Origin: Massilia sp. CF038
Lineage (GTDB): Bacteria; Pseudomonadota; Gammaproteobacteria; Burkholderiales; Burkholderiaceae_D
Assembly (NCBI RefSeq): GCF_900129765.1
Contig: NZ_FQWU01000001.1
Coordinates: forward strand, 186,001-250,000
DNA length: 64,000 bases
Reading direction: 5' to 3'
The number at the start of each line of letters is the position of its first letter. The stretch's first letter is position 1. Under the pieces are notes generated by a model. It had not been told where the DNA came from and ran no database searches. It was given only the letters and a program-made list of their open reading frames with translations. Shown piece after piece: positions 1 to 64,000 of the stretch. The translations under genes and the position numbers were made by a program.

Positions 1-2
1 AA

Positions 3-653
3 GGCGAGACTGGTCCTGCCAACTGGGGCCGCAAACCGGAATGGGCAGCCTGTGGCACCGGTAACCGTCAATCGCCGATCGACCTGCGCGACGGGATGAA
101 GGTCGATCTCGAGCAGATCGTGTTTGACTACAAGCCATCGGCGTTCACGGTGGTGGACAATGGCCACACGGTGCAGGTCACGGTCGGCCCGGGCAACTAC
201 ATCTCGCTGCAGAACCGCACCTTTGAACTGCAGCAGTTCCACTTCCATCGTCCATCCGAAGAGCGCATCAACGGCAAGGGCTTCGAGATGGTGGTGCACC
301 TGGTGCACAAGGATGCCGACGGCAAGCTGGCGGTGGTGGCGGTGCTGCTGGAACGCGGCAAGGCGCAAAGCATGATCCAGACCGTGTGGAACAATCTGCC
401 GCTGGAAAAGAACGAAGTGGTCACCCCGTCGGTGGTGCTGGACGTGAACGAGCTGCTGCCGGCACGGCGCGACTATTTCACGTATATGGGCTCGCTCACC
501 ACGCCGCCTTGCAGCGAAGGCGTGCTGTGGATGGTGATGAAGCAGCCGGTGGAAGCCTCGCCTGCGCAAATGGCGATCTTCAGCCGTCTGTATCCGCTCA
601 ACGCGCGGCCGATTCAGGCTAACTCGGGCCGCGTGGTCAAGGAATCGTTCTAA
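3..653 (+). CDS. Alpha-class carbonic anhydrase, 5' end missing
   Basis: The reading frame is open from the first bases of the window, so the signal peptide and true start lie upstream. About 216 residues are present. The protein interconverts CO2 and bicarbonate, and family members of this type are periplasmic. The sequence starts with a GPANWG-like motif and NRQSPID, the usual alpha-CA opening. The zinc ligands are visible as FHFH in FHFHRPSEE and the later histidine in VVHLVHKD. The substrate-pocket motif TTPPCSEGVLW follows, and the C-terminal region contains the conserved N-R-P-Q/I-Q block (NARPIQ). The stop codon overlaps the stop of the convergent mutarotase gene by 4 bp. Nothing is unusual apart from the truncation by the window edge. 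Confidence 0.95.
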   Translation, partial: GETGPANWGRKPEWAACGTGNRQSPIDLRDGMKVDLEQIVFDYKPSAFTVVDNGHTVQVTVGPGNYISLQNRTFELQQFHFHRPSEERINGKGFEMVVHLVHKDADGKLAVVAVLLERGKAQSMIQTVWNNLPLEKNEVVTPSVVLDVNELLPARRDYFTYMGSLTTPPCSEGVLWMVMKQPVEASPAQMAIFSRLYPLNARPIQANSGRVVKESF

Positions 654-1453
654 GCGCTTGCCACGATCCGGTGTTCGCCGCGCCAGGCGCCACCGGGCTG
701 CAGCGTCAGTGGTTCAATCAGGGCCGCTTCGACGCAGGTAAAGTGCAGGTAGTCGCTGTCGTCCATGTCGGCCAGGGCTGCCGTATCGGCAGCGCCCGGG
801 TTCCATACCACCGCATCCCTGAAGCCAGTCTGGGTCAGACGGCGTGTTCCGGCGCCGTCCTGCAGTTCGATCGTGCCGGCGATGTCGCGGTAGATCTGAT
901 CGTGCTTGTCGCCGATGGCCAATTCCCCCGCCTGCACACCGCGCACCCGCACCGCATCGACCGTATCGACGGCGAAGTAGGTGTGCAGCGCGCTGGAAAA
1001 CGCAAAGGCGTCGTCGCCGGCGTTGCGTACATCGAGCGACAGCACCAGCTGCGCAGCGCGCACCGATATCTTCAAACGCAGTTCAAATCCGTGGGGCCAG
1101 GCTGCCCCATGCGATGCGGCCAGGTCGGCGTGGGTGAGCATGAAGACGGCAAAGGCGCCGTCGTCGCCGCTGCCGCTTTCGCCCTGGCGCCAGGTCGATA
1201 CGCGCGCAAAGCCGTGGCGCATGCCGGTGCCGCGTTCGGCAAACTGGGGGAAGATGACGGGCACGCCGCCGCGAATGGCGCGGCTGCCGTCCAGTGCCGA
1301 GCGCTCGCTCAGGAACAGCTGCTCCTTGCCGGCGGCGCTGGTCCATGACACCAGATGGGCGCCATACAAGGTCACGATCGCTTGCGCGCCATCGGCAGCG
1401 CAAATGCGCACGGCCGGCAGCGCGCCGTGGGTGATCAGGGCGATGTCGGTCAT
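650..1453 (-). CDS. D-hexose-6-phosphate mutarotase (aldose 1-epimerase family)
   Basis: This 267-aa cytoplasmic protein belongs to the galactose mutarotase-like / YeaD group, which interconverts alpha and beta anomers of glucose-6-phosphate and related sugar phosphates. Family features visible are the N-terminal YGAHLVSW strand, then GGVPVIFPQF and the MRHGFAR histidine segment, which fit the YeaD pattern better than that of periplasmic GalM. There is no signal peptide. Length matches the family (about 270-300 aa). It lies 11 bp downstream of amiC on the same strand and ends tail to tail with the carbonic anhydrase gene. Substrate phosphorylation is inferred from the subfamily and is not seen directly. 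Confidence 0.85.
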   Translation of the reverse strand: MTDIALITHGALPAVRICAADGAQAIVTLYGAHLVSWTSAAGKEQLFLSERSALDGSRAIRGGVPVIFPQFAERGTGMRHGFARVSTWRQGESGSGDDGAFAVFMLTHADLAASHGAAWPHGFELRLKISVRAAQLVLSLDVRNAGDDAFAFSSALHTYFAVDTVDAVRVRGVQAGELAIGDKHDQIYRDIAGTIELQDGAGTRRLTQTGFRDAVVWNPGAADTAALADMDDSDYLHFTCVEAALIEPLTLQPGGAWRGEHRIVASA

Positions 1454-1464
1454 GCGGCTGTCTT

Positions 1465-2880
1465 TCAGGTCATGCGGCTTTTGGCAAGCGGCGGGTTTTT
1501 GGAGAAGTAGCGGCGGATGCCCTTGGTAATGGCGGTGGCGATTTCGTCCTGGTAGCCATTGTCCTTCAGGCGCGCTTCTTCTTCGGGATTGGAGATGAAG
1601 GCGGTTTCAATCAGGATCGATGGGATGTCGGGTGCCTTGAGCACGGCAAAGCCGGCCTGTTCGACCGAGCCCTTGTGCAGGCGGGCGATGCCGCCAATTT
1701 CGCCCAGCACCGCGCTGCCCACTTTCAAGCTGTCGTTGATCTGGGCGGTGGTCGACAGGTCCAGCAGCACACTGGCAAGCTGCTTGTCGTGGCCCTTCAT
1801 GTTGATGCCGCCAATCGAGTCGGCCAGGTTTTCCTTGTTGGCCAGCCAGCGCGCGGCGGTGGAGGTGGCGCCTTTTTCGGACAGTACGAACACGGATGAA
1901 CCGCGCGCGCTCGGGCGCAAAAAAGCGTCAGCGTGGATCGAGATGAACAGGTCGGCCTGTACCTTGCGCGCTTTTTCCACGCGCGTGCCCAGTGGGACGA
2001 AATAGTCGCCATCGCGGGTGAGCATCACGCGCACGTTAGGCAGCTGTTCCAGCTTGAATTTGAGGCGCTTGGCGATCGACAGCACCAGGTCTTTTTCGCG
2101 TGCGCCGGATGCGCCAATGGCGCCCGGGTCTTCGCCGCCATGGCCGGGGTCGAGCGCGATGGTGATCATGCGCACAACCTTGCCAGGTGCGGGTGCGGGC
2201 GCCGGTTCGGGACGGGCAGCCACGGCGGGCGGCTCGGGTACCACGGCCGGTGGCTGTGGCGCAGGCGTTGGTGCCGGCGTTGGCGCGGGTGTGGTCGCTG
2301 CGACCGGCGGCGCCACCGGCGTGGCGGGCGGCGCGTGCGGCGGCAGTTCGGGACTGACCGGCGCATCCTGGCGCGACCATTCGCCTTTTTCAATCATGGC
2401 TGCAATCGGATCGGCCGGGCGAATCGGGTACAGGTCGAAAATCAGGCGATGGTTATACGTGCCCACCGGCGCCAGGGTAAATACCTGGGGCTTGATTTCC
2501 TCTTTCAGGTCGAACACCAGGCGCACCACGCCAGGGCGGTTCTGGCCCACGCGCACTTGCTTGATGTACGGGTCGTTTGACTGGATCTTGGCCACCAGAC
2601 CCTTCAGGGTCGGGTTCAGTTCCAGCCCTTCGATGTCGACCACCAGGCGCTGCGGATCGGGCACGGTGAAGTGCGTGGCCTTCAGATCGGTGTCGTTTTC
2701 CAGCGTGACGCGGGTGTAGTCGTCGGCCGGCCACACACGCACGGCGAGAATTTGCGCGGCCTGCGCGGGCAGGGCCGGCAATACCGACAGCAACAGGGTG
2801 CCGCCCGCTTTGAGTACGGTACGACGCGTGATCGGGCCGGAGATCAGAGGTTCGGTGCGAATTTGAGGCGGTTGAGGCAT
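1465..2880 (-). CDS. amiC: N-acetylmuramoyl-L-alanine amidase AmiC, Tat-exported
   Basis: The 471-aa periplasmic amidase cleaves the amide between N-acetylmuramic acid and the stem peptide to split daughter cells. A twin-arginine signal is visible near residues 18-42 (ITRRTVLKAGG, then a hydrophobic stretch ending PAQAA), as in E. coli AmiC. An AMIN domain follows (about 45-150), then a proline/alanine-rich linker (about 165-235). The Amidase_3 domain carries the zinc ligands and catalytic Glu in LDPGHGGEDPGA, ISIHAD and ILIETAFISN. The first 37 bp overlap the end of tsaE, so the two are translated from one transcript. This tsaE-amiC order is common in beta- and gammaproteobacteria. Confidence 0.95.
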   Translation of the reverse strand: MPQPPQIRTEPLISGPITRRTVLKAGGTLLLSVLPALPAQAAQILAVRVWPADDYTRVTLENDTDLKATHFTVPDPQRLVVDIEGLELNPTLKGLVAKIQSNDPYIKQVRVGQNRPGVVRLVFDLKEEIKPQVFTLAPVGTYNHRLIFDLYPIRPADPIAAMIEKGEWSRQDAPVSPELPPHAPPATPVAPPVAATTPAPTPAPTPAPQPPAVVPEPPAVAARPEPAPAPAPGKVVRMITIALDPGHGGEDPGAIGASGAREKDLVLSIAKRLKFKLEQLPNVRVMLTRDGDYFVPLGTRVEKARKVQADLFISIHADAFLRPSARGSSVFVLSEKGATSTAARWLANKENLADSIGGINMKGHDKQLASVLLDLSTTAQINDSLKVGSAVLGEIGGIARLHKGSVEQAGFAVLKAPDIPSILIETAFISNPEEEARLKDNGYQDEIATAITKGIRRYFSKNPPLAKSRMT

Positions 2881-3329
2881 AGCAAACCCAGGTCAGACAA
2901 CGCTTGCAATTCTACATCACGACCGTCGCCGGCGACGTGCAGCCAGACATTCAGATCAGGCGGCGGCAACACCGGCGCGGCTTTTTCGGGCCATTCGACG
3001 ATGCAGATGTTGTTTGCGTTGAAATCTTCCCTGAATCCGGCGTCAAGAAACTCTTCCGCGCTGGACATGCGGTACAGATCGAAATGGATCACGTTGACGC
3101 TCTGGCCATCGAGCGCAATCTGATACGGTTCCGACAAGGTGTAGGTGGGACTTTTCACATTGCCCACGTGCCCGGCTGCGTGCAGCAGGGCGCGCGTGAG
3201 CGCAGTCTTGCCAGCGCCCAGGTCGCCATGCAGGTGAATGGCCAGGCCGGGCAGCAGGGCGCGCGCCAGGGCCGCGCCCAGGGCGGCGGTGCCGGATTCG
3301 TCGTGAAGGTGGGCTTTGAAATGCTGCAT
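2844..3329 (-). CDS. tsaE: tRNA threonylcarbamoyladenosine biosynthesis ATPase TsaE
   Basis: The 161-aa P-loop protein works with TsaB and TsaD to make t6A37 in tRNAs that read ANN codons. The Walker A motif GDLGAGKTALTRAL lies near residues 36-49, followed by the family motif SPTYTLSEPY and the block HFDLYRM. The length is typical. It is divergent from queG with only about 65 bp between them, so both promoters sit in that gap. The partner gene tsaD is also in this window, at 44.3-45.4 kb on the minus strand, but not in the same operon. Confidence 0.95.
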   Translation of the reverse strand: MQHFKAHLHDESGTAALGAALARALLPGLAIHLHGDLGAGKTALTRALLHAAGHVGNVKSPTYTLSEPYQIALDGQSVNVIHFDLYRMSSAEEFLDAGFREDFNANNICIVEWPEKAAPVLPPPDLNVWLHVAGDGRDVELQALSDLGLLCLNRLKFAPNL

Positions 3330-3394
3330 CGAATAGAATACCGTGTGAAATCGGGCGCCAGCGCCTATTGTAAACCGTCTACACCGGCCTCAGC

Positions 3395-4516
3395 ATGCAG
3401 CCTTCTTCCCGCGACCCGTCCGCTCTGGCCGAATTGGCACGCACCATCAAGCAATGGGGGCGCGAGCTGGGCTTTGCCGACGTGGGCATTGCCGACGTCG
3501 ACCTCAGCCATGCCGAGGCAGGCTTGCAAGCCTGGCTCGATGCAGGGCGCCATGGCGAGATGGATTACATGGCCAGCCACGGCATGAAGCGGGCCCGCCC
3601 GGCCGAGCTGGTGCCCGGCACGGTGCGGGTGATCAGCGCGCGCATGGATTATTTACCCATCGACACCCCCACCGACTGGCGCGAGCGCGAACAGGCGCGC
3701 CTGTCCGAGCCCGGCGCAGCCGTGGTCTCGATCTACGCGCGCGGACGCGACTATCACAAGGTGTTGCGCAGCCGCCTGCAGCAGCTGGCCGAACGGATTG
3801 AAAGCGTCACAGGCGAGTTTGGCTTTCGCGTGTTTACCGATTCGGCGCCGGTGATGGAATTGCCGCTGGCAGAAAAGGCGGGCCTGGGCTGGCGCGGCAA
3901 GCACACGCTGATGCTCAACCGCGAAGCTGGTTCGATGTTTTTTCTGGGCGAAATTCTGGTCGATTTGCCCCTGCCCGTGGATGCGCCCGCCAGCGCGCAC
4001 TGCGGCCAGTGCCATGCCTGCATCGACATTTGCCCCACGCAGGCGATTGTGGGGCCGGGCCGGCTGGACGCCCGGCGCTGCATTTCCTACCTGACCATTG
4101 AACTGAAAAGCAGCATACCGCCGGAACTGCGGCCGCTGATTGGCAACCGCGTGTATGGCTGCGATGACTGTCAGACCGCCTGCCCCTGGAACAAGTTCGC
4201 CCAGCGCGCGCTGGTGCCCGATTTTGACGAGCGCAATGCGCTGGGCAGCGCGCAGATGGTCAGCCTGTTCGGCTGGAGCGAGGAGGAATTCAACCGCCGC
4301 CTCGAAGGCAGCCCGATCCGGCGCATTGGCCATGAGCGCTGGCTGCGCAATCTGGCGGTGGGACTGGGTAACGCGGCGGCGGGGGCAGGTGCACAGCCGG
4401 ACATTGTGGCCGCCTTGCAGGCACGCGTACACCATCCGTCGGCCATGGTGCAGGAGCATGTGCGCTGGGCCCTGGCTTGCCACGGCGTTACCCCTTCCCC
4501 CGCTACATCTGCCTGA
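3395..4516 (+). CDS. queG: Epoxyqueuosine reductase QueG
   Basis: The 373-aa cobalamin- and 4Fe-4S-dependent enzyme performs the last step of queuosine synthesis on tRNA, reducing epoxyqueuosine to queuosine. Two ferredoxin-like cluster motifs are visible: CGQCHACIDICP near residue 204 and CDDCQTACPWNK near residue 253. The N-terminal half carries the DUF1730-type cobalamin-binding region (SIYARGRDYHK). A HEAT-like tail closes the protein. The gene is divergent from tsaE, an arrangement often seen in Burkholderiales. Its 3' end overlaps the convergent DUF3052-like gene by 14 bp. Confidence 0.95.
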   Translation: MQPSSRDPSALAELARTIKQWGRELGFADVGIADVDLSHAEAGLQAWLDAGRHGEMDYMASHGMKRARPAELVPGTVRVISARMDYLPIDTPTDWREREQARLSEPGAAVVSIYARGRDYHKVLRSRLQQLAERIESVTGEFGFRVFTDSAPVMELPLAEKAGLGWRGKHTLMLNREAGSMFFLGEILVDLPLPVDAPASAHCGQCHACIDICPTQAIVGPGRLDARRCISYLTIELKSSIPPELRPLIGNRVYGCDDCQTACPWNKFAQRALVPDFDERNALGSAQMVSLFGWSEEEFNRRLEGSPIRRIGHERWLRNLAVGLGNAAAGAGAQPDIVAALQARVHHPSAMVQEHVRWALACHGVTPSPATSA

Positions 4517-4892
4517 GGCGCAGGGCCGACCAGTCGGCGTCGAGCGAGATCAGGGCCACGCCGGTGGCGCCCCGCTCCTTGGTCCAGGCATTGATGCTGT
4601 CGCGCGTGAGGTCGGTTGCCTTGGGCGCAGTCGCCTTCATGAAGGCAATCCAGAGCGTGCCCTTGTCGGCCAGGCGCCGCATCGCTTCCGGGAAAAATTG
4701 TTCCAGCTGCTTGTGAGTGAGGGCAAACAGCAGCACGGAATCCGCATCGCCAGCCGCACCATCGTTATTTTCGTCGATCAGCAATTCCTGCGGCAGTTGC
4801 GCCACGATGGCGGGATGAACCGCGCCATTGATGACCGCCAGCGACCGGGCGGTTTTGAGGTACATCTTGTCAGCCAGCGTTTTGTCGTTCAT
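4503..4892 (-). CDS. DUF3052-like protein of unknown function
   Basis: This is a 129-aa cytoplasmic protein. I chose the ATG at 4892 over an in-frame ATG at 4919 because AAGGA lies about 8 bases upstream of it. The sequence resembles DUF3052-type proteins: a central hydrophobic strand (DSVLLFALTHKQ), then GTLWIAFMK and a C-terminal segment ending GVALISLDADWSALRLRQ. No catalytic motif is visible, and the family has no established role. It converges on queG with a 14-bp overlap. The family assignment is by eye and moderately secure. Confidence 0.65.
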   Translation of the reverse strand: MNDKTLADKMYLKTARSLAVINGAVHPAIVAQLPQELLIDENNDGAAGDADSVLLFALTHKQLEQFFPEAMRRLADKGTLWIAFMKATAPKATDLTRDSINAWTKERGATGVALISLDADWSALRLRQM

Positions 4893-5000
4893 GGCATGTC
4901 CTTCAGGCAGTTGCGGCATCGGCGGCCGCGCGCTGGACCACCACTGTCTGTGGGATCGTCAGCGGGCGTGAAGGTTCGCCGCTGGCGCTGCCCGCCAGCG

Positions 5001-5585
5001 CTATTTCAGCAGGCCGGCCAGTTCGACTGCCGTCTTGACCTGCATTTTGTCGAAGATGTGGGCGCGATGCACTTCCACCGTCCGCATGCTGATGCCCAGC
5101 TTGTCGGCCACGACCTTGTTCATCAAGCCGGCCAGAATCAGGTCCAGTACTTCGCGTTCGCGCGCCGACAGCGAAGCCAGGCGCACTTGCACCTGGGCCG
5201 CTTCACCTGCCGTGCACGAGCTGGCCATGGCTTGCTGCACCCGGTCCATCAACTGGTTGTCGTTGAACGGTTTTTCAAAGAAATCGAAGGCGCCGCGCTT
5301 GAGCGTATCGACCGCCATCGGCACGTCGCCATGGCCGGTCAAAAAAATGACCGGCATGCGCGCCGTCAATCCGCGCGCGGCCAGCTGGTCGAACACGGCC
5401 ACGCCATTCATGTCGGGCATGCGCACGTCCAGCAGCACGCAGTCGCCGGCAGCATCGAACTGGGCACCGGCTTCGGTCAGGAAACTCGTTGCGCTGGCGT
5501 GGGTGCGCGCGGCGATGCCCCGGGTCTGCGCCAGCCAGGCCAGGGCGTCACGAATCACCTCCTCGTCGTCGACGATATGCAGCAT
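5001..5585 (-). CDS. dctR: FixJ/DctR-type two-component response regulator
   Basis: The 194-aa regulator has a receiver domain (residues 1-120) with the acidic pocket in HIVDDEE, the phospho-acceptor Asp in LLDVRMP, and the Lys in FEKPF. A LuxR/FixJ-type helix-turn-helix follows (LSAREREVLDLILAGLMNK, then STMRTVEVHR-like residues). The ATG at 5585 has AGGAGA just upstream; longer upstream frames lie within the kinase gene and are ignored. It overlaps the sensor kinase gene by 38 bp, so the two are one operon. By analogy to DctS/DctR of Rhodobacter it probably activates the divergent dctPQM genes. The gene name rests on this context. Confidence 0.85.
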   Translation of the reverse strand: MLHIVDDEEVIRDALAWLAQTRGIAARTHASATSFLTEAGAQFDAAGDCVLLDVRMPDMNGVAVFDQLAARGLTARMPVIFLTGHGDVPMAVDTLKRGAFDFFEKPFNDNQLMDRVQQAMASSCTAGEAAQVQVRLASLSAREREVLDLILAGLMNKVVADKLGISMRTVEVHRAHIFDKMQVKTAVELAGLLK

Positions 5586-7557
5586 GCTGGTCTCCTGTGT
5601 GGTTGGAATGGTCTGGCAAGGTAAAGCTGAAGATGGTACCGCCTTCCGGGTTGGCCCGGTAGCTGAGGGTGCCGCCGTGGAACTCAATGGCGGTGCGGCA
5701 GATGGACAAACCCATGCCCATCCCTTCGGCCTTGGTGGAAAAGAAGGGAGAGAACAAGCGTTCGCCCACCTCGTCTGCAATGCCGTGGCCCTGATCGCTT
5801 ACCGAGACGCACACTTGCCCGCTCTGCAAGGCGGCACTGATGCGCAGCACGCGCCGCTCGGGTGGGCTTTGCTGCATCGATTCAATGGCATTGCGCGTCA
5901 GGTTCAACAGCACTTGCTCGAGCATGATGCGATCGGCGCTGACGCAAGGCAGGCCAGGGGCGATGTCGACCTGGATGGCAACAAACACTTTGCGCGCCTG
6001 CAGTTCGATCAAGGCCCCGATGCCGTCGACCAGCTGGGCCAGGTCGACGGCCTGCCGTTCCGGTTCCCGCTGTTTGACGAACTGGTGCACGCTGCGAATG
6101 ATCTGGCCTGCGCGCTGGGCCTGGGCACTGGCCTTTTCCAGTGCAGGCAGGAGTTGCGCGGCGTCGACCGGCTGCCCGCTCTGGCGTGCATTGCCCAGCA
6201 GATTGAGAGCGCCCGTGGTGTAGCTGGAAATGGCGGCCAGTGGCTGGTTCAGTTCGTGCGCCAGCATGGACGAAATTTCGCCCATGGTGGCCAGGCGCGC
6301 GCTCGCTTCCAGTTTTTCCTGTTGTTGCCGGTTCAGTTCTTCGGCCTTCTTGCGGTCGGAGATATCGAGAATGGAGCCCATCCAGCCAGTCTGGCGGCCA
6401 TTGCTGTCAACCAGGGGCGCTTCGAAAATCAGGACCGGCACGCGCTCGCCATCGGCACGCTGAAAAATTGTTTCGAACTGGGGCGTAATGTGGCCGGCCA
6501 GCACGGCGGCAAAGCGCTGCTGGTATTCGGCCATGGCTTCGGGCGCCCAGTACGGCATCGGCGGGGCCTTGCCCACCAGTTCTTCCGGCGGCAAGCCCAC
6601 CAGCTGGCAGAACGCGGGGTTGACGTAGGTAACCCGTCCTTCCAGGTCGCGTGCACGCAAGCCCGTGACCAGGGAATTTTCCATCGCGGTGCGAAACGCC
6701 ATTTGCTGGCGCAGCGCGCCTTCGGCTGCCAGGCGCCGTGCAATATGGCGCCACAGGGCGAGCAGGCTGATCAGCAAACCCAGCGCCAGCAGCACCACCG
6801 AGCCCACCAGCAGATTAGGCAGCAGCCGCGGCGCGCTTTTGATGCTGTCGGTGGCCAGGCGCAAATTGGCGCCTGGCAGGTCGAGCTCGCGCTTGTGGGT
6901 GTATACCCCACGCCCCGGTCCGGCGGCAGCGCGCAGGGCGACCACGCTGTCATCGGCGCCCAGCAGGGAAATCGCATTGTCCTGCGCGAACCACCAGGGC
7001 ACGGTTTCGTCGAGAATCAGGCTGAGCTTGTACGTGGCGACCAGGCTGGTGCCGTCGGCCAGCGGCAGGTGGTAATCCATCTGGGTCTGGCTGGCGCGGT
7101 AGGGTTCGCTGTAGCGCCCGCGCCCGGTCTTGCGCGCGTGCTCGGCCGCGGTTTGCGAGGCCGGCGCTAGCGCGCCCAGCGCCATGCCGGCACGCATCAG
7201 AGGATGGTTGCTGGCGTCAAGCCAGGTGATGCCCAGCAATTCGTGGCTATTCTTTTGCAACTGATCGAGCCGGGCAGCAATGGCGCGCCGGTCCAGTGCC
7301 GGGCCGGCTGCCACCAAGTCGGCACCCAGCAAGGTCAGGGCTTCTTCGTTGCGGCCCAACTGGAAGCGCACCGCTTGTTCCACCCACAAGGTGTCGGCAA
7401 TCAATTGCTCTTGTCGCTCGTTGGCTTCCATCTGGCGCGCCTGCCAGGGCAGCCAGAACAGCACCGCCAGAAACAATGCGATCAGCATCACCGGCATCAG
7501 CCAGCGCCAGAAACCGATGCCCCGACGCATGCGCGCTTGAAGTAATGTTATGTTCAT
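5548..7557 (-). CDS. dctS: DctS-like PAS sensor histidine kinase
   Basis: The 669-aa inner-membrane kinase has a first transmembrane helix near residues 15-37, a periplasmic sensor region to about residue 215, a second helix (LLVGSVVLLALGLLISLLAL), a PAS domain, and a transmitter domain. The H-box is MLAHELNQPLAAISSY, the HELNQP type of DctB/FixL kinases. N, G1 and G2 boxes follow (NLTRNAIESM, DQGHGIA, GMGMGLSICR). I place the start at the ATG at 7557. A GTG at 7605 is in frame but lies inside the perfect inverted repeat at 7591-7608, which is more likely an operator. The probable ligand is a C4-dicarboxylate, inferred from the neighbouring TRAP genes. Confidence 0.85.
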   Translation of the reverse strand: MNITLLQARMRRGIGFWRWLMPVMLIALFLAVLFWLPWQARQMEANERQEQLIADTLWVEQAVRFQLGRNEEALTLLGADLVAAGPALDRRAIAARLDQLQKNSHELLGITWLDASNHPLMRAGMALGALAPASQTAAEHARKTGRGRYSEPYRASQTQMDYHLPLADGTSLVATYKLSLILDETVPWWFAQDNAISLLGADDSVVALRAAAGPGRGVYTHKRELDLPGANLRLATDSIKSAPRLLPNLLVGSVVLLALGLLISLLALWRHIARRLAAEGALRQQMAFRTAMENSLVTGLRARDLEGRVTYVNPAFCQLVGLPPEELVGKAPPMPYWAPEAMAEYQQRFAAVLAGHITPQFETIFQRADGERVPVLIFEAPLVDSNGRQTGWMGSILDISDRKKAEELNRQQQEKLEASARLATMGEISSMLAHELNQPLAAISSYTTGALNLLGNARQSGQPVDAAQLLPALEKASAQAQRAGQIIRSVHQFVKQREPERQAVDLAQLVDGIGALIELQARKVFVAIQVDIAPGLPCVSADRIMLEQVLLNLTRNAIESMQQSPPERRVLRISAALQSGQVCVSVSDQGHGIADEVGERLFSPFFSTKAEGMGMGLSICRTAIEFHGGTLSYRANPEGGTIFSFTLPDHSNHTGDQHAAYRRRRGGDS

Positions 7558-7590
7558 GCCAGAGATTCTTTTACATTTGCGAAAGTTGCT

Positions 7591-7608
7591 ATTGTGGATT
7601 TCCACAAT
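7591..7608. promoter_or_regulatory. Perfect inverted repeat between dctS and dctP, candidate DctR operator
   Basis: The two arms ATTGTGGA and TCCACAAT are separated by 2 bp and match perfectly. The element lies 34 bp upstream of the chosen dctS start and is centred about 62 bp upstream of the predicted dctP transcription start. That position suits an activator site for a promoter lacking a good -35 box. Binding by DctR is inference. Confidence 0.6.
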
Positions 7609-7626
7609 AGGAGTGCAAAATGGTTC

Positions 7627-7662
7627 CGGGCAGACTCTCTCGTAGTTTTTATAATAACGGTA
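7627..7662 (+). promoter_or_regulatory. Promoter of dctPQM
   Basis: A perfect TATAAT -10 box is at 7650-7655. The matching -35 position (7627-7632) reads CGGGCA and is poor, which suggests activator dependence. The expected start of transcription is near 7662, 24 bp before the dctP start codon. Confidence 0.55.
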
Positions 7663-7685
7663 CTTTCCTTACGTCAGGAGACATT

Positions 7686-8675
7686 GTGAAGATCAAGTTA
7701 CTGGCCGTCGCATTGAGCGCGGTATTGTGTGTGAATGCCTGGGCACAGGCACCGATCGTCATCAAGTTCAGCCACGTCGTTGCGCTTGATACGCCGAAAG
7801 GGCAGGCAGCAGAACGCTTCAAGATGTTAGCGGAAAAGGCCACCAATGGCCGCGTCAAGGTGGAAGTGTATCCAAACAGCCAGCTGTACAAGGACAAGGA
7901 AGAGCTGGAAGCATTGCAGCTCGGCGCGGTACAGATGCTGGCACCGTCGCTGGCCAAGTTTGGTCCGCTGGGCGTGAAGGAATTCGAAGTCTTCGACTTG
8001 CCCTATCTGTTCGCCAACAAGCAGGCCCTGTACCACGTGACCGAAGGTCCGGTCGGCAAAGGCTTGCTGCAAAAGCTCGATGCCAAGGGCATCACGGGTC
8101 TGGCTTACTGGGACAATGGCTTCAAGGTCATGTCCGGTAATAAAGCACTGATCAAGCCAGCGGACTTCCGCGGCCAAAAGATGCGCATCCAGGCATCGAA
8201 GGTGCTGGACGCGCAGATGCGGGCTCTGGGTGCCAACCCGCAAGTGCTGGCTTTCTCCGAGGTGTACCAGGCGCTGCAGACCGGCGTGGTGGACGGGACC
8301 GAAAATCCGCCATCGAATATGTACACCCAAAAAATGCACGAAGTGCAGAAGTTCGTGACCGTATCGAATCACGGCTACCTGGGTTACGCCGTCATCGTCA
8401 ACAAGAAATTCTGGGATGGTTTGCCGGCTGACATCCGCACCAGCCTGGCCAAGGCGATGGAAGAAGCCACCACCTACGAAAAAGCCATTGCCCAGCGCGA
8501 CAACGACCTGGCGCTGGAAGCGATTCGCAAAACCGGCAAGACCGCCGTGCACATGCAAACGCCGCAAGAACAGGCGGAGTGGCGCAAAGCCCTGATGCCG
8601 GTCTATCGCGACATGGAAGGGCGCATCGGCAAGGACTTGCTGAGCGCCTTCATCAAAGCGTCTTCGGGTAAATAA
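7686..8675 (+). CDS. dctP: TRAP transporter dicarboxylate-binding protein DctP
   Basis: This 329-aa periplasmic binding protein of a tripartite ATP-independent transporter delivers C4-dicarboxylates such as succinate, malate or fumarate to the membrane part. I use the GTG at 7686 because AGGAG lies just upstream and a clean signal peptide follows (residues 1-20, ending NAWAQA). The DctP family core is visible: FSHVVALDTPKG, the conserved arginine in KMRIQAS, and DGTENPPSN. The length is typical. dctQ follows after a strong hairpin. The C4-dicarboxylate substrate is inferred from similarity to DctP and from the adjoining DctS/DctR-like regulators. Confidence 0.93.
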   Translation: MKIKLLAVALSAVLCVNAWAQAPIVIKFSHVVALDTPKGQAAERFKMLAEKATNGRVKVEVYPNSQLYKDKEELEALQLGAVQMLAPSLAKFGPLGVKEFEVFDLPYLFANKQALYHVTEGPVGKGLLQKLDAKGITGLAYWDNGFKVMSGNKALIKPADFRGQKMRIQASKVLDAQMRALGANPQVLAFSEVYQALQTGVVDGTENPPSNMYTQKMHEVQKFVTVSNHGYLGYAVIVNKKFWDGLPADIRTSLAKAMEEATTYEKAIAQRDNDLALEAIRKTGKTAVHMQTPQEQAEWRKALMPVYRDMEGRIGKDLLSAFIKASSGK

Positions 8676-8686
8676 GACCGGACCAG

Positions 8687-8719
8687 CATGCCGCGGCGTC
8701 AATACAGCGCCGCGGCATG
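8687..8719 (+). terminator. Strong intercistronic hairpin between dctP and dctQ
   Basis: A 12-bp perfect stem (CATGCCGCGGCG at 8687-8698 with its complement at 8708-8719) closes a 9-base loop. No T-run follows, so it probably stabilises the dctP message or partly attenuates transcription, giving more binding protein than membrane protein. This role is inference from other TRAP operons. Confidence 0.6.
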
Positions 8720-8759
8720 TTTGCGTCTGAGCGACCCAAACCGTCACTGAAAGAACAAC

Positions 8760-9329
8760 ATGAAATATCTCGACCACCTGGAAGAGTGGCTTATTGCCAC
8801 CTTGATGGGGGCGGCCACACTGGTGGTATTTGTGGCCGTCTTGCATCGCTATCTGTCCGGCCTGGACATTCCCGTCGTGCAGGATTACCTGATCAGCTTG
8901 AATACCAGCTGGGCCCAGGAACTGTGCATCTTCATGTTCATCTGGATGGCCAAGTTTGGCGCCGCGTATGGCGTGCGCACCGGCATCCACGTGGGTGTGG
9001 ACGTGGTGATCAACCGCATGGACCCGAAGTGGCGCGGCCGCTTCGTGATCTTTGGCTTGCTCGCCGGCGCCGTATTCACCGGCCTGATCGGCACTCTGGG
9101 CGCCTACATGATCGGCCACCTGTCGCCGGACCAGACCTCGGAAGTGCTGGAAGTACAGATGCGCTGGGTCTACCTGTGCGTGCCGCTGGGTTCCTGGCTG
9201 ATGTGTTTCCGTTTCCTGCAAGTGATGGTGCAATTCATTCGTCACGGTGAACTGCCGCACCACGACCACGCTTACGTCGAAGGTCTGGATGAAGAAATCG
9301 AAGACGCCAAGAAGGGACTTGCACAATGA
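8760..9329 (+). CDS. dctQ: TRAP transporter small membrane subunit DctQ
   Basis: The 189-aa protein is the four-helix small subunit of the TRAP transporter. Hydrophobic segments are visible near residues 12-32 (LIATLMGAATLVVFVAVLH), 50-68, 90-115 and 130-150. The DctQ signature WAQELCIFMFIWMAKFGAAYGVRTG is present. It sits between dctP and dctM, and its last codons overlap the dctM start as ATGA, so translation of the two membrane subunits is coupled. Confidence 0.92.
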   Translation: MKYLDHLEEWLIATLMGAATLVVFVAVLHRYLSGLDIPVVQDYLISLNTSWAQELCIFMFIWMAKFGAAYGVRTGIHVGVDVVINRMDPKWRGRFVIFGLLAGAVFTGLIGTLGAYMIGHLSPDQTSEVLEVQMRWVYLCVPLGSWLMCFRFLQVMVQFIRHGELPHHDHAYVEGLDEEIEDAKKGLAQ

Positions 9330-10606
9330 ACGCCGCCATCATCTTTATTTTGCTGCTGGCGCTGATGCTGACCGGCATGCCGATCTCCATCTCGCTGGGT
9401 CTGACCGTGCTGGTGTTCTTTGCCACCATGACCAATGTGGCACCCGAAGCGGTGGCACTGAAACTGTTTTCCGGCATTGAAAAGTTCGAGATCATGGCGA
9501 TCCCGTTCTTTATTTTGGCGGGCAATTTCCTCACGCATGGCGGGGTCGCCAGACGGATGATCAATTTCGCCACCTCGATGGTGGGCCATTGGCACGGCGG
9601 CCTGGCGCTGGCCGGCGTGCTCGCTTGCGCGCTGTTTGCTGCAGTATCGGGCTCGAGCCCGGCCACGGTGGTGGCGATCGGCTCGATCATTCTGCCAGCC
9701 ATGGTGCGCCAGGGTTATCCGAAGAAATTCGGCGCCGGCGTGATCACCACCTCGGGTGCGCTCGGGATTCTGATTCCGCCATCGATCGTGATGGTGATGT
9801 ACTCGGTCACCACCAACACCTCGGTCGGCCAGCTGTTCATGGCAGGCGTGGTGCCGGGCGTGATCCTGGCGTTCCTGCTGGGCTTGACGACCTGGTTCCT
9901 GGCGCGCAAGCACAACTACCCGCGCATGCCGAAGGCAAGCTGGGGCGAGCGCTGGACGGCGTTCCGTAAAAGCGCCTGGGGCTTGATGCTGATCGTGGTG
10001 GTGATGGGCGGTATTTATAGCGGCAAATTCACGCCGACCGAAGCGGCCGCCATGGCCGCCGTGTATGCCTTCATCATTGCCGTGTTTGTTTACAAGGATT
10101 TGAAGATCAAGCAAATCGGCAAGGTCCTGCTGGACTCCGCTTCCTTGTCGGCCATGCTGCTGTACATCATCACGAATGCCATGTTGTTCTCGTTCCTGAT
10201 GACCAGTGAAAATATTCCGCAAGCGATGGCGGAATGGATCACGGCGCAAGGCATGGGTGTGGTGACCTTCCTGCTGGTGGTCAATCTGCTGCTGCTGGCA
10301 GCGGGCAATTTCATGGAACCGTCCTCGATCGTGCTGATCATGGCGCCGATTCTGTTCCCGGTGGCGATGAAGCTGGGCATCGATCCTGTGCACTTCGGCA
10401 TTCTGATTGTGGTCAATATGGAAGTGGGCATGTGCCATCCGCCAGTGGGTCTGAACTTGTATGTGGCGTCCGGCATTACCAAGATGGGCATCTCGGAACT
10501 GACGGTGGCGGTGCTGCCTTGGCTGCTGACCATGCTCGGATTCCTGGTGCTGGTGACCTACGTACCACAGATTTCGCTGTGGTTGCCAAATTTGATTTAC
10601 AAGTGA
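9326..10606 (+). CDS. dctM: TRAP transporter large permease DctM
   Basis: This 426-aa, roughly 12-helix inner-membrane permease carries the sodium- or proton-coupled transport step. Family landmarks are the N-terminal MTGMPISISLGLT, GSSPATVVAIGSIILPAM, TTSGALGILIPPSIVMVMYSV and FMEPSSIVLIMAPILFPVA. The length matches DctM. It starts within the dctQ stop codon and is the last gene of the operon. The next gene on this strand is more than 300 bp away. Confidence 0.94.
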   Translation: MNAAIIFILLLALMLTGMPISISLGLTVLVFFATMTNVAPEAVALKLFSGIEKFEIMAIPFFILAGNFLTHGGVARRMINFATSMVGHWHGGLALAGVLACALFAAVSGSSPATVVAIGSIILPAMVRQGYPKKFGAGVITTSGALGILIPPSIVMVMYSVTTNTSVGQLFMAGVVPGVILAFLLGLTTWFLARKHNYPRMPKASWGERWTAFRKSAWGLMLIVVVMGGIYSGKFTPTEAAAMAAVYAFIIAVFVYKDLKIKQIGKVLLDSASLSAMLLYIITNAMLFSFLMTSENIPQAMAEWITAQGMGVVTFLLVVNLLLLAAGNFMEPSSIVLIMAPILFPVAMKLGIDPVHFGILIVVNMEVGMCHPPVGLNLYVASGITKMGISELTVAVLPWLLTMLGFLVLVTYVPQISLWLPNLIYK

Positions 10607-10834
10607 AATAAATTCAAACCGCGTGTTCAAAACGCCACAATTTCCATTTTCAAATCAGTTATGATGGGCACCGATCCAGCACCAACTTGGTGCAAGCAGT
10701 CTAGACAATTTGAAGATTTGGGGAGTGGTAGGATAAAAGAACGGTAGTTCATACCGGAGAAATATCGAGGAGACACGCGTTTTACAGAATGCTGTTGGCA
10801 AGACCAAACAGCCGGGAACGTGAATAAAATTTGG
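10607..10834. other. Non-coding stretch after dctM, contains an NtrC-like box
   Basis: I see no plausible coding frame on the plus strand here; minus-strand frames are shadows. The stretch holds an NtrC-like palindrome at 10679-10693 and ends in a good intrinsic terminator. It could be the dctM 3' untranslated region, a small RNA, or both. Confidence 0.5.
10679..10693. promoter_or_regulatory. NtrC-like binding site
   Basis: The sequence GCACCA-ACT-TGGTGC matches the NtrC core GCACCA-N3-TGGTGC exactly, with the flanking 3' A also fitting. A weak sigma-54-like element (GGCAC, 5 bases, CAGC) overlaps its left edge at about 10667-10681. As DNA this is a perfect 6-bp inverted repeat with a 3-bp centre, and it could also be a small RNA hairpin. 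Confidence 0.45.
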
Positions 10835-10861
10835 AACGCGCCGCAAGGCGCGTTTTTTTTC
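10835..10861 (+). terminator. Rho-independent terminator
   Basis: The stem AACGCGCC (10835-10842) and GGCGCGTT (10847-10854) closes a GCAA tetraloop and runs into a T-tract ending at 10861. It ends the dctPQM transcript or a small RNA between dctM and ogt. Confidence 0.85.
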
Positions 10862-10917
10862 GTCCGTCGAAAAGGGGAGCGGTTCGGTTTGGCGCGGCCT
10901 GCGGTACACTGTCGCGC

Positions 10918-11442
10918 ATGAAGACACCGCAAGCGAACAGTATTTTTTCGGCCATCGTGCCGGCCCCGTTTGGCGCTATTGGTATTCGCACCGAAGCAGG
11001 GCTTGTGCGCGAACTGGTTTATTTGCCGCCCCATTTTAGTGAGCAGGATGCAGCAGACCCTGTTGCAAACGCAGCAGCCGAGCAAGTGGCGCGCTATCTG
11101 CGCGATGCCGATTTTGTCTTCGAGCTGCCGCTGGCGCCGGCGGGCAGCGACTTCCAGCGCCGCGTGTGGGATGCGATTGCCGCCATCCCGCGCGGCACGG
11201 TACGTACGTACGGCCAGGTGGCCAAGCACATCGGTTCGGCGCCGCGCGCGGTCGGCCAGGCGTGCGGCGCCAACTGGTTTCCGCTGGTGATTCCTTGCCA
11301 CCGCGTCACTGCCACCGGCGGCCTGGGCGGCTTTTCCAATCACGATGATGAAAACGGCTTTCACCTGAGCGTCAAGCGCTGGCTGCTGGCGCATGAAGGC
11401 GTCAATACTTCCCCATGGCAGCAGCAGTCAATCTTCGGCTGA
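10918..11442 (+). CDS. ogt: Methylated-DNA--protein-cysteine methyltransferase
   Basis: The 174-aa suicide repair protein transfers the methyl group from O6-methylguanine to its own cysteine. The acceptor is in the motif IPCHRV near residue 127. The DNA-binding helix-turn-helix segment is FQRRVWDAIAAIPRGTVRTYGQVA. I use the ATG at 10918; the frame upstream runs through the terminator at 10835-10861 and is not coding. The length matches Ogt/MGMT. The 3' end overlaps xerD by 28 bp, so the two genes are co-transcribed. Confidence 0.92.
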   Translation: MKTPQANSIFSAIVPAPFGAIGIRTEAGLVRELVYLPPHFSEQDAADPVANAAAEQVARYLRDADFVFELPLAPAGSDFQRRVWDAIAAIPRGTVRTYGQVAKHIGSAPRAVGQACGANWFPLVIPCHRVTATGGLGGFSNHDDENGFHLSVKRWLLAHEGVNTSPWQQQSIFG

Positions 11443-12320
11443 TCGACGACTTCTGCGACAACCTTTGGCTTGAACAAGGGTTGGCCAAGAATTCGCTCGA
11501 CGCTTACCGGCGTGACCTGCGCCTGTTTGCGCGCTGGCTCGAGCTCAAGCGGCCCGAGCGTGCGTCGCTGCATGCGGTCGAGCCGCATGATCTGGACGCC
11601 TACTTTGCCGATCGCCATGCTGAATCAAAACCGAGTTCGGCCAATCGCAGGCTATCGGTGCTCAAGCGCTTTTATCAGCTGGCGCTGCGCAACCGCCAGG
11701 TCAGCGTGGACCCTTGCCTGAAGCTGGCGTCGGCGCGCCAGCCGCAGCGTTTCGTGCACACGCTGTCCGAAGCCCAGGTCGAAGCCTTGCTGGCCGCACC
11801 GGATGTCACCACCCCACTGGGTTTGCGTGAACGCACCATGCTGGAACTGATGTATGCGAGTGGCTTGCGGGTGTCGGAACTGGTCACGCTCAAGCTGGTC
11901 GAACTAAGCTTGAATGATGGCGTCTTGCGCATCACCGGCAAGGGCAGCAAAACGCGCCTGGTGCCCTTCGGGCAAGAGGCACGCCAGTGGATCGAACGCT
12001 ACCTGCGCGACGCGCGTGGCGTGATTCTCAACGGCCAGGTGGACGATGCGCTGTTTGTCACCGGACGGGGCGGCCCCATGACGCGCCAGATGTTCTGGGT
12101 CTTGATCAAAAAACATGCTGCACGGGCCGAGATCAAGGCTGCGCTGTCGCCGCATACGCTGCGCCATGCCTTTGCGACGCACCTCCTGAACCACGGCGCC
12201 GACTTGCGGGTTGTGCAACTATTGCTGGGCCATTCGGATATTTCCACCACGCAGATCTACACCCACGTTGCGCGCGAGCGCATGAAACAGCTGCACGCAG
12301 AACACCATCCACGTGGTTAA
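11415..12320 (+). CDS. xerD: Site-specific tyrosine recombinase XerD
   Basis: This 301-aa recombinase resolves chromosome dimers at dif together with XerC. The N-terminal SAM-like DNA-binding domain covers about residues 5-90 (NSLDAYRRDL). The catalytic domain has the active-site residues in ASGLRVSEL (Arg), GKGSKTR (Lys), HTLRHAFATH (His and Arg), GHSDISTTQIYTHV (His and Tyr). Length and sequence fit the housekeeping XerD group, not a mobile-element integrase. The start lies within the end of ogt. Confidence 0.93.
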   Translation: MAAAVNLRLIDDFCDNLWLEQGLAKNSLDAYRRDLRLFARWLELKRPERASLHAVEPHDLDAYFADRHAESKPSSANRRLSVLKRFYQLALRNRQVSVDPCLKLASARQPQRFVHTLSEAQVEALLAAPDVTTPLGLRERTMLELMYASGLRVSELVTLKLVELSLNDGVLRITGKGSKTRLVPFGQEARQWIERYLRDARGVILNGQVDDALFVTGRGGPMTRQMFWVLIKKHAARAEIKAALSPHTLRHAFATHLLNHGADLRVVQLLLGHSDISTTQIYTHVARERMKQLHAEHHPRG

Positions 12321-12397
12321 TTCAAATGCGGAATGCGTAACTGCGTCATAATGGTGCTGTAGCGCTCCTTTCTTTCCCGACAACCCAGAGGTGATTC

Positions 12398-12565
12398 ATG
12401 GCTAAAACTAATTTCCAGTACGAAAAGCGGCAGCGGGAATTAGAAAAAAAGAAGAAGGCGGAAGAAAAAGCCCGTAAGAAAGCCGAGGCCAAAAATGCGC
12501 CCGGCGGAGATGAAGCAGAAGACACACCGGATGAAGATGAAGGTGCTGAAGCGGCGCCTGAGTAA
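12398..12565 (+). CDS. 55-aa highly charged small protein
   Basis: The small frame starts at the ATG at 12398 and runs to the TAA at 12565. Residues 9-33 form a strongly basic, helix-prone stretch rich in Lys, Glu and Arg (KRQRELEKKKKAEEKARKKA). An acidic tail follows (DEAEDTPDEDEGAEAAPE). Similar short charged proteins beginning MAKTNFQYEKRQRELEKK are familiar from betaproteobacterial genomes, but no function is known to me. The gene has its own downstream terminator, which supports a real transcript. Nucleic-acid or ribosome binding is a guess from the charge pattern. Confidence 0.75.
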   Translation: MAKTNFQYEKRQRELEKKKKAEEKARKKAEAKNAPGGDEAEDTPDEDEGAEAAPE

Positions 12566-12581
12566 GGACCGAATAAAAGAG

Positions 12582-12623
12582 AAAACGGTGGGACGGGCTT
12601 GCGCCTGTTCCACCGTTTTTTTT
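12582..12623 (+). terminator. Rho-independent terminator after the 55-aa gene
   Basis: The stem AAAACGGTGG (12582-12591) pairs with CCACCGTTTT (12610-12619), followed by further T residues to 12623. The A-rich left arm means it could also act on the opposite strand. Confidence 0.85.
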
Positions 12624-12676
12624 GTACTCCCTACGGATGAGTCGGTTTCATTGACAGTGCCGAATTCGGGGAGGTG

Positions 12677-12706
12677 GTATAGGCCCCCGCCTTCGCGAGG
12701 GCGATG
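12677..12706 (-). repeat. Solo end of the CGTCCTCGCG repeat family
   Basis: Read on the minus strand, this starts ACATCGCCCTCGCGAAGG and continues CGGGGGCCTATA. It matches one terminal arm of the longer elements at 28569, 32305, 43281 and 55235. No second arm is recognisable, so this is a half copy or relic. It sits just downstream of the RND permease stop codon. Confidence 0.6.
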
Positions 12707-12720
12707 TGGCGCGGGGTTTG

Positions 12721-15700
12721 CTAGGCGACTTCGGCGAGTTTGTGTGTTTCGACCAGCTCGCCATGCGGCTCGTCGGCGCCGCGGAAGTATTTCGCCACGC
12801 GCTTGCCCCAGCTGTCGAGGTAGGTGTAGGCAACCGGTACCACTACCAGGGTCAGCAGGGTGGAGGTGATGACCCCGCCAATCACGGCGCGGCCCATCGG
12901 TGCTTGCTGTTCGCCGCCATCGCCCAGGCCCAGCGCCATCGGCAGCATGCCGAAGATCATCGCCAGCGTGGTCATCATGATGGGACGCAGCCGGACCTGG
13001 CCCGCTTCCATGATGGCGTCAAACTGGTTCTTGCCTTCGCGCTGGCTGTGGTTGGTAAAGTCCACCAGCAGAATCGCGTTCTTGGTTACCAGGCCCATCA
13101 GCATGATGATGCCGATCACCGAGAAGATGTTGAGCGTGCTGCCCGTTACCAGCAGGGCCAGCAGCACCCCGATCATCGACAGCGGCAAGGACACCATGAT
13201 GGCAATCGGTTGCAGGAAACTGCCAAACTGCGAGGCCAGCACCAGGTAGATGAAGATCACGGCAATGCCCAGCGCGGTACCGGCTGCACTTAGCGTCTCC
13301 GCCATTTCTTCGGCCTGGCCACCGACGGCCATGCGCACGCCGTCCGGCATCTCGATGCTCTTGATGGCTTTTTGCACGTCGTCATTCACGTCGCCGGTCG
13401 GGCGCCCTTCAACGCCGGCATAGATGGCCACGCGCCGTTCCAGGGCCTGGCGTTTCAGCACTTGCGGGCTGGTCGATGGCACGAATTCAACCACCTGGCG
13501 CAGCGGCACCATGATGGGGTTGCCCGATGCATTCATCTTGCTGGAGGCCACAGACAGGTCAGCCAGATCCGCCACCTTTTGCCGACCCGACTTGGGCAGT
13601 TGCACATTGACGTCGTAGTTCTGGCCATCCGGTGCCAGCCAGCGGCTGATCTGGTCGCCGGCCACGAAGGGGCGCAGCGCGCTACCGACTTGCTGCACCG
13701 AGATGCCCATGTCGCTGGCCACTTCATTATTCATACGCACGATAGTGGCCGGGTTGGCCCCTTCCTGGCTGTATTCAATGTCTGCCACACCTTTGATGGC
13801 GCGCATTTTTTCCATCATCTTGCGGGCCACGGCATCGAGCTTGGCTTCGTCCTGACCCAGAATGCCGATGTAGATGGGCTTCCAGCCCACCGACAGGCTG
13901 ATGCCGGCAATCGGCTTGAGCCGTTCGCGGATGGCGATCTCCAGTTGCTGCTGCGAGCGGCGATGGGTCAGCTTGCGGTCCGTCAGTTTCAGGTTGACCT
14001 GGGCTGCATTGCGGCCGTCGAAGGTGCCGGCAGTGGCAATCACGGCTTCGATTTCCTTGAAGTCCTTGAGCGAGGCTTCTACCTGCTTGAGCTTGCTATC
14101 GGTGTACTCCAGGCTGGAGCCGACGGCGGTCTTGAATTGCATCTGGATGAAGCCCTGGTCGGTCTCGGGCATCATTTCGCCGCCAATCATGGGCACCAGT
14201 GCCAGGCTGCCAACGAAGGAGAGCAGGGCCAGCGTCAGGGTGGACTTGCGCCAGCGCATGGCCAGACCCAGGACCTTGCCGTACCAGACGTGCATGCGCT
14301 CAATACCGTGTTCGACTTTTTCCATCAGGGCGCCCAGCCACGGCACATACTTGAAGCGGTCCTTGACGGGATCGCGCCAGACCGAGGACAGCATTGGATC
14401 GAGCGTGAAGCTGACAAACAGGGACACCAGCACCGCCACCGCCACGGTTATACCGAACTGCAGGAAGAAGCGGCCGATAATGCCGTTCATGAAGGCGACC
14501 GGAATGAACACGGCCACGATGGCAAAGGTGGTGGCCATGACGGCCAGGCCGATTTCGTTGGTGCCGTCGTAGGCCGCCTGCAAATGGCTCTTGCCCATGG
14601 CGAGGTGGCGCACGATGTTTTCGCGCACGACAATCGCATCATCAATCAGCAAGCCAATGCACAGTGAGAGCGCCATCAGGGTCAGGAAGTTCAGGGTAAA
14701 GCCGAAGAACTTCATGGCGATGAAGCTGGCCATCACCGAAATGGGCAAGGTCAGGCCGGTGATGATGGTGCTGCGCCAGGAGTGCAGGAACAGGAACACG
14801 ATCAGCATGGTCAGCAATGCGCCTTCCATGATGGTGCGCTTGACGTTGTCAAGCTGGGACTGCACGCGGATCGATTCATCTTTCAGGATGCTGATCTTGA
14901 CGTCGGCCGGCAGCGTGGCCTTCATCTTCTCGATGGCTTTCTTGATGCCGTTGCCCACTTCAACCACGTTGGCGTCCTGGATCTTGCCGATCTCGATCGA
15001 AATGGCGCGCCGGCCATTGACGCGCGAAATCGATTGCTCTTCCTGTTCGCCATCGATCACCTCGGCCACCTGGTCCAGGTAGACCGGGCCACTGGCGCGG
15101 CGCGCCACGATGATCTTGTTGAAGTCGCGAGCATCCTTGATCTTGCCTTCGACTCGCACCAGGCGCTCGCTGGCACCGTATGCAATGTTACCGGCCGGCA
15201 GATTGGCATTGGTGGACTGGATCGCGCGCAGCACTTCATCGACGCCGACCGACAGGCTGGTCAGCGCGTCGGGCTTCATATTGACCAGGATCTGGCGGTT
15301 GGTCTTGCCGTTGATGCGGATCTGGCCCACACCGGACACGCCCTGCAGACGCTTGCTGATCACTTGCTCGGTCAGGGTCGACAGTTCGCGCAGGCTGCGC
15401 GTGTCGGAAGTGAGCGTGATGTCGACGATGGACTGCGCGTTCTCGCCTTCAAAGCGGATGATGAACGGTTCCTTGACGTCTTTCGGGAAACTTGGCCGCA
15501 CGCGGGCAACTTTGTCGCGCAAGTCCGTCATGGCCTTGTCCATATTGGTCGACAGCTCGAATTCGATCGAGACGCCGGCCCGGCCTTCCCACGAACTGGC
15601 CATGATTTTCTTGATGCCCGACACAGTGTTGACCGCGTCTTCCAGCGGGCGCGTCACATCGTTTTCCACCTGCTCTGGCGAAGCGCCTGGGTAATTGACT

Positions 15701-15843
15701 TCAATCCAGGCACCGGGAATTTCCACGTTGGGCATGGCTTCGACGCCCAGCCCGCGGTAGGACGCCAGGCCAAGCACGATCAGCGCCACCATCACCATGG
15801 TGGCAAAGACGGGATTCTTGATACTGATTCTTGTGATCCACAT
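12721..15843 (-). CDS. RND efflux transporter permease (HAE1/AcrB-like family)
   Basis: This 1040-aa inner-membrane proton antiporter pairs with the adaptor encoded 3 bp upstream. It starts with WITRISIKNPVFATMVMVALIVLGL, the usual first helix, followed by a large periplasmic domain. The second half repeats the fold. The transmembrane signature ALSLCIGLLIDDAIVVREN with paired Asp residues is visible near residue 400, and GLVTKNAILLVDF near residue 950. Length and layout fit the AcrB/MdtBC/MexF family for drugs and solvents rather than the CusA metal family. No outer-membrane factor gene is adjacent, so it probably uses a TolC encoded elsewhere. Confidence 0.92.
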   Translation of the reverse strand: MWITRISIKNPVFATMVMVALIVLGLASYRGLGVEAMPNVEIPGAWIEVNYPGASPEQVENDVTRPLEDAVNTVSGIKKIMASSWEGRAGVSIEFELSTNMDKAMTDLRDKVARVRPSFPKDVKEPFIIRFEGENAQSIVDITLTSDTRSLRELSTLTEQVISKRLQGVSGVGQIRINGKTNRQILVNMKPDALTSLSVGVDEVLRAIQSTNANLPAGNIAYGASERLVRVEGKIKDARDFNKIIVARRASGPVYLDQVAEVIDGEQEEQSISRVNGRRAISIEIGKIQDANVVEVGNGIKKAIEKMKATLPADVKISILKDESIRVQSQLDNVKRTIMEGALLTMLIVFLFLHSWRSTIITGLTLPISVMASFIAMKFFGFTLNFLTLMALSLCIGLLIDDAIVVRENIVRHLAMGKSHLQAAYDGTNEIGLAVMATTFAIVAVFIPVAFMNGIIGRFFLQFGITVAVAVLVSLFVSFTLDPMLSSVWRDPVKDRFKYVPWLGALMEKVEHGIERMHVWYGKVLGLAMRWRKSTLTLALLSFVGSLALVPMIGGEMMPETDQGFIQMQFKTAVGSSLEYTDSKLKQVEASLKDFKEIEAVIATAGTFDGRNAAQVNLKLTDRKLTHRRSQQQLEIAIRERLKPIAGISLSVGWKPIYIGILGQDEAKLDAVARKMMEKMRAIKGVADIEYSQEGANPATIVRMNNEVASDMGISVQQVGSALRPFVAGDQISRWLAPDGQNYDVNVQLPKSGRQKVADLADLSVASSKMNASGNPIMVPLRQVVEFVPSTSPQVLKRQALERRVAIYAGVEGRPTGDVNDDVQKAIKSIEMPDGVRMAVGGQAEEMAETLSAAGTALGIAVIFIYLVLASQFGSFLQPIAIMVSLPLSMIGVLLALLVTGSTLNIFSVIGIIMLMGLVTKNAILLVDFTNHSQREGKNQFDAIMEAGQVRLRPIMMTTLAMIFGMLPMALGLGDGGEQQAPMGRAVIGGVITSTLLTLVVVPVAYTYLDSWGKRVAKYFRGADEPHGELVETHKLAEVA

Positions 15844-15846
15844 GGC

Positions 15847-17070
15847 TTAGCCTTTCTTGGCGACGTTCGCGCTTTCGGCCACGGGCGCCACGGCAGCGCC
15901 GGCCATGCGTACCTTGGTGCCCGGCTTGACGCCTTCGAGCTTGCCGATCAGGAGGCTGGCGCCGCCGCTCAGGCCATCGGTGACTTCGACCAGGCCCTCA
16001 TCGTCGTTGCGCATGCCCAGTTTGACTGGCTGCAAGACCACTTTGCCGCCTTCGATCTTGTAGACCACGTCAGCATCCTTGTCCTTGCGCAGGGCGGCGA
16101 CCGGCACCAGCGGACGCACCGCCGACTTGTGGGTGGTCAGCTGACCCTTGGCAAACATGCCACCCGACAGAGCGCGGTCGGCATTGTTCACACTAATATA
16201 GACCAGCATGGCGCGCGAGCCGGTTTCGGCGCTGGGATTGATGCGCGCCACCTTGCCGGCAAAACTTCGGCCGGCAAAACCGTCCACCTTGAACTGCACA
16301 TCCTGGCCGATTTTTACCCGTGGAATTTCCGACGCCGGCACCTGGGCTTCCAGCGTCATCTGGCGCAGGTCGACAATGGTGAAGACGGGCATGTCGGGCG
16401 ACAGCTTTTCGCCAGCCTGCACGTGGCGGCGGCTGATCACGCCAGCCATGGGGGCGCGAATCACGGTGTCGTTCAGAGCGATGCGCGCCATCTGCAGCTG
16501 GGCCTGCGCCGCCTTGACACTGGCACGGGCCAGGTCGACTGCGTTCTGGGTGGTGTCATGCGCTTGCTGGGAAATATACTTTTGCGACAGCAGGGCCTGG
16601 CTATTCTGGCTGTTCTTGGTGGCCAGCGCCAGACGCGCATTGGCTTCGTCCAGCATGGCTTGCTGCTGCGCCACGCGGGCTGCCAGATCGGCCTGGTCCA
16701 GCCGCGCCAGCACCTGGCCGGCAGCCACGCTGGTGCCTTCGCGCAGTTCGGCGTCCAGCACCACGCCCGACACCTTGGATTTGACCGTGGCCTGGGCCAG
16801 CGGGATCAGCGAGCCCGACAGGGGCAGGTTCTGGCTCAGGGCACGCGCCTCGACGCCGACCACATCCCCTTTTGACAATTCATATTCAGCAACCTTGCCC
16901 TCTTCGCCGGGCTTGGCGGCGGCCGCCGCTGGCGCTTTCTGCTGCGACTGCATGGCATACCAGCCACCGGCGCCGAGCGCCAGGACAACCACACCGATGA
17001 CCGGTGCACGCCAACGTTTTTTCGACACGGTGGGCTGGACGGGGGCGCTGGGGAGGGTCTCTAGTTTCAT
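15847..17070 (-). CDS. RND efflux periplasmic adaptor (membrane fusion protein)
   Basis: The 407-aa adaptor bridges the RND permease and an outer-membrane channel. I use the ATG at 17070; longer frames upstream are low-complexity and lack a signal. An N-terminal membrane anchor is visible at about residues 20-40 (VIGVVVLALGAGGWYAM). The biotinyl-lipoyl half motifs are SKVSGVVLDAELREGTSVAAGQVLARLD and RAPMAGVISRRHVQAGEKL. A helical hairpin between them includes an Ala/Gln-rich coiled segment. The permease gene follows after 3 bp, so both are one operon. No local regulator gene is recognisable. Confidence 0.92.
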   Translation of the reverse strand: MKLETLPSAPVQPTVSKKRWRAPVIGVVVLALGAGGWYAMQSQQKAPAAAAAKPGEEGKVAEYELSKGDVVGVEARALSQNLPLSGSLIPLAQATVKSKVSGVVLDAELREGTSVAAGQVLARLDQADLAARVAQQQAMLDEANARLALATKNSQNSQALLSQKYISQQAHDTTQNAVDLARASVKAAQAQLQMARIALNDTVIRAPMAGVISRRHVQAGEKLSPDMPVFTIVDLRQMTLEAQVPASEIPRVKIGQDVQFKVDGFAGRSFAGKVARINPSAETGSRAMLVYISVNNADRALSGGMFAKGQLTTHKSAVRPLVPVAALRKDKDADVVYKIEGGKVVLQPVKLGMRNDDEGLVEVTDGLSGGASLLIGKLEGVKPGTKVRMAGAAVAPVAESANVAKKG

Positions 17071-17380
17071 GGTCGCTGATTTTCTTGTATGAGGGCGGAA
17101 GGGGCGCTTGTGCGCCGTCTTGCTGGGCAAGATGGAGCATCTGGCGCATGTTGCCACTATAGGAAATGACAAGGCCGGCCGGGGGCGAAATGCGACAGGC
17201 AGGCATTTCGGGACGATGAAATGCAAAAAAGACGGATAAAACGCGCGGCCGGAGGATGAACGGGACTTGGTCGAAATCTCCTTTGCGCCCGCACAAGGGC
17301 CTTGTCCGGCATGCGGACAAAAATGCATACACCAGAGGCGCGCCGCCTGGCCGCCTGCATTCGCCTATGAAGGAACGCCT
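17071..17380. other. Divergent intergenic region, RND adaptor / GGDEF-EAL gene
   Basis: The 310 bp hold the promoters of the two divergent genes, but I cannot place clear boxes. An inverted repeat, CGAAATGC at 17186-17193 and its complement at 17203-17210 with a 9-bp spacer, could be an operator. An in-frame extension of the GGDEF-EAL gene reaches to 17267 but has no supporting ribosome binding site. Confidence 0.45.
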
Positions 17381-19852
17381 GTGAGCAAGACTGCAACAAA
17401 CACCTTCGAGCCCGAGGGCCCGGGCCGCGAGGCGCTCGACACCCTGTACCGCTTTGTCGCCGCGCTCGAACTCACGCCCACGGTGGCGGTGCACAGCATC
17501 GATCCCAACGGGTTGGTACGTTTCTGGAACCACAGTTGCGAAACCATCTTCGGCGTGCCGGCACGCGAGGCCATCGGGCGCCCCCTGACCAGCCTGGTTT
17601 CACACCTGGACAAGGAAACCGAGTTTGAAGACACCCTGGGCGGCATCTGGCATACCCGCCGTTCGCCGGCACCGCGCGACTGGCATGTGCGCCGCCTGGA
17701 CGGCAAGGAACTCTGGACTTACTCCAGTCACTTTCCCATCATGCGCGACGGTGAGGTGCAGCAAGTGTTCTGTATGGAAGTGGACATCAGCCAACGCAAA
17801 GTTGACGAACAAGCATTATTGGAGGCGGGCGCCAACTTCCGCCAGCTGTTCGAGCGTTCGCATGACGCTATTGTACTGATCGAAGGCAATGCCATTGTCG
17901 ATGCCAACCCGGCGGCCCTGCAGCTGTTTCATGTGCCCGACAAAGATGCCATTCTGGGCAAGACGCTGATCGATTTTTCGCCCGTCCATCAGCCATCGGG
18001 CGACTCCTCGCTCATGGCAGACGCATCCCAGAGCGCGCAAAACTTCATTGAAGGCAATCGACGCTACGAGTGGGAGTTCAAGCTGGCCGACGGCACAACA
18101 TTCTGGTCTGAAATCCTCCTTACCTCGGTCGCACTTGACCATCAGCTCCTGTCGTATGCGGTCGTGCGCGACATTTCCAGTCGCAAAACAACCGAAAGCA
18201 CCTTGCAAATGGCGGCGCACGTGTTTGAGAACAGCCGCGACGCCATCGCCATTGCCGACCTCGATCATCGGGTGCTGGCGGTCAATCATGCCTTTGTCCA
18301 CATGACCGGGATTGCCGCCACCGAGGTGGTGGGGCGCGAGTTGCCACAGTTGCAAAGCGATATGCATGAGCCGGCCTTCTTTCAGCAAATCTGGGATTTT
18401 GTCGGCAACAACACGCACTGGGAGGGTGAGGTCTGGAGCAAGATCGGCAACGGCCAGGAACAGCCGCTCTGGGTTGCGCTCACCGCTATTTACGATAGTG
18501 CCGGCACGCTCTCGAACTATATGGTGATCCTGTCCGACATGACCGACCGCAAGCGGATCGAAGAACACACGCGCCATCTGGCCGAACACGATTTTCTGAC
18601 CGATCTGCCGAACCGCGTGCTGTTCCTCGACCGTCTGCAGCAGGCGCTGGCCACGGCGCGCCGCAAAGGCACCAAAGTCGCCGTGATGTTTGTCGACCTG
18701 GACCGCTTCAAGGGCATCAACGACAGCTTTGGCCATCACGTGGGTGACACCGTGCTCAAGGAAGTGGCCAGCCGCCTGAGCGGCTGCGTGCGCAATGTCG
18801 ACACGGTCAGCCGCCAGGGCGGCGATGAATTTGTCGTCATTCTCAGCGACATTGGCGGGGCAGATCAGGCAGCGCACGTCGCTGGCAGCGTCATGCAGGC
18901 CGTGGCCCGTCCGGTGCAGGCAGACGCGCGCACGATCAGTATTTCGGTATCGATCGGCATCAGCATTTGTCCGGAAGATGGCGAAGATATTGACACCCTG
19001 CTCAAGCATGCCGACGTGGCCATGTACCATGCCAAGCAGAGCGGGCGCAATGCCTTCAGCTTTTTCAACGAAGACATGAACGCGCGGGTGACCGAAAAGG
19101 TCCAGCTCGAAAACGCCTTGCGCCATGCGCTCGATCAGCAGGAGTTCGAGTTGGCCTACCAACCCGAGATCGACATGTGCAGCGGCCTGACTGTGGGCGT
19201 GGAGGCATTGCTGCGCTGGCGCCATCCGCAGCGCGGCTTGCTGCTGCCGCATCAATTCCTTGATGTGGCCGAAGAGTGCGGCCTGATCGTCCCGATCGGT
19301 AACTGGGTACTACGCGAGGCGTGCGAGCGCGCACGCAGCTGGCACGATGCAGGCTTGCGGGTGGCGGTGGCGGTCAATCTGTCAGCGGTGCAGTTTACTC
19401 ACGATGATCTGCTTGGCAATGTCGAACTGGCGCTGTCCGAGTCGGGCTTGCCGCCCGAAATGCTGGACCTCGAAATTACCGAGGGGGTGATCATGAGCGG
19501 CAATCCCAAGGCTGTGGCCACCGTCACGGCCTTGCGCAGGCGTGGCATTCGGCTCACCATCGATGATTTCGGCACGGGCTTCTCCAGCCTGAGCTATTTA
19601 CGCCGCTTCTCGCTGTCCAAACTCAAGATCGACCGTTCCTTCGTTGACGATATCCTCAAACAGCCCGACGATGCCGACATGATTGCCGCCATCATTGCCG
19701 TGGCGCGCAGCCTGAAGTTGCGGGTCACCGCCGAAGGCGTGGAAACGGCAGCGCAATTGCGCTTTTTACGCGACCATGGCTGCGACGAATACCAGGGCCA
19801 TTACGCAGCCTCGGCCGAGGCAGAGCCGGACCTTACACGCCGGCATCACTAA
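17381..19852 (+). CDS. PAS-PAS-PAS-GGDEF-EAL cyclic-di-GMP enzyme
   Basis: The 823-aa protein combines a diguanylate cyclase and a phosphodiesterase domain. I use GTG at 17381, preceded by AAGGAAC. Three PAS sensor domains cover about residues 30-150, 155-275 and 280-400 (FERSHDAIVLIEGNAIVDANPA and FENSRDAIAIADLDHRVLAVNHAF mark the second and third). The GGDEF domain has an intact RQGGDEF motif near residue 478, and the EAL domain has VEALLRWRHP near residue 606 plus DDFGTGFSS and KIDRSFV. Both active sites therefore look intact. No transmembrane segment is visible, so it is probably cytoplasmic. The last 15 residues (AASAEAEPDLTRRHH) do not look like the usual EAL tail. Confidence 0.9.
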   Translation: MSKTATNTFEPEGPGREALDTLYRFVAALELTPTVAVHSIDPNGLVRFWNHSCETIFGVPAREAIGRPLTSLVSHLDKETEFEDTLGGIWHTRRSPAPRDWHVRRLDGKELWTYSSHFPIMRDGEVQQVFCMEVDISQRKVDEQALLEAGANFRQLFERSHDAIVLIEGNAIVDANPAALQLFHVPDKDAILGKTLIDFSPVHQPSGDSSLMADASQSAQNFIEGNRRYEWEFKLADGTTFWSEILLTSVALDHQLLSYAVVRDISSRKTTESTLQMAAHVFENSRDAIAIADLDHRVLAVNHAFVHMTGIAATEVVGRELPQLQSDMHEPAFFQQIWDFVGNNTHWEGEVWSKIGNGQEQPLWVALTAIYDSAGTLSNYMVILSDMTDRKRIEEHTRHLAEHDFLTDLPNRVLFLDRLQQALATARRKGTKVAVMFVDLDRFKGINDSFGHHVGDTVLKEVASRLSGCVRNVDTVSRQGGDEFVVILSDIGGADQAAHVAGSVMQAVARPVQADARTISISVSIGISICPEDGEDIDTLLKHADVAMYHAKQSGRNAFSFFNEDMNARVTEKVQLENALRHALDQQEFELAYQPEIDMCSGLTVGVEALLRWRHPQRGLLLPHQFLDVAEECGLIVPIGNWVLREACERARSWHDAGLRVAVAVNLSAVQFTHDDLLGNVELALSESGLPPEMLDLEITEGVIMSGNPKAVATVTALRRRGIRLTIDDFGTGFSSLSYLRRFSLSKLKIDRSFVDDILKQPDDADMIAAIIAVARSLKLRVTAEGVETAAQLRFLRDHGCDEYQGHYAASAEAEPDLTRRHH

Positions 19853-20807
19853 GCCCACGCATTTCATCAAACAGGCGGATGCGGGCAATTACCTGGCCGT
19901 GGTCCGAGGCAGCCGGCAGTTCCAGCACCACATGGTCGTTCAGATACACCACGTCAATCACTTCGCCGATGGCATTGGGCAGGGCAGGGTTGAATTCTTC
20001 CGACACTAATATATGGTCGATCGTGGTGTAACTGCCGTCGTGCATGATCGAGAAACCCACATGGCGCAGGTGGTCCTGCCGCTGTTGCAGTTGGCAGGCA
20101 TCGAACAGACGTCCGGACATGGCGCTGCCATTGCCCATCACAATCGTGGTGGACACGGCGTCCGCCACATCGTTGAAGTCGCCCAGCACCACCTGCGGGC
20201 GCTTGTTGCGCTGCGCCATACCGGTCAGCAGCACGCGCAGGGCGACCGCCTCGGTGCCGCGCCGCACCAGCGAGCGCAGGCAGGCCAGGCCGAACAGCAG
20301 CGGGTCCTCGATGCTGTCGCCATTGCGGTAATCGGGCCGCTTGGACTTCAGATGCACGACCACCACATCGACCACGCAATCGGGCGACACCTGCACCGCC
20401 GCATGGATCACGGCGCGCGAAAAAGTGCCCACTTCACGGCTGCCTTCTGGCATGGCCACACCGTCGGGAAAGGCCGCATGCAGCGTACCTGGCGTGCTCA
20501 GCGGCAGCCGCGACACCAGTGCCACCGACGGCGTGAGCCGTTCGGCGCCCGGGTCGGGATCGAAGCCCACATGGGTGGCGTCGCGGTAATGGCGGGTGCG
20601 GGCAAGGGCTTCGCGCAGCACGGCCTGCGAAAAAATTTCCTGGAATCCGATCACGTCCGCGTCCAGCAGGTCGATCTGGCGCGCGGTCCAGTCCAGCTTT
20701 GCCTCGTATTGCTCGGCCGTCAGCGGCAGCAAATTGTCGTACAGCTGTTGCCCAGCGGGGGCCAGGTTGAACGCATTGAAGGTGGCAAAGCGGATTTCTT
20801 GCTGCAT
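19833..20807 (-). CDS. Endonuclease/exonuclease/phosphatase family protein
   Basis: This 324-aa protein of the EEP superfamily cleaves phosphodiester bonds in nucleic acids, lipids or sugar phosphates with a metal ion; the substrate cannot be read from sequence. Conserved blocks are FATFNAFNL (catalytic Asn), DVIGFQEIF (metal-binding Glu), HLKSKRP (His) and VVLGDFND (Asp-Asn pair), with AASDHGQV as the terminal SDH motif. No signal peptide is visible. It ends 20 bp inside the convergent GGDEF-EAL gene and starts 38 bp from the divergent ybaK gene. Confidence 0.85.
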   Translation of the reverse strand: MQQEIRFATFNAFNLAPAGQQLYDNLLPLTAEQYEAKLDWTARQIDLLDADVIGFQEIFSQAVLREALARTRHYRDATHVGFDPDPGAERLTPSVALVSRLPLSTPGTLHAAFPDGVAMPEGSREVGTFSRAVIHAAVQVSPDCVVDVVVVHLKSKRPDYRNGDSIEDPLLFGLACLRSLVRRGTEAVALRVLLTGMAQRNKRPQVVLGDFNDVADAVSTTIVMGNGSAMSGRLFDACQLQQRQDHLRHVGFSIMHDGSYTTIDHILVSEEFNPALPNAIGEVIDVVYLNDHVVLELPAASDHGQVIARIRLFDEMRGLSDAGV

Positions 20808-20845
20808 AATAAGAAGCTCCTCATTGAACGTTTAGCGTATCACGC

Positions 20846-21337
20846 ATGGCCAAGAAAGAGCACATTTCCGAAACCCCGGCAACGCAGTTCTTGCGCAAGC
20901 AGGCGGTCGTGTTTACCGAGCATCCCTATGCCTACGAAGAAAAGGGCGGCACCAAAGTGTCTGCGCGCGAACTGGGCGTGGCCGAACACGACGTGGTCAA
21001 GACGCTGGTGATGCAGGATGAAGCGGCGCGCCCGCTCATCGTCCTCATGCATGGCGACTGCAAGGTGTCCACCAAAAATCTGGCGCGTGCCATCGGGTGC
21101 AAGTCGGTCGAGCCATGCAAGCCCGAGGTGGCGCAGCGCCATTCCGGCTATCAGGTGGGCGGCACCTCGCCGTTTGGCTTGCGTAAGGCCATGCCGGTGT
21201 ACGTGGAAGAATCGATCCTGGCGCTGGAGAAGATTTACATCAACGGCGGACGGCGCGGTTACCTGGTGGGCATGGCGCCGCAGGTACTGGTCGACCAGCT
21301 GGGTGCCAAAGCGGTGACCTGCGCGCTGGCCGAGTGA
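20846..21337 (+). CDS. ybaK: YbaK/EbsC-type Cys-tRNA(Pro) deacylase
   Basis: The 163-aa cytoplasmic editing protein hydrolyses Cys-tRNA(Pro) mis-charged by prolyl-tRNA synthetase. It contains the YbaK/ProX domain with the conserved lysine in VKTLVMQ, CKVSTKNLARAIGCKSVEPCKPEVAQRHSGY, and the GGTSPFGLRK motif typical of YbaK. Length fits the family. It is monocistronic as far as can be seen. The next gene belongs to a different regulon with its own promoter and operator. Confidence 0.92.
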   Translation: MAKKEHISETPATQFLRKQAVVFTEHPYAYEEKGGTKVSARELGVAEHDVVKTLVMQDEAARPLIVLMHGDCKVSTKNLARAIGCKSVEPCKPEVAQRHSGYQVGGTSPFGLRKAMPVYVEESILALEKIYINGGRRGYLVGMAPQVLVDQLGAKAVTCALAE

Positions 21338-21366
21338 GCGGCGGCTGCCGTTGCTTCAAAATCAAG

Positions 21367-21396
21367 TTGACAAGAATTCAGCCCCAAGGCCATACT
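21367..21396 (+). promoter_or_regulatory. Promoter of the MFS-GH94-GH3 operon
   Basis: The -35 box TTGACA is perfect at 21367-21372 and the -10 box CATACT is at 21391-21396, with an 18-bp spacer. The expected start of transcription is near 21403, immediately before the LacI-type palindrome at 21408-21421, an arrangement that suits repression. Confidence 0.55.
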
Positions 21397-21407
21397 GCGC
21401 CAGATAA

Positions 21408-21421
21408 TGTTAGCGCTAACA
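21408..21421. promoter_or_regulatory. LacI-family operator, copy A
   Basis: TGTTAGCGCTAACA is a perfect 14-bp palindrome with the central CG typical of LacI-family sites. It lies 18 bp upstream of the MFS start codon, at the predicted transcription start. The 12-bp core GTTAGCGCTAAC recurs exactly at 28537-28548 and 28682-28693, beside the LacI-type gene. Confidence 0.8.
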
Positions 21422-21439
21422 CTTCTTTGAAAGTTACCC

Positions 21440-22792
21440 GTGTCCGCAATCGTTCTGTCCTGGCGTGAAAAGCTCAGCTACGGCATCGCCGACATGGGGT
21501 TCAACTTCTATTGGACCAACGTGTCCACCTTCCTGCTGATTTTCTACACGGACGTGTTCGGTTTGACTGCCGCGGCGGCGGCGTCGATGATGTTCATCAT
21601 CAAGATCATTAACGCCTTCACAGATCCCATGATCGGTGCGCTGGCCGACCGGACCAGCACCCGCTGGGGCAAGTTCCGGCCCTTTCTGATGTGGGGCGCG
21701 CTGCCGCTGGCCGGTGCCGCCGTGCTGACCTACACCACGCCCGACCTGTCCGGGGACGGCAAGCTGGTCTGGGCCTATTGCACCTATCTGCTGATGATGG
21801 TGTGCTACACCTGCATCAATATTCCCTACAACGCCTTGTCGGGTGTGATGTCGAGCGACCCGCAGCAGCGCACTTCGATTAACGGCCTGCGCTTCATCTT
21901 CGCCTTTGGCGGCAGCACGCTGGTGACTGCGGCCACGCCCTGGCTGGTGCGCGCGCTCGGCGGGGCCGACGTGCAGCGCGGCTGGCAGCTGACCATGATT
22001 GTGTGGGGCGTGGCGGCAGCCTGCCTGTTCGCGGTCACCTTCTTCAACACGCGCGAGCGCATCGCCCCACCGCCGGGCCAGAAAAGCGACGTGATGCAGG
22101 ACATTCGCGACCTGACCCGCAACGGCCCGTGGGTGGTGCTGTTCTTCCTCGCGCTGATCATCATGGTCACCATTACCCTGCGCGGAACCACGGCAGCTTA
22201 CTACTTCAAATATGTGGTGGGGCGCCCCGAGCTGATTGCCTCTTTCATCCCGGCGTACATGATCGCGGCCAGTATCGGCGCCGCGCTCACGCCGGTCATG
22301 ACGCGCTTCGTTGACAAGAAGCGCCTGATGATCATTCTCATGAGCCTGACCACGCTGCTGTCGTGCGGCTTCTTCTTCGTTCCCAGTGACCAGGTGGCGC
22401 TGATGTATGTGCTGCAGGTGGCGATGGGCTTTGTGCTCGGGCCAAAATCACCGCTGGCGTTTTCCATGTACGCCGACACTGCCGACTACAATGAATGGCG
22501 CACTGGCCGGCGCGCCACCGGCATGACGTTTGCTGCCGCCACCTTCTCGCAAAAGCTCGGCACGGCAGTGGCCGTGGCGGTGATTGGTTCGATTTTCACG
22601 GCGCTGGGTTACGTGCCGAACGCCACGCAAAGCGCCGGTTCGCAGGAAGGCATTGTGTGGCTGATGTCCTTCATTCCAGCCTTGTTTGCCTTGCTGGCGG
22701 TACTGTGCATGTTCTTCTACCAGCTCGATGGTAAAAAACTCGCGATGGTCCAGGCCGAGCTTCTGGAGCGCAAAGCAGCACAATCAATATAA
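21440..22792 (+). CDS. MFS sugar transporter of the GPH (glycoside/cation symporter) family
   Basis: The 450-aa inner-membrane protein has about 12 transmembrane segments and a GTG start. It shows GPH-family blocks: [17 protein letters not shown] at the N-terminus, [21 protein letters not shown], and [29 protein letters not shown] members import oligosaccharides or glycosides with Na+ or H+. The gene is first in an operon with a GH94 phosphorylase (20 bp downstream) and a GH3 beta-glucosidase, behind a LacI-type operator. From context I infer that it carries cellobionic acid or a similar beta-glucoside into the cytosol, where the phosphorylase acts. Confidence 0.9.
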
Positions 22793-22811
22793 AAATTACG
22801 GAGACAGTTTC

Positions 22812-25166
22812 ATGTTACGCCCAACTGATGGCGGCGAGCGCTTCGAGCTTGCCAGTCCGACCGCCATGCCCAATGCCGCAGGCTTTCTGTGGAATCGCAA
22901 GATGATGATCCAGGCCACCTCCCGTGGTTACGCGGTGGCCCAGTTCATGCAGCCGGAGCCGGCCAAATACGCGCATGCGCCCAATTTGCAGGCCAAGTCC
23001 TTCATGCAGCCGGAGCAGGCCTACTACGCGCACCATCCGGGCCGCTTTGTCTACATTCGCGATGACGAGAGCGGCCAGCTGTTCTCGGCACCGCACGAAC
23101 CGGTGCGCCAGCAGCCGGACAGCTTTACTTTCTCGGTCGGGAAATCGGACCTGCTGTGGCGTGTCGAGCATCTGGGCTTGCGGGTGGAACTGCGCCTTGG
23201 CCTGCCGACCGACGACGTGGTGGAGCTGTGGACCCTGACCGTGACAAATCTGAGCGGCCGCCCGCGCCACATCAGCGTCACGCCGTATTTCCCGATCGGG
23301 TACATGTCATGGATGAACCAGTCGGGCGAATACCGTCCCGACCTGGGCGGCATTGTCGCAAGCTGCGTTACCCCCTATCAGAAGGTGGAAGACCACTTCA
23401 AGCAGAAGGACTTCAAGGACAAGACTTACTTTTTGTGCGAAGACGCGCCTGATTCGTGGGAAGTCAATCAGGCAGCGTTTGAAGGCGAGGGCGGTCTGCA
23501 CAATCCCGCCGGCTTGCAGCACGACTCGCTGGCAGGCGGCGATGCCCGTTACGAGACCCCGGCAGCCGTAGTGCAGTACAAGCTGCCGCTCGCACCGTCG
23601 CAGGTCGTTCAAAAACGCTTCCTGTTCGGCCCCGCGTTCGACGACGCTGAAATTGCGCGCATGCGCACGCGTTACCTGTCGGCCGAGTCGTTTGCGCGGA
23701 CCGCAACCGAATACGCACAATACATCGCCGGAGGCAGCGGTTGCCTGCGCATTCACACGCCCGACAAGGAACTCGACAACTTCGTCAATCACTGGCTGCC
23801 ACGCCAGGTGTTCTATCACGGCGACGTCAATCGTCTGACCACCGATCCCCAGACCCGCAACTACCTGCAGGACAACATGGGCATGAGCTTCGTGAAGCCG
23901 TCGGTGATGCGCGCCGCCTTCCTTCACGCGCTTGGACAGCAGGAGAACACCGGGGCTATGCCGGACGGGATTTTGCTGGTCGACGGTGCGGAGCTCAAGT
24001 ACATCAACCAGGTGCCACATACCGACCACTGCGTCTGGCTGCCGATCGCGCTGGAAGCGTATCTCGACGAAACCGCCGACTGGACGCTGCTTGACGAAGT
24101 GGTGACCGACGTCAGCGGCCGCAGAGAAACGGTGGCGACCCGAATGGGCCGCGCGATGGACTGGCTGCTCAAGGAACGCGATGCGCGCGGCTTGTCCTTC
24201 ATTGCGCAAGGCGACTGGTGCGACCCAATGAATATGGTGGGTTACAAGGGCAGGGGCGTGTCTGGCTGGCTGACTGTGGCTGCGGCCTACGCGCTGAATC
24301 TGTGGGCCGGCATGTGCGAACAGAGCGGAGCGCAGGAACAGGCAACGCACTTCCGCGCTGGCGCGGCCAGCATGAATGCCGCTGCCAACGAACACTTGTG
24401 GGACGGGCGCTGGTATGCGCGCGGCATCACGGACGACAACGTCAAGTTCGGCGTCAAGCAAGATGTGGAAGGCCGCATCTTCCTCAATCCACAGGCATGG
24501 GCGATGCTGTCAGGTGCCGCCAGCGGCGAACAGCGCCGCTGCATGCTGAACGAAGTGGAGCAGCAGCTGCATTCGCCCTACGGTGTGAGCATGTTCGCGC
24601 CGCCGTACAGCAAAATGCGCGACGACGTTGGCCGCGTCACGCAAAAGCATCCTGGTTCAGCGGAGAACGGTGCCGTCTACAACCATGCTGCCATTTTCTA
24701 CATCTATAGTCTGTACACAGTCGGTGAAACCGAACGCGCCTACCAGCTGCTGCGCCAGATGATCCCTGGCCCGGATGAAGCGGATTACCTGCAGCGCGGC
24801 CAGATGCCTGTGTTCATCCCCAACTACTATCGCGGGGCGCATCGCGAATATCCTCGCACGGCAGGGCGATCGAGCCAGCTGTTCAACACCGGTACCGTGT
24901 CATGGGCTTATCGCTGCCTGGTGGAAGGGCTGTGCGGCTTGAAGGGAGACCGCAACGGGTTGCTGGTGCAACCGAACATGCCGGCAGCCTGGAACAGCAT
25001 GCAAGTCGAACGCAGCTTCCGTGGTGCCCATTTCACGCTCAATATCAAGCGCGCCGAAGTGGGCGCAATACAGGTCTGGCGCGACGGGCAGCAGCTCGCA
25101 CAAGCGCGTATCGACACCTTCGCCGCCGGCGATCACATTCAACTCGAGGTCCTTCTGCCACTATGA
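22812..25166 (+). CDS. GH94 phosphorylase, probably cellobionic acid phosphorylase
   Basis: This 784-aa cytoplasmic enzyme has no signal peptide. The ATG at 22812 follows GGAGAC. The N-terminal beta-sandwich occupies about residues 1-270 and the helical (alpha/alpha)6 barrel about 310-710. The general acid lies in GDWCD near residues 467-471 (Asp471). Most cellobiose phosphorylases read GDWND there; the GDWCDPMN form is, as I recall, that of cellobionic acid phosphorylases, which convert cellobionate and phosphate to alpha-glucose-1-phosphate and gluconate. The shared operator with gluconokinase and gluconate permease genes supports this. The stop overlaps the GH3 start (ATGA). Cellobiose or another beta-glucoside remains possible. 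Confidence 0.8.
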
Positions 25167-27343
25167 AAACCAAACCGAAATCGGTCGCCCTGGCTGTATC
25201 GGCCGCGCTGTTCCTGCAAACCGCCCAGGCAGCGACCCCCGATGAGCGCGCGTCGCAAGCCGTTGCCCAAATGACGATGGCGGAAAAAATCCAGACCGTG
25301 TTTGCCTATTTTTCCACTGACTTCAAGGGCGTCGCGCGGCCGAAGGAAGGGGTGCCGCAGGCGGCCGGCTTCATTTACGGCGTCGAGCGTCTGGGCATTC
25401 CGCATCAGCAGCTGACCGACGCTGGCATCGGCGTGGCCAGCCAGCGCGGCGAGAAGGTGCGCGAGCGTACCGCTCTCCCGGCAGGCATTGCCACTGCTGC
25501 CACCTGGAACCCCGCCCTGGCATACGCCGGCGGCGCCATGATCGGCAAGGAGGCCAGGCTGTCGGGCCACAATGTGCTGCTGGCCGGTGGCGTCAACCTT
25601 GTGCGCGAGCCGCGTAACGGCCGCAATTTTGAATACGGCGGCGAGGATCCACTGCTGGCCGGGATCATGGTCGGCGAGCAGATTCGGGGCATTCAGTCGA
25701 ACCATGTGATCTCCACGCTCAAGCACTTCGCCTTCAACGACCAGGAAACGGGCCGCAATCATCATGACACCAAGATTGGCGAAGCTGCGGCGCGCATGTC
25801 AGACCTGCTGGCCTTCCAGATCGCGCTGGAGCGGGGTGATCCCGGCTCGGTGATGTGTTCGTACAACCGCGTGCGCGGCGACTACGCCTGCGAGAGCGAC
25901 TGGCTGCTCAACAAAGTACTCAAGCGGGACTGGGGATTCAAGGGTTACGTGATGTCCGACTGGGGTGCGACCCATTCCACCATCCCCGCCGCACTGCGCG
26001 GTCTGGACCAGCAATCCGGCTGGCCGTTCGACAAGTCCCCCTACTTCAAAGACGCGCTGCAGGAAGCGGTGGAGAACGGTCACGTACCCGAAGCGCGCCT
26101 GAACGATATGGTGCACCGGATCGTGCGCACGATGGCCAAACATGGCTTGATGGAGCATCCGGTACAGATCGAGCCAGAAAAAATCGACTTCGCCGCGCAT
26201 GCCAAAATCTCCCAGGCCGATGCCGAGGAATCGATTGTGCTTCTCAAGAACGACAAGGGCCTGTTACCACTGTCGGGCAGCGACAAGCGCATTGCCATCA
26301 TTGGCGGTCACGCTGACGCCGGCGTGCTCTCGGGAGGCGGCTCGGCGCAGGTCTATCCCGTGGGCGGCCTGGCAGTACCAAACGAAGGGCCAACGGAGTT
26401 TCCGGGTCCGATCGTGTATTTCCCATCTTCGCCAATGAAATCGTTGGCCGCGCGGTCAAACGCTAAATTCGTCTACCACGACGGCAAGGACGCTGCTGCG
26501 GCAGCCAAGCTGGCTGCGGACAGCGATCTGGCAATCGTATTTGCCAATCAGTGGACCGCCGAGAGTGTGGACCAGCCCGACCTGTCCTTGCCCAACGGGC
26601 AGGACGCCGTGATCGCCGCCGTGGCCAAGGCCAATCCGCGCACGGTGGTGGTGCTGCAGACCGGTTCGCCGGTGACGATGCCCTGGCTTGCCAGTGCCGG
26701 CGCGGTGGTGGAGGCATGGTATCCCGGTACACTGGGCGGCGAGGCCATTGCGCGCGTGCTCACTGGTGAGGTCGACGCCAGCGGACGCCTGCCAATGACT
26801 TTCCCCGCCTCAGAATCGCAGCTGCCGCATCCCAAGGTGAATGGCAGCGATGCACCGCGTGACACACGCTTTCTGGTTGACTACGACGTGGAAGGCGCGG
26901 CAGTCGGATACAAATGGTTCGACAAGCGCAAGCAGACGCCCTTGTTCGCTTTCGGTCACGGCTTGTCGTACACCAGCTTTGCCTACACCGGCCTGCAGGC
27001 GGTCGCGAAAGATGGCTCGCTGGTGGTGACCTTCACCACGCAAAATAGCGGCAAGCGGGATGGCAAGGCGGTCCCGCAAGTGTATGTAGCCAAGCCGGGC
27101 GGCGCGTGGGAGGCGCCAAAGCGCCTGGGCGGCTGGGACAAGCTGGCACTCAAGGCGGGCGAGCGCCGCGCCAGCAGCGTGACCATCGACCCGCGCACGC
27201 TGGCGCTGTTTGACGCCAAATCGAACAAATGGAAAATCGCCGCTGGCGAATACGTGGTGACACTGGCCACTGCTGCCGATGCGCCTGTTGGCACGGTCAA
27301 GGTGCGCCTGCCAGCGCGCGAGTTTGCCGCTGGCGGGCGTTGA
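25163..27343 (+). CDS. Periplasmic GH3 beta-glucosidase
   Basis: The 726-aa exo-glycosidase has a signal peptide (residues 1-24, ending QTAQA). The start ATG overlaps the GH94 stop. Family blocks are [61 protein letters not shown] and the nucleophile region [12 protein letters not shown]. The second domain carries NDKGLLPL and later [15 protein letters not shown] fibronectin III-like C-terminal domain closes the protein. It releases glucose from the non-reducing end of beta-glucosides. With a gluconate permease in the same regulon, it may split cellobionate in the periplasm into glucose and gluconate, in parallel with the cytosolic GH94 route. The exact linkage preference is not visible. Confidence 0.88.
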
Positions 27344-27354
27344 AGCGGACGGGC

Positions 27355-28380
27355 CTAGGCGCTTTCGCGCGGCATCAGGGTGTAGCCAAGATCGACCTGC
27401 CCGACGGCAGGTGCGCGGCCCGCAATGGCGTTGCGCAGCAAGGTCGCCGCCTCGTAGCCAATGCGATAGCGCGGCGTGCTGATGGTGGTGACCGATGGCT
27501 TCATCCAGGCTGACGCGGGCAAATCGTTAAAGCCGCACACGGCCAGCTGTTCGGGTACGGCAATGCCGCGCCGCTGGCATTGATAGATGGCGCCATGGGC
27601 CAGGTCGTCGTTGCAGCAGAAAATGGCTTCGCAATCGGGCGCCTGGGCCAGCATGCGGCCCAGCAGTTCCGCACCAAGCGCAATGCTGGAGGCATCAGGC
27701 ACCATCACTTCGAGCCTTTCGTCGGCCAGGCCGGCTTCCTGCATGGCCTGGCGGTAGCCTGCCGCACGGCTCAAGGTACGCTCGTCGAGCTGGGCGCCGA
27801 TGAAGCCGATGCGCTTGTGGCCTTTTTCAATGAGGTAGCGCGTCATGGTGCGCCCAGCTTCGTGCTGCGAGAACCCGACCGACATTTGGGTGGGGTCGGT
27901 GGACAGATCCATCATCGACACTACCGGTACGCCGGACGTGGCCAGCAACTGCTCGACGCGCGGGCTGTGGGTCAGACCGGACAGCAGGATGCCCATGGGA
28001 TTGGACTGCAGGTAAGTGCTGAGCAGCTTCTCTTCTTCGGCATCGGAGTAGCGCGTGTTCCCGATCAGGAGCTGGTAGTTGGCTGCATCGACGACCTCCT
28101 GGATGCCGTCGATGACGGCGTTGAACACGAAGTTTGACAGCGACGGCACCAGCACCACGATCACGTTCGACTGGCTGGAAGCGAGCGCCCGCGCGGCGCG
28201 GTTCGGCACGTAGCCAAGCGCGGCCACTGCCTGTTCGACCCGCACCCGCACCTCGTCAGAGACGCGCTCCGGTTGATTGAGCGCGCGCGAAGCGGTCATG
28301 GTCGAGACGCCGGCACGTTGGGCGACGACGGCCAGGGTAGTGCGGCCGCTGGAGCGGCTCTTGCTGACAGTTCTGGTCAT
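27355..28380 (-). CDS. LacI-family regulator, GntR-like (gluconate type)
   Basis: This 341-aa repressor has an N-terminal helix-turn-helix (about residues 14-41: TTLAVVAQRAGVSTMTASRAL) and hinge helix (NRAARALASSQSN), then a periplasmic-binding-protein-like effector domain. The start is the ATG at 28380; frames further upstream run through the intergenic repeat. It is closest by eye to gluconate-type LacI proteins (GntR of Pseudomonas). It lies between the two transcription units that carry its presumed operators and converges on the GH3 gene. Gluconate or 6-phosphogluconate is the likely inducer, by inference from the target genes. Confidence 0.88.
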   Translation of the reverse strand: MTRTVSKSRSSGRTTLAVVAQRAGVSTMTASRALNQPERVSDEVRVRVEQAVAALGYVPNRAARALASSQSNVIVVLVPSLSNFVFNAVIDGIQEVVDAANYQLLIGNTRYSDAEEEKLLSTYLQSNPMGILLSGLTHSPRVEQLLATSGVPVVSMMDLSTDPTQMSVGFSQHEAGRTMTRYLIEKGHKRIGFIGAQLDERTLSRAAGYRQAMQEAGLADERLEVMVPDASSIALGAELLGRMLAQAPDCEAIFCCNDDLAHGAIYQCQRRGIAVPEQLAVCGFNDLPASAWMKPSVTTISTPRYRIGYEAATLLRNAIAGRAPAVGQVDLGYTLMPRESA

Positions 28381-28535
28381 GAATGTTGGATCGAGGTGAA
28401 GTAGCCGTGATTCTCCCATGGGCGGCGGGGTTGGCGAAGGCGAAATCCGATTTTTTTTGAACGTGGTGGATCGTGATGGTGCGGGGCACCATCGATATTC
28501 GTTTACATCCCCGAAAACCCGAGTAGAATAAAAAA

Positions 28536-28549
28536 TGTTAGCGCTAACC
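28536..28549. promoter_or_regulatory. LacI-family operator, copy B
   Basis: TGTTAGCGCTAACC contains the perfect 12-bp palindrome GTTAGCGCTAAC (28537-28548). It lies 156 bp upstream of the regulator start codon and 145 bp (centre to centre) from copy C. It could mediate autoregulation or looping with copy C. Confidence 0.8.
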
Positions 28550-28568
28550 TTGGGCCGTAACGCCCGCA

Positions 28569-28656
28569 CATCGTCCTCGCGAAGGCGGGGACCCATGGCG
28601 CGCTGGCGTTTCGACTGATTTTCTGCGCCATGGGTCCCCGCCTCCGCGAGGACGAT
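28569..28656. repeat. CGTCCTCGCG repeat, near-perfect long palindrome
   Basis: The left arm begins CATCGTCCTCGCGAAGG and runs to CATGGCGC at 28601. The right arm, 28625-28656, is its complement with one or two mismatches. The loop is about 23 bases. The transcript would fold into a hairpin of about 30 bp, followed by a run of seven T residues at 28663-28669, so on the plus strand it might also terminate. It separates operators B and C. Confidence 0.75.
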
Positions 28657-28680
28657 AGTGGTTTTTTTCACGCGCTGAAA

Positions 28681-28694
28681 TGTTAGCGCTAACC
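28681..28694. promoter_or_regulatory. LacI-family operator, copy C
   Basis: TGTTAGCGCTAACC, with the same 12-bp palindromic core as copies A and B, ends 17 bp before the gluconokinase ATG. The position is right for blocking transcription or the ribosome site region of the gluconate operon. Confidence 0.8.
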
Positions 28695-28711
28695 AGATCT
28701 CGGAAGGCTGG

Positions 28712-29245
28712 ATGGAACAAGCAAGCGACAAGCAGGGGCGTGGTATTCGCTGGGTGGTGATGGGTGTCAGCGGCTGCGGCAAGAGCACAGTCGGGCGCGC
28801 GCTCGCTGCGGCACTTGGCAGTGCCTATGTGGAGGGTGACGAATTTCATCCGCCCGCCAATGTGGCCAAGATGATGGCCGGCCAGCCCCTGGATGATGAG
28901 GACCGCGCCGACTGGCTGCGCACCTTGCAGCAGCAGATCCGCAATGCGTGCGAAAGCGGCACCGGCCTGGTGGTGTCCTGTTCAGCACTGAAACGGCGCT
29001 ACCGCGACTTGCTGCGCGCTGGCGATCCAGCGTTGCGCTTTGCGCATTTGCACGGCCCGCGTGAATTGATTGCAGCGCGCCTGGCAGCGCGGCGCGACCA
29101 CTACATGCCGCCGCTGCTGCTCGACAGCCAGCTGGCCACGCTGGAGCCATTGGGCGCCGACGAAGCCGGTATCGCAATCGATATCCGCCACGCCCCGGAG
29201 CAACTGGTACACGACATTCTGGCCAGCGAAGGCAGCACTGCGTAG
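28712..29245 (+). CDS. gntK: Gluconokinase (GntK family)
   Basis: The 177-aa cytoplasmic kinase phosphorylates D-gluconate to 6-phosphogluconate, which enters the Entner-Doudoroff or pentose phosphate pathway. The Walker A motif is VMGVSGCGKSTVG near residues 12-24. Other GntK blocks are EGDEFHPPANVAKMMAGQPLDDEDRADWL, CSALKRRYRDLLR and HYMPPLLLDSQLATLE. The length is typical. It heads a plus-strand gene string reaching 37697 and starts 18 bp downstream of operator C. The product fits the gluconate released by the GH94 enzyme. Confidence 0.95.
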   Translation: MEQASDKQGRGIRWVVMGVSGCGKSTVGRALAAALGSAYVEGDEFHPPANVAKMMAGQPLDDEDRADWLRTLQQQIRNACESGTGLVVSCSALKRRYRDLLRAGDPALRFAHLHGPRELIAARLAARRDHYMPPLLLDSQLATLEPLGADEAGIAIDIRHAPEQLVHDILASEGSTA

Positions 29246-29371
29246 ACAGCGCGCTTTCGCCAGCAGGTTTTTGGCAATCGCCGGGCGAGACGGAGCCGGC
29301 ACAGGTAGCACAGCACGCGGCCCGTCAGTACAAGCCGCGCGACTATAAATGATAAAAATTGGAGACAACAC

Positions 29372-32299
29372 ATGAACGTACCAAGCCGCAGGACTGTGAT
29401 GCACCTTGCCGTGGCCAGCGCATGCTGGTCGCTGGCTTCGCCGGGCTTTGCCCAGCAAGCCGCCCCCGATGCCGCCGCGCCGGCTGCCACACCGGCCGCC
29501 GCCCAGAGCGCCGAGAAAATCGAAGTGATCACGGTATCGGGCTCGCGCATCGCCTCGCGCGGCTTCTCGCAGCCCACGCCAACCACCACCCTGTCTGCGG
29601 CCGACCTTGAAAAGAACGCCAAGCCGAACGTATTCAATACATTGATCGAACTGCCTGCGCTGCAGGGCAGCACGGGCCGCACCACCGGCGCCTTCAGCAC
29701 CAGCAGCGGCACCCAGGGTTTGTCTTCATTGTCCCTGCGCGGCCTGAGTCCGATCCGCACCCTGACCCTGCTCGACGGGCAGCGCGTGGTGGGTGCCAAC
29801 GTGAGCGGCGTGACCGACGTCAGCCAGTTTCCGCAGCTATTGATCAAGCGCGTCGACGTGGTCACCGGCGGCGCATCCGCATCGTATGGGTCCGACGCCG
29901 TGGGTGGTGTCGTCAACTTCATCACGGATAAAAAATTCAAAGGCTTCAAGGCCAACCTGGAAGGCGGCCAGACCACCTACAGCGATGACAAGCACGGCAC
30001 CGTGCAGACCGCATTCGGCAATGCCTTCATGGGCGACCGCCTGCACCTGGTGGGCAGCGCGGAGTACGGCCGCGAGAAGGGCGTGCCCAATCCTGGCTTT
30101 GGTGGCAACGCTGCCAACGGGCGTGACTGGTACAAGAGCACCGTCTTCACCAACCGTGGCTTTGGCGCGACCACCGACGGCAAACCGCAGCTGCAAGCAA
30201 TCGACAATGCGCAGCAGATTCAGTACGCCAAGTACGGCCTGATTACCGAAGGTCCGCTGCGCGGTACCACCTTTGGCGAAAACGGCGCGCCCAGCCAGTT
30301 CCAGTACGGGACCAACTGCGTTGGCTCATTCTGCCAGGGCGGTGACCTGAGTGGCAACGTGGGCGCCGGCACCAGCCTGGGCATGGACCTGACGCGCAAG
30401 GTGCTGTACGGCCGTGCAGGCTTCCAGCTGGACGACAGGAACGAGATCTACGCAACCGCCAGCTGGAGCGAGGTGGATGCGAATTTCTCGCCTAATCCGG
30501 GCGCGGCCAAGCAAGGCAATCTGACCATGCGCTGCGATAACCCTTACCTGCCGCAGTCAGTGCGCGACCAGTGCACGCAGGCCGGCATCACCACCTTCCG
30601 GTACGGGACCACCAACGCCAACTTCCCGCAATTCATCGACGTCAATCCAAAGCGCACCATGAAGCGGGTGGTCGCCGGCGCTGAAGGGATGTTCAATTTG
30701 GCCGGCAAGGAATGGGGCTACAACGGCTACTTGCAGCACGGCGAAAACGAAATCGAGATCAACGTCGACAACATGACGCTGAACCGGCGCTACGACGCGG
30801 CCATTCAGGCCGTGCGCGCGCAGGATGGCTCGATCCAGTGTGCCAACCCGGCCGCCGTCGCCAGCGGCTGCAAGCCGATCAACGTGTTTGGCAACGTGCC
30901 GATCGACCCTGCCGCCTGGGCCTACATTGCGCCGTCCAACGGTCCACGCCAGTATTCAAAACAGAAGCAGGACGTGGCCAGCTTCAACCTGACCGGTGAA
31001 CCGTTCGAATCCTGGGCCGGGCCGGTTGCCATCGCCGCAGGTGCCGAGTGGCGCCGCGAACAGTACTTCGTTACCGGTGACCCGTACGGCAACGGCGTTT
31101 TCGCGGACAGCCCCAACACGCCCGAGTACCCGGCCGATCCGATCCTGAGCCAGCCCGAGGGCAATCACTGGTACGCGGGGAATTACCATAACGGCCGCGG
31201 TGCCTACAATGTGCGTGAAGCCTATCTGGAAGCAAATATCCCGGTTCTCAAGTCGGCGACGTTTGGCGAAATGAACCTCAATCTGGCTGGGCGCAAAACC
31301 CACTACAGTACCTCCGGCGGCGTCGATAGCTGGAAAGTGGGCGCGACCTGGAATACCGGCTTCGATGGCTGGCGCGTGCGCGCTGTGACGTCGCAGGATG
31401 TGCGGGCGCCGAATTTGTCGGAGCTGTATGCGGCGCCAGTGGTCATCAACGCAGCTGTCAATTTTGGCGGCCAGTCGGTGCAGATTCAGCAACGCACAGT
31501 GGGTAACACCAACCTGCGGCCTGAAATCGCGCGCAACACGGTAATTGGTCTGGTGCTGAACCAGCCGTCGTGGGCGCCCGGTTTTTCTGCATCGCTCGAT
31601 TATTTTGATGTCAAGGTCGAGGATGTGATTTCCAGCCTGCCGAACCAGACCCTGGTGGATCTGTGCGTGGCCGGCAACCAGGAAATCTGCGCGACCCAGC
31701 AGCTCACTGGTCCCGCGGGCAGCAATTTTGTCACGGCCCAGGCGTTTAACCTGGCTTCGCTGCGCAGCAAAGGCTACGACCTGGAACTGGCGTACCGCAC
31801 CCAGCCCAACCCGCTGGGCATTCCCGGGCGCCTGACGTTCCGGGCGCTGGCCACGCACATGGAAAGCTTCCAGACCAAATCGGGCATCCCGAACACGATT
31901 CCAACCGAAGGCGCAGGCGTCAATCTGGGTAACACCCCTGACTGGAAAGTACTGGCCTCGCAATCGTGGGACTGGGACAAGCTGAGTGTGAACCTGGCAG
32001 AACGCTGGATCAGCGATGGCGTGTACAGCAATGAGTTCATCGAATGCCAGACCAACTGCCCGGTATCGACGGCGAACAACCGCACCATCTTCAACAATCA
32101 GATGAAGGGTGCGTTCTATGTCGACTTTGGCGTGTCGTACAAGATGTCGAAGGCGGTGACCTTGTACGCCAAGATCGACAACGTGGCCAATCGCGACCCG
32201 GTGGCGGCGCCACAGGAAAACCCGAGCTATGCGCTCAACCCGGCGCTGTATGACGTGTTGGGACGCACCTACCGGGCCGGCCTGCGCTACCAGTTCTAA
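29372..32299 (+). CDS. TonB-dependent outer-membrane receptor
   Basis: This 975-aa receptor has a signal peptide (about residues 1-28, ending PGFAQ), an Ala/Pro-rich linker, the TonB-box-like EVITVSGSR, a plug domain (SLRGLSPIRTLTLLDGQR and GGASASYGSDAVGGVVNFIT), and a long beta-barrel ending in Phe (GLRYQF). The type is common for carbohydrate receptors of Gram-negative bacteria that degrade plant polymers. A start ATG at 29372 follows GGAGAC. It stands between gluconokinase and the gluconate permease, so I infer an aldonic acid or oxidised oligosaccharide as ligand. Only the family is visible in the sequence. Confidence 0.9.
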   Translation: MNVPSRRTVMHLAVASACWSLASPGFAQQAAPDAAAPAATPAAAQSAEKIEVITVSGSRIASRGFSQPTPTTTLSAADLEKNAKPNVFNTLIELPALQGSTGRTTGAFSTSSGTQGLSSLSLRGLSPIRTLTLLDGQRVVGANVSGVTDVSQFPQLLIKRVDVVTGGASASYGSDAVGGVVNFITDKKFKGFKANLEGGQTTYSDDKHGTVQTAFGNAFMGDRLHLVGSAEYGREKGVPNPGFGGNAANGRDWYKSTVFTNRGFGATTDGKPQLQAIDNAQQIQYAKYGLITEGPLRGTTFGENGAPSQFQYGTNCVGSFCQGGDLSGNVGAGTSLGMDLTRKVLYGRAGFQLDDRNEIYATASWSEVDANFSPNPGAAKQGNLTMRCDNPYLPQSVRDQCTQAGITTFRYGTTNANFPQFIDVNPKRTMKRVVAGAEGMFNLAGKEWGYNGYLQHGENEIEINVDNMTLNRRYDAAIQAVRAQDGSIQCANPAAVASGCKPINVFGNVPIDPAAWAYIAPSNGPRQYSKQKQDVASFNLTGEPFESWAGPVAIAAGAEWRREQYFVTGDPYGNGVFADSPNTPEYPADPILSQPEGNHWYAGNYHNGRGAYNVREAYLEANIPVLKSATFGEMNLNLAGRKTHYSTSGGVDSWKVGATWNTGFDGWRVRAVTSQDVRAPNLSELYAAPVVINAAVNFGGQSVQIQQRTVGNTNLRPEIARNTVIGLVLNQPSWAPGFSASLDYFDVKVEDVISSLPNQTLVDLCVAGNQEICATQQLTGPAGSNFVTAQAFNLASLRSKGYDLELAYRTQPNPLGIPGRLTFRALATHMESFQTKSGIPNTIPTEGAGVNLGNTPDWKVLASQSWDWDKLSVNLAERWISDGVYSNEFIECQTNCPVSTANNRTIFNNQMKGAFYVDFGVSYKMSKAVTLYAKIDNVANRDPVAAPQENPSYALNPALYDVLGRTYRAGLRYQF

Positions 32300-32304
32300 A
32301 CCAC

Positions 32305-32410
32305 TGTCGTCCTCGCGCAGGCGGGGAGCCATCGCACACATGCGCCGTGATGGCGCGTGCGCTCGCTGACACGACATGTCAGTGCGATGTCCACGCCTGC
32401 GCAAGCGGAA
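32305..32410. repeat. CGTCCTCGCG repeat, degenerate copy
   Basis: The left end starts TGTCGTCCTCGCGCAGG and continues CGGGGAGCCATCGC. The right end, about 32383-32410, is a diverged complement (GCGATGTCCACGCCTGCGCAAG). It occupies the gap between the TonB receptor and the gluconate permease gene. Divergence of the arms suggests an old copy. Confidence 0.6.
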
Positions 32411-32426
32411 GGCGCTTGAGGTGAAA

Positions 32427-33791
32427 ATGACGCTCGTATCCCCTTCGGCGGCGTATTTCGGCGTGGCGCCAGTGACCTGGTCCATGCTCGCCGTCTTTTT
32501 TTCCGTATGCCTGCTTACCGTGATCATCGCCTGGGCCAAGGTGCAGCCCCTGATCGCGTTCGTACTGACCGCACTGGTTGCCGCGCTGCTGCTTGGCATG
32601 CCAATCGCGAACATCCCCAAGGCGATTGAGAAAGGTATTGGCGACTTGCTTGGTTCGCTGACCGTGATCATTTGCCTGGGCGCCGTGTTTGGCAAGCTGA
32701 TTGCCGACAGCGGCGCCGCGCAGCGCATCGCCAGCTACCTGATTGCCCTGTTCGGCGAAAAGCGCGTGCCGCTGGCGCTGATGATCACCGGCTTCGTGGC
32801 CGGCATTCCGCTGTACTACAACGTCGGCTTCGTGCTGCTGGTACCGCTGGTATTCTCGCTGGTGTATCAGAGCGGCCGGCCCGCTGTGGCACTGGCAATT
32901 CCGCTGGTGTGCGGCCTGTCGATTGCACACGGCTTTTTGCCGCCGCATCCTTCACCCACGGCGTTGGCCGGACAGTTCCACGCCGACATCGGGCGCACAC
33001 TCCTGCTGGGGATTGTGGTGGGCATTCCTACCTTGCTGATTGCAGGGCCGCTGTTTGCGATGACGCTCAAGAACATCAAGGGTCAAACCTCGGCTCTGTT
33101 CAAAGCCGATCCCAAACCCGAGGCTGAGCTGCCAGGGACCTTCAACAGCTTTGCCAGCGCGCTGCTGCCGGTCTGGCTGCTGGGCGGCTTCACGGTGCTG
33201 ATCCTGTATCCCAGCGCAAGCGCTCAAGTCAATTCCCTGGTCGGGTTCTTTGCGAATCCCTTGATCATCATGCTGCTCGCATTCGCCAGCGCCGCCGTCA
33301 CCTTGGGGCTGATGCGCGGACGGCGCCTGTCGGTCATCATGACCGGTTCCGGCGAGGCCTTGCGCGATGTGGCGCCGATCCTGCTGGTCATCGCTGGCGC
33401 GGGCGCACTCAAACAGGTGCTGGTGGAGACCGGTGTGAGTGCGCAATTGGGCGCTGCTCTAAGTACGCTGCCGGTCCATCCCCTGGTGCTGGGCTGGCTG
33501 ATCGCGCTGATTCTACGGGTCTGCCTTGGTTCAGCCACGGTCGCGGGCCTGACTGCCGCCGGCATTGTGGCACCGGTTGTCGTCAGTACCGGAACCGATG
33601 CAAGTCTGATGGTGCTCGCCGTCGGCGCGGGCAGTCTGATGTGCAGTCACGTGAACGACTCCGGCTTCTGGATGTTCAAGGAGTACATGGGCCTGTCGAT
33701 CAAGGACACCTTCCGTTCCTGGACACTGATGGAAACGCTGGTCGGATTATTCGGCCTGTTGTTTGTAATGCTTCTTTCGCTGTGCGTATAG
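32427..33791 (+). CDS. Gluconate:H+ symporter (GntT/GntP family)
   Basis: The 454-aa inner-membrane permease imports gluconate. I use the ATG at 32427, preceded by GAGGTG. It has about 12-14 hydrophobic segments. Family blocks are LGAVFGKLIADSGAAQRIA, GFVAGIPLYYNVGFVLLVPLVFS, HGFLPPHPSPTALA, GSATVAGLTAAGIVAPVV and CSHVNDSGFWMFKEYM. Length and motifs match GntP-family permeases well. In this operon it would collect gluconate formed outside or in the periplasm, complementing the phosphorolytic route. The gene is followed 16 bp later by the beta-helix protein gene. Confidence 0.92.
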   Translation: MTLVSPSAAYFGVAPVTWSMLAVFFSVCLLTVIIAWAKVQPLIAFVLTALVAALLLGMPIANIPKAIEKGIGDLLGSLTVIICLGAVFGKLIADSGAAQRIASYLIALFGEKRVPLALMITGFVAGIPLYYNVGFVLLVPLVFSLVYQSGRPAVALAIPLVCGLSIAHGFLPPHPSPTALAGQFHADIGRTLLLGIVVGIPTLLIAGPLFAMTLKNIKGQTSALFKADPKPEAELPGTFNSFASALLPVWLLGGFTVLILYPSASAQVNSLVGFFANPLIIMLLAFASAAVTLGLMRGRRLSVIMTGSGEALRDVAPILLVIAGAGALKQVLVETGVSAQLGAALSTLPVHPLVLGWLIALILRVCLGSATVAGLTAAGIVAPVVVSTGTDASLMVLAVGAGSLMCSHVNDSGFWMFKEYMGLSIKDTFRSWTLMETLVGLFGLLFVMLLSLCV

Positions 33792-33807
33792 CTCTTCAAG
33801 GACAAAC

Positions 33808-36800
33808 ATGACAAAGACATTTCAGCCGCTGCTGCTGGCGCTGGCGCTGCTTGGGCCGATTGGTTCAGCCAGTGCATCCGTTTCCGCAATCCAGAACATG
33901 CCGGACGACCCGCGCGCGATCAAGGTCAGCGCCACTGGCGACGGCCAGAGCGACGATACCGCCGCCATTCAGGCAGCGCTCGACCAGGCCGCAAACAAGG
34001 GCACTGGTGGCGTGGTGTTCCTGCCATCGGGACGCTACCGGATCACCCGTTCGATTCTGATTCCGCTGGCCGTGCGCCTGTATGGTGTTGGATCCACCCG
34101 TCCCGTGTTTGTGCTGGCAAAAGATACCCCCGGCTTCCAGAAGGGCGTGGGCACGATGGTCGTGTTCATGGGCGGCGATCAGTACAACACGGGCAAAGTG
34201 CCGGTGCCGGTGGCCAGCGCAGTGCCGTACAGCGAGAACGTGCGCGATGCGAATTCGTCGACCTTCTATTCGGCCCTGTCGAACGTGGATTTCGAGATCG
34301 GCGAAGGCAATCCGGGCGCGGCTGCGGTACGCCAGCGCACGGCTCAGCATTCCAATCTGTCGCACATTGATTTTCGGCTCGGGTCCGCGTTTGCCGGCAT
34401 CTACAACGTCGGCAATGTGGGCTACGATCTGAAGTTCTTTGGGGGGCGCTATGGCATCGTGTCGGAGAAAACGTCGCCCGCATGGCAGTACACGCTGATG
34501 GACGCCACCTTTGACGGTCAGCGCGACGCGGCCATCCGAGAGCACGAAGCCGGCCTGACACTGGCCAATACAACGATCCGCAATACACCGGTTGGCATCG
34601 AGATCGACCGGGGATATGGCGATTGGCTGTGGGGATCGGATGTGCGGTTCGAGAACGTCTCGAAGGCTGCTCTGATCATCAGCAATGAAGACAACGTGTA
34701 CACCCAGGTCGGCTTTCAGAATGCGTTGGCAGCCAATGTGCCGACCTTCGCGCGCTTTCGCGACAGCGGCAGGCAAGTGCCAGGTGCGGGGCCAAACTAC
34801 AAGGTGAAGGAATTCAACTACGGCTTGATGCTGCCTGGTCTCGCCAGTGTGGGCAAATTTGGCACCAGCATGCAGGCCGCGCCGCTCAAGCAGTTGCCCG
34901 CAGCTTTGCCAAACGTGATGCGCGCTTTGCCGCCAACGGCAGAATGGGCCAATGCCCGCAAGTACGGCGCCAGGGGCGATGGCCAGACGGACGACACGGC
35001 GGCGCTGCAAAAGGCAATCGACAGCCAGCGGGTCGTGTATCTGCCGCTGGGCTTTTACATGATCAGCGATACCTTGCGGATGAAACCAGATACCGTTCTC
35101 GTTGGCCTGCATCCCGGCCTGACCCAGCTGGTTCTGCCAAACGGCGCGCCGGCCTATGCCGGTGTCGGCACGCCCCGGGCGATGCTGGCAAGCGCCAAGG
35201 GCGGGGACGCGATCGTGACCGGCATCGGCCTGGCCAGCGGCGAAGTCAATCCGCGCGCCGTGGCCCTGTTGTGGAAGGCGGGCGCAGCTTCGCTGGTGGA
35301 CGACGTGCGCATTCAGGGCGGCCACGGCACGGTGCTGTATGACGGCAGCCGCAAGGACCCCTACCAGAAAACGGCGGACTTTGATCAAACCAGTCATTGG
35401 GACCGCCAGTACCCGAGCGTATGGGTGACCGACGGCGGTGGCGGGACGTTTGTCGGCATGTGGTCGCCCAGTACCTTCGCCCAGGCTGGGTTCTATGTGA
35501 GCGACACCAGCACGCCGGGCAAAGTTTACGAACTATCGGCCGAGCACCACATTCGGGCCGAGATCGTCCTGGACAAGGTCGAGAACTGGGATTTTTTTGC
35601 ACCACAAACCGAGCAGGAAGTGCGTGACGGGATGGATGCGGTATCGCTCGAGATACGCAATTCGCGCAATATCCTGTTTGCGAACTACCATGGCTACCGC
35701 GTCACCCGATCGATCAAGCCTGCGGTGACGGCCGTCAAGCTGCACAACTCGCATAACATTCGCTTCCGTAATGTGCATGTGAACGGCGAGAGCGGATTCG
35801 CCGGTTGCGACGACAAAGGATGTGGCACGTATCTGCGCGCCAGCAAATTCCCGTTCGAGAACGCGATTGAAGATGTCAGCGCCAGGGCCTTTGTGCGCGA
35901 GCGTGAGTTCGCGGTGCTCGATATCGGCGAAAAGCCGGTGATTGGAAGGCCTAGCGCGCACAAGGTGGAAAAGCTCGCCGACGGCTTCTTCTCGCTTGGC
36001 GGCGCAGTAGCCGACGCCAAAGGCAAGCTGTATTTTGTGGAGCGCAAATTCAACCGCATTTACAGCTGGACCAGACCGCGCGGTCTGGAGGTGGTGCGCG
36101 ATGCACCGCTCGATCCCGTCAACCTGGCCATTGACGCCAGCGGTGCCTTGTTCGTGCAATCGTCGTTCGGACCCGAGACCAGCGTCTACTCCTTCCGCCC
36201 GGATGCGCCGTCGGACCAGTTGACCATGATCGCTCCGACGCCGGTGCAGGCGCGTGCAGGTGCGCGCACCGTGCTGCCCGTGAACTGGTGGGTCAATGGG
36301 GAGTTCCGCGATCAGCTCAACCCGGATACCTACGAATTCAATACGCTGGCCGAGCTGTTCGCGCGCGAGGTCGGGACCGCCAAAACGCATGAATACGTGT
36401 CCCCGGACGGCAGTCTCGTCATGCCGGCCTTCCGCATCTGGCGTCAGGGACCCAAGGACCATCTGGGCTGGCGCTGGACCGATTCGGTGCAGGCCAATGG
36501 TTTTGTGACGGGCAAGGTCGGCGAACGTGTGGTGTTTACCAATGGGTCGGAAAACCGCACCTTCAGTGGTGTGGTGGGGGAGGGCGGCGCGATTACCGGC
36601 CTCAAACTGCTGGCCAGGCGTGGCGGCGAAAGCGCCGTCGTTGGGAGCGACGGCAAGACCTATGTCGCCAACGGCCAGGTCTTCGTGTATGACGCTGACG
36701 GCAAGGAGGCCGGGCGCATTGACGTACCCGAACGCCCGCTGCAGCTGGTGTTTGGTGGCGAGGGTGGGCGCAGGCTGTTTATCCTGACCCACCGCTCTCT

Positions 36801-36819
36801 GTACGCGGTGCAGCCATGA
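33808..36819 (+). CDS. Exported tandem beta-helix protein with C-terminal gluconolactonase-like propeller
   Basis: The 1003-aa protein has a signal peptide (about residues 1-24, ending GSASA). Two pectate-lyase-3 type beta-helix repeats follow. The first begins near residue 35 (KVSATGDGQSDDTAAIQAALDQA) and the second near 384 (KYGARGDGQTDDTAALQKAI), the tandem layout of GH55 exo-beta-1,3-glucanases. From about residue 726 to the end, the sequence changes to SMP-30/gluconolactonase-like blades (GGAVADAKGKLYFVERKFNRIYSW, DPVNLAIDASGALFVQSS, PLQLVFGGEGGRRLFILTHRSLY). I infer polymer cleavage joined to opening of an aldonolactone end. Catalytic residues were not verified. The stop overlaps the esterase start as ATGA. 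Confidence 0.75.
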   Translation: MTKTFQPLLLALALLGPIGSASASVSAIQNMPDDPRAIKVSATGDGQSDDTAAIQAALDQAANKGTGGVVFLPSGRYRITRSILIPLAVRLYGVGSTRPVFVLAKDTPGFQKGVGTMVVFMGGDQYNTGKVPVPVASAVPYSENVRDANSSTFYSALSNVDFEIGEGNPGAAAVRQRTAQHSNLSHIDFRLGSAFAGIYNVGNVGYDLKFFGGRYGIVSEKTSPAWQYTLMDATFDGQRDAAIREHEAGLTLANTTIRNTPVGIEIDRGYGDWLWGSDVRFENVSKAALIISNEDNVYTQVGFQNALAANVPTFARFRDSGRQVPGAGPNYKVKEFNYGLMLPGLASVGKFGTSMQAAPLKQLPAALPNVMRALPPTAEWANARKYGARGDGQTDDTAALQKAIDSQRVVYLPLGFYMISDTLRMKPDTVLVGLHPGLTQLVLPNGAPAYAGVGTPRAMLASAKGGDAIVTGIGLASGEVNPRAVALLWKAGAASLVDDVRIQGGHGTVLYDGSRKDPYQKTADFDQTSHWDRQYPSVWVTDGGGGTFVGMWSPSTFAQAGFYVSDTSTPGKVYELSAEHHIRAEIVLDKVENWDFFAPQTEQEVRDGMDAVSLEIRNSRNILFANYHGYRVTRSIKPAVTAVKLHNSHNIRFRNVHVNGESGFAGCDDKGCGTYLRASKFPFENAIEDVSARAFVREREFAVLDIGEKPVIGRPSAHKVEKLADGFFSLGGAVADAKGKLYFVERKFNRIYSWTRPRGLEVVRDAPLDPVNLAIDASGALFVQSSFGPETSVYSFRPDAPSDQLTMIAPTPVQARAGARTVLPVNWWVNGEFRDQLNPDTYEFNTLAELFAREVGTAKTHEYVSPDGSLVMPAFRIWRQGPKDHLGWRWTDSVQANGFVTGKVGERVVFTNGSENRTFSGVVGEGGAITGLKLLARRGGESAVVGSDGKTYVANGQVFVYDADGKEAGRIDVPERPLQLVFGGEGGRRLFILTHRSLYAVQP

Positions 36820-37697
36820 AGGCGGTGTTGCTGCTTGCCGCGGCGCTGGCACTGCCATGCGCGGCGCAAACGACCGTCAAGCTGTGGCCAGCTGGTGCGC
36901 CAGGTTCCGAGAGCCGTCGCAACGAGCCGGAAACGGTGCGCGACACTTACGTCAGCAATGTGCATGACCCGTCGCTGACGGTGTTCAAGGCCGATCCACG
37001 GCATGCCAATGGCGCCGCCGTGATTGTCGTCCCAGGAGGCGGGCACCGCATACTGGTGATGGTCAACGAGGGCGTGGCTGCTGCAAAGGCACTGAACCGC
37101 TTTGGCGTAACGGCCTTTGTGCTCAAGTACCGGCTGGCGCGCGACGGCGACGCCGGCTACACGATCGAAGGCCATGGCGCTGCCGATCTGCGGCGCGCGG
37201 TCAGGCTGGTACGCGCTAACGCCACGCAATATGGTATCGATCCGAAGCGGCTGGGCGTGATGGGCTTTTCCGCCGGCGGTGAACTGGTTGCCCTGGTGGC
37301 CGACAATCCAGCGCCACCAGCATCGGGCGCAGACCTCGTCGAACGCACCAGTGCGCGTCCCGATTTCCAGGTGCTGGTGTACCCAGGGCCGCTAGGCTCG
37401 CCGGCCAGGGCAATTGAGGGTGCGCCGCCAGCATTCATTGTGGCGGGCGCCGTGGACAAGTGCTGCGCACCGCCGGCCATTGGTCTGTACCAGCAACTGG
37501 TGGGGGCAGGGGTGTCGGCCGAGTTGCACCTGTATGCCGACACCGATCATGCCTTCAATATGGGAGCGCGCTCGGAGCGGGTGTCGGTGCAGCGCTGGCC
37601 AGACCGGCTGCATGACTGGCTGCTCGACGGTGGCTGGATGGTCCAACGCGGTGACGGCCCGCCACAAGGGGTGCCTGCGCCCACGCCGAACTGGTAG
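36816..37697 (+). CDS. Exported alpha/beta-hydrolase, acetyl-xylan-esterase-like
   Basis: The 293-aa protein carries a short signal peptide (residues 1-18, ending PCAAQ). The oxyanion segment VVPGGGH, nucleophile elbow GFSAGG (near residue 153) and the C-terminal TDHAF histidine are visible, so the catalytic triad appears complete. It resembles BD-FAE/XynB-type esterases, which remove acetyl or other acyl groups from plant polysaccharides. Its start overlaps the beta-helix gene stop, so the two are translationally coupled. It is probably the last gene of the gluconate operon. The acyl substrate cannot be read from sequence. Confidence 0.85.
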   Translation: MKAVLLLAAALALPCAAQTTVKLWPAGAPGSESRRNEPETVRDTYVSNVHDPSLTVFKADPRHANGAAVIVVPGGGHRILVMVNEGVAAAKALNRFGVTAFVLKYRLARDGDAGYTIEGHGAADLRRAVRLVRANATQYGIDPKRLGVMGFSAGGELVALVADNPAPPASGADLVERTSARPDFQVLVYPGPLGSPARAIEGAPPAFIVAGAVDKCCAPPAIGLYQQLVGAGVSAELHLYADTDHAFNMGARSERVSVQRWPDRLHDWLLDGGWMVQRGDGPPQGVPAPTPNW

Positions 37698-37748
37698 CGT
37701 CCGCGCTAGAATGGCGGGATCAACCACGCCACCTGGAACGGAAAATCG

Positions 37749-38312
37749 ATGGGACTGTTTAGTTTTCTCAAGCGCGAGGCGCGCCCGTCGCTGGAGCAGC
37801 TGTCGTATAACGTCGCGTACGAGGTGTTCCCCAGGTACGCACACAATGAGCTAGCTGCGCTGACGGAGAAGGTGCGTAGCTCGCCCGATGCGGCCAACGC
37901 ATGGTTCTACCAGCTGGCCTGCAAGGCGCTCAAAATTCGTCCCGATGCCGCCGCAGCAGCGCAGTACCGCTGGCAACCGGTCACCCAGATCGGGAATCGC
38001 AGCTGTCTGGTGCTCGCCTATCCCGACCCAGTGCCGGTGGATTTGTCTGGCCTGTCGTTTGTCGAAGTGCGCAATTCGGTGGGCACCTGGGTCCTGGCGC
38101 CATATTTTTCCGCTGTGGTCAAAGACGAAGCCAGTGGCAAGGTCGATTATTTCGTCCTGGGCCAGACCTCGATGGGCGGCGGGACCGTCATGCGCTCGGT
38201 AGACGCCGACTGGCAGAACACCGTGCTTGGCCCAGGCCCGGCACCGACGCTGGACAATTTTTTGGCGGAGGTAGCGCGTTACCTCGATGCGCCACGGGTA
38301 ACCACGCTCTGA
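37749..38312 (+). CDS. Hypothetical 187-aa protein
   Basis: I do not recognise this protein. It starts with MGLFSFLKRE, has no signal peptide or transmembrane helix, and ends in a short helix-like segment (LDNFLAEVARYLDAPRV). A central strand-rich part (LVLAYPDPVPVDLSGLSFVEVRNS) and a G-rich turn (QTSMGGGTVM) suggest a compact alpha/beta fold. It starts 51 bp after the esterase stop and ends 113 bp before plsY. Codon use looks like that of the neighbours. Whether it belongs to the gluconate operon cannot be told from sequence. Confidence 0.7.
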   Translation: MGLFSFLKREARPSLEQLSYNVAYEVFPRYAHNELAALTEKVRSSPDAANAWFYQLACKALKIRPDAAAAAQYRWQPVTQIGNRSCLVLAYPDPVPVDLSGLSFVEVRNSVGTWVLAPYFSAVVKDEASGKVDYFVLGQTSMGGGTVMRSVDADWQNTVLGPGPAPTLDNFLAEVARYLDAPRVTTL

Positions 38313-38425
38313 GGCTGCCATATTGCTTGCCGCTGAGGGAGGGGCTCAGGTAAGCTGACGCTCCCGGCGATGGTGTATATTCTCGCCCGGCACCCGCACA
38401 TGCGGGCATAACAATAGAGAGACCC

Positions 38426-39070
38426 ATGAATACAGCTATTTTCACCCTCGTTGCCTACCTGATCGGCTCGATTTCATTTGCCGTGGTGATGAGCCATGCC
38501 TTCGGCCTGTCGGACCCGCGCACCTACGGTTCCAAGAACCCGGGCGCGACCAATGTGCTGCGTAGCGGTAACAAAAAGGCGGCCATTGCCACCCTGATCG
38601 GCGACGGCGCCAAGGGCTGGTTCGCAGTCTGGCTGGCACAGTTGCTGGGCGCACAGTACGGCGTGGGCGACCTGGGCATCGCGCTGGTGGCCATTGCGGT
38701 CTTCCTGGGCCACCTGTATCCGGTGTTCTTCCGCTTTATTGGCGGCAAGGGCGTGGCGACCGCGCTGGGCGTACTGCTGGGCTTGAACGTCTGGATCGGC
38801 GTGGCCACCCTGGTGACCTGGCTGGTGATTGCCTACGCGTTCCGCTATTCCTCGCTGGCCGCCCTGATTTCGGCGATCTTCGCGCCGTTCTATTATGGTC
38901 TGCTGTTCGGTACCGACCGGCTGGAACAATTGCTGGCGGTTGTTGCCATGAGCGTATTGCTGGTCCTGCGTCACCGCGGCAATATCGCCAATCTGATGGC
39001 CGGCAAGGAAAGCCGCATCGGCAGCAAGGCCGCAGCACCCGGCGCCAAGCCAAACGGCAAAAAGAAGTAG
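38426..39070 (+). CDS. plsY: Acyl-phosphate:glycerol-3-phosphate acyltransferase PlsY
   Basis: The 214-aa integral membrane enzyme transfers the acyl group from acyl-phosphate to glycerol-3-phosphate, the first step of phospholipid synthesis. The family motifs are [33 protein letters not shown] (N-terminal, with the SxNxGATN core), [21 protein letters not shown] (glycine-rich loop) and the third block [13 protein letters not shown]. Five transmembrane segments are apparent. The C-terminal tail is Lys- and Gly-rich. Length is normal. Confidence 0.95.
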
Positions 39071-39132
39071 TCCGCGGCACGCTTTTGCGGCAAGGCCTAA
39101 AATAGGCAACTTAATTTCCCGAGGGCCTAGCC

Positions 39133-39783
39133 GTGAACCAGCTGCGTATTGATTTCGTCTCCGATATTTCCTGTCCATGGTGCGTGATTGGCCTGAAGTC
39201 GCTGGAGCAGGCGCTGGCCAACGCGGCTGACGCCGTCAGCGCCGACCTGCATTTCCATCCCTTTGAACTGAACCCGCAGATGGTGCCCGAAGGCGAGGAC
39301 ATCGGCGAACACCTGGCGCGCAAGTACGGCGCCAGCGAAGCGCAGGGCGCGCAAACACGCGAAATGATTCGTGCCCGCGGCGCCGAGCTGGGCTTTCAGT
39401 TCGACATGGGGAAACGTAGCCGGATTTACAACACCTTCGACGCCCACCGCCTTTTACACTGGGCCGATCTGCAGGGCCGCCAGCGCGAGCTGAAAATGGC
39501 CTTGTTTGAAGCTTATTTCACCAAGGGCGAGAGTCCAGGTTCGCATGAAGTGCTGGTGCGCGTGGCAGGCGAAGTCGGCCTGGATACGGCCGAGGCATCC
39601 GAAGTACTGGCGAGCGGCGCTTACGCCGACGAAGTGCGCGAAGAGGAAGAATTCTTCCAGCGCCAGGGCATTTCTGCCGTGCCTGCCATTATCATCAACC
39701 AGCGCCACCTGATTTCGGGCGGACAGCCGCCTGAAGTGTTCGAGCAGGCGTTGCGTCAGATTGCCGCACAAACCGGAGCCTGA
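39133..39783 (+). CDS. DsbA-family oxidoreductase (FrnE-like)
   Basis: This 216-aa cytoplasmic thioredoxin-fold protein starts with GTG at 39133. The active-site motif CPWC lies near residue 12 (DFVSDISCPWCVIG). The helical insertion and the block GISAVPAIIINQRHLISGGQPPE (cis-Pro loop) fit the FrnE/2-hydroxychromene-2-carboxylate isomerase-like group. No signal peptide is visible, in contrast to true DsbA. DUF427 follows 2 bp after the stop, so the two are one unit. The exact redox partner is unknown. Confidence 0.87.
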   Translation: MNQLRIDFVSDISCPWCVIGLKSLEQALANAADAVSADLHFHPFELNPQMVPEGEDIGEHLARKYGASEAQGAQTREMIRARGAELGFQFDMGKRSRIYNTFDAHRLLHWADLQGRQRELKMALFEAYFTKGESPGSHEVLVRVAGEVGLDTAEASEVLASGAYADEVREEEEFFQRQGISAVPAIIINQRHLISGGQPPEVFEQALRQIAAQTGA

Positions 39784-39784
39784 G

Positions 39785-40075
39785 ATGCCAACTGCCACCT
39801 GGAACGGCGCCGTGATCGCCGAAGCGCGCGACGATGAAGTCCATATCGTCGAAAACAATGTGTATTTCCCGATGTCGGCAGTGCGCCAGGAATACCTGCA
39901 GCCCAGCAGCACGCAAACCAAGTGCGGCTGGAAAGGCACGGCCAACTACTTCAGTCTGGCGGTGGACGGCAGCGCCAATCCGGACGCGGTCTGGATTTAC
40001 CACGCGCCCTTTGATGCTGCCAAGCAGATTGCCGGCCACGTCGCCTTCTGGAAAGGCGTGAAGGTCACGCGCTAA
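39785..40075 (+). CDS. DUF427 domain protein
   Basis: The 96-aa protein starts at the ATG at 39785, one base after the oxidoreductase stop, with GGAG just upstream. Family features are the opening TATWNGAVIAEARDDEVHIVENNVYFP and the motif KCGWKGTANYFSL, followed by WIYHAPFDAAKQIAGHVAFW. DUF427 proteins adopt a small beta-rich fold and are often encoded near redox or stress genes, but no biochemical role is settled. Confidence 0.88.
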   Translation: MPTATWNGAVIAEARDDEVHIVENNVYFPMSAVRQEYLQPSSTQTKCGWKGTANYFSLAVDGSANPDAVWIYHAPFDAAKQIAGHVAFWKGVKVTR

Positions 40076-40114
40076 GCCGCCTTGTCGTGCGCCGCCGTGC
40101 TGTTTTGGTGCGGC

Positions 40115-40129
40115 GCACACAAACGGTGC
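40115..40129. promoter_or_regulatory. Candidate NtrC site upstream of nrtA
   Basis: GCACACAAACGGTGC fits the NtrC pattern GCACC-N5-GGTGC with one mismatch in the outer arms. It is centred about 98 bp upstream of the expected sigma-54 transcription start, a usual enhancer distance. Confidence 0.5.
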
Positions 40130-40193
40130 TGAAAAAATCATCAGGACGGCACTGACTGCCGTTCTGACCCGCCTCGCCCCCCCAATTTCCTCC

Positions 40194-40209
40194 TGGCACG
40201 CCAATTGCT
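40194..40209 (+). promoter_or_regulatory. Sigma-54 promoter of the nitrate transporter operon
   Basis: TGGCACG, 4 bases, TTGCT matches the -24/-12 consensus TGGCACG-N4-TTGCW at every defined position. The expected transcription start is near 40220, about 56 bases before the nrtA start codon. A small hairpin (GGGCAG with CTGCCC) lies in the leader. Confidence 0.85.
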
Positions 40210-40275
40210 GAAGTACCGGCAAGGGCAGCGCACGTCTGCCCGTCCCGGACCAGCCGACAGCCCACGAGAGGATCT

Positions 40276-41514
40276 ATGACGACCGAAGACAATACCAATC
40301 TACGCCGCCGCAATGTGCTCAAGGCGGGCGCTGCCGCCTCGCTGACCGGCCTGGCCAGTGGCGGCGTGTTTGCTGCCGGATCCGACAAACCCGAACTGGA
40401 GACCGTCAAGGTCGGCTTTATTCCCCTGACCGATTGCGCTTCGGTGGTGATGGCCTCGGTCCTGGGGTTTGACAAGAAATATGGCATCAAGATCGTGCCA
40501 TCGAAAGAATCATCCTGGGCCAGCGTGCGTGACAAGCTGGTCAATGGCGAGCTGGACGCCGCTCACGTGCTGTACGGCTTGATTTACGGCGTGCAGGCCG
40601 GCATTGGCGGCGCGCAGAAGGATATGGCGATCCTGATGAACCTGAACCACAACGGCCAGGCCATCACGCTGGCGAAAAAGCTGTCGGACAAGGGCGGCGT
40701 GGACGGCCCCTCCCTGGCCAGGCTGATGCAGACGGACAAGCGCGAATACACCTTTGCCCAGACTTTCCCGACCGGCACCCACGCCATGTGGTTGTATTAC
40801 TGGCTGGCCAGCTATGGCATCCACCCGATGAAGGACGCCAAGGTGATCACCGTGCCGCCGCCGCAAATGGTGGCCAATATGCGGGTCGGCAATATGGACG
40901 GCTTCTGCGTGGGTGAGCCCTGGAACCACCGCGCCATTGTCGATGGTGTGGGCGTCACTGCTGCCACGACCCAGGATATCTGGAAAGACCACCCCGAAAA
41001 AACGCTGGGCACCACGCTGGAATGGACCAAAAAGCACCCGAATACAGCGCGCGCCTTGATTGCTGCCGTGCTCGAAGCGAGCAAGTGGATTGATGCCGGC
41101 TTGCAGAACAAGACCAAAATGGCGGACACGATTGCCGACAAATCGTATGTGAACACCTCGGTTGATGTGATCAACCAGCGCATTCTGGGGCGCTACCAGA
41201 ATGGCATGGGCCGCACGTGGGACGATCCGAACTACATGAAGTTCTTCAACGATGGTCTGGTCAACTATCCCTTCCTGTCCGATGGCATGTGGTTCATGAC
41301 GCAGCACAAACGCTGGGGCTTGCTGAAAGGCGAGCCGGATTATCTGGCGACGGCGACCAGTGTCAATCAGATCAAGCTGTATGCGGAGGCGGCGGCCATG
41401 GCCAAGGTCAGCGTGCCCAAGTCGCCCATGCGCAGCGTGAAGATGATTGACGGAGTCGTATGGGATGGCAAGAACCCCAAGGCCTACGCCGACGCATTCA
41501 AAATCAAAGTCTAA
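40276..41514 (+). CDS. nrtA: Nitrate ABC transporter substrate-binding protein (NrtA/NasF-like)
   Basis: The 412-aa periplasmic protein binds nitrate for uptake. A twin-arginine signal is visible (RRRNVLKAGAAASLTG), so it may be Tat-exported. The mature part shows the NrtA/CmpA family pattern: KVGFIPLTDCASVVMASVLGF, DAAHVLYGLIYG, GTHAMWLYYWLASYGIHP and NMDGFCVGEPWN. It is the first gene of nrtABC, with permease and ATPase following. The sigma-54 promoter upstream fits nitrogen control. Bicarbonate or cyanate are alternative ligands in this family, but the promoter context favours nitrate. Confidence 0.9.
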   Translation: MTTEDNTNLRRRNVLKAGAAASLTGLASGGVFAAGSDKPELETVKVGFIPLTDCASVVMASVLGFDKKYGIKIVPSKESSWASVRDKLVNGELDAAHVLYGLIYGVQAGIGGAQKDMAILMNLNHNGQAITLAKKLSDKGGVDGPSLARLMQTDKREYTFAQTFPTGTHAMWLYYWLASYGIHPMKDAKVITVPPPQMVANMRVGNMDGFCVGEPWNHRAIVDGVGVTAATTQDIWKDHPEKTLGTTLEWTKKHPNTARALIAAVLEASKWIDAGLQNKTKMADTIADKSYVNTSVDVINQRILGRYQNGMGRTWDDPNYMKFFNDGLVNYPFLSDGMWFMTQHKRWGLLKGEPDYLATATSVNQIKLYAEAAAMAKVSVPKSPMRSVKMIDGVVWDGKNPKAYADAFKIKV

Positions 41515-41528
41515 ACAGGGAGGTCGCA

Positions 41529-42437
41529 ATGAGTGCAGTCATGGAGTCGGTCTTGCGCACACCAGCTGCGCCGCCGCTTGAGCAAGCGCTGCCGGACCGG
41601 GTGCCGCGCAGCGAACGCCTGGCCAGCAAGGGCATCACGCTGGCCAATGGCAAATCGCGCTCGCGCGCGCTGGCCCTGAAGGTATTGCCGCCCTTGCTGG
41701 GCATCGGCATGCTGTTGCTGATCTGGCAGATTTTGTCGGTCAATAACAGTGCGTTTCCCACGCCGTATGTGACGTATGTGGAAGCGGTCAAGATGTTTGC
41801 CGACCCGTTCTACAGCAATGGTCCGAACGACCAGGGCATCGGCTGGAATATCCTGGCTTCGCTCAAGCGCGTCGCGCTTGGCTTCGGCCTGGCTGCGCTG
41901 GTGGGCATTCCGCTGGGCTTTCTGATTGGGCGCTTCCGGTTCTTGGGTGGCATGTTCAATCCCATCATCAGCTTGCTCAAGCCGGTCTCGCCGCTGGCCT
42001 GGCTGCCGATTGGCTTACTGGTGTTCAAGTCAGCGCATCCAGCGGCGATCTGGTCGATCTTCATTTGCTCGATCTGGCCCATGATCATCAACACCGCGGT
42101 TGGCGTGCAGCGCGTGCCGCAGGACTACATGAACGTGGCGCGTGTGCTCAATTTGTCGGAGTGGAAAATCCTGACCCGCATCCTGTTTCCCTCGGTGTTG
42201 CCGTACATGCTGACCGGCGTTCGGCTGGCGATCGGCACTGCCTGGCTGGTGATTGTGGCCGCAGAAATGCTGACGGGCGGCGTGGGCATCGGGTTCTGGG
42301 TGTGGGATGAATGGAACAACTTGAATGTGCCGCACATCATCATTGCTATTGTGGTGATTGGGGTAGTGGGCCTGATCCTGGAGCAGGCACTGGTGGCGCT
42401 GGCCAAAGCCTTCACCTACGACGAAGTGGAGAATTAA
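41529..42437 (+). CDS. nrtB: Nitrate ABC transporter permease
   Basis: This 302-aa inner-membrane permease starts at the ATG at 41529 with GGAGG about 8 bp upstream. About six transmembrane segments follow a hydrophilic N-terminal tail of 45 residues. The permease signature is EWKILTRILFPSVLPYMLTGVRLAIGTAWLVIVAAEM. It matches NrtB/SsuC-type permeases. The ATPase gene starts 1 bp after its stop codon. Confidence 0.92.
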   Translation: MSAVMESVLRTPAAPPLEQALPDRVPRSERLASKGITLANGKSRSRALALKVLPPLLGIGMLLLIWQILSVNNSAFPTPYVTYVEAVKMFADPFYSNGPNDQGIGWNILASLKRVALGFGLAALVGIPLGFLIGRFRFLGGMFNPIISLLKPVSPLAWLPIGLLVFKSAHPAAIWSIFICSIWPMIINTAVGVQRVPQDYMNVARVLNLSEWKILTRILFPSVLPYMLTGVRLAIGTAWLVIVAAEMLTGGVGIGFWVWDEWNNLNVPHIIIAIVVIGVVGLILEQALVALAKAFTYDEVEN

Positions 42438-42438
42438 G

Positions 42439-43242
42439 ATGAACAAGAAATTCATCGAAGTCACCAACACCGAAATGGTGTTCGATACGCGCAAGGGCGC
42501 TTTTCACGCGCTGACGAAGGTGAACCTCACCGTTGCGCAAGGCGAATTCATCACGCTGATCGGTCACTCAGGCTGTGGCAAGTCGACACTGCTGAATCTG
42601 CTGGCCGGCTTGACCAGCGCCACCGAAGGGGCTTTGATTTGCGCAGGCCGTGAAATTGCCGGGCCCTCGCCGGAGCGGGCGGTCGTGTTTCAAAATCACT
42701 CGCTGCTGCCCTGGCTGAGCTGCTTCGAGAACGTCTATCTGGCGGTGGAGCGCGTATTCGGGGGCAGGGAAAGCAAGCATCAGTTGCGCGAGCGCACCGC
42801 CGCGGCGCTGGCGCTGGTGGGCTTGACTGCAGCCAGCAGCAAGCGTCCGCATGAAATTTCCGGGGGGATGAAGCAGCGCGTCGGCATCGCTCGGGCCTTG
42901 TCGATGGAGCCGAAGGTGTTGTTGCTCGATGAACCTTTCGGCGCGCTGGACGCGCTCACGCGCGCGCACTTGCAGGACGAGTTGCTGCGCATCGTCAGCC
43001 AGACCGGCTCGACCGTGGTGATGGTGACCCATGATGTGGACGAAGCCGTGCTGCTGTCGGATCGGATTGTGATGATGACCAATGGACCGGCAGCGACCAT
43101 TGGTGAGATCGTGCAAGTGCGGCTCGCGCGCCCGCGGGATCGGCTGGCGCTGGCGCAGGATGCGCTGTATCTGGAGTACCGCAGTACGGTGCTGGAGTTT
43201 TTGTATCGGCGGCAGGCGAAGGTGCAGAAGCAGGCTGCTTGA
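42439..43242 (+). CDS. nrtD: Nitrate ABC transporter ATP-binding protein
   Basis: The 267-aa ATPase energises nitrate uptake. Walker A is GHSGCGKSTLL, the Q-loop is FQNHSLLPWLSCFENV, the signature is ISGGMKQRVGIAR, and Walker B is VLLLDEPFGALDALTR, with the switch His in VMVTHDVDEAV. It lacks the C-terminal NrtA-like domain of NrtC, so it corresponds to NrtD. It is the last gene of the transporter operon. Downstream lies a repeat element, then the convergent EEP gene. Confidence 0.93.
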   Translation: MNKKFIEVTNTEMVFDTRKGAFHALTKVNLTVAQGEFITLIGHSGCGKSTLLNLLAGLTSATEGALICAGREIAGPSPERAVVFQNHSLLPWLSCFENVYLAVERVFGGRESKHQLRERTAAALALVGLTAASSKRPHEISGGMKQRVGIARALSMEPKVLLLDEPFGALDALTRAHLQDELLRIVSQTGSTVVMVTHDVDEAVLLSDRIVMMTNGPAATIGEIVQVRLARPRDRLALAQDALYLEYRSTVLEFLYRRQAKVQKQAA

Positions 43243-43280
43243 TTGATCAGTGAGATTGCAGCGCACGCTAGCAAACCTCT

Positions 43281-43380
43281 ACATCGTCCTCGCGAAGGCG
43301 GGGACCTATACCATGTCACCGAAGTTGTTCAGCGTGGTATGGGGCTGGCGCATGCGCCAGCACCTTCGCGAGGACGACGT
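43281..43380. repeat. CGTCCTCGCG repeat, full copy
   Basis: Left arm ACATCGTCCTCGCGAAGG plus CGGGGACC; right arm ends CCTTCGCGAGGACGACGT. An inner palindrome CTGGCGCATGCGCCAG lies just before the right arm, as in the copy at 55235. It sits between two convergent genes and may serve as a bidirectional 3' hairpin. Confidence 0.75.
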
Positions 43381-44225
43381 CAGCTCAAATCCAGCACAAT
43401 CGGCTGATGATCCGATGCTGCCGTCTCTGACTGCACCTCACACTCCACCACCCGGTCCGCCAGATCCCCGGTCACAAAAAAGTAGTCGAAACAATCGGCC
43501 CGTTCCGGCCACTTGAAGCCGTGAATACCCGCCGTTGGCGCGCGCGCAATCTCGGGGTGTTTGAGCCGCCAGGCATCGACCAGCGGCAAGGCAATGCTGT
43601 CATCGGGCGCCAGCAATTCCTGATAGTCGGGCGACCCGGGTGTGAAGTTGAAGTCGCCGCAATAAATGGCGGACCCGGGCCGGAAACCCAGTTGGTAGGG
43701 CGGGTCCAGCGTGGGATCGGGCTGAAAAATGCGCGCCCGCTCGCATGCTTCCCAATGCAAATATTTAATATGCCGCACCTGCGCCATGCGTTGCACGGGC
43801 GAGTAATACTCGAGATGGGTGGTCAGCACGCGCACCTTGCCGCCGGGCGCGTCGACCACCGCTTCAATCAAGCCGCGCGGCATGCCGGCCGGATGGTCGG
43901 GGTCAGGCGGCCATGGCAGCAAATGCCGGTGCACCTGGTTGATACGGTATTTGGATAACAGCAGATTGCCGAACTGGCGCGGCATATTGTTTTGATAGAT
44001 TTCGCTGGTGGGCTCGATGACGGGCTGATAGCCGCCAAAGGCGCCGGCCAGCTGCCGGAACTGGTTGGCGTTGGCGTTGCCTTCAAGCTCGGCATGGTTG
44101 GATGCGACTTCTTGCAGGCAGATTACATCGGGATTTAATTTCCGCAGTACATCAATGATCGCATGGATACGAATGCGTCCATCCTTGCCACAGCCCCAAT
44201 GAATATTCCAACTGACAACACGCAT
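43380..44225 (-). CDS. Endonuclease/exonuclease/phosphatase family protein
   Basis: The 281-aa metal-dependent phosphoesterase shows RVVSWNIHWG (catalytic Asn), DVICLQEV (metal Glu), LTTHLEYYS (His), AIYCGDFNFTPGSPDY (Asp-Asn) and the terminal SDHQPIVLDL. No signal peptide is visible. It is a second, distinct EEP protein in this window (compare 19833-20807) with low similarity by eye. Its natural substrate cannot be read from sequence. It ends at the edge of the repeat element, and tsaD lies upstream on the same strand. Confidence 0.85.
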   Translation of the reverse strand: MRVVSWNIHWGCGKDGRIRIHAIIDVLRKLNPDVICLQEVASNHAELEGNANANQFRQLAGAFGGYQPVIEPTSEIYQNNMPRQFGNLLLSKYRINQVHRHLLPWPPDPDHPAGMPRGLIEAVVDAPGGKVRVLTTHLEYYSPVQRMAQVRHIKYLHWEACERARIFQPDPTLDPPYQLGFRPGSAIYCGDFNFTPGSPDYQELLAPDDSIALPLVDAWRLKHPEIARAPTAGIHGFKWPERADCFDYFFVTGDLADRVVECEVQSETAASDHQPIVLDLS

Positions 44226-44323
44226 ACTTCACCTCCGGAAAAACACAACCGGGCGATAGTGCCATTCTTTGGAAAATGGCGGTACACGGTAGGATCAGCG
44301 GCGCGGCTGCGAGTTCCGGGTTT

Positions 44324-45364
44324 TCAGACTACCTTGATCTCATCCAGCGGCCAGCGCGGGCGCACATTGAAGCTGTAGTCGCGCTTGGCGGCCTGCGGAT
44401 TGATCTGCAGGCGCATGGCGCCGGCAAAGGCAATCATGGCGCCGTTATCGGTGCAAAACTCCAGCTCCGGATAAAACACTTTGAATTTTTTTGCCGCTGC
44501 CGCCGCATTGAGCGAGGCACGCAGCTGGCTATTGGCGCCCACGCCGCCAGCGATCACCAGCCGCTTCAGGCCGGTGTGCCGCAGTGCACTGACGCATTTG
44601 GCGGTCAGCACATCCACGATGGCGTCGACAAAACCGCGCGCGATATCGGCTTTGTCCTGCTCACAAATATTGGCGATGACTTTTTCTTCGTGGTTCTTGA
44701 CCACGGTGAGCACAGCCGTCTTCAAGCCCGAAAAGCTGAAGTTGAAATCCTTGGAGTGCAGCATCGGGCGCGGCAATTTGTAGGCAGTCGGGTCGCCAAA
44801 CTCGGCCAAACGCGAAATGGCCGGGCCGCCCGGATAGCCCAGGCCCAGCAGCTTGGCCGACTTGTCGAAGGCTTCGCCGGCGGCATCGTCGAGCGTTTCG
44901 CCCAGCAAGGTGTACTGGCCAACGCCGTCCACCCGCATCAGCTGGGTGTGTCCACCAGACACCAGCAAGGCAATAAACGGGAACTGGGGTGGGTCGCTGG
45001 CCAGCAGGGGCGACAGCAGATGGCCTTCGAGGTGATGCACGCCCAGCACGGGTTTGTCCAGCGCCAGGCCGAGGCTGCACGCGATGGACGAGCCCACCAG
45101 CAGGGCCCCAGCCAGGCCCGGCCCCTGGGTGTAGGCGATGGCGTCGATGTCGGCCATGGCCACGCCGGCGCCGGCCAGGGTTTGTTCCAGCAAGGGAATA
45201 GCGCGCCGGATATGGTCGCGCGAGGCCAGTTCCGGCACCACGCCGCCGTATTCCTCGTGCATGGCCACTTGCGAGTGCAGGGCGTGAGACAGCAGGCCAC
45301 GTTGCGTGTCATACAACGCAAGGCCGGTTTCATCGCAGGAGGATTCGACGCCGAGAACGATCAT
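44324..45364 (-). CDS. tsaD: tRNA N6-adenosine threonylcarbamoyltransferase TsaD
   Basis: The 346-aa ASKHA-fold enzyme transfers threonylcarbamoyl to A37 of tRNA, with TsaB and TsaE. I start at the ATG at 45364, which gives the canonical [14 protein letters not shown]; an in-frame ATG at 45397 would add 11 residues. The metal-binding HHLEGHL motif (near residue 110) and the [10 protein letters not shown] and [10 protein letters not shown] blocks are present. Length is normal. The separation from tsaE, 41 kb away, is usual. Confidence 0.95.
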
Positions 45365-45496
45365 GGAAGGTGCAAAAAGAAGGGCTGAATGCGCCATTGT
45401 AAAGCACGCAGGCCATCGACGCCCCGGCCGGCCCGGGCAAGTGCCGCTGGCACCGCTCTTGCTACGTCTATGGTTTAGGTGCGAAAGGAGGGCGAG

Positions 45497-45778
45497 ATGG
45501 AACCATCATGGAAAGCGGTGTGCCGGATCAGGGACGTGCTGCCGCACAAGGGCGTACGCGTGGCGCGCGGGCTGGCATGGCAGGAACTGCCGGGCGTGGC
45601 CTTGTGTCAAACGGAAGATGGCAAGCTGCGGGCTTGCCTGGAAGGTGACGATGCGCGCGTGTACAGCATCAAGGTGGAAGGCGAAAAAATCTACCTTGAT
45701 GCCAATGAACTCAATGCTCCTGCCAGCCGGGCAGAGGCGGCGCTGGCCGGCCATTTCGCCGTCGCGCCGCACGTCTGA
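45497..45778 (+). CDS. Short NirD-like protein without iron-sulfur ligands
   Basis: This 93-aa protein starts at the ATG at 45497, behind a strong AGGAGGG site 5 bases upstream. The opening [21 protein letters not shown] and a later strand [13 protein letters not shown] resemble the first third of nitrite reductase small subunits (NirD). The end [15 protein letters not shown] resembles their last strands. The middle part, where Rieske-type NirD proteins carry the cluster-binding Cys and His residues, is absent, and no CxH or CxxH motif is seen. It could be a NirD-derived paralogue or an unrelated small beta-protein. It converges on aroG with only 6 bp between stops. Confidence 0.6.
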
Positions 45779-45784
45779 GCGCGC

Positions 45785-46843
45785 TTAAGGACGCTGCAGC
45801 AGTTCCGCGTGGGCCTTGCGCAGCATGGCTTCGGTGGCATCCCAATCGATGCAGCCGTCCGTCACCGAGCAGCCGTATTTCAACTGCGACAGGTCGGCCG
45901 GGATCTTTTGATTGCCGCCCACCAGGTTCGATTCAATCATCACGCCTACCAGCGACTGGTTGCCGTGGCGGATCTGCTGGACCACGTCCGACATGACCAG
46001 CGGCTGCAGTTCCGGCTTCTTGTAGCTGTTTGCGTGCGAGCAATCGACCACCAGGTTGGCTGGCAACTTGGCCTTGGTTAGCGCCTGTTCGGCAATGGCG
46101 ATCGAGACCGAATCGTAGTTCGGACGGCCGTCGCCGCCGCGCAGCACCACGTGGCCGTAGGCGTTGCCGCTGGTACGCACGATCGATACCTTGCCCTGGC
46201 CGTTGATGCCCAGGAAGGAGTGCGGATGCGCTGACGACAGGATCGCATTGATGGCAATGCTGATGTCGCCGTCGGTGCCATTTTTAAAGCCGACGGGCGT
46301 CGACAGGCCGGACGACATTTCACGGTGGGTCTGCGATTCGGTGGTGCGCGCGCCAATGGCGGTCCAGGCAATCAGGTCACCCAGGTACTGCGGCGAAATC
46401 GGGTCCAGCGCTTCGGTGGCGGTGGGCAAGCCCAGTTCGCACACGTCGAGCAGAAACTGGCGTGCTTTTTCCATGCCCACGTTGACGCGGAAGGAATCGT
46501 CCATATCCGGATCGTTGATGTAGCCTTTCCAGCCCGTGGTGGTGCGTGGCTTTTCGAAATACACGCGCATGACCAGCAGCATGGTGTCGGCCACTTCGGC
46601 TTGCAGGGCCTTGAGGCGGCGCGCGTAATCCAGGCCGGCAACCGGGTCGTGGATCGAGCACGGGCCCACGACCACGAACAGGCGCTTGTCTTTACGATCG
46701 ATGATGTTGCGCAGTTCTTCGCGCCCTTTCATGACCGTGTTGAACGCGCTGTCGGTCAGGGGCAGGCGGGCGTGCAGTTCCTCCGGCGTGGGCATCGTGG
46801 CGAAGGAAGTGACATTGGTATTTTCGATATCTGGCGTGATCAT
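45785..46843 (-). CDS. aroG: 3-deoxy-7-phosphoheptulonate (DAHP) synthase, class I
   Basis: The 352-aa enzyme condenses phosphoenolpyruvate and erythrose-4-phosphate, the entry step to aromatic amino acids. Class I (AroFGH) blocks are LFVVVGPCSIHDP, MRVYFEKPRTTTGWKG, TEALDPISPQYLGDLIAWTAIGARTTESQTHREMSSGLSTPVGFKNGTDG and VDCSHANSYK. Length matches E. coli AroG (350 aa). The isozyme class by feedback inhibitor cannot be told with certainty, so the symbol is nominal. It appears monocistronic. Confidence 0.93.
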   Translation of the reverse strand: MITPDIENTNVTSFATMPTPEELHARLPLTDSAFNTVMKGREELRNIIDRKDKRLFVVVGPCSIHDPVAGLDYARRLKALQAEVADTMLLVMRVYFEKPRTTTGWKGYINDPDMDDSFRVNVGMEKARQFLLDVCELGLPTATEALDPISPQYLGDLIAWTAIGARTTESQTHREMSSGLSTPVGFKNGTDGDISIAINAILSSAHPHSFLGINGQGKVSIVRTSGNAYGHVVLRGGDGRPNYDSVSIAIAEQALTKAKLPANLVVDCSHANSYKKPELQPLVMSDVVQQIRHGNQSLVGVMIESNLVGGNQKIPADLSQLKYGCSVTDGCIDWDATEAMLRKAHAELLQRP

Positions 46844-46868
46844 GATTGGCGCTACTTAGGCTGTATTT

Positions 46869-46897
46869 ACTATAAGGATCCATGATTTTAGTCTGAA
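46869..46897 (-). promoter_or_regulatory. Candidate aroG promoter
   Basis: On the minus strand, TATAGT (46874-46869) is preceded, 17 bp upstream, by TTCAGA (46897-46892). Transcription would start about 30 bp before the aroG ATG. The -35 box is weak. Confidence 0.4.
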
Positions 46898-46937
46898 ATG
46901 CTGTTTGTTGCACTGCAACTTCAATATTCGATGGAAG

Positions 46938-46980
46938 ATAAAAAAAGGGCGGTCCCCGTCAACTTCACACGAGACCGCCC
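46938..46980 (-). terminator. Rho-independent terminator of the HupE-like gene cluster
   Basis: Read on the minus strand, GGGCGGTC (46980-46973) pairs with GACCGCCC (46954-46947), and a run of seven T residues follows. It lies 20 bp downstream of the HupE/UreJ-like stop codon. Confidence 0.88.
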
Positions 46981-47000
46981 AAAGACCACGCACTTACTCT

Positions 47001-48122
47001 TTACACCGGCAATACTTTTAGATCGAAAACGCGCTCCACCAGCCAGACAGTAGCCACCAGTGCAATCAGGGCCGAACCACTGGTGCTGAGCTGGCGGTAG
47101 AACCAGGTGCGCCGGCTCAGGAAGGCCAGGGGCAGGAACAGCGCGACGATCGCTAGTTGCCCCAGTTCCACACCCACGTTGAATCCCAGCAGCGAGAGCG
47201 CCAGTGCACCCTGGGGCAGGCCCAGGTCGGCCAGCACGCTGGCAAAGCCGAAACCATGGATCAGGCCGAAGACAAATGCCGCCAGCGGGCGCCTGCCGTG
47301 GAAGATCGGCACCAGGTTGTTCAGTGCCGCCAGGATCACCGACGCGGCAATGGCACTTTCAACCCAGCGCGAGGGCAGCGCCACCACGTGCAGGCTGGCC
47401 AGGGTCAGCGTCAGCGAATGGGCCAGCGTGAATGCGGTGACGACCTTCAACACGTCCATGGTTGCTGCGCGCAGTGTTCGGATTTGCGCCTGGTCCTTCG
47501 ATGTCAGCAGCACCGCCGGCAGCAGTAGCGACAGCAGAAACAGAATGTGGTCGTAGCCAATCCAGATGTGCCAGACGCCGTTCTTGACGTAGTCCGCAAA
47601 CTGCGTGAATCGGCTCGGCGTGCTCAAAGACAAAATCTGGCGCGCACGATCTGGGCTGAAAATAGCGGTGGAGGTCAGACCGTTCGCGCGCAGCTGAAGC
47701 AAACCCTTGTGCTGCGGATCGAGCTCGGCAAACAGGCGGTAATGGACTGTCAGCGCGGCAGGGGCGCCAGGGCAGGTGGCGCTGAAGCGCAACACGGTGT
47801 AAGCGCCGTCGGTATGGTTGTCGATCAGTTGTTCGCCAGCGCGGATGGGGCACTGTTGCGTGCCGCTGGCCAGCGCCAGGTGGCTCACGGCGTAGTCGGC
47901 AATGACATCGTGCTGGCTGCGAATTTCATCCCAGGTCAGCTCACCGTTGCCATCCTGATCGAGGTTGAGCGCGAAGTCCAGATCGCGCAAGGCGATGTCC
48001 CACTGCCCGTCCACACGCGCGCCGTTCACTTGCAAGGTCAGATAGCTGTCGCTTGGTTTGTGCGCCTGCGCCGGGACGTTCATCAGCAACAGGATGGCAA
48101 GCAGCAGGCCGCGCAGCATCAT
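47001..48122 (-). CDS. HupE/UreJ-2 family membrane protein with EF-hand-like loop
   Basis: The 373-aa protein has a signal peptide (residues 1-20, ending VPAQA) and an exported N-terminal domain of about 160 residues. A canonical EF-hand loop, DQDGNGELTWDE, lies at residues 55-66. The C-terminal half has six or seven membrane helices with HupE/UreJ-like features: HIWIGYDHILFLLSLLL, FTLAHSLTLTLA, FHGRRPLAAFVFGLIHGFGFASVL. Related proteins are proposed nickel/cobalt transporters, but the histidine-rich motifs alone do not prove this. The start overlaps the TPR gene stop (ATGA). It is the last gene of the minus-strand cluster. Confidence 0.85.
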   Translation of the reverse strand: MMLRGLLLAILLLMNVPAQAHKPSDSYLTLQVNGARVDGQWDIALRDLDFALNLDQDGNGELTWDEIRSQHDVIADYAVSHLALASGTQQCPIRAGEQLIDNHTDGAYTVLRFSATCPGAPAALTVHYRLFAELDPQHKGLLQLRANGLTSTAIFSPDRARQILSLSTPSRFTQFADYVKNGVWHIWIGYDHILFLLSLLLPAVLLTSKDQAQIRTLRAATMDVLKVVTAFTLAHSLTLTLASLHVVALPSRWVESAIAASVILAALNNLVPIFHGRRPLAAFVFGLIHGFGFASVLADLGLPQGALALSLLGFNVGVELGQLAIVALFLPLAFLSRRTWFYRQLSTSGSALIALVATVWLVERVFDLKVLPV

Positions 48123-49303
48123 GCCCCCGCTTTCATATTGCGCGCCAGGCGCTGTAGCGCGACATCTTCGAACTTGTGACGGGCTACCCAATCCAACGCA
48201 AGTCTGACGGTGACTTTGTTGTCTGCTTGTTGGGCTGCTTCGAGCAATATACGCAGGTCGGCGGCTTCCTTTTGCACGGCCCAGTTCTGCAGGGCTAGTT
48301 GTAAAGCGGCTGCCGCGTTGCCGCGCACATGCAGTTCGTAACGGGCCTGTTCGCGCTGGTGTACGGTGTCGCCGCGCTGCATGGCGGCAGCAAAGCGCGC
48401 CTGCAGTTCGGCCACGGCACGGGCATACGCATCGGCCGAGCCCGGCATTTGCTTGTACGCCAGCGCCTGGCGCAGCAGCAAACCATCGATGCGGCCCTGG
48501 TCCTTGAGCAGGGCGAGCGCTTCGGCGGGACGTTGCTCGTCAAGCAAAAAATCAGCGTAGGCGCCCAGCAAATAGCTGTCGCGTGCCGTCAGCACCAGTG
48601 CCAGATTGAAGCGCTTTTCCGCCAGTGCCGTCTCGCCGCGGCGCTGGGCAATTTCCGCCAGCAAGGTCAATGCCCACGCTTGCAGTTCCGGGTCGGCGTC
48701 GGGATCACGACGCAAGCTCAGGTCAAGCAAGGCCTCGCTGGGCGCAGCGCGGCCGGTCATGGCGCCAATGCCGGCGATGCATGTGGTGCTGACCAGTTGC
48801 GAGGTCAGGCGCGACAGGCGCGCGCAGCTGGCCGTGGCTGCCTCGTAGTCGGCGCGCACGGTTTGTACCGTGGCGCGGGTCAGCCAGGCCTGAGGGTTGT
48901 CCGGGTCGGCCGCCACCACAGCGTCCAGGTCGCGCATCGCTTCCGGAAAGTGATGGGTGCTCTGCAGCAGCGTGGCACGCAGGAGGCGCACTTCCAGTGG
49001 CGGCGCGGGCTGCGCCCACCATGGGGCCAGTGCAGCCTGGGCGTAGCCGTAGTAACGCGGATCGGTTTCGCGCCGTGCGGTGGCAATGTGCTGGCGCGCG
49101 ACGGCTGTGGCCAGCGCCAGGTCGTCCGGCCGGCTGGCCAGCTGGGCACGCAAGGTGCGCAAGCTTTGCTGGGCAGGGTCGGCGCGGCGCGGCAAGCGTT
49201 CGAGCACGGTGCTGCCGCTGGCAGGAATGTAGGGCGCAGCCTGCACTGCGTGCGCAAACAAGGCGCAGGCACAGGCAGCGGCAAGGTGGTTCAGGATGGA
49301 CAT
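48119..49303 (-). CDS. Exported TPR-repeat protein
   Basis: This 394-aa protein starts at the ATG at 49303 with a signal peptide (residues 1-20, ending AHAVQA). Its body is helical with Ala- and Leu-rich TPR-like repeats (PEAMRDLDAVVAADPDNPQAWLTRATVQ is one clear unit; ALAEKRFNLALVLTARDSYLLGAYADFLL another). No catalytic motif is visible. Its job is probably protein-protein interaction in the periplasm. It lies between a small lipoprotein gene and the HupE-like gene and is translationally coupled to the latter. Confidence 0.8.
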   Translation of the reverse strand: MSILNHLAAACACALFAHAVQAAPYIPASGSTVLERLPRRADPAQQSLRTLRAQLASRPDDLALATAVARQHIATARRETDPRYYGYAQAALAPWWAQPAPPLEVRLLRATLLQSTHHFPEAMRDLDAVVAADPDNPQAWLTRATVQTVRADYEAATASCARLSRLTSQLVSTTCIAGIGAMTGRAAPSEALLDLSLRRDPDADPELQAWALTLLAEIAQRRGETALAEKRFNLALVLTARDSYLLGAYADFLLDEQRPAEALALLKDQGRIDGLLLRQALAYKQMPGSADAYARAVAELQARFAAAMQRGDTVHQREQARYELHVRGNAAAALQLALQNWAVQKEAADLRILLEAAQQADNKVTVRLALDWVARHKFEDVALQRLARNMKAGA

Positions 49304-49382
49304 GGTTGTTCTCGGTGCGCGAGTCTTGCAATTTTTTATGTGAAACACCGGCCAGAGGTGGTCCCCTGGCCGGTCATACTGC

Positions 49383-49610
49383 TTAGCCGCCAACCGGTTC
49401 CGTGGCTTCCGGTTCGGTGACGCTGACCGCCGATACATCCTGCGGTTCCGTGTCTTCCGGTGCGCTGCCAATCAAGGCATTGATGCGGATATAAAACGCA
49501 TCGAGAACCGGGGCCGGTGTGGGCAGTGGCAAGACGGGTCCATTGTCGTGCGAACTGCCGCCGCAAGCGCTGAGCAGCAGCGCGACGGCGATCAAGCTGA
49601 GCTTCTTCAT
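49383..49610 (-). CDS. Small lipoprotein
   Basis: The 75-aa protein has a lipoprotein signal with lipobox LSAC at residues 13-16. The mature part is short and rich in Pro, Glu and Thr. It may be anchored to the outer membrane. I know no family for it. It is encoded between DUF4331 (31 bp upstream) and the TPR gene (79 bp downstream) on the same strand, so it is probably part of one operon. Confidence 0.75.
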   Translation of the reverse strand: MKKLSLIAVALLLSACGGSSHDNGPVLPLPTPAPVLDAFYIRINALIGSAPEDTEPQDVSAVSVTEPEATEPVGG

Positions 49611-49641
49611 GGTGCTCTCCTCAAAGTAGTGTGGCGGGCCA

Positions 49642-51147
49642 TTACATCTGCGGCGAGCCAGGAATTGGCGACTTCAGATACGGGAAGCTGTTGTTGATCA
49701 TCGTTTCGTCGAGGAAGGCGCCGTCGGTAAAGCGCAGTGCGCCGGCCGGTGCGTCGCCGGGGACGCAGCCGATACTCAGGGTGCACAGCTTGCCCATGAC
49801 CACGCGCAGCGCGATATCGACCACGTCGTCACCGGGGCGGCGGCCGTTCGGGAAACCGGCAGTGTCGCCATCGATCACGCCAAGGCGTTTCTGGGCGCCC
49901 GATGCCGTCACCGGGAGCGAGGTGTTCAGGCGCAGCATTTCTGCCGGGGTGACCGTCAACGGCTTGTTCACGCCGGTTACGCCGGTCAGGAAGGCGGCCA
50001 CCAGATCGTTGCGCGGGAAGTTGGTCGGCGCCTTGGCACCAGCGCTGCCATACAGAATTTCGACCAGCGCAGGCAAGGTAGGATTGGTGACATAGTCCGC
50101 GAACTGCGCATCGGCCGATGGCTTGCTGTGGTTGAACTTGTCCTTGTCCTTCAGTCCGATCACCACCTCATTGACCAGTGGCATACCCAGACGCGACACC
50201 TGGGTCCATGCGCCGCCTTCACGCGATGCATCGGCGTCCGACTTGGGCACCGGATTGAGCAGACGGCCCTGGCGCATGCTGGCCGTGGTCCAGCCGCCAA
50301 TGACGGGGTCGCTGACGGTGGTGCTGAGCAAGCAGGCGGTGGGCACTTCCATGCTCAAGGTGGTTACGTTCTTGCGCGCCAGATCATCCTTGGCATCGCT
50401 TTCGGCAGTCGGGCTGAACTCGACGGCGGGCGCTTTGATGTTGATCAGGTCAAAGGTCTCGCCCAGGTTGACGACGAACGGGTCCTTGCGCTGACCGACA
50501 AACAAGCGTGCCGGCGTGGCGCAGCCGGGAATGTTCACGCTGTAAATGTGCTTGGCAGCGTAGGCTTCGTAGTTCGGGATCGACTTGGTGCCGATGTTGT
50601 CGAGTGGCTTGTCGAACGTGGCGCTGCCACCGGTGGCATTGGTGATGGCCGTGCGCGTGCCGGTGCGGCGGTCGCCGCGGACCACGTTGACGGTGAAGGT
50701 TTCGCGCACATTGGCGCCACCCGCATTGGCTTCGGCAATTGCGCCCCCGTTAATGACCAGCGGGATCGACACTTTCTTGCCGCCCACGGTCAGCTGGGTA
50801 TCCTTGTTGGTATTCTTGAAGCGGAACTGGAAGGTCAGGTCTTCTTTCGCATCGCCATTGTTGTCGATGTGGATTTCGTAAAGCGCTTCCGGATCCATCA
50901 TGAAATAGTTTGGTCCGCCGTAAGCATCCTGCAGTGGCACATAGTTGGCGATGATGGTGGTGAAGTCGCTGCGGCCAGCCTGATAGCTGCGGAACATATA
51001 GAAGTCGGTGGCATCAATCTTGGGATGCTTGGTGATGAAAGGCGCTTCGCGGTGGCTCGACGCCATGGCCGCCGGTGCAAACATGCAGGCCAGCAGGTTG
51101 CCTGCCAGTAGTGCGCCCACGGTTGCACGCAATCTCAGTTGTTTCAT
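49642..51147 (-). CDS. DUF4331 family exported protein
   Basis: This 501-aa protein has a signal peptide (about residues 1-29, ending PAAMA). The mature N-terminus SSHREAPFITKHPKIDATDFYMF is the DUF4331 signature. Later blocks, DLTFQFRFKNTN, PDAEALYEIHID-like residues and GRRPGDDVVDIALRV, also fit. No enzymatic role is established for the family. It is the first gene of the cluster DUF4331, lipoprotein, TPR, HupE/UreJ-like. Co-occurrence suggests a shared envelope process. Confidence 0.88.
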   Translation of the reverse strand: MKQLRLRATVGALLAGNLLACMFAPAAMASSHREAPFITKHPKIDATDFYMFRSYQAGRSDFTTIIANYVPLQDAYGGPNYFMMDPEALYEIHIDNNGDAKEDLTFQFRFKNTNKDTQLTVGGKKVSIPLVINGGAIAEANAGGANVRETFTVNVVRGDRRTGTRTAITNATGGSATFDKPLDNIGTKSIPNYEAYAAKHIYSVNIPGCATPARLFVGQRKDPFVVNLGETFDLINIKAPAVEFSPTAESDAKDDLARKNVTTLSMEVPTACLLSTTVSDPVIGGWTTASMRQGRLLNPVPKSDADASREGGAWTQVSRLGMPLVNEVVIGLKDKDKFNHSKPSADAQFADYVTNPTLPALVEILYGSAGAKAPTNFPRNDLVAAFLTGVTGVNKPLTVTPAEMLRLNTSLPVTASGAQKRLGVIDGDTAGFPNGRRPGDDVVDIALRVVMGKLCTLSIGCVPGDAPAGALRFTDGAFLDETMINNSFPYLKSPIPGSPQM

Positions 51148-51290
51148 TTCGATCTCCTGTTTTTGGGTTGTGACACCGATGTGTACAGGCTGATATACGT
51201 GGCGAATCTGGCACCGGATTCATTTAGTTTTCAAAACATGCACCTCGGCACGGTCAGGTCGATGGCAATTTTTGTGGTAGCGTCTTTCCT

Positions 51291-52280
51291 ATGACTACTT
51301 CTCAAGCTCCCTTCCTTGCAGCAAACATCATCAAGAACATTGGCCGTGGCAAGAAAGGCGCGCGCGACCTGCCGCGGCCCGACGCCCGCGACTTGTACCG
51401 GGCCATGCTGGACGGCACGGTTTCGGACCTGGAACTTGGAGCCATCCTGCTGGCCATGCGCATCAAGGGCGAGTCGGTCGACGAGCTGGGGGGCTTCATG
51501 GATGCCGCCGAAGAATCGTTCCGGCTCCTGCCTGGCGGCAGTGGCGCGTATGCGCCAGTGAGCATTCCTAGCTACAACGGCTCGCGCAAGATGGCCAACC
51601 TGACGCCCCTGCTGGCGCTGCTGTTAGCGCGCGAAGGCGTGCCGGTCCTGGTGCATGGCGTGCTGAACGATCCGGGCCGCGTGACCACGGCCGAAATTTT
51701 CAGCGCCATGGGCATTGCCCCGTCGCACACGCCAGACGATGCCGTGGCTGCGTTTGGCCGTGCCGAACCCTGCTTTATGGCAATCGAAACCCTGGCACCG
51801 AAGATGGCGCACTTGCTGGCACTGCGCCGCATCCTGGGCGTGCGCAGCTCGACCCACACGCTGGTCAAGATTCTGCAGCCCTTCGAGGTGCCGGCCTTGC
51901 GCCTGGTGTCGTACACGCACCCGGAGTACCTGGAAACCCTGGGCGCCTATTTCCAGACGGCCGCGCCGGCCGCGCGCGGCGATGCTTTCCTGATGCGCGG
52001 CACCGAAGGCGAAACCGTGGCCAATGCCAACCGCGCCCAGCAGATTGACTGGTTCCATCAGGGGCAACGCACCTTGCTGGTGCAGCGCGATGCACCAAGC
52101 GATGAGCTGGCCGAACTGCCGGAGGGCAGGGATGCCGCCACCACCGCTAACTGGATCGCCCGGGCTCTGCGGGGCGAGGTGCCGGTGCCGCGGGCCATTG
52201 CCGAGCAAGTGGCACAGTGTTTGCTAGTTTCAAAGGCATTAGGGGCAAACACAGGGGCGCGGCATGGAGAGCAAGGGTAA
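51291..52280 (+). CDS. ybiB: YbiB-like DNA-binding protein
   Basis: The 329-aa protein has the anthranilate phosphoribosyltransferase fold (TrpD2) without its biosynthetic role: the N-terminal helical domain (ARDLYRAMLDGTVSDLELGAILLAMRIKGES) and the block NGSRKMANLTPLLALLLAREGVPVLVHG. E. coli YbiB binds nucleic acid with high affinity and is LexA-controlled. The last 17 bp overlap cobA, so the two are likely co-transcribed. No LexA box is obvious upstream by eye. Confidence 0.8.
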   Translation: MTTSQAPFLAANIIKNIGRGKKGARDLPRPDARDLYRAMLDGTVSDLELGAILLAMRIKGESVDELGGFMDAAEESFRLLPGGSGAYAPVSIPSYNGSRKMANLTPLLALLLAREGVPVLVHGVLNDPGRVTTAEIFSAMGIAPSHTPDDAVAAFGRAEPCFMAIETLAPKMAHLLALRRILGVRSSTHTLVKILQPFEVPALRLVSYTHPEYLETLGAYFQTAAPAARGDAFLMRGTEGETVANANRAQQIDWFHQGQRTLLVQRDAPSDELAELPEGRDAATTANWIARALRGEVPVPRAIAEQVAQCLLVSKALGANTGARHGEQG

Positions 52281-53055
52281 AGTCATTCTGGTCGGGGCAG
52301 GGCCCGGCGATCCTGAACTGCTGACGCTCAAGGCAGTCAAAGCCATTGCCAGTGCCGATGTGGTGCTGGTGGACGATCTGGTCAATCCGGCTGTTCTGGC
52401 GCATGCAGCGCCAGCGGCGCGCGTGGTCCCGGTCGGCAAGCGGGGCGGCTGCCGCTCCACCTCCCAGGCTTTCATCGAAAAGCTGATGGTGGCCGAGGCG
52501 CGCGCCGGCAACTGCGTGGTCCGGCTCAAGGGTGGGGATCCCTTCATTTTTGGCCGCGGCGGCGAGGAGCGTGCCCACCCCATGGCCGAAGGCATCGCGG
52601 TCGAGGTGGTGAACGGCATCAGCAGCGGTCTGGCTGCGCCTGCGGCCATTGGCGTGCCGCTCACGCATCGCGACTGGAGCTCGGGCGCCATCTTCGTTAC
52701 CGGGCACGAGCGCGGCGACGACGCTGGCAGCGCCCGCACGCCGGACTGGGCCTTGCTGGCGCAGACCGGGCTGACCCTGGTGATTTACATGGGGGTGGCG
52801 CGCTGCCGCCAGATTCAAGCGGCATTGCTGGCCGGCGGCAAGGCCGGCAGTACACCGGTTGCCGTGATTCAGTCCGCCACAGGCGTGGGGCAAACCCAGC
52901 TGCTGACCACGCTCGACGCGCTGTCCGAAGATCTGGCCATTTCAGGCCTGGGCAGCCCAAGCATTATTGTCGTGGGCGACGTCGTGCGTTGCGCCACCCC
53001 GGACAGCCTGGCCGGTGTGGGCATGGACAGCACCGCCCAGCGGATTCAAGCCTGA
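52264..53055 (+). CDS. cobA: Uroporphyrinogen-III C-methyltransferase
   Basis: The 263-aa SAM-dependent enzyme methylates uroporphyrinogen III twice to precorrin-2, leading to siroheme and cobalamin. Family blocks are VILVGAGPGDPELLTLKAVKAI, VVRLKGGDPFIFGRGGEE, PLTHRDWSSGAIFVTGHE and VIYMGVARC. No CysG-like dehydrogenase/chelatase domain is fused. Siroheme is needed by nitrite and sulfite reductases, consistent with nitrate assimilation elsewhere in the window. The start lies in the end of ybiB. Confidence 0.92.
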   Translation: MESKGKVILVGAGPGDPELLTLKAVKAIASADVVLVDDLVNPAVLAHAAPAARVVPVGKRGGCRSTSQAFIEKLMVAEARAGNCVVRLKGGDPFIFGRGGEERAHPMAEGIAVEVVNGISSGLAAPAAIGVPLTHRDWSSGAIFVTGHERGDDAGSARTPDWALLAQTGLTLVIYMGVARCRQIQAALLAGGKAGSTPVAVIQSATGVGQTQLLTTLDALSEDLAISGLGSPSIIVVGDVVRCATPDSLAGVGMDSTAQRIQA

Positions 53056-53124
53056 AACCTGCCCGCCAAGCCGTCCGCAGTTTACAATCACGTCTTTAGT
53101 GATTAGCGGAAATCGGCAACAGCC

Positions 53125-54333
53125 ATGGCAAAACAGTTTGATGTAGCGGTAATCGGCGCGGGCGCGGCCGGCATGATGTGCGCGGCGGTGGCGGCCCAGC
53201 GTGGCAAGCGCGTGGTGCTGATCGACCATGCCGAGAAGCTGGCGGAAAAAATCCGCATTTCCGGCGGCGGGCGCTGCAATTTCACCAACATCAATGCCGG
53301 GCCGGCCAATTTCCTGTCCGACAATCCGCATTTCTGCAAAAGTGCGCTGTCGCGCTACACCCCGCACGACTTTATTGCCCTGGTCAAGAAGCACCGCATT
53401 GCCTACCACGAAAAGCATCGCGGCCAGCTGTTCTGCAATGATTCCGCCGAACAGATCATCCAGATGCTCAAGGCTGAGTGCGCTGCCGGCGACGTGACCT
53501 GGCGCATGCCGTGCAAGGTCGAATCGCTGGAAAAGCTGGACGACGCCTTTTTCATTTCCACCGACAGCGGCGACATCGAGTGCGCCAGCGTGGTCATTGC
53601 CACTGGCGGCTTGTCGATTCCCAAGATCGGCGCGACTGACTTTGGCTACAGCATTGCCACGGAATTCGGCCTGCGCCTGGTCCAAACCCGCCCTGGCCTG
53701 GTGCCTCTGACCTTTGATGGCCCCAGCTGGGAACCGTTTGCCCCCCTGGCCGGGATTGCGCTGGAAGTGGAAGTCGAGACCGGCACCAATAAAGGCAAGG
53801 GCAACAAGCGCGGCCATTTCCGTGAAGACTTGCTATTCACACACCGTGGCCTGTCCGGCCCCGCCATCCTGCAAATTTCCAGCTACTGGCAGCCCGGTAC
53901 CCCGATCATCATCAACTTGCTGCCGGAAATGGATGTGGCGCAGGAATTGATCGAAGGCAAAGCCACGCTCAAGAAGCAATTGGGCAATGTGCTGTCGCAG
54001 TGGTTGCCAGCGCGCCTGGCCGAATGCCTGCTGGCTACCAACGGACTGGCAGCGGATGCCCGCCTGGCCGATATGCCCGATGCCAAGTTGCGCAAGCTGG
54101 GCGACGCGGTCAATCGCTGGGCCATTGTCCCGACCGGATCGGAGGGCTACCGCAAGGCGGAAGTGACCCTGGGTGGCATCGATACGCGTGAACTTTCCCA
54201 GCAAACCATGATGGCCACCAAGGTGCCTGGCCTGTACTTTATTGGGGAAGCGGTCGATGTGACGGGCTGGCTGGGTGGGTATAACTTCCAGTGGGCGTGG
54301 GCGTCCGCCGTTGCTTGTGGGCAATCTGTATAA
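53125..54333 (+). CDS. FAD-dependent oxidoreductase, YhiN/BaiN (HI0933) family
   Basis: The 402-aa flavoprotein has the N-terminal dinucleotide motif VAVIGAGAAGMMCAAVAAQRG and the family signature RISGGGRCNFTN near residue 50. Other blocks are FCNDSAEQII and VVIATGGLSIPKIGATDFGY, with the C-terminal GLYFIGEAVDVTGWLGGYNFQWAWASA. Length and motifs match HI0933-like proteins, whose natural substrate is still unsettled. It is transcribed alone between cobA and rpsU. Confidence 0.9.
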   Translation: MAKQFDVAVIGAGAAGMMCAAVAAQRGKRVVLIDHAEKLAEKIRISGGGRCNFTNINAGPANFLSDNPHFCKSALSRYTPHDFIALVKKHRIAYHEKHRGQLFCNDSAEQIIQMLKAECAAGDVTWRMPCKVESLEKLDDAFFISTDSGDIECASVVIATGGLSIPKIGATDFGYSIATEFGLRLVQTRPGLVPLTFDGPSWEPFAPLAGIALEVEVETGTNKGKGNKRGHFREDLLFTHRGLSGPAILQISSYWQPGTPIIINLLPEMDVAQELIEGKATLKKQLGNVLSQWLPARLAECLLATNGLAADARLADMPDAKLRKLGDAVNRWAIVPTGSEGYRKAEVTLGGIDTRELSQQTMMATKVPGLYFIGEAVDVTGWLGGYNFQWAWASAVACGQSV

Positions 54334-54397
54334 GCAGGCAAACCCTGTGGCGATGACGAAACAGGATGCCGAAAAGCTTCCCTTGCTTGCCAAACGG

Positions 54398-54406
54398 TGC
54401 TATTAT
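54398..54406 (+). promoter_or_regulatory. Extended -10 promoter upstream of rpsU
   Basis: TGC-TATTAT at 54398-54406 is an extended -10 element. A convincing -35 box is not seen. Transcription would start near 54413, about 32 bp before the rpsU start codon. Confidence 0.5.
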
Positions 54407-54444
54407 CTCGTTCTTCCCTAAATCTAACGGTTTAATTTTTTTAC

Positions 54445-54657
54445 ATGACCACTATTCGCCTTAAAGAAAACGAGCCGTTCGAAGTCGCAATGCGTCGCTT
54501 CAAGCGCACTATCGAAAAAACGGGTCTCCTGACCGAACTGCGCGCACGCGAGTTCTACGAAAAGCCAACGGCTGAGCGCAAGCGCAAGCTGGCAGCTGCC
54601 GTGAAGCGCCACTACAAGCGCATCCGCAGCCAGCAACTGCCTAAGAAATTATTCTAA
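54445..54657 (+). CDS. rpsU: 30S ribosomal protein S21
   Basis: The 70-aa basic protein is part of the small ribosomal subunit. The sequence [20 protein letters not shown] and the Arg/Lys-rich tail [17 protein letters not shown] are typical. It is the first gene of the macromolecular synthesis operon rpsU-yqeY-dnaG-rpoD. An attenuator-like hairpin lies downstream before yqeY. Confidence 0.97.
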
Positions 54658-54728
54658 GACTGTTTAGTCGAAACTGATCCGGTGACGGCGACCAGCCAGT
54701 CCGGGTCCGTATTGAACGCCAGTCGCAG

Positions 54729-54757
54729 ACCCGCTCCGGTTTACCGCAGCGGGTTTT
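54729..54757 (+). terminator. Attenuator-like hairpin between rpsU and yqeY
   Basis: ACCCGCT (54729-54735) pairs with AGCGGGT (54748-54754), with a short TTTT end. It may let part of transcription pass, so that S21 is made in excess over primase and sigma factor. Confidence 0.55.
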
Positions 54758-54787
54758 GCTATTTATACCTACCAACGTGAGGATGCC

Positions 54788-55234
54788 ATGGGCTTAAAAG
54801 AACAAATCACCGAAGACATGAAAAACGCCATGCGCGCGAAAGAAGCGGGCAAGCTGGGCACGATCCGCCTGATCATCGCTGAAATCAAGCGCAAGGAAGT
54901 CGACGAGCGCATTGATGTGACTGACGAGCAAGCTCTGGCCATCGTCGAAAAGATGATCAAGCAGCGCAAGGATTCGATCAGCCAGTTTGAAGCTGGTGGC
55001 CGCCAGGATCTGGCCGACATCGAAAAAGCCGAGCTGGTGGTGCTGAACGCTTACATGCCTGCCGGCCTGTCGGAAGAGCAGATTGCCGCGGAAGTGGCCG
55101 CCGCCGTGGCCGCCTCGGGTGCTGCCGGTCCTCAGGACATGGGAAAGGTCATGGCCATCCTCAAGCCAAAAATGCCGAAGGGCACCGACATGGGCGCCGT
55201 GTCGGCCCTGATCAAAAAAGCGTTATCCGCCTAA
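54788..55234 (+). CDS. yqeY: GatB/YqeY domain protein
   Basis: This 148-aa protein begins GLKEQITEDMKNAMRAKEAGKLGTIRLIIAEIKRKEVDE and ends in the YqeY helical domain (PQDMGKVMAILKPKMPKGTDMGAVSALIKK). The domain is also found at the C-terminus of GatB, where it binds tRNA; the free-standing form probably has a tRNA-related role. Its position between rpsU and dnaG is conserved in many proteobacteria. Confidence 0.92.
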   Translation: MGLKEQITEDMKNAMRAKEAGKLGTIRLIIAEIKRKEVDERIDVTDEQALAIVEKMIKQRKDSISQFEAGGRQDLADIEKAELVVLNAYMPAGLSEEQIAAEVAAAVAASGAAGPQDMGKVMAILKPKMPKGTDMGAVSALIKKALSA

Positions 55235-55336
55235 ACATCGTCCTCGCGCAGGCGGGGACCCATAGCACGCCTGCAAATAGTTGCGCATGCGTGGCACAGG
55301 GCTGGCGTACGCGCCAGCGCCTCCGCGAGGACGACC
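55235..55336. repeat. CGTCCTCGCG repeat inside the macromolecular synthesis operon
   Basis: Left arm ACATCGTCCTCGCGCAGG plus CGGGGACC; right arm CTCCGCGAGGACGAC. An inner palindrome near CTGGCGTACGCGCCAG parallels the copy at 43281. It begins directly after the yqeY stop codon and ends about 70 bp before dnaG. Confidence 0.75.
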
Positions 55337-55404
55337 TCGTTTCCCCCACCGATATTGCGCCCCTGCGGTATAGTCTGGCCTGAGATAAAGACTGTTCGTC
55401 CAAC

Positions 55405-57201
55405 GTGATTCCACAAACCTTCATTACCGATTTATTGAACCGGGTCGACATCGTTGACGTGGTCGGCAAGTACGTCCAGCTGAAAAAGGGCGGCGCCAAT
55501 TACATGGGCTTGTGCCCCTTCCACAGCGAGAAATCCCCCAGCTTCACGGTCAGCCCGACCAAGCAGTTTTACCATTGCTTCGGCTGCGGCGCGCACGGCA
55601 CCTCCATTGGTTTCCTGATCGAATATTCAGGCATGGGGTTCGTCGATGCCGTCAAGGACCTGGCCCAGAACGTGGGAATGGTGGTCCCCGATTCGGATGA
55701 CAAGATTCCCCCGCTGCAGCGTGCCCAGAACCAGGCCCAGGCGCTGGCCCTGTCCGACGCCATGACCGCGGCCTGCGAGTTTTATCGCGGCCAGTTGCGT
55801 GGCGCCACCAATGCAATTACCTATCTGAAAAACCGCGGTCTGACCGGCGAAGTGGCGGCGCGGTTCGGCATGGGCTATGCCCCGGCCGGCTGGGACAATT
55901 TGCGCTCCGTGTTTCCCGACTACGATGCACTGGCATTGGTGGAATCAGGCTTGGTGATTGACAAGGTGGACGAGGACGGCGGCAACAAAAAGCGCTACGA
56001 CCGTTTCCGCGAACGCATCATGTTCCCGATTCGCAATACGAAAGGCCAGGTCATCGGCTTTGGCGGACGCGTGCTCGACCAGGGCGAACCGAAGTACCTG
56101 AACTCGCCGGAAACGCCCTTGTTCCAGAAGGGCTATGAACTGTACGGCTTGTTCGAGGCGCGCCAGGCTATCCGCGACAGCGGCTATGTGCTGGTCACGG
56201 AAGGCTATATGGACGTGGTCGCACTTGCCCAGCTCGGTTTTCCGCAAGCTGTTGCGACCTTGGGCACGGCATGCACCAGTACCCATGTGCAAAAACTGCT
56301 GCGCCAGACCGATACGGTCATTTTCAGTTTCGACGGCGACCGCGCTGGCCGCAAAGCCGCGCGCCGCGCGCTGGAAGCCTGCTTGCCGCAAGTGACGGAC
56401 AACAAGACCATCAAATTCCTGTTCTTGCCAACGGAACATGATCCGGACAGCTTTGTGCGCGAGTTTGGCGCTGAAGCCTTCGAGCAAGAGATTCACGAAG
56501 CCATGCCGCTGTCGCAATTCCTGTTGCGTGAAGTGTCTGGCGAGCATGACCTGTCGACGCCGGAAGGGCGCGCGCGTGTCCAGTTCGACGCCAAGCCATT
56601 GTTGCAAGCCATGACCCCAACCTCCTTGCGCCTGCAAATCGTGCGCGGCCTGGCCAGCATGACCGAATCGACGCCCGCTGAAATTGAAGGCTTGTTTGAA
56701 CTTGCCAAGCCAGTGGCGGTCGCACGCAAGGCGCCGCCGCGCCAGGGGCGGCCGGAGCCGGTGGGACTGGAATTGCAGATTTTGCGTCATCTGGTGGCCC
56801 ATCCGCCACTCAGCCTGGAGCTGGACGAGTCGGCTTTGGCTGCCTTTAACTTTTTTGGCCCCGAGGCGGCCGAACGCCTGTTGCAGCTGGTGGCGGCCGG
56901 GCAAGCTTTGGGGCCAAATGGCGGATTCGCTGCTTTGTCGCAGCATTTGAAGGCCAGTGGCTCGGAATACGACGATCTCATTGCCGAGATCGCCTGCGAG
57001 CCGGAGTCCGACTTCGATAGCGTCAAAATGTGGCTGTTCGGGGCTGTGAGGCAGATCAAACAAGACGCACTTAAACAGGAGTTGAGCCAGTTGTTTTCTT
57101 CCGGACTGACCTCAGATCAGATGGGTGTGCGGTACCGCGAAATCACCGCGGAGCAGGCCCGTTTATTGCGCGAAGATGAGGCAGATCGAACGCCTCGCTA
57201 G
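55405..57201 (+). CDS. dnaG: DNA primase DnaG
   Basis: The 598-aa primase makes RNA primers at the replication fork. It starts with GTG (55405). The N-terminal CHC2 zinc finger is visible (CPFHSEKSPSFTVSPTKQFYHCFGCGAHG). The catalytic core shows the TOPRIM motif VLVTEGYMDVVALAQLG near residue 262 and FSFDGDRAGRKAA. A DnaB-binding helical domain ends the protein. It is in its usual place before rpoD. Confidence 0.96.
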   Translation: MIPQTFITDLLNRVDIVDVVGKYVQLKKGGANYMGLCPFHSEKSPSFTVSPTKQFYHCFGCGAHGTSIGFLIEYSGMGFVDAVKDLAQNVGMVVPDSDDKIPPLQRAQNQAQALALSDAMTAACEFYRGQLRGATNAITYLKNRGLTGEVAARFGMGYAPAGWDNLRSVFPDYDALALVESGLVIDKVDEDGGNKKRYDRFRERIMFPIRNTKGQVIGFGGRVLDQGEPKYLNSPETPLFQKGYELYGLFEARQAIRDSGYVLVTEGYMDVVALAQLGFPQAVATLGTACTSTHVQKLLRQTDTVIFSFDGDRAGRKAARRALEACLPQVTDNKTIKFLFLPTEHDPDSFVREFGAEAFEQEIHEAMPLSQFLLREVSGEHDLSTPEGRARVQFDAKPLLQAMTPTSLRLQIVRGLASMTESTPAEIEGLFELAKPVAVARKAPPRQGRPEPVGLELQILRHLVAHPPLSLELDESALAAFNFFGPEAAERLLQLVAAGQALGPNGGFAALSQHLKASGSEYDDLIAEIACEPESDFDSVKMWLFGAVRQIKQDALKQELSQLFSSGLTSDQMGVRYREITAEQARLLREDEADRTPR

Positions 57202-57670
57202 CAGCGAAAAACGGGGTCCGCACGGGGCCCGTTCGTGACTGGAAAAAGAATGTGTGCGTGCTATAATAAAACGCTAAGTGTTGTGTTTGAACTAATTTTT
57301 TCGTCGTTCGGTTTTGTTTTTTCTTTCAGTAAGTTAGGCTCTTGATCGGCGTGGCAACAAGGCGTCGGCGGCCAGGGCCAGCTTTGGTTGCGACGGCGCG
57401 ATGCGCGGTCGACGGCACGCATTCGCGTTGCCTCTCAACCACTCACGGCGCTCGCCCCCAACCGCGGTTGCAATGCAGTAGACTATTGCCGTAATCGGCC
57501 AGGGACAGGCCGTCGCGGCAAGTGTGCAGCAGCGCGGATCGTTCCTGCTAAGGTGATGTAAAGGTGTAAAAAGTGCAGCAGTGCCGGAATGGCCCGTTTG
57601 GCTTCCGGGGACGTAGGGCCGCAAGGCCGGCAACAAAACTTTATCTTAATCCACCAAGAAGCTAGTCGTT
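57202..57670. other. 469-bp leader between dnaG and rpoD with its own promoter
   Basis: There is no credible gene here. An extended -10 element, TGC-TATAAT, is at 57259-57267, giving a predicted start near 57274 and a leader of about 400 nt before the rpoD GTG. The leader is GC-rich and could fold. A weak second promoter may lie near 57470. I see no known riboswitch or T-box. Confidence 0.6.
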
Positions 57671-59929
57671 GTGACATCGAAAGCGCCTGTGCCAATCAAG
57701 AAACCCGAATCTCAAGTGGCTGAGAAGCCAACGAAAATGTCTGCCAAGGCTGACAAAGCGCAAGACAAGGCCGAAGCACGCACTGCTGCGAGCAATCCGC
57801 CTGTCGTGAGCCAGACCACCGACGCCGCCACCTTGGCTGCGATCGACACGTCCGGCTACGTCCTGCCATCGGTCAAAGTGCCAGGGCGGCGCGGTCGCAA
57901 ACCAAAAGAATTCCAGCCAGAGAACGACGAAGTCGCCGCGCTCAACGCGGTTGAACGCGCCGAACTGAAGGCGGTCGACAAGGCCAAGGCCAAGGACCGC
58001 AAGGCGAAAGAAAAAGCCCTGCTGAAAGACGCGTTCTCCTCGGACACCGAAGCGAGCGAAGAAGAGCTCGAGCGCCGTCGTCAGAAGCTGAAAACCCTGA
58101 TCAAGTTCGGTAAAGAGCGCGGTTTCCTGACCTACGCCGAAATCAACGATCACCTGCCAGAAAATATCGTCGATCCGGAAGCGATCGAAGGCATCATCGG
58201 CACCTTCAACGACATGGGCATTGCCGTCTACGAGCACGCGCCCGATGCCGAAACGCTGCTGCTGTCCGATAACGTTGCCACCGTTACCAGCGACGATGAA
58301 GCCGAAGCGGCTGCTGAAGCTGCCTTGTCCACAGTTGACTCCGACTTTGGCCGCACCACCGATCCCGTGCGCATGTACATGCGCGAAATGGGCTCGGTCG
58401 AGCTGCTTACGCGCGAAGGCGAAATCGAAATCGCCAAGCGCATCGAAGACGGCCTGAAAGACATGATCCAGGCGATTTCCGCCTGCCCGGTGACGATTGC
58501 CGAGATCATTTCCGCTGCCATCCGCATCCAGAACGACGAAATCAAGATCGATGAAATCGTCGACGGCATGGTCGATCCGGACGAAGGCGAAGAGCAAGTC
58601 GTTGCCGCGCCAGCCGAGGAAGATGAAGACGAAGAAGAAGGCGACGAGGACGAAGAGGGCGAGGAAGAAGAAAACAATGCTTCCGGCGCCGCGGGTTTCT
58701 CGGCCGAACAGCTTGAAGCCCTGAAGAACCAGGCGCTCGAAAAATTCGAAGTCATCTCGGTGCAGTTCGACAAGATGCGCAAAGCCTTCGAAAAAGATGG
58801 CTACAACTCCAAAGCCTACGTCAAGGCGCAGGAAGCCATCTCCAACGAATTGCTGGGCATCCGCTTCACGGCCAAAGTGGTTGAAAAGCTGTGCGACACG
58901 CTGCGCGGCCAGGTGGACGAAGTGCGCCATATCGAGAAGCAGATTCTGGACGTGGCAGTAAACAAGTGCGGCATGCCGCGCGCCCACTTCATTAAAGTAT
59001 TCCCAGGCAACGAAACCAATCTGCAATGGGTGGACGGCGAAGTCAATGCCGGCCACGCTTACTCCGCCATCCTCGGCCGCAACATTCCGACGATCAAAGA
59101 ACTGCAGCAGCGCCTGATTGACCTGCAAGCGCGCGTGGTCTTGCCGCTGCCAGACCTGCGCAACATCAATCGCCAGATGGCGGCCGGTGAAATGAAGGCG
59201 CGCAAGGCCAAGCGCGAAATGACCGAGGCAAACTTGCGTCTGGTGATTTCGATCGCCAAAAAGTACACCAACCGCGGCTTGCAATTCCTCGATCTGATCC
59301 AGGAAGGCAATATCGGTCTGATGAAGGCCGTGGACAAGTTCGAATACCGTCGCGGCTACAAGTTTTCGACCTATGCAACGTGGTGGATTCGCCAGGCCAT
59401 CACGCGTTCGATCGCCGACCAGGCGCGCACCATCCGCATTCCGGTGCACATGATCGAGACCATCAACAAAATGAACCGCATCTCGCGCCAGATCTTGCAG
59501 GAAACCGGCGCCGAGCCGGATCCCGCGACGCTCGCGATCAAGATGGAAATGCCGGAAGATAAGATCCGGAAAATCATGAAGATCGCGAAAGAGCCGATCT
59601 CGATGGAAACGCCGATTGGCGACGATGATGATTCCCATCTGGGCGACTTCATCGAAGACAACAACACCCTGGCGCCGTCGGATGCCGCCTTGCACGCCTC
59701 CATGCGTGGCGTGGTCAAGGACGTGCTCGATTCGCTCACCCCGCGCGAGGCGAAGGTGCTGCGCATGCGTTTTGGTATCGAAATGTCGACTGACCACACG
59801 CTGGAAGAGGTGGGCAAGCAGTTTGACGTCACGCGCGAGCGGATTCGTCAGATCGAAGCGAAGGCCTTGCGCAAGTTGCGCCACCCATCGCGCTCCGACA
59901 AGCTGAAGAGCTTCCTTGAGGGCAATTAA
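57671..59929 (+). CDS. rpoD: RNA polymerase primary sigma factor RpoD
   Basis: The 752-aa sigma-70 starts with GTG. The N-terminal Lys/Ala-rich region is followed by region 1.1 ([25 protein letters not shown]), region 1.2 ([29 protein letters not shown]), a non-conserved insert with a long Asp/Glu run (about residues 310-335), and regions 2-4 ([52 protein letters not shown] and region 4.2 [21 protein letters not shown]). Length and the acidic insert are typical of betaproteobacterial RpoD. It ends in a strong terminator. Confidence 0.97.
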
Positions 59930-59962
59930 GCCTTGACGGGCTCTTGTTAGAAGCCATATCCT

Positions 59963-59994
59963 CTCGCCACCTTGCCCAGGTGGCGAGTTTTTTT
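59963..59994 (+). terminator. Rho-independent terminator after rpoD
   Basis: CTCGCCACCT (59963-59972) pairs with AGGTGGCGAG (59978-59987), followed by seven T residues. It is a strong intrinsic terminator ending the operon. Confidence 0.92.
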
Positions 59995-60033
59995 GTGCAA
60001 CACCTTTTTTTATCCCTATCCGATCAGGCATTT

Positions 60034-60765
60034 ATGGCCACCCAAGGCGAATACGACTACTTCAAGAACATCGGCTCATCTGGTCTTGAGCATGCCACGC
60101 ACAAGCCTTGGTCCGACGAGCAATGCGGCATGTACCTGATGGAATTGGGCGCTATGATGGGGCTGATGCCGAATGGTGGGCGCTTATTGGACATGGGCTG
60201 CGGCACCGGCTGGACCAGCGTCCTGTTCGCCAAGAAAGGCTACCACGTGGTGGGGCAGGACCTGGTGCCGGAAGCGGTGGAAGCCGGGCGCCGGCTGAAA
60301 GAGCAGAACGGCATTGCGCATCTGGACTTTGTCAGCGGCGATTATGAATCCTTGACGTTCAACGAAGAATTTGACGTGGTGGTGTTTTTTGACTGCCTGC
60401 ATCATGCCGTCGATGAGGTCAGCGCCCTGCGCAGTGCCTATCGGGCCTTGAAGCCCGGTGGCATCTGCATCACGTCCGAACCTGGCCTGGGCCACGCGCG
60501 CCGTTCGGCGGCCGTCATGGCCGAGTTCGATGTGACGGAGCGCGACATGCATCCGGCCAAGATCAAGCGCGCAGCAAAAAAGGTCGGATTCTCCGGCAGC
60601 AGCGTGCACCCGCACGCGCAATATCTTTACATTGCCTTGTACCGAAGCGAACAGCGCGGCATGCTGGGCAAGCTGTTCCGCATTCCCGGCATGCGCGCCC
60701 TGGTCGGCATGTTTACCGTGATGTTCTCCAAACACCAGGCCGGGATCGTGGTCCTCAAGAAATAG
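60034..60765 (+). CDS. Class I SAM-dependent methyltransferase
   Basis: This 243-aa protein has the AdoMet-binding motif LLDMGCGTGWTSVLFA near residue 50, and later motifs DFVSGDYESL and FDVVVFFDCLHHAVDEV, with LKPGGICITSEPG. The start ATG at 60034 is chosen because the frame further upstream lies in the rpoD terminator. The C-terminal part (residues 160-243) contains a hydrophobic stretch (MRALVGMFTVMFSKHQAGIVVL) that may bind a lipid or membrane. The substrate is unknown; a glycan, lipid or small molecule is possible. It lies between rpoD and a tRNA gene. Confidence 0.85.
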   Translation: MATQGEYDYFKNIGSSGLEHATHKPWSDEQCGMYLMELGAMMGLMPNGGRLLDMGCGTGWTSVLFAKKGYHVVGQDLVPEAVEAGRRLKEQNGIAHLDFVSGDYESLTFNEEFDVVVFFDCLHHAVDEVSALRSAYRALKPGGICITSEPGLGHARRSAAVMAEFDVTERDMHPAKIKRAAKKVGFSGSSVHPHAQYLYIALYRSEQRGMLGKLFRIPGMRALVGMFTVMFSKHQAGIVVLKK

Positions 60766-60791
60766 GATTTGGCGACGGCCGAGCGAAAGCG

Positions 60792-60819
60792 CCTGACGCC
60801 TGCCTGCCTATTGTATAAT
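60792..60819 (+). promoter_or_regulatory. Promoter of the tRNA gene
   Basis: CTGACG (60792-60797) and a perfect TATAAT (60814-60819) are separated by 16 bp. The start of transcription would be near 60826, about 53 bases before the mature tRNA. Confidence 0.6.
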
Positions 60820-60878
60820 TCCCGCTCGAAAATCGGTCCAGCGTAGCAGAGCATTGACGCCGCGTCCGTACCCCTCAA

Positions 60879-60957
<79 letters not shown>

Positions 60958-61173
60958 TCATAATAAGAAGGCCTATTGATTCCATTAGCCCTTTTTAATG
61001 CAATCCCTGCGCGCCATCGCAAACGTGGACACCTGACACGACTGTGCGTATGCTGTCTGAATAATCACCATCGCACGTCGCAGTTGGACTTGCCTGGCTG
61101 AACATCTGCCCCGGCGTATGCCGGATTTCATGCGTTCCATGATCCCGAGTCTTTCCCTTCGAGGAGATCAATC
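60958..61173. other. Spacer between the tRNA and the DUF4157 gene
   Basis: A likely imperfect terminator lies at 60968-60996 (AAGGCCTA pairs with TAGCCCTT except for one mismatch, then T residues). The rest shows no gene. A GAGGAG ribosome site at 61159-61164 precedes the DUF4157 start. I see no tRNA 3'-end duplication, so there is no sign of an integrated island. Confidence 0.5.
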
Positions 61174-62409
61174 ATGCGTATGTTCGCGAGCCGCAAGCCC
61201 TTGCCGCAACAGTCCACTCCTTCGACCCAACTTGCAAACGGACCAGTCTCACTGATGCCCTCGCCGGCGCCGCACGTTGGCCGTGATTTCAGCCAAGTCC
61301 CCACCCATGGCGCGGGCCGCAGTGTCATCCAGCGCAAGATGACGGCTGCGCCTGTGCAGCGCCTGGCCTCGCTGGCCCGCGAAGTGTCGGCCAGCCTGGG
61401 GGCTCCCGCGCAGGTCACCGCCATGCCCCATCCTTTGCGCCAGGGGCTCGAATCGATGTCGGGTATGGACTTTGGCGATATACGCGTGCATCGCAATTCG
61501 CCGCTGCCTGCCCAAGCGCGTGCTCTGGCCTTCACCCGGGGCCGTGACATTCACCTCGCCCCAGGGCAGGAAGCGCACTTGCCACATGAAGCATGGCACG
61601 TGGTGCAGCAGCGCCAGGGGCGCGTCAATGCGACCGCGCACGTGGGGCGATTTGCCGTCAATGATCATGCCGGCCTGGAACAAGAAGCCGACGTCATGGG
61701 CGCCAAAGCAGCTTCTTTGCCTGCCAGCAGGGGCTTGCCGAAGGTCCCGCCCGTCGCCAGCAGACCCACTGCCGACGTTGCCCAGCGCAAGATCCAGATC
61801 ACCGGACTGGACGACGCCAAGCGCAAGAACTTCCTCGCGAAAATTAACGAAGGCTCGGTGCTGAAATTCGACATGGACGCGACCGGTTTACTAAAAGAAG
61901 CCGAGCCGGGAAAGAAATCGATCGAGGTCTACTCGAATGAAATTCTGGGCGCCGTCAACGATGCGCAAACCGTGATCCTGAACCTGGTGGCGCAGAACGA
62001 CGCCAATTTCATCGACTCGTTTGTCACCGGTCAGGTCGATTACGATGACATGAAGGACTTGCCGTTCAACATGTTCCGCATCTGGCTGCTGCACTTCGTG
62101 ATTGAACGCTTCGCAATGGCCAATTACGAGGCCAGCAAGGCCGGTGCCAGCGAAGCAGATTTCAAGGCTGCGCACATCAAGGGGCATGAGGCGCAGGAAA
62201 GGCAGATGCGCGAATGGTTCCCCAAAAAGACGATCAAGTTTATCAAAGAGGGTTTCGATGCTGCCACCCAGGTCGTCGACGCGGCTGGCAATGGCACGAT
62301 GGACTATGTGTTCGACTTTACCGACGTAAAGCACGTGTTCAAGCAGCCGGTGGTCGCGAACAAGGCGCAAGAGCGCATCATCAGCAGCAAAATCATCGTG
62401 ATTCGATAG
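61174..62409 (+). CDS. DUF4157 (eCIS-core) protein with unassigned C-terminal domain
   Basis: The 411-aa protein has a low-complexity N-terminus (about residues 1-80) and a DUF4157 domain (about 85-180). The latter shows the LRQGLESMSGMDFGDIRVHRNS block, the zinc-site motif HEAWH at 138-142 and the downstream EQEAD at 169-173. Proteins of this type are common near extracellular contractile injection systems and polymorphic toxins, where the domain is a metallopeptidase-like or pre-toxin module. Residues 205-411 form a separate domain that I cannot assign (helical, starting QITGLDDAKRKNF). No injection-system gene is visible in the window. No signal peptide. Confidence 0.8.
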   Translation: MRMFASRKPLPQQSTPSTQLANGPVSLMPSPAPHVGRDFSQVPTHGAGRSVIQRKMTAAPVQRLASLAREVSASLGAPAQVTAMPHPLRQGLESMSGMDFGDIRVHRNSPLPAQARALAFTRGRDIHLAPGQEAHLPHEAWHVVQQRQGRVNATAHVGRFAVNDHAGLEQEADVMGAKAASLPASRGLPKVPPVASRPTADVAQRKIQITGLDDAKRKNFLAKINEGSVLKFDMDATGLLKEAEPGKKSIEVYSNEILGAVNDAQTVILNLVAQNDANFIDSFVTGQVDYDDMKDLPFNMFRIWLLHFVIERFAMANYEASKAGASEADFKAAHIKGHEAQERQMREWFPKKTIKFIKEGFDAATQVVDAAGNGTMDYVFDFTDVKHVFKQPVVANKAQERIISSKIIVIR

Positions 62410-62638
62410 GGCCGCGCGAGAACACGGTCGTTCCATTGGCCGTGCGGCGCTATAACGAGCTCCCATTGAGCTGTCTCTTTTCGGCAAGTCCAGCAGCGTT
62501 TACCGCGCTGATGGCAGCATCATCTTGCCCGACCAGAAGCAAAAACTAATCAAAAGTTAAGCTTGTCAAAAATGCAGCGAGCATAGCCGAAATTCGGCAG
62601 CCGTGTTGCAAATCCCACGCACAAAACTGAACTACGAA
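62410..62638. other. Intergenic region before the Fur box
   Basis: The 229 bp downstream of the DUF4157 gene hold no recognisable gene. The GC content falls towards the receptor promoter, and I see no clear terminator for the DUF4157 gene. Confidence 0.4.
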
Positions 62639-62665
62639 TGCAAATGATAGCGATTCTTATTTGCA
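62639..62665. promoter_or_regulatory. Fur box upstream of the siderophore receptor
   Basis: The 27-bp imperfect palindrome starts TGCAAATGATAGCGATT and ends ATTTGCA, close to the betaproteobacterial Fur pattern GCAAATGATAATxATTATCATTTGC. It overlaps the -35 box. Confidence 0.75.
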
Positions 62666-62689
62666 TGCACCTGTTGATTCACATATAAT
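62661..62689 (+). promoter_or_regulatory. Promoter of the siderophore receptor gene
   Basis: TTGCAT (62661-62666) and TATAAT (62684-62689) with a 17-bp spacer form a good sigma-70 promoter. Fur bound at 62639-62665 would block it when iron is plentiful. Confidence 0.65.
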
Positions 62690-62756
62690 CCTGAGCAACC
62701 AGCAATATGGCTTTCTGTTTTGCCATCTGCGATTTTCCCATCTTCAGGAGCACGAA

Positions 62757-64000
62757 TTGACCCAGCAACGCAAGCCAGCAAACCTTCGCCAAGAGCAGGT
62801 TTCAGCCAAGAAAACGTCCATCGCACTGGCCATCTCGGGCATCATGTTGATGCCTTTTGCATCGCTGGCGCAGTCCGAAGTCGTGGTAACGGCTGGCGCT
62901 GCTGCTCCAGAGAAAACGCTGGGCGAAGTGGTGATTCTGGGCAAACGTGTTGAGTCCAATCCGAATGCCGAAGTCGGCGCGCCGTACAAGGCCAAGACCT
63001 CGGCCGATACCCGCCACACCCGTCCGCTGGCGGAAACGCCACAGACCATTTCCGTGCTGACGCGCACTGCGCTCGACGATTCGGGCCTGAGCGACCTCAA
63101 GCAAGTGCTGGGCGCGCAGCCAGGCATCACGCTCGGCACTGGCGAAAACGGCAATGCCTTCGGCGACCGCTACATCATTCGCGGCCAGGAGGCACGCAGC
63201 GATGTGTTCGTTGACGGCTTGCGCGATCCAGGCATGACCACCCGCGAAAGCTTTGCCATTGAGCAGCTGGAAATTTCCAAAGGCCCGAACTCGAGCTTTG
63301 CTGGCCGCGGTACCGCCGGCGGCGCCATCAATGCGATCACCAAGCAAGCCACCCTCGATCACGATTTTGAACGCGTATCGATCGGTGCCGGCAGCGACAG
63401 CCAGAAGCGCGTGACTGCTGACTTGAACAAAGGTTTTGGCGACCACTTCGCCCTGCGCGCCAACGTGCTGTACGGTGACGAAGAAGTGCCAGGCCGCGCG
63501 CCGTCCGAGCGCAACCGCAAGGGTATCGCTTTGTCCGGGCTGTATGAGCTCGACAAGGATCTGTCGGTCACCATCGATTACTACGGTCTGCGTACCAAGG
63601 ATCAATTGCCGGATCTCGGCTTCTATTTGACCGGCACGGTGCCGAATCGCGTGCCTGCCACCAACGTGCCTGTGTACGCACAAGCGAACGATGCCTTGGG
63701 TTCGGATGTCGATACCCTGACGGCCCGCGTCAACTGGACCATCGCGCCTGCGCTCAAGCTGAGCAGCCTGACCCGCGTTGGCAAATCGGACAATTTCTAC
63801 CAGACCACGGGCGCCTCCGCTGGCACCCGTTATGACGGCGCCACCGGCACCGCGTACACCACCGGCTACATTGACGGTGGCCACACTGGCTGGCAGGAAG
63901 TGAAGTACTTCGCCCATCAAAGCAACCTGCGCTGGGACAAGGAATTGTTCGGCCTGAAGCACGAAATGATTTTCGGTGCCGAGTACACGGACCACCAGGT
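62757..64000 (+). CDS. TonB-dependent siderophore receptor, 3' end beyond the window
   Basis: The gene starts with TTG at 62757 after AGGAG six bases upstream. About 414 residues are present. There is a signal peptide with a long basic N-region, ending FASLAQ near residue 42. The plug domain follows with TPQTISVLTR, GDRYIIRGQEARSDVFVDGLRDPG and FAIEQLEISKGPNSSFAGRGTAGGAIN, the pattern of catecholate siderophore receptors (Fiu/FepA-like). The barrel begins after about residue 195. The Fur box and promoter upstream fit iron control. The siderophore cannot be told from sequence. Confidence 0.9.
   Translation, partial: MTQQRKPANLRQEQVSAKKTSIALAISGIMLMPFASLAQSEVVVTAGAAAPEKTLGEVVILGKRVESNPNAEVGAPYKAKTSADTRHTRPLAETPQTISVLTRTALDDSGLSDLKQVLGAQPGITLGTGENGNAFGDRYIIRGQEARSDVFVDGLRDPGMTTRESFAIEQLEISKGPNSSFAGRGTAGGAINAITKQATLDHDFERVSIGAGSDSQKRVTADLNKGFGDHFALRANVLYGDEEVPGRAPSERNRKGIALSGLYELDKDLSVTIDYYGLRTKDQLPDLGFYLTGTVPNRVPATNVPVYAQANDALGSDVDTLTARVNWTIAPALKLSSLTRVGKSDNFYQTTGASAGTRYDGATGTAYTTGYIDGGHTGWQEVKYFAHQSNLRWDKELFGLKHEMIFGAEYTDHQ

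Follow-up and report, generated by a model that had tools for sequence, protein, structure and literature searches.

Cellobionic acid phosphorylases (CBAPs) are known from Saccharophagus degradans (Sde_0906, or Cep94B; PDB 4zle) and Xanthomonas campestris (XCC4077). In Neurospora crassa, the aldonic route comprises the beta-glucosidase NCU08755, CBT-1, CAP and a gluconokinase, and its authors state that they did not identify a gluconate permease (PMC4537572). Escherichia coli grows on cellobionic acid through AscB, a phospho-beta-glucosidase rather than a phosphorylase, in a route without CBAP (PMC4403981). In Pseudomonas aeruginosa, the GntR operator has the core TAGCGCT and the effectors of the regulator are gluconate and 6-phosphogluconate (PMC5902321).

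A locus of Massilia sp. CF038 resembles the Neurospora route in its two branches, a secreted beta-glucosidase outside and MFS import with phosphorolysis inside (PMC4537572), but it is bacterial, consists of adjacent operons under one repressor and includes a gluconate permease. The likeness to E. coli is that of a bacterium with cellobionate as sole carbon source (a proposed one in Massilia), while the AscB route (PMC4403981) differs from the phosphorolytic one. With the gntR-gnuK-gntP system of P. aeruginosa (PMC5902321), the locus shares a GntR equivalog, a divergent gluconokinase, a gluconate permease and the TAGCGCT core; here, however, the regulon would extend to CBAP, a symporter, a GH3 enzyme, a TonB receptor and secreted proteins. 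Compared with the known CBAPs, the GH94 enzyme belongs to a presumed GntR regulon together with a TonB receptor, a GntP permease and a beta-helix protein.

The locus occupies positions 21408..37697 of the window, the 64,000-nucleotide stretch of contig NZ_FQWU01000001.1 that was analysed. All genes named in the original prediction (MFS symporter, GH94, GH3, LacI-type repressor, gluconokinase, TonB receptor, permease and beta-helix protein) are present on the expected strands:

21367..21396, + strand: promoter-like TTGACA-18-CATACT, 10/12 positions; precedes the MFS-CBAP-GH3 operon, operator 1 directly downstream
21408..21421, no strand: presumed GntR operator 1, TGTTAGCGCTAACA, exact; 18 bp 5' of the MFS start codon
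21440..22792, + strand: GPH-family cation symporter (MFS), proposed cellobionate importer; TIGR00792, 405 bits (cut-off 231)
22812..25166, + strand: GH94 enzyme, predicted CBAP, 784 aa
25163..27343, + strand: GH3 beta-glucosidase-like protein, probable signal peptide (by eye); 4 bp overlap with the GH94 stop
27355..28380, - strand: LacI-family GntR repressor, 341 aa; NF052440
28502..28529, + strand: promoter-like TTTACA-16-TAGAAT, 10/12 positions; faces the gluconokinase
28536..28549, no strand: presumed GntR operator 2, TGTTAGCGCTAACC, one mismatch
28681..28694, no strand: presumed GntR operator 3, TGTTAGCGCTAACC, one mismatch; 17 bp 5' of the gluconokinase start
28712..29245, + strand: gluconokinase, GntK/IdnK type; TIGR01313, 191.9 bits (cut-off 113.75)
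29372..32299, + strand: TonB-dependent outer-membrane receptor; PF00593, PF07715
32376..33791, + strand: GntP-family gluconate permease (true start maybe 32427); TIGR00791, 447 bits (cut-off 292.75)
33808..36819, + strand: secreted protein, 1003 residues, signal peptide by eye; two tandem GH55-related beta-helices and a C-terminal SGL-like beta-propeller
36816..37697, + strand: alpha/beta-hydrolase esterase, BD-FAE/PaeX-like, probable signal peptide (by eye); NCBIfam matches below cut-off

Sequence establishes which genes and palindromes are present and that the phosphorylase falls among CBAPs. The whole is very probably a GntR-repressed aldonate-utilisation locus of two operons, which most likely serves, under GntR-type control, to import and burn acid sugars left by oxidative cellulose cutting.

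Placement of the phosphorylase and its neighbourhood

Comparison with characterised GH94 enzymes by scores and alignments places the Massilia enzyme with CBAP and far from cellobiose and chitobiose phosphorylases. It scores 1248 bits against the crystallised S. degradans enzyme (SdCBAP; 66% identity over 784 residues), versus 183 bits against chitobiose phosphorylase, the next best specificity, and 123 bits against cellobiose phosphorylase. The GDWCD general-acid motif spans G467-D471. Q190, R608 and K612, kept in 81/81 sequences of the CBAP set, match Gln190, Arg609 and Lys613 of SdCBAP, which we take to be the residues that read the carboxylate; their roles were reportedly described by Nam in 2015. 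In the alignments, the positions of R608/K612 hold F/V in chitobiose phosphorylase and E/Y in cellobiose phosphorylase; they hold Y/Y in cyclic glucan synthase, as well as in all three other GH94 sequences aligned with the CBAP set. By similarity and by these presumed carboxylate residues, the product of 22812-25166 is most likely a cellobionic acid phosphorylase, as originally predicted.

Cellobiose and chitobiose phosphorylase were both rejected as assignments on these scores and on the R608/K612 alignments. Although an ordinary cellobiose phosphorylase would share the family and the general-acid motif, and cellobiose is the commoner sugar, the tenfold lower score and the E/Y pair make this reading highly improbable. 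A beta-glucosyl uronate (glucosyl-glucuronate) would be a somewhat less remote, though still unlikely, true substrate: uronic acids, glucuronate included, were reportedly also found as acceptors of SdCBAP, and sequence does not separate the two substrates, but the co-regulated kinase, GntP permease and GntR serve gluconate, not glucuronate.

Around the 80 best CBAP relatives, a symporter is encoded at 76 loci, upstream of GH94 in those listed, a GntR relative at 65 and a gluconokinase at 50; the core, a symporter-CBAP pair with GntR and gluconokinase close by, is thus a known and common arrangement. GH3 occurs at only 15/80 of these loci and a TonB receptor of at least 55% identity at 10/80, counts in which absences at the 13 loci spanning less than 20 kb are not firm. 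At two Xanthomonas loci, L083 and L086 (compared in place of XCC4077 itself), the enzymes are 65% and 64% identical to that of Massilia but, unlike here, a GntR relative was not found; at L083, three of the four proteins scanned lacked a Pfam match at E 1e-8 and are probably wrong calls from crude longest frames. The layout had been thought undescribed, which applies only to the unusual join of this core with the TonB/permease/beta-helix operon. A literature search whose scope left aside the two founding CBAP papers found no paper on this union.

The GntR repressor and its presumed operators

The repressor scores above the NCBI cut-off for the Pseudomonas-type GntR equivalog (NF052440, 518.8 bits against 400) and below those of the E. 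coli GntR (261.7 of 433) and IdnR (289 of 500) models. With up to two mismatches the palindrome matches three times in the window, versus 0.17 expected, and no shuffle reaches three. Across the 5.66 Mb genome, TGTTAGCGCTAACA with at most one mismatch occurs at four places, three of them at the locus and the fourth 27 bp 5' of the start of a second gluconokinase. At up to two mismatches the genome holds nine places, fewer than the 11 of a reversed control pattern; only the four close sites were therefore counted, and two-mismatch sites in this genome were dropped as evidence. Two presumed sites with the core TAGCGCT lie between gntR and gntK, a core identical to that of the P. aeruginosa GntR operator (PMC5902321). 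The palindrome is presumed to be the GntR operator, and the prediction of a single LacI-type gluconate repressor with its regulon is supported by the model score, the operators and the fourth site. Promoter-like sites at 10/12 positions number eight in the region versus 3.5 expected and are weak taken alone.

An operator common to both operons had also been proposed. The three palindromes agree with this, but in the window no separate operator precedes the TonB receptor, permease, beta-helix or esterase gene. Their co-transcription with the gluconokinase is inferred from their position downstream of it in the same orientation; the gluconokinase-TonB gap is 126 bp and the TonB-permease gap 76 or 127 bp, given the uncertain permease start. 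The permease here is downstream without a site matching the P. aeruginosa GntR consensus (PMC5902321).

In relatives, operators were counted for genes whose identity exceeded a set limit (60% for MFS, GntR and permease, 55% for gluconokinase and TonB) and whose upstream sequence ran to 100 bases or more. Loci outside these limits were dropped, including 29 of the 50 CBAP loci with a gluconokinase, where that kinase falls below 55% identity. Every gluconokinase tested, 21/21 at CBAP loci and 13/13 at beta-helix loci, has a site with at most two mismatches within 300 bp upstream, the genome L008 = L126 counting in both sets; the control pattern has at least three mismatches in every tested gluconokinase upstream region. 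Within 300 bp, such sites precede MFS in 25/56, gntR in 5/39, TonB in 0/10 and the permease in 0/1 CBAP loci, and gntR in 1/1, TonB in 3/15 and the permease in 1/18 beta-helix loci. The operator is far from universal among relatives, as the MFS and gntR counts show. Three loci with a close GntR relative (L009, L017, L068) have no site at one mismatch or fewer, and neither do CBAP loci from Pelomonas, Cellvibrio and Gilvimarinus, whose regulators are more distant.

The secreted beta-helix/propeller protein

The second operon comprises gluconokinase, TonB receptor, gluconate permease, the secreted beta-helix/propeller protein and esterase. A profile of the helices (A2) matches GH55 structures 5m5z (E 2.9e-21) and 3eqn (E 1.3e-15), the match ending near residue 490 of the helices' 706. 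The published GH55 set includes a Glu as general acid followed three residues on by Tyr, a Glu-His pair, a proton-relay Gln and an aromatic block (PMC10637969); in their order and spacing, E602, E579-H580, Q180 and W539-x-x-D542 fit these catalytic and subsite residues, while the +3 Tyr is V605 and the first Trp of the block is S537. This motif, chosen post hoc, arises in 162 of 200000 shuffles, and for the presumed catalytic half (residues 470-706) single-sequence and profile searches give no GH55 match. In sequence, the tandem beta-helices thus resemble GH55 beta-1,3-glucanases (5m5z, 3eqn, SacteLam55A), with part of the catalytic set apparently kept, but they are fused to a propeller and encoded with a gluconate permease. 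A pectinase reading was rejected, since among solved structures the helices are closest to GH55. In Pfam the helices match a broad model, Pect-lyase_RHGA_epim, and the better of two sub-cut-off NCBIfam matches is rhamnogalacturonidase (43.6 of 500 bits). Searches for relatives in viral contigs found none.

SMP-30/gluconolactonases bind their metal through Glu, Asn and Asp. In the propeller alignment no first-blade Glu was seen, the Asn is not conserved and the Asp is replaced by an invariant E941. Pfam SGL (PF08450) matches residues 942-995 only in the window (29.7 bits, cut-off 26.3), is matched in 21/21 relatives (best E 8.4e-14), and the best PDB matches are designed propellers, followed by 3e5z (E 4.3e-06). 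The lactonase half of the originally predicted beta-helix/lactonase fusion is consequently doubtful.

CBAP and the beta-helix protein tend to occur together (E limits 1e-200 for CBAP, 1e-30 and 1e-100 for beta-helix searches). In one genus CBAP is present in 34 of the 35 genomes that encode the beta-helix protein, and overall in 46/74; Fisher p is 9.7e-10 in that genus and 1.2e-25 in the family sample, values that are descriptive only, as they ignore shared ancestry. The two adjoin in 3 of 44 genomes with both (this one, G149 and G318), so physical linkage alone says little, and draft contigs may conceal some adjoining pairs. In most relatives the second operon is distant from CBAP, yet its gluconokinase bears the same operator. 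Of the 29 foreign places with the beta-helix protein, 20 were retrieved; a permease of the GntP family is encoded with this protein at 20/20 loci.

It is tentatively suggested that the 1003-residue protein represents a new subfamily related to GH55 that acts extracellularly on oxidised glucans, or on glucans bearing gluconate, and releases from them gluconate or a short sugar with a gluconate end. Together with the TonB receptor and GntP permease it would make up the outer part of a system governed by GntR, with CBAP as the inner part, both parts being inherited and regulated together even when distant. Alternatively, the regulon may chiefly scavenge gluconate in feeding on fungi, with fungal gluconate as cue and food, the GH55-like protein attacking fungal beta-1,3-glucan and CBAP a side branch for cellobionate of the same fungi. 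This possibility, also doubtful, draws on the regulator's published effectors (PMC5902321), the operator sites at both gluconokinases, the GH55 resemblance and the constant presence of the permease; it accords poorly with the strong co-occurrence with CBAP and the partial catalytic set, and the glucose and gentio-oligosaccharides that GH55 enzymes release (PMC10637969) leave the permease unexplained.

Proposed route and significance

In the proposed cellobionate route, the symporter would carry cellobionate into the cytosol, where CBAP, with phosphate, would yield glucose 1-phosphate and gluconate. Outside, secreted GH3 would cleave cellobionate to glucose and gluconate, and the GntP-type permease would import the gluconate released. 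Periplasmic cleavage by GH3 and cellobionate uptake via the TonB receptor are both plausible, if putative; the receptor, the GH55-like/propeller protein and the esterase may act upstream, freeing or collecting aldonate-bearing sugar. Gluconokinase would form 6-phosphogluconate for the Entner-Doudoroff path, and gluconate or 6-phosphogluconate would release GntR from its operators. The predicted phosphorylation of gluconate agrees with the kinase score, and for the Entner-Doudoroff step the genome encodes, at another place, a 6-phosphogluconate dehydratase (edd).

The source of the oxidised sugars appears to lie elsewhere. The sole LPMO found in a search of the AA10 family is GbpA-like, so the cell's own supply of oxidised cellulose finds little backing, and other microbes that oxidise cellulose are the probable source. 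A membrane PQQ glucose dehydrogenase, the one glucose oxidase type searched for, gave no match above cut-off in the genome. The original interpretation is supported in part: for CBAP, the repressor and regulon and gluconokinase, with edd in addition, but only weakly for the lactonase half and home-made oxidised cellulose.

A bacterial phosphorolytic cellobionate route with its transport and control was not found in the literature searched. The locus offers such a route in testable form, with a named regulator and an operator that helps to find further parts. The core enzyme itself is of a known kind; the beta-helix protein, sharing its control, is worth testing as a member of a conserved secreted family whose product may be guessed from the accompanying permease.

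Gene layout and the probable cellobionic acid phosphorylase

The locus spans 21408-37697 and consists of two plus-strand gene sets around a LacI-family repressor gene.

Genes of the locus (window coordinates, strand, product)
21440-22792, plus, GPH-type symporter (left set)
22812-25166, plus, GH94 enzyme (left set; 19 bp gap after the symporter)
25163-27343, plus, GH3 enzyme (left set; 4 bp overlap with the GH94 gene)
between the two sets, minus, repressor
28712-29245, plus, gluconokinase (right set)
29372-32299, plus, TonB receptor (right set)
32376-33791, plus, GntP-family permease (right set)
33808-36819, plus, beta-helix protein of 1003 residues (right set)
36816-37697, plus, esterase (right set)

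A Pfam scan of flanking genes identified aminoacyl-tRNA editing, endonuclease/phosphatase-family, GGDEF-EAL and HlyD-type proteins upstream. Downstream, one protein matched no Pfam family; the others scanned are a glycerol-3-phosphate acyltransferase and an NMT1-like binding protein, the latter together with a permease component. No link to the locus was evident among the genes scanned on either side.

The original prediction that the GH94 enzyme is a cellobionic acid phosphorylase (CBAP) is supported by sequence. The enzyme shares 66% identity with its S. degradans counterpart in PDB 4zle, listed as a CBAP in a review (PMC8950772), and scores 1248 bits against it versus 183 for chitobiose phosphorylase and 123 for cellobiose phosphorylase. 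Its residues Q190, R608 and K612, kept in 81/81 sequences (the window's and those of the best 80 of 341 CBAP loci), are the aligned counterparts of Gln190, Arg609 and Lys613 of the 4zle enzyme. These three residues of the S. degradans CBAP reportedly read the carboxylate, a finding of Nam from 2015. Three other GH94 sequences were aligned: a paralogue in locus L064, a partial sequence from L065 and the long GH94 protein of the window's genome. All carry Y at the last two positions, and T, a gap and S, respectively, at the first. The R608/K612 equivalents read from alignments are F/V in chitobiose phosphorylase, E/Y in cellobiose phosphorylase and Y/Y in cyclic glucan synthase. The one further GH94 match in the genome lies within a 2977 aa open frame, probably a cyclic glucan synthase judging by length and similarity; thus, no plain cellobiose phosphorylase was found among the genome's GH94 matches.

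CBAP relatives were drawn from a scan of named genomes, and co-presence was counted for matches covering at least half of the protein. Among the best 80 of 341 loci, the symporter is present in 76, a GntR relative (at least 40% identity) in 65, gluconokinase (at least 30%) in 50, GH3 in 15 and the TonB receptor in 10. The permease appears in one at 40% identity or more and in two at 30% or more, and the beta-helix protein in one (L008, Massilia sp. IC2-477). GH3 was not found in the L008 stretch, nor the esterase in L126, a stretch from the same genome. The symporter-CBAP pair is therefore widespread, occurring at Oxalobacteraceae, Roseateles/Pelomonas, Cellvibrio, Gilvimarinus, Vibrio and Xanthomonas loci; the Vibrio and Xanthomonas stretches examined contain no GntR relative. 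At Pelomonas/Roseateles CBAP loci (e.g., L046 13432-16509), a TonB receptor of 58-64% identity neighbours a GntR-like gene, and the beta-helix protein is absent. These receptors would tie the TonB receptor to CBAP independently.

Repressor and presumed operators

The repressor scores 518.8 bits against the NCBI equivalog for P. aeruginosa GntR (cut-off 400), and under the cut-offs of both the E. coli GntR and IdnR models. The P. aeruginosa operator, given as AC-N-AAG-N-TAGCGCT in a review that names gluconate and 6-phosphogluconate as effectors (PMC5902321), shares its TAGCGCT core with the window palindrome. Three palindrome copies (presumed operators 1, 2 and 3, at 21408-21421, 28536-28549 and 28681-28694) occur in the window versus 0.17 expected, in agreement with the proposed shared operator. 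Four places genome-wide match with at most one mismatch. The fourth site lies 27 bp upstream of the start of another gluconokinase (L090 9985-10535; neighbours listed as open frames), which is 59% identical to the first and was confirmed by family search. Operators 1 and 2 are each immediately preceded by one of the region's two best promoter-like matches, an arrangement that would fit repression.

A dispersed 27-base repeat (CGTCCTCGCG-AGGCGGGGACCCATGG) has five window copies at up to 3 mismatches and none in shuffles. Copies 28572-28598 and 28628-28654, both located between operators 2 and 3, are inverted relative to each other; 32308-32334 lies between the receptor and permease genes, and the others are at 43285-43311 and 55239-55265. 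It looks like a REP-type element.

The beta-helix operon

In a family sample of 294 genomes, the beta-helix protein is found in 26 and CBAP in 29, with both in 23, the former alone in 3 and the latter alone in 6. The genus of genome G040 gives 35/74 and 46/74, with both in 34, beta-helix protein alone in 1, CBAP alone in 12 and neither in 27. These samples overlap and, pooled, hold 44 genomes with both proteins. The two are neighbours in three: the window's genome, G149 (the L008 genome) and G318. In G318 the two operons are convergent; an exact site precedes the symporter, and gluconokinase is preceded by one with two mismatches. In the other 41 the proteins appear, by eye, to be encoded on separate contigs or over 400 kb from each other. 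A GntP-family permease is present in all 20 beta-helix loci fetched from the 29 foreign places of the family sample, reaching at least 60% identity in 18 and about 35% in 2. Of these 20 loci, 15 have the TonB receptor, 13 have gluconokinase and 12 have the esterase (at least 55%). One of two additional loci, L150, also has the permease; the other, L148, does not. A site with at most two mismatches precedes gluconokinase in 13/13 beta-helix and 21/21 CBAP loci tested, where a reversed control pattern never came under 3 mismatches. Because of this co-occurrence, in counts that ignore shared ancestry, and the operator before gluconokinase in both locus sets, we read the two operons as probably one regulon in two co-inherited pieces.

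A second beta-helix type (64-67% identical) occurs with a TonB receptor and permease, without gluconokinase, in L141, L142 and L143, accompanied by distant GH3 and esterase genes in L141 and L143. In L141 an exact palindrome lies inside the receptor gene, at 5971. Upstream of the receptor, L142 has a site with two mismatches, and L143 has none closer than 4 mismatches. The most distant relatives (L144 and L145, about 60%) lie near a permease that shares only 35% identity with GntT of the window, so the aldonate could be another one.

A profile from 21 beta-helix relatives found GH55 beta-1,3-glucanases as nearest solved structures (5m5z, E 2.9e-21; 3eqn, E 1.3e-15); the match covers the first helix and runs into the second, to about residue 490. 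GH55 enzymes are built from a pair of beta-helical domains, and their active site has a Glu as general acid, assisted by the Tyr at +3, together with a Glu-His pair, a Gln in the proton relay and an aromatic block (PMC10637969). E602, E579-H580, Q180, W539 and D542 fit this set in order and spacing and are invariant in 21/21 relatives; the Tyr position is V605 and one Trp position S537. The motif arises by chance in 162/200000 shuffles of the domain, and the score of a 39-residue stretch of 3eqn was equalled in 8/5000. Against this fit, we counted that the same stretch falls below 0 bits in the profile search and that a search with the catalytic half alone found no GH55. The C-terminal domain, matched by Pfam SGL in 21/21 relatives (in the window protein at residues 942-995 only), is propeller-like by sequence. 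Its best PDB matches are designed propellers, and the best gluconolactonase-named one is 3e5z (E 4.3e-06). The metal ligands usual in gluconolactonases are not clearly present in it. The proposed beta-helix/lactonase fusion is thus kept as a beta-helix with a propeller-like C-terminus, and the lactonase no longer counts as an established part. On these results, we call the protein GH55-related by sequence, with any catalytic activity putative.

Novelty and the likely source of cellobionate

The phosphorylase, repressor and gluconate genes are of known kinds. No account of the combined regulon turned up in the open-access literature searched, and a published gene map may exist; a survey of LacI-family regulons (PMC4052901) lists GntR regulons, and "cellobion" is absent from its main text. 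The claim of an undescribed layout is narrowed by the widespread symporter-CBAP pair and tentatively kept for the combined regulon. What appears novel is the conserved gluconokinase-TonB-permease-GH55-like operon, which operator and co-occurrence connect with CBAP.

Neurospora has two routes for cellobionate: cleavage outside the cell by a beta-glucosidase, or import through an MFS transporter followed by phosphorolysis (PMC4537572). The same two-branch logic is assigned here: GH3 would split cellobionate outside, with uptake by the permease, while the symporter would import it for phosphorolysis by CBAP. E. coli grows on cellobionate via a different route, AscB (PMC4403981). The genome contains edd and cellulase-family matches (two GH9, four PF00150), and no membrane PQQ glucose dehydrogenase above cut-off. 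Its single AA10 LPMO match (G000:C7:124218-124712, in L007) carries GbpA domain 2; its domain 3 match falls just short of the cut-off (26 versus 27 bits). GbpA proteins are chitin-directed, which suggests chitin rather than cellulose as its target. Because this sole AA10 match is GbpA-like, other microbes are a likelier source of cellobionate than this cell itself.
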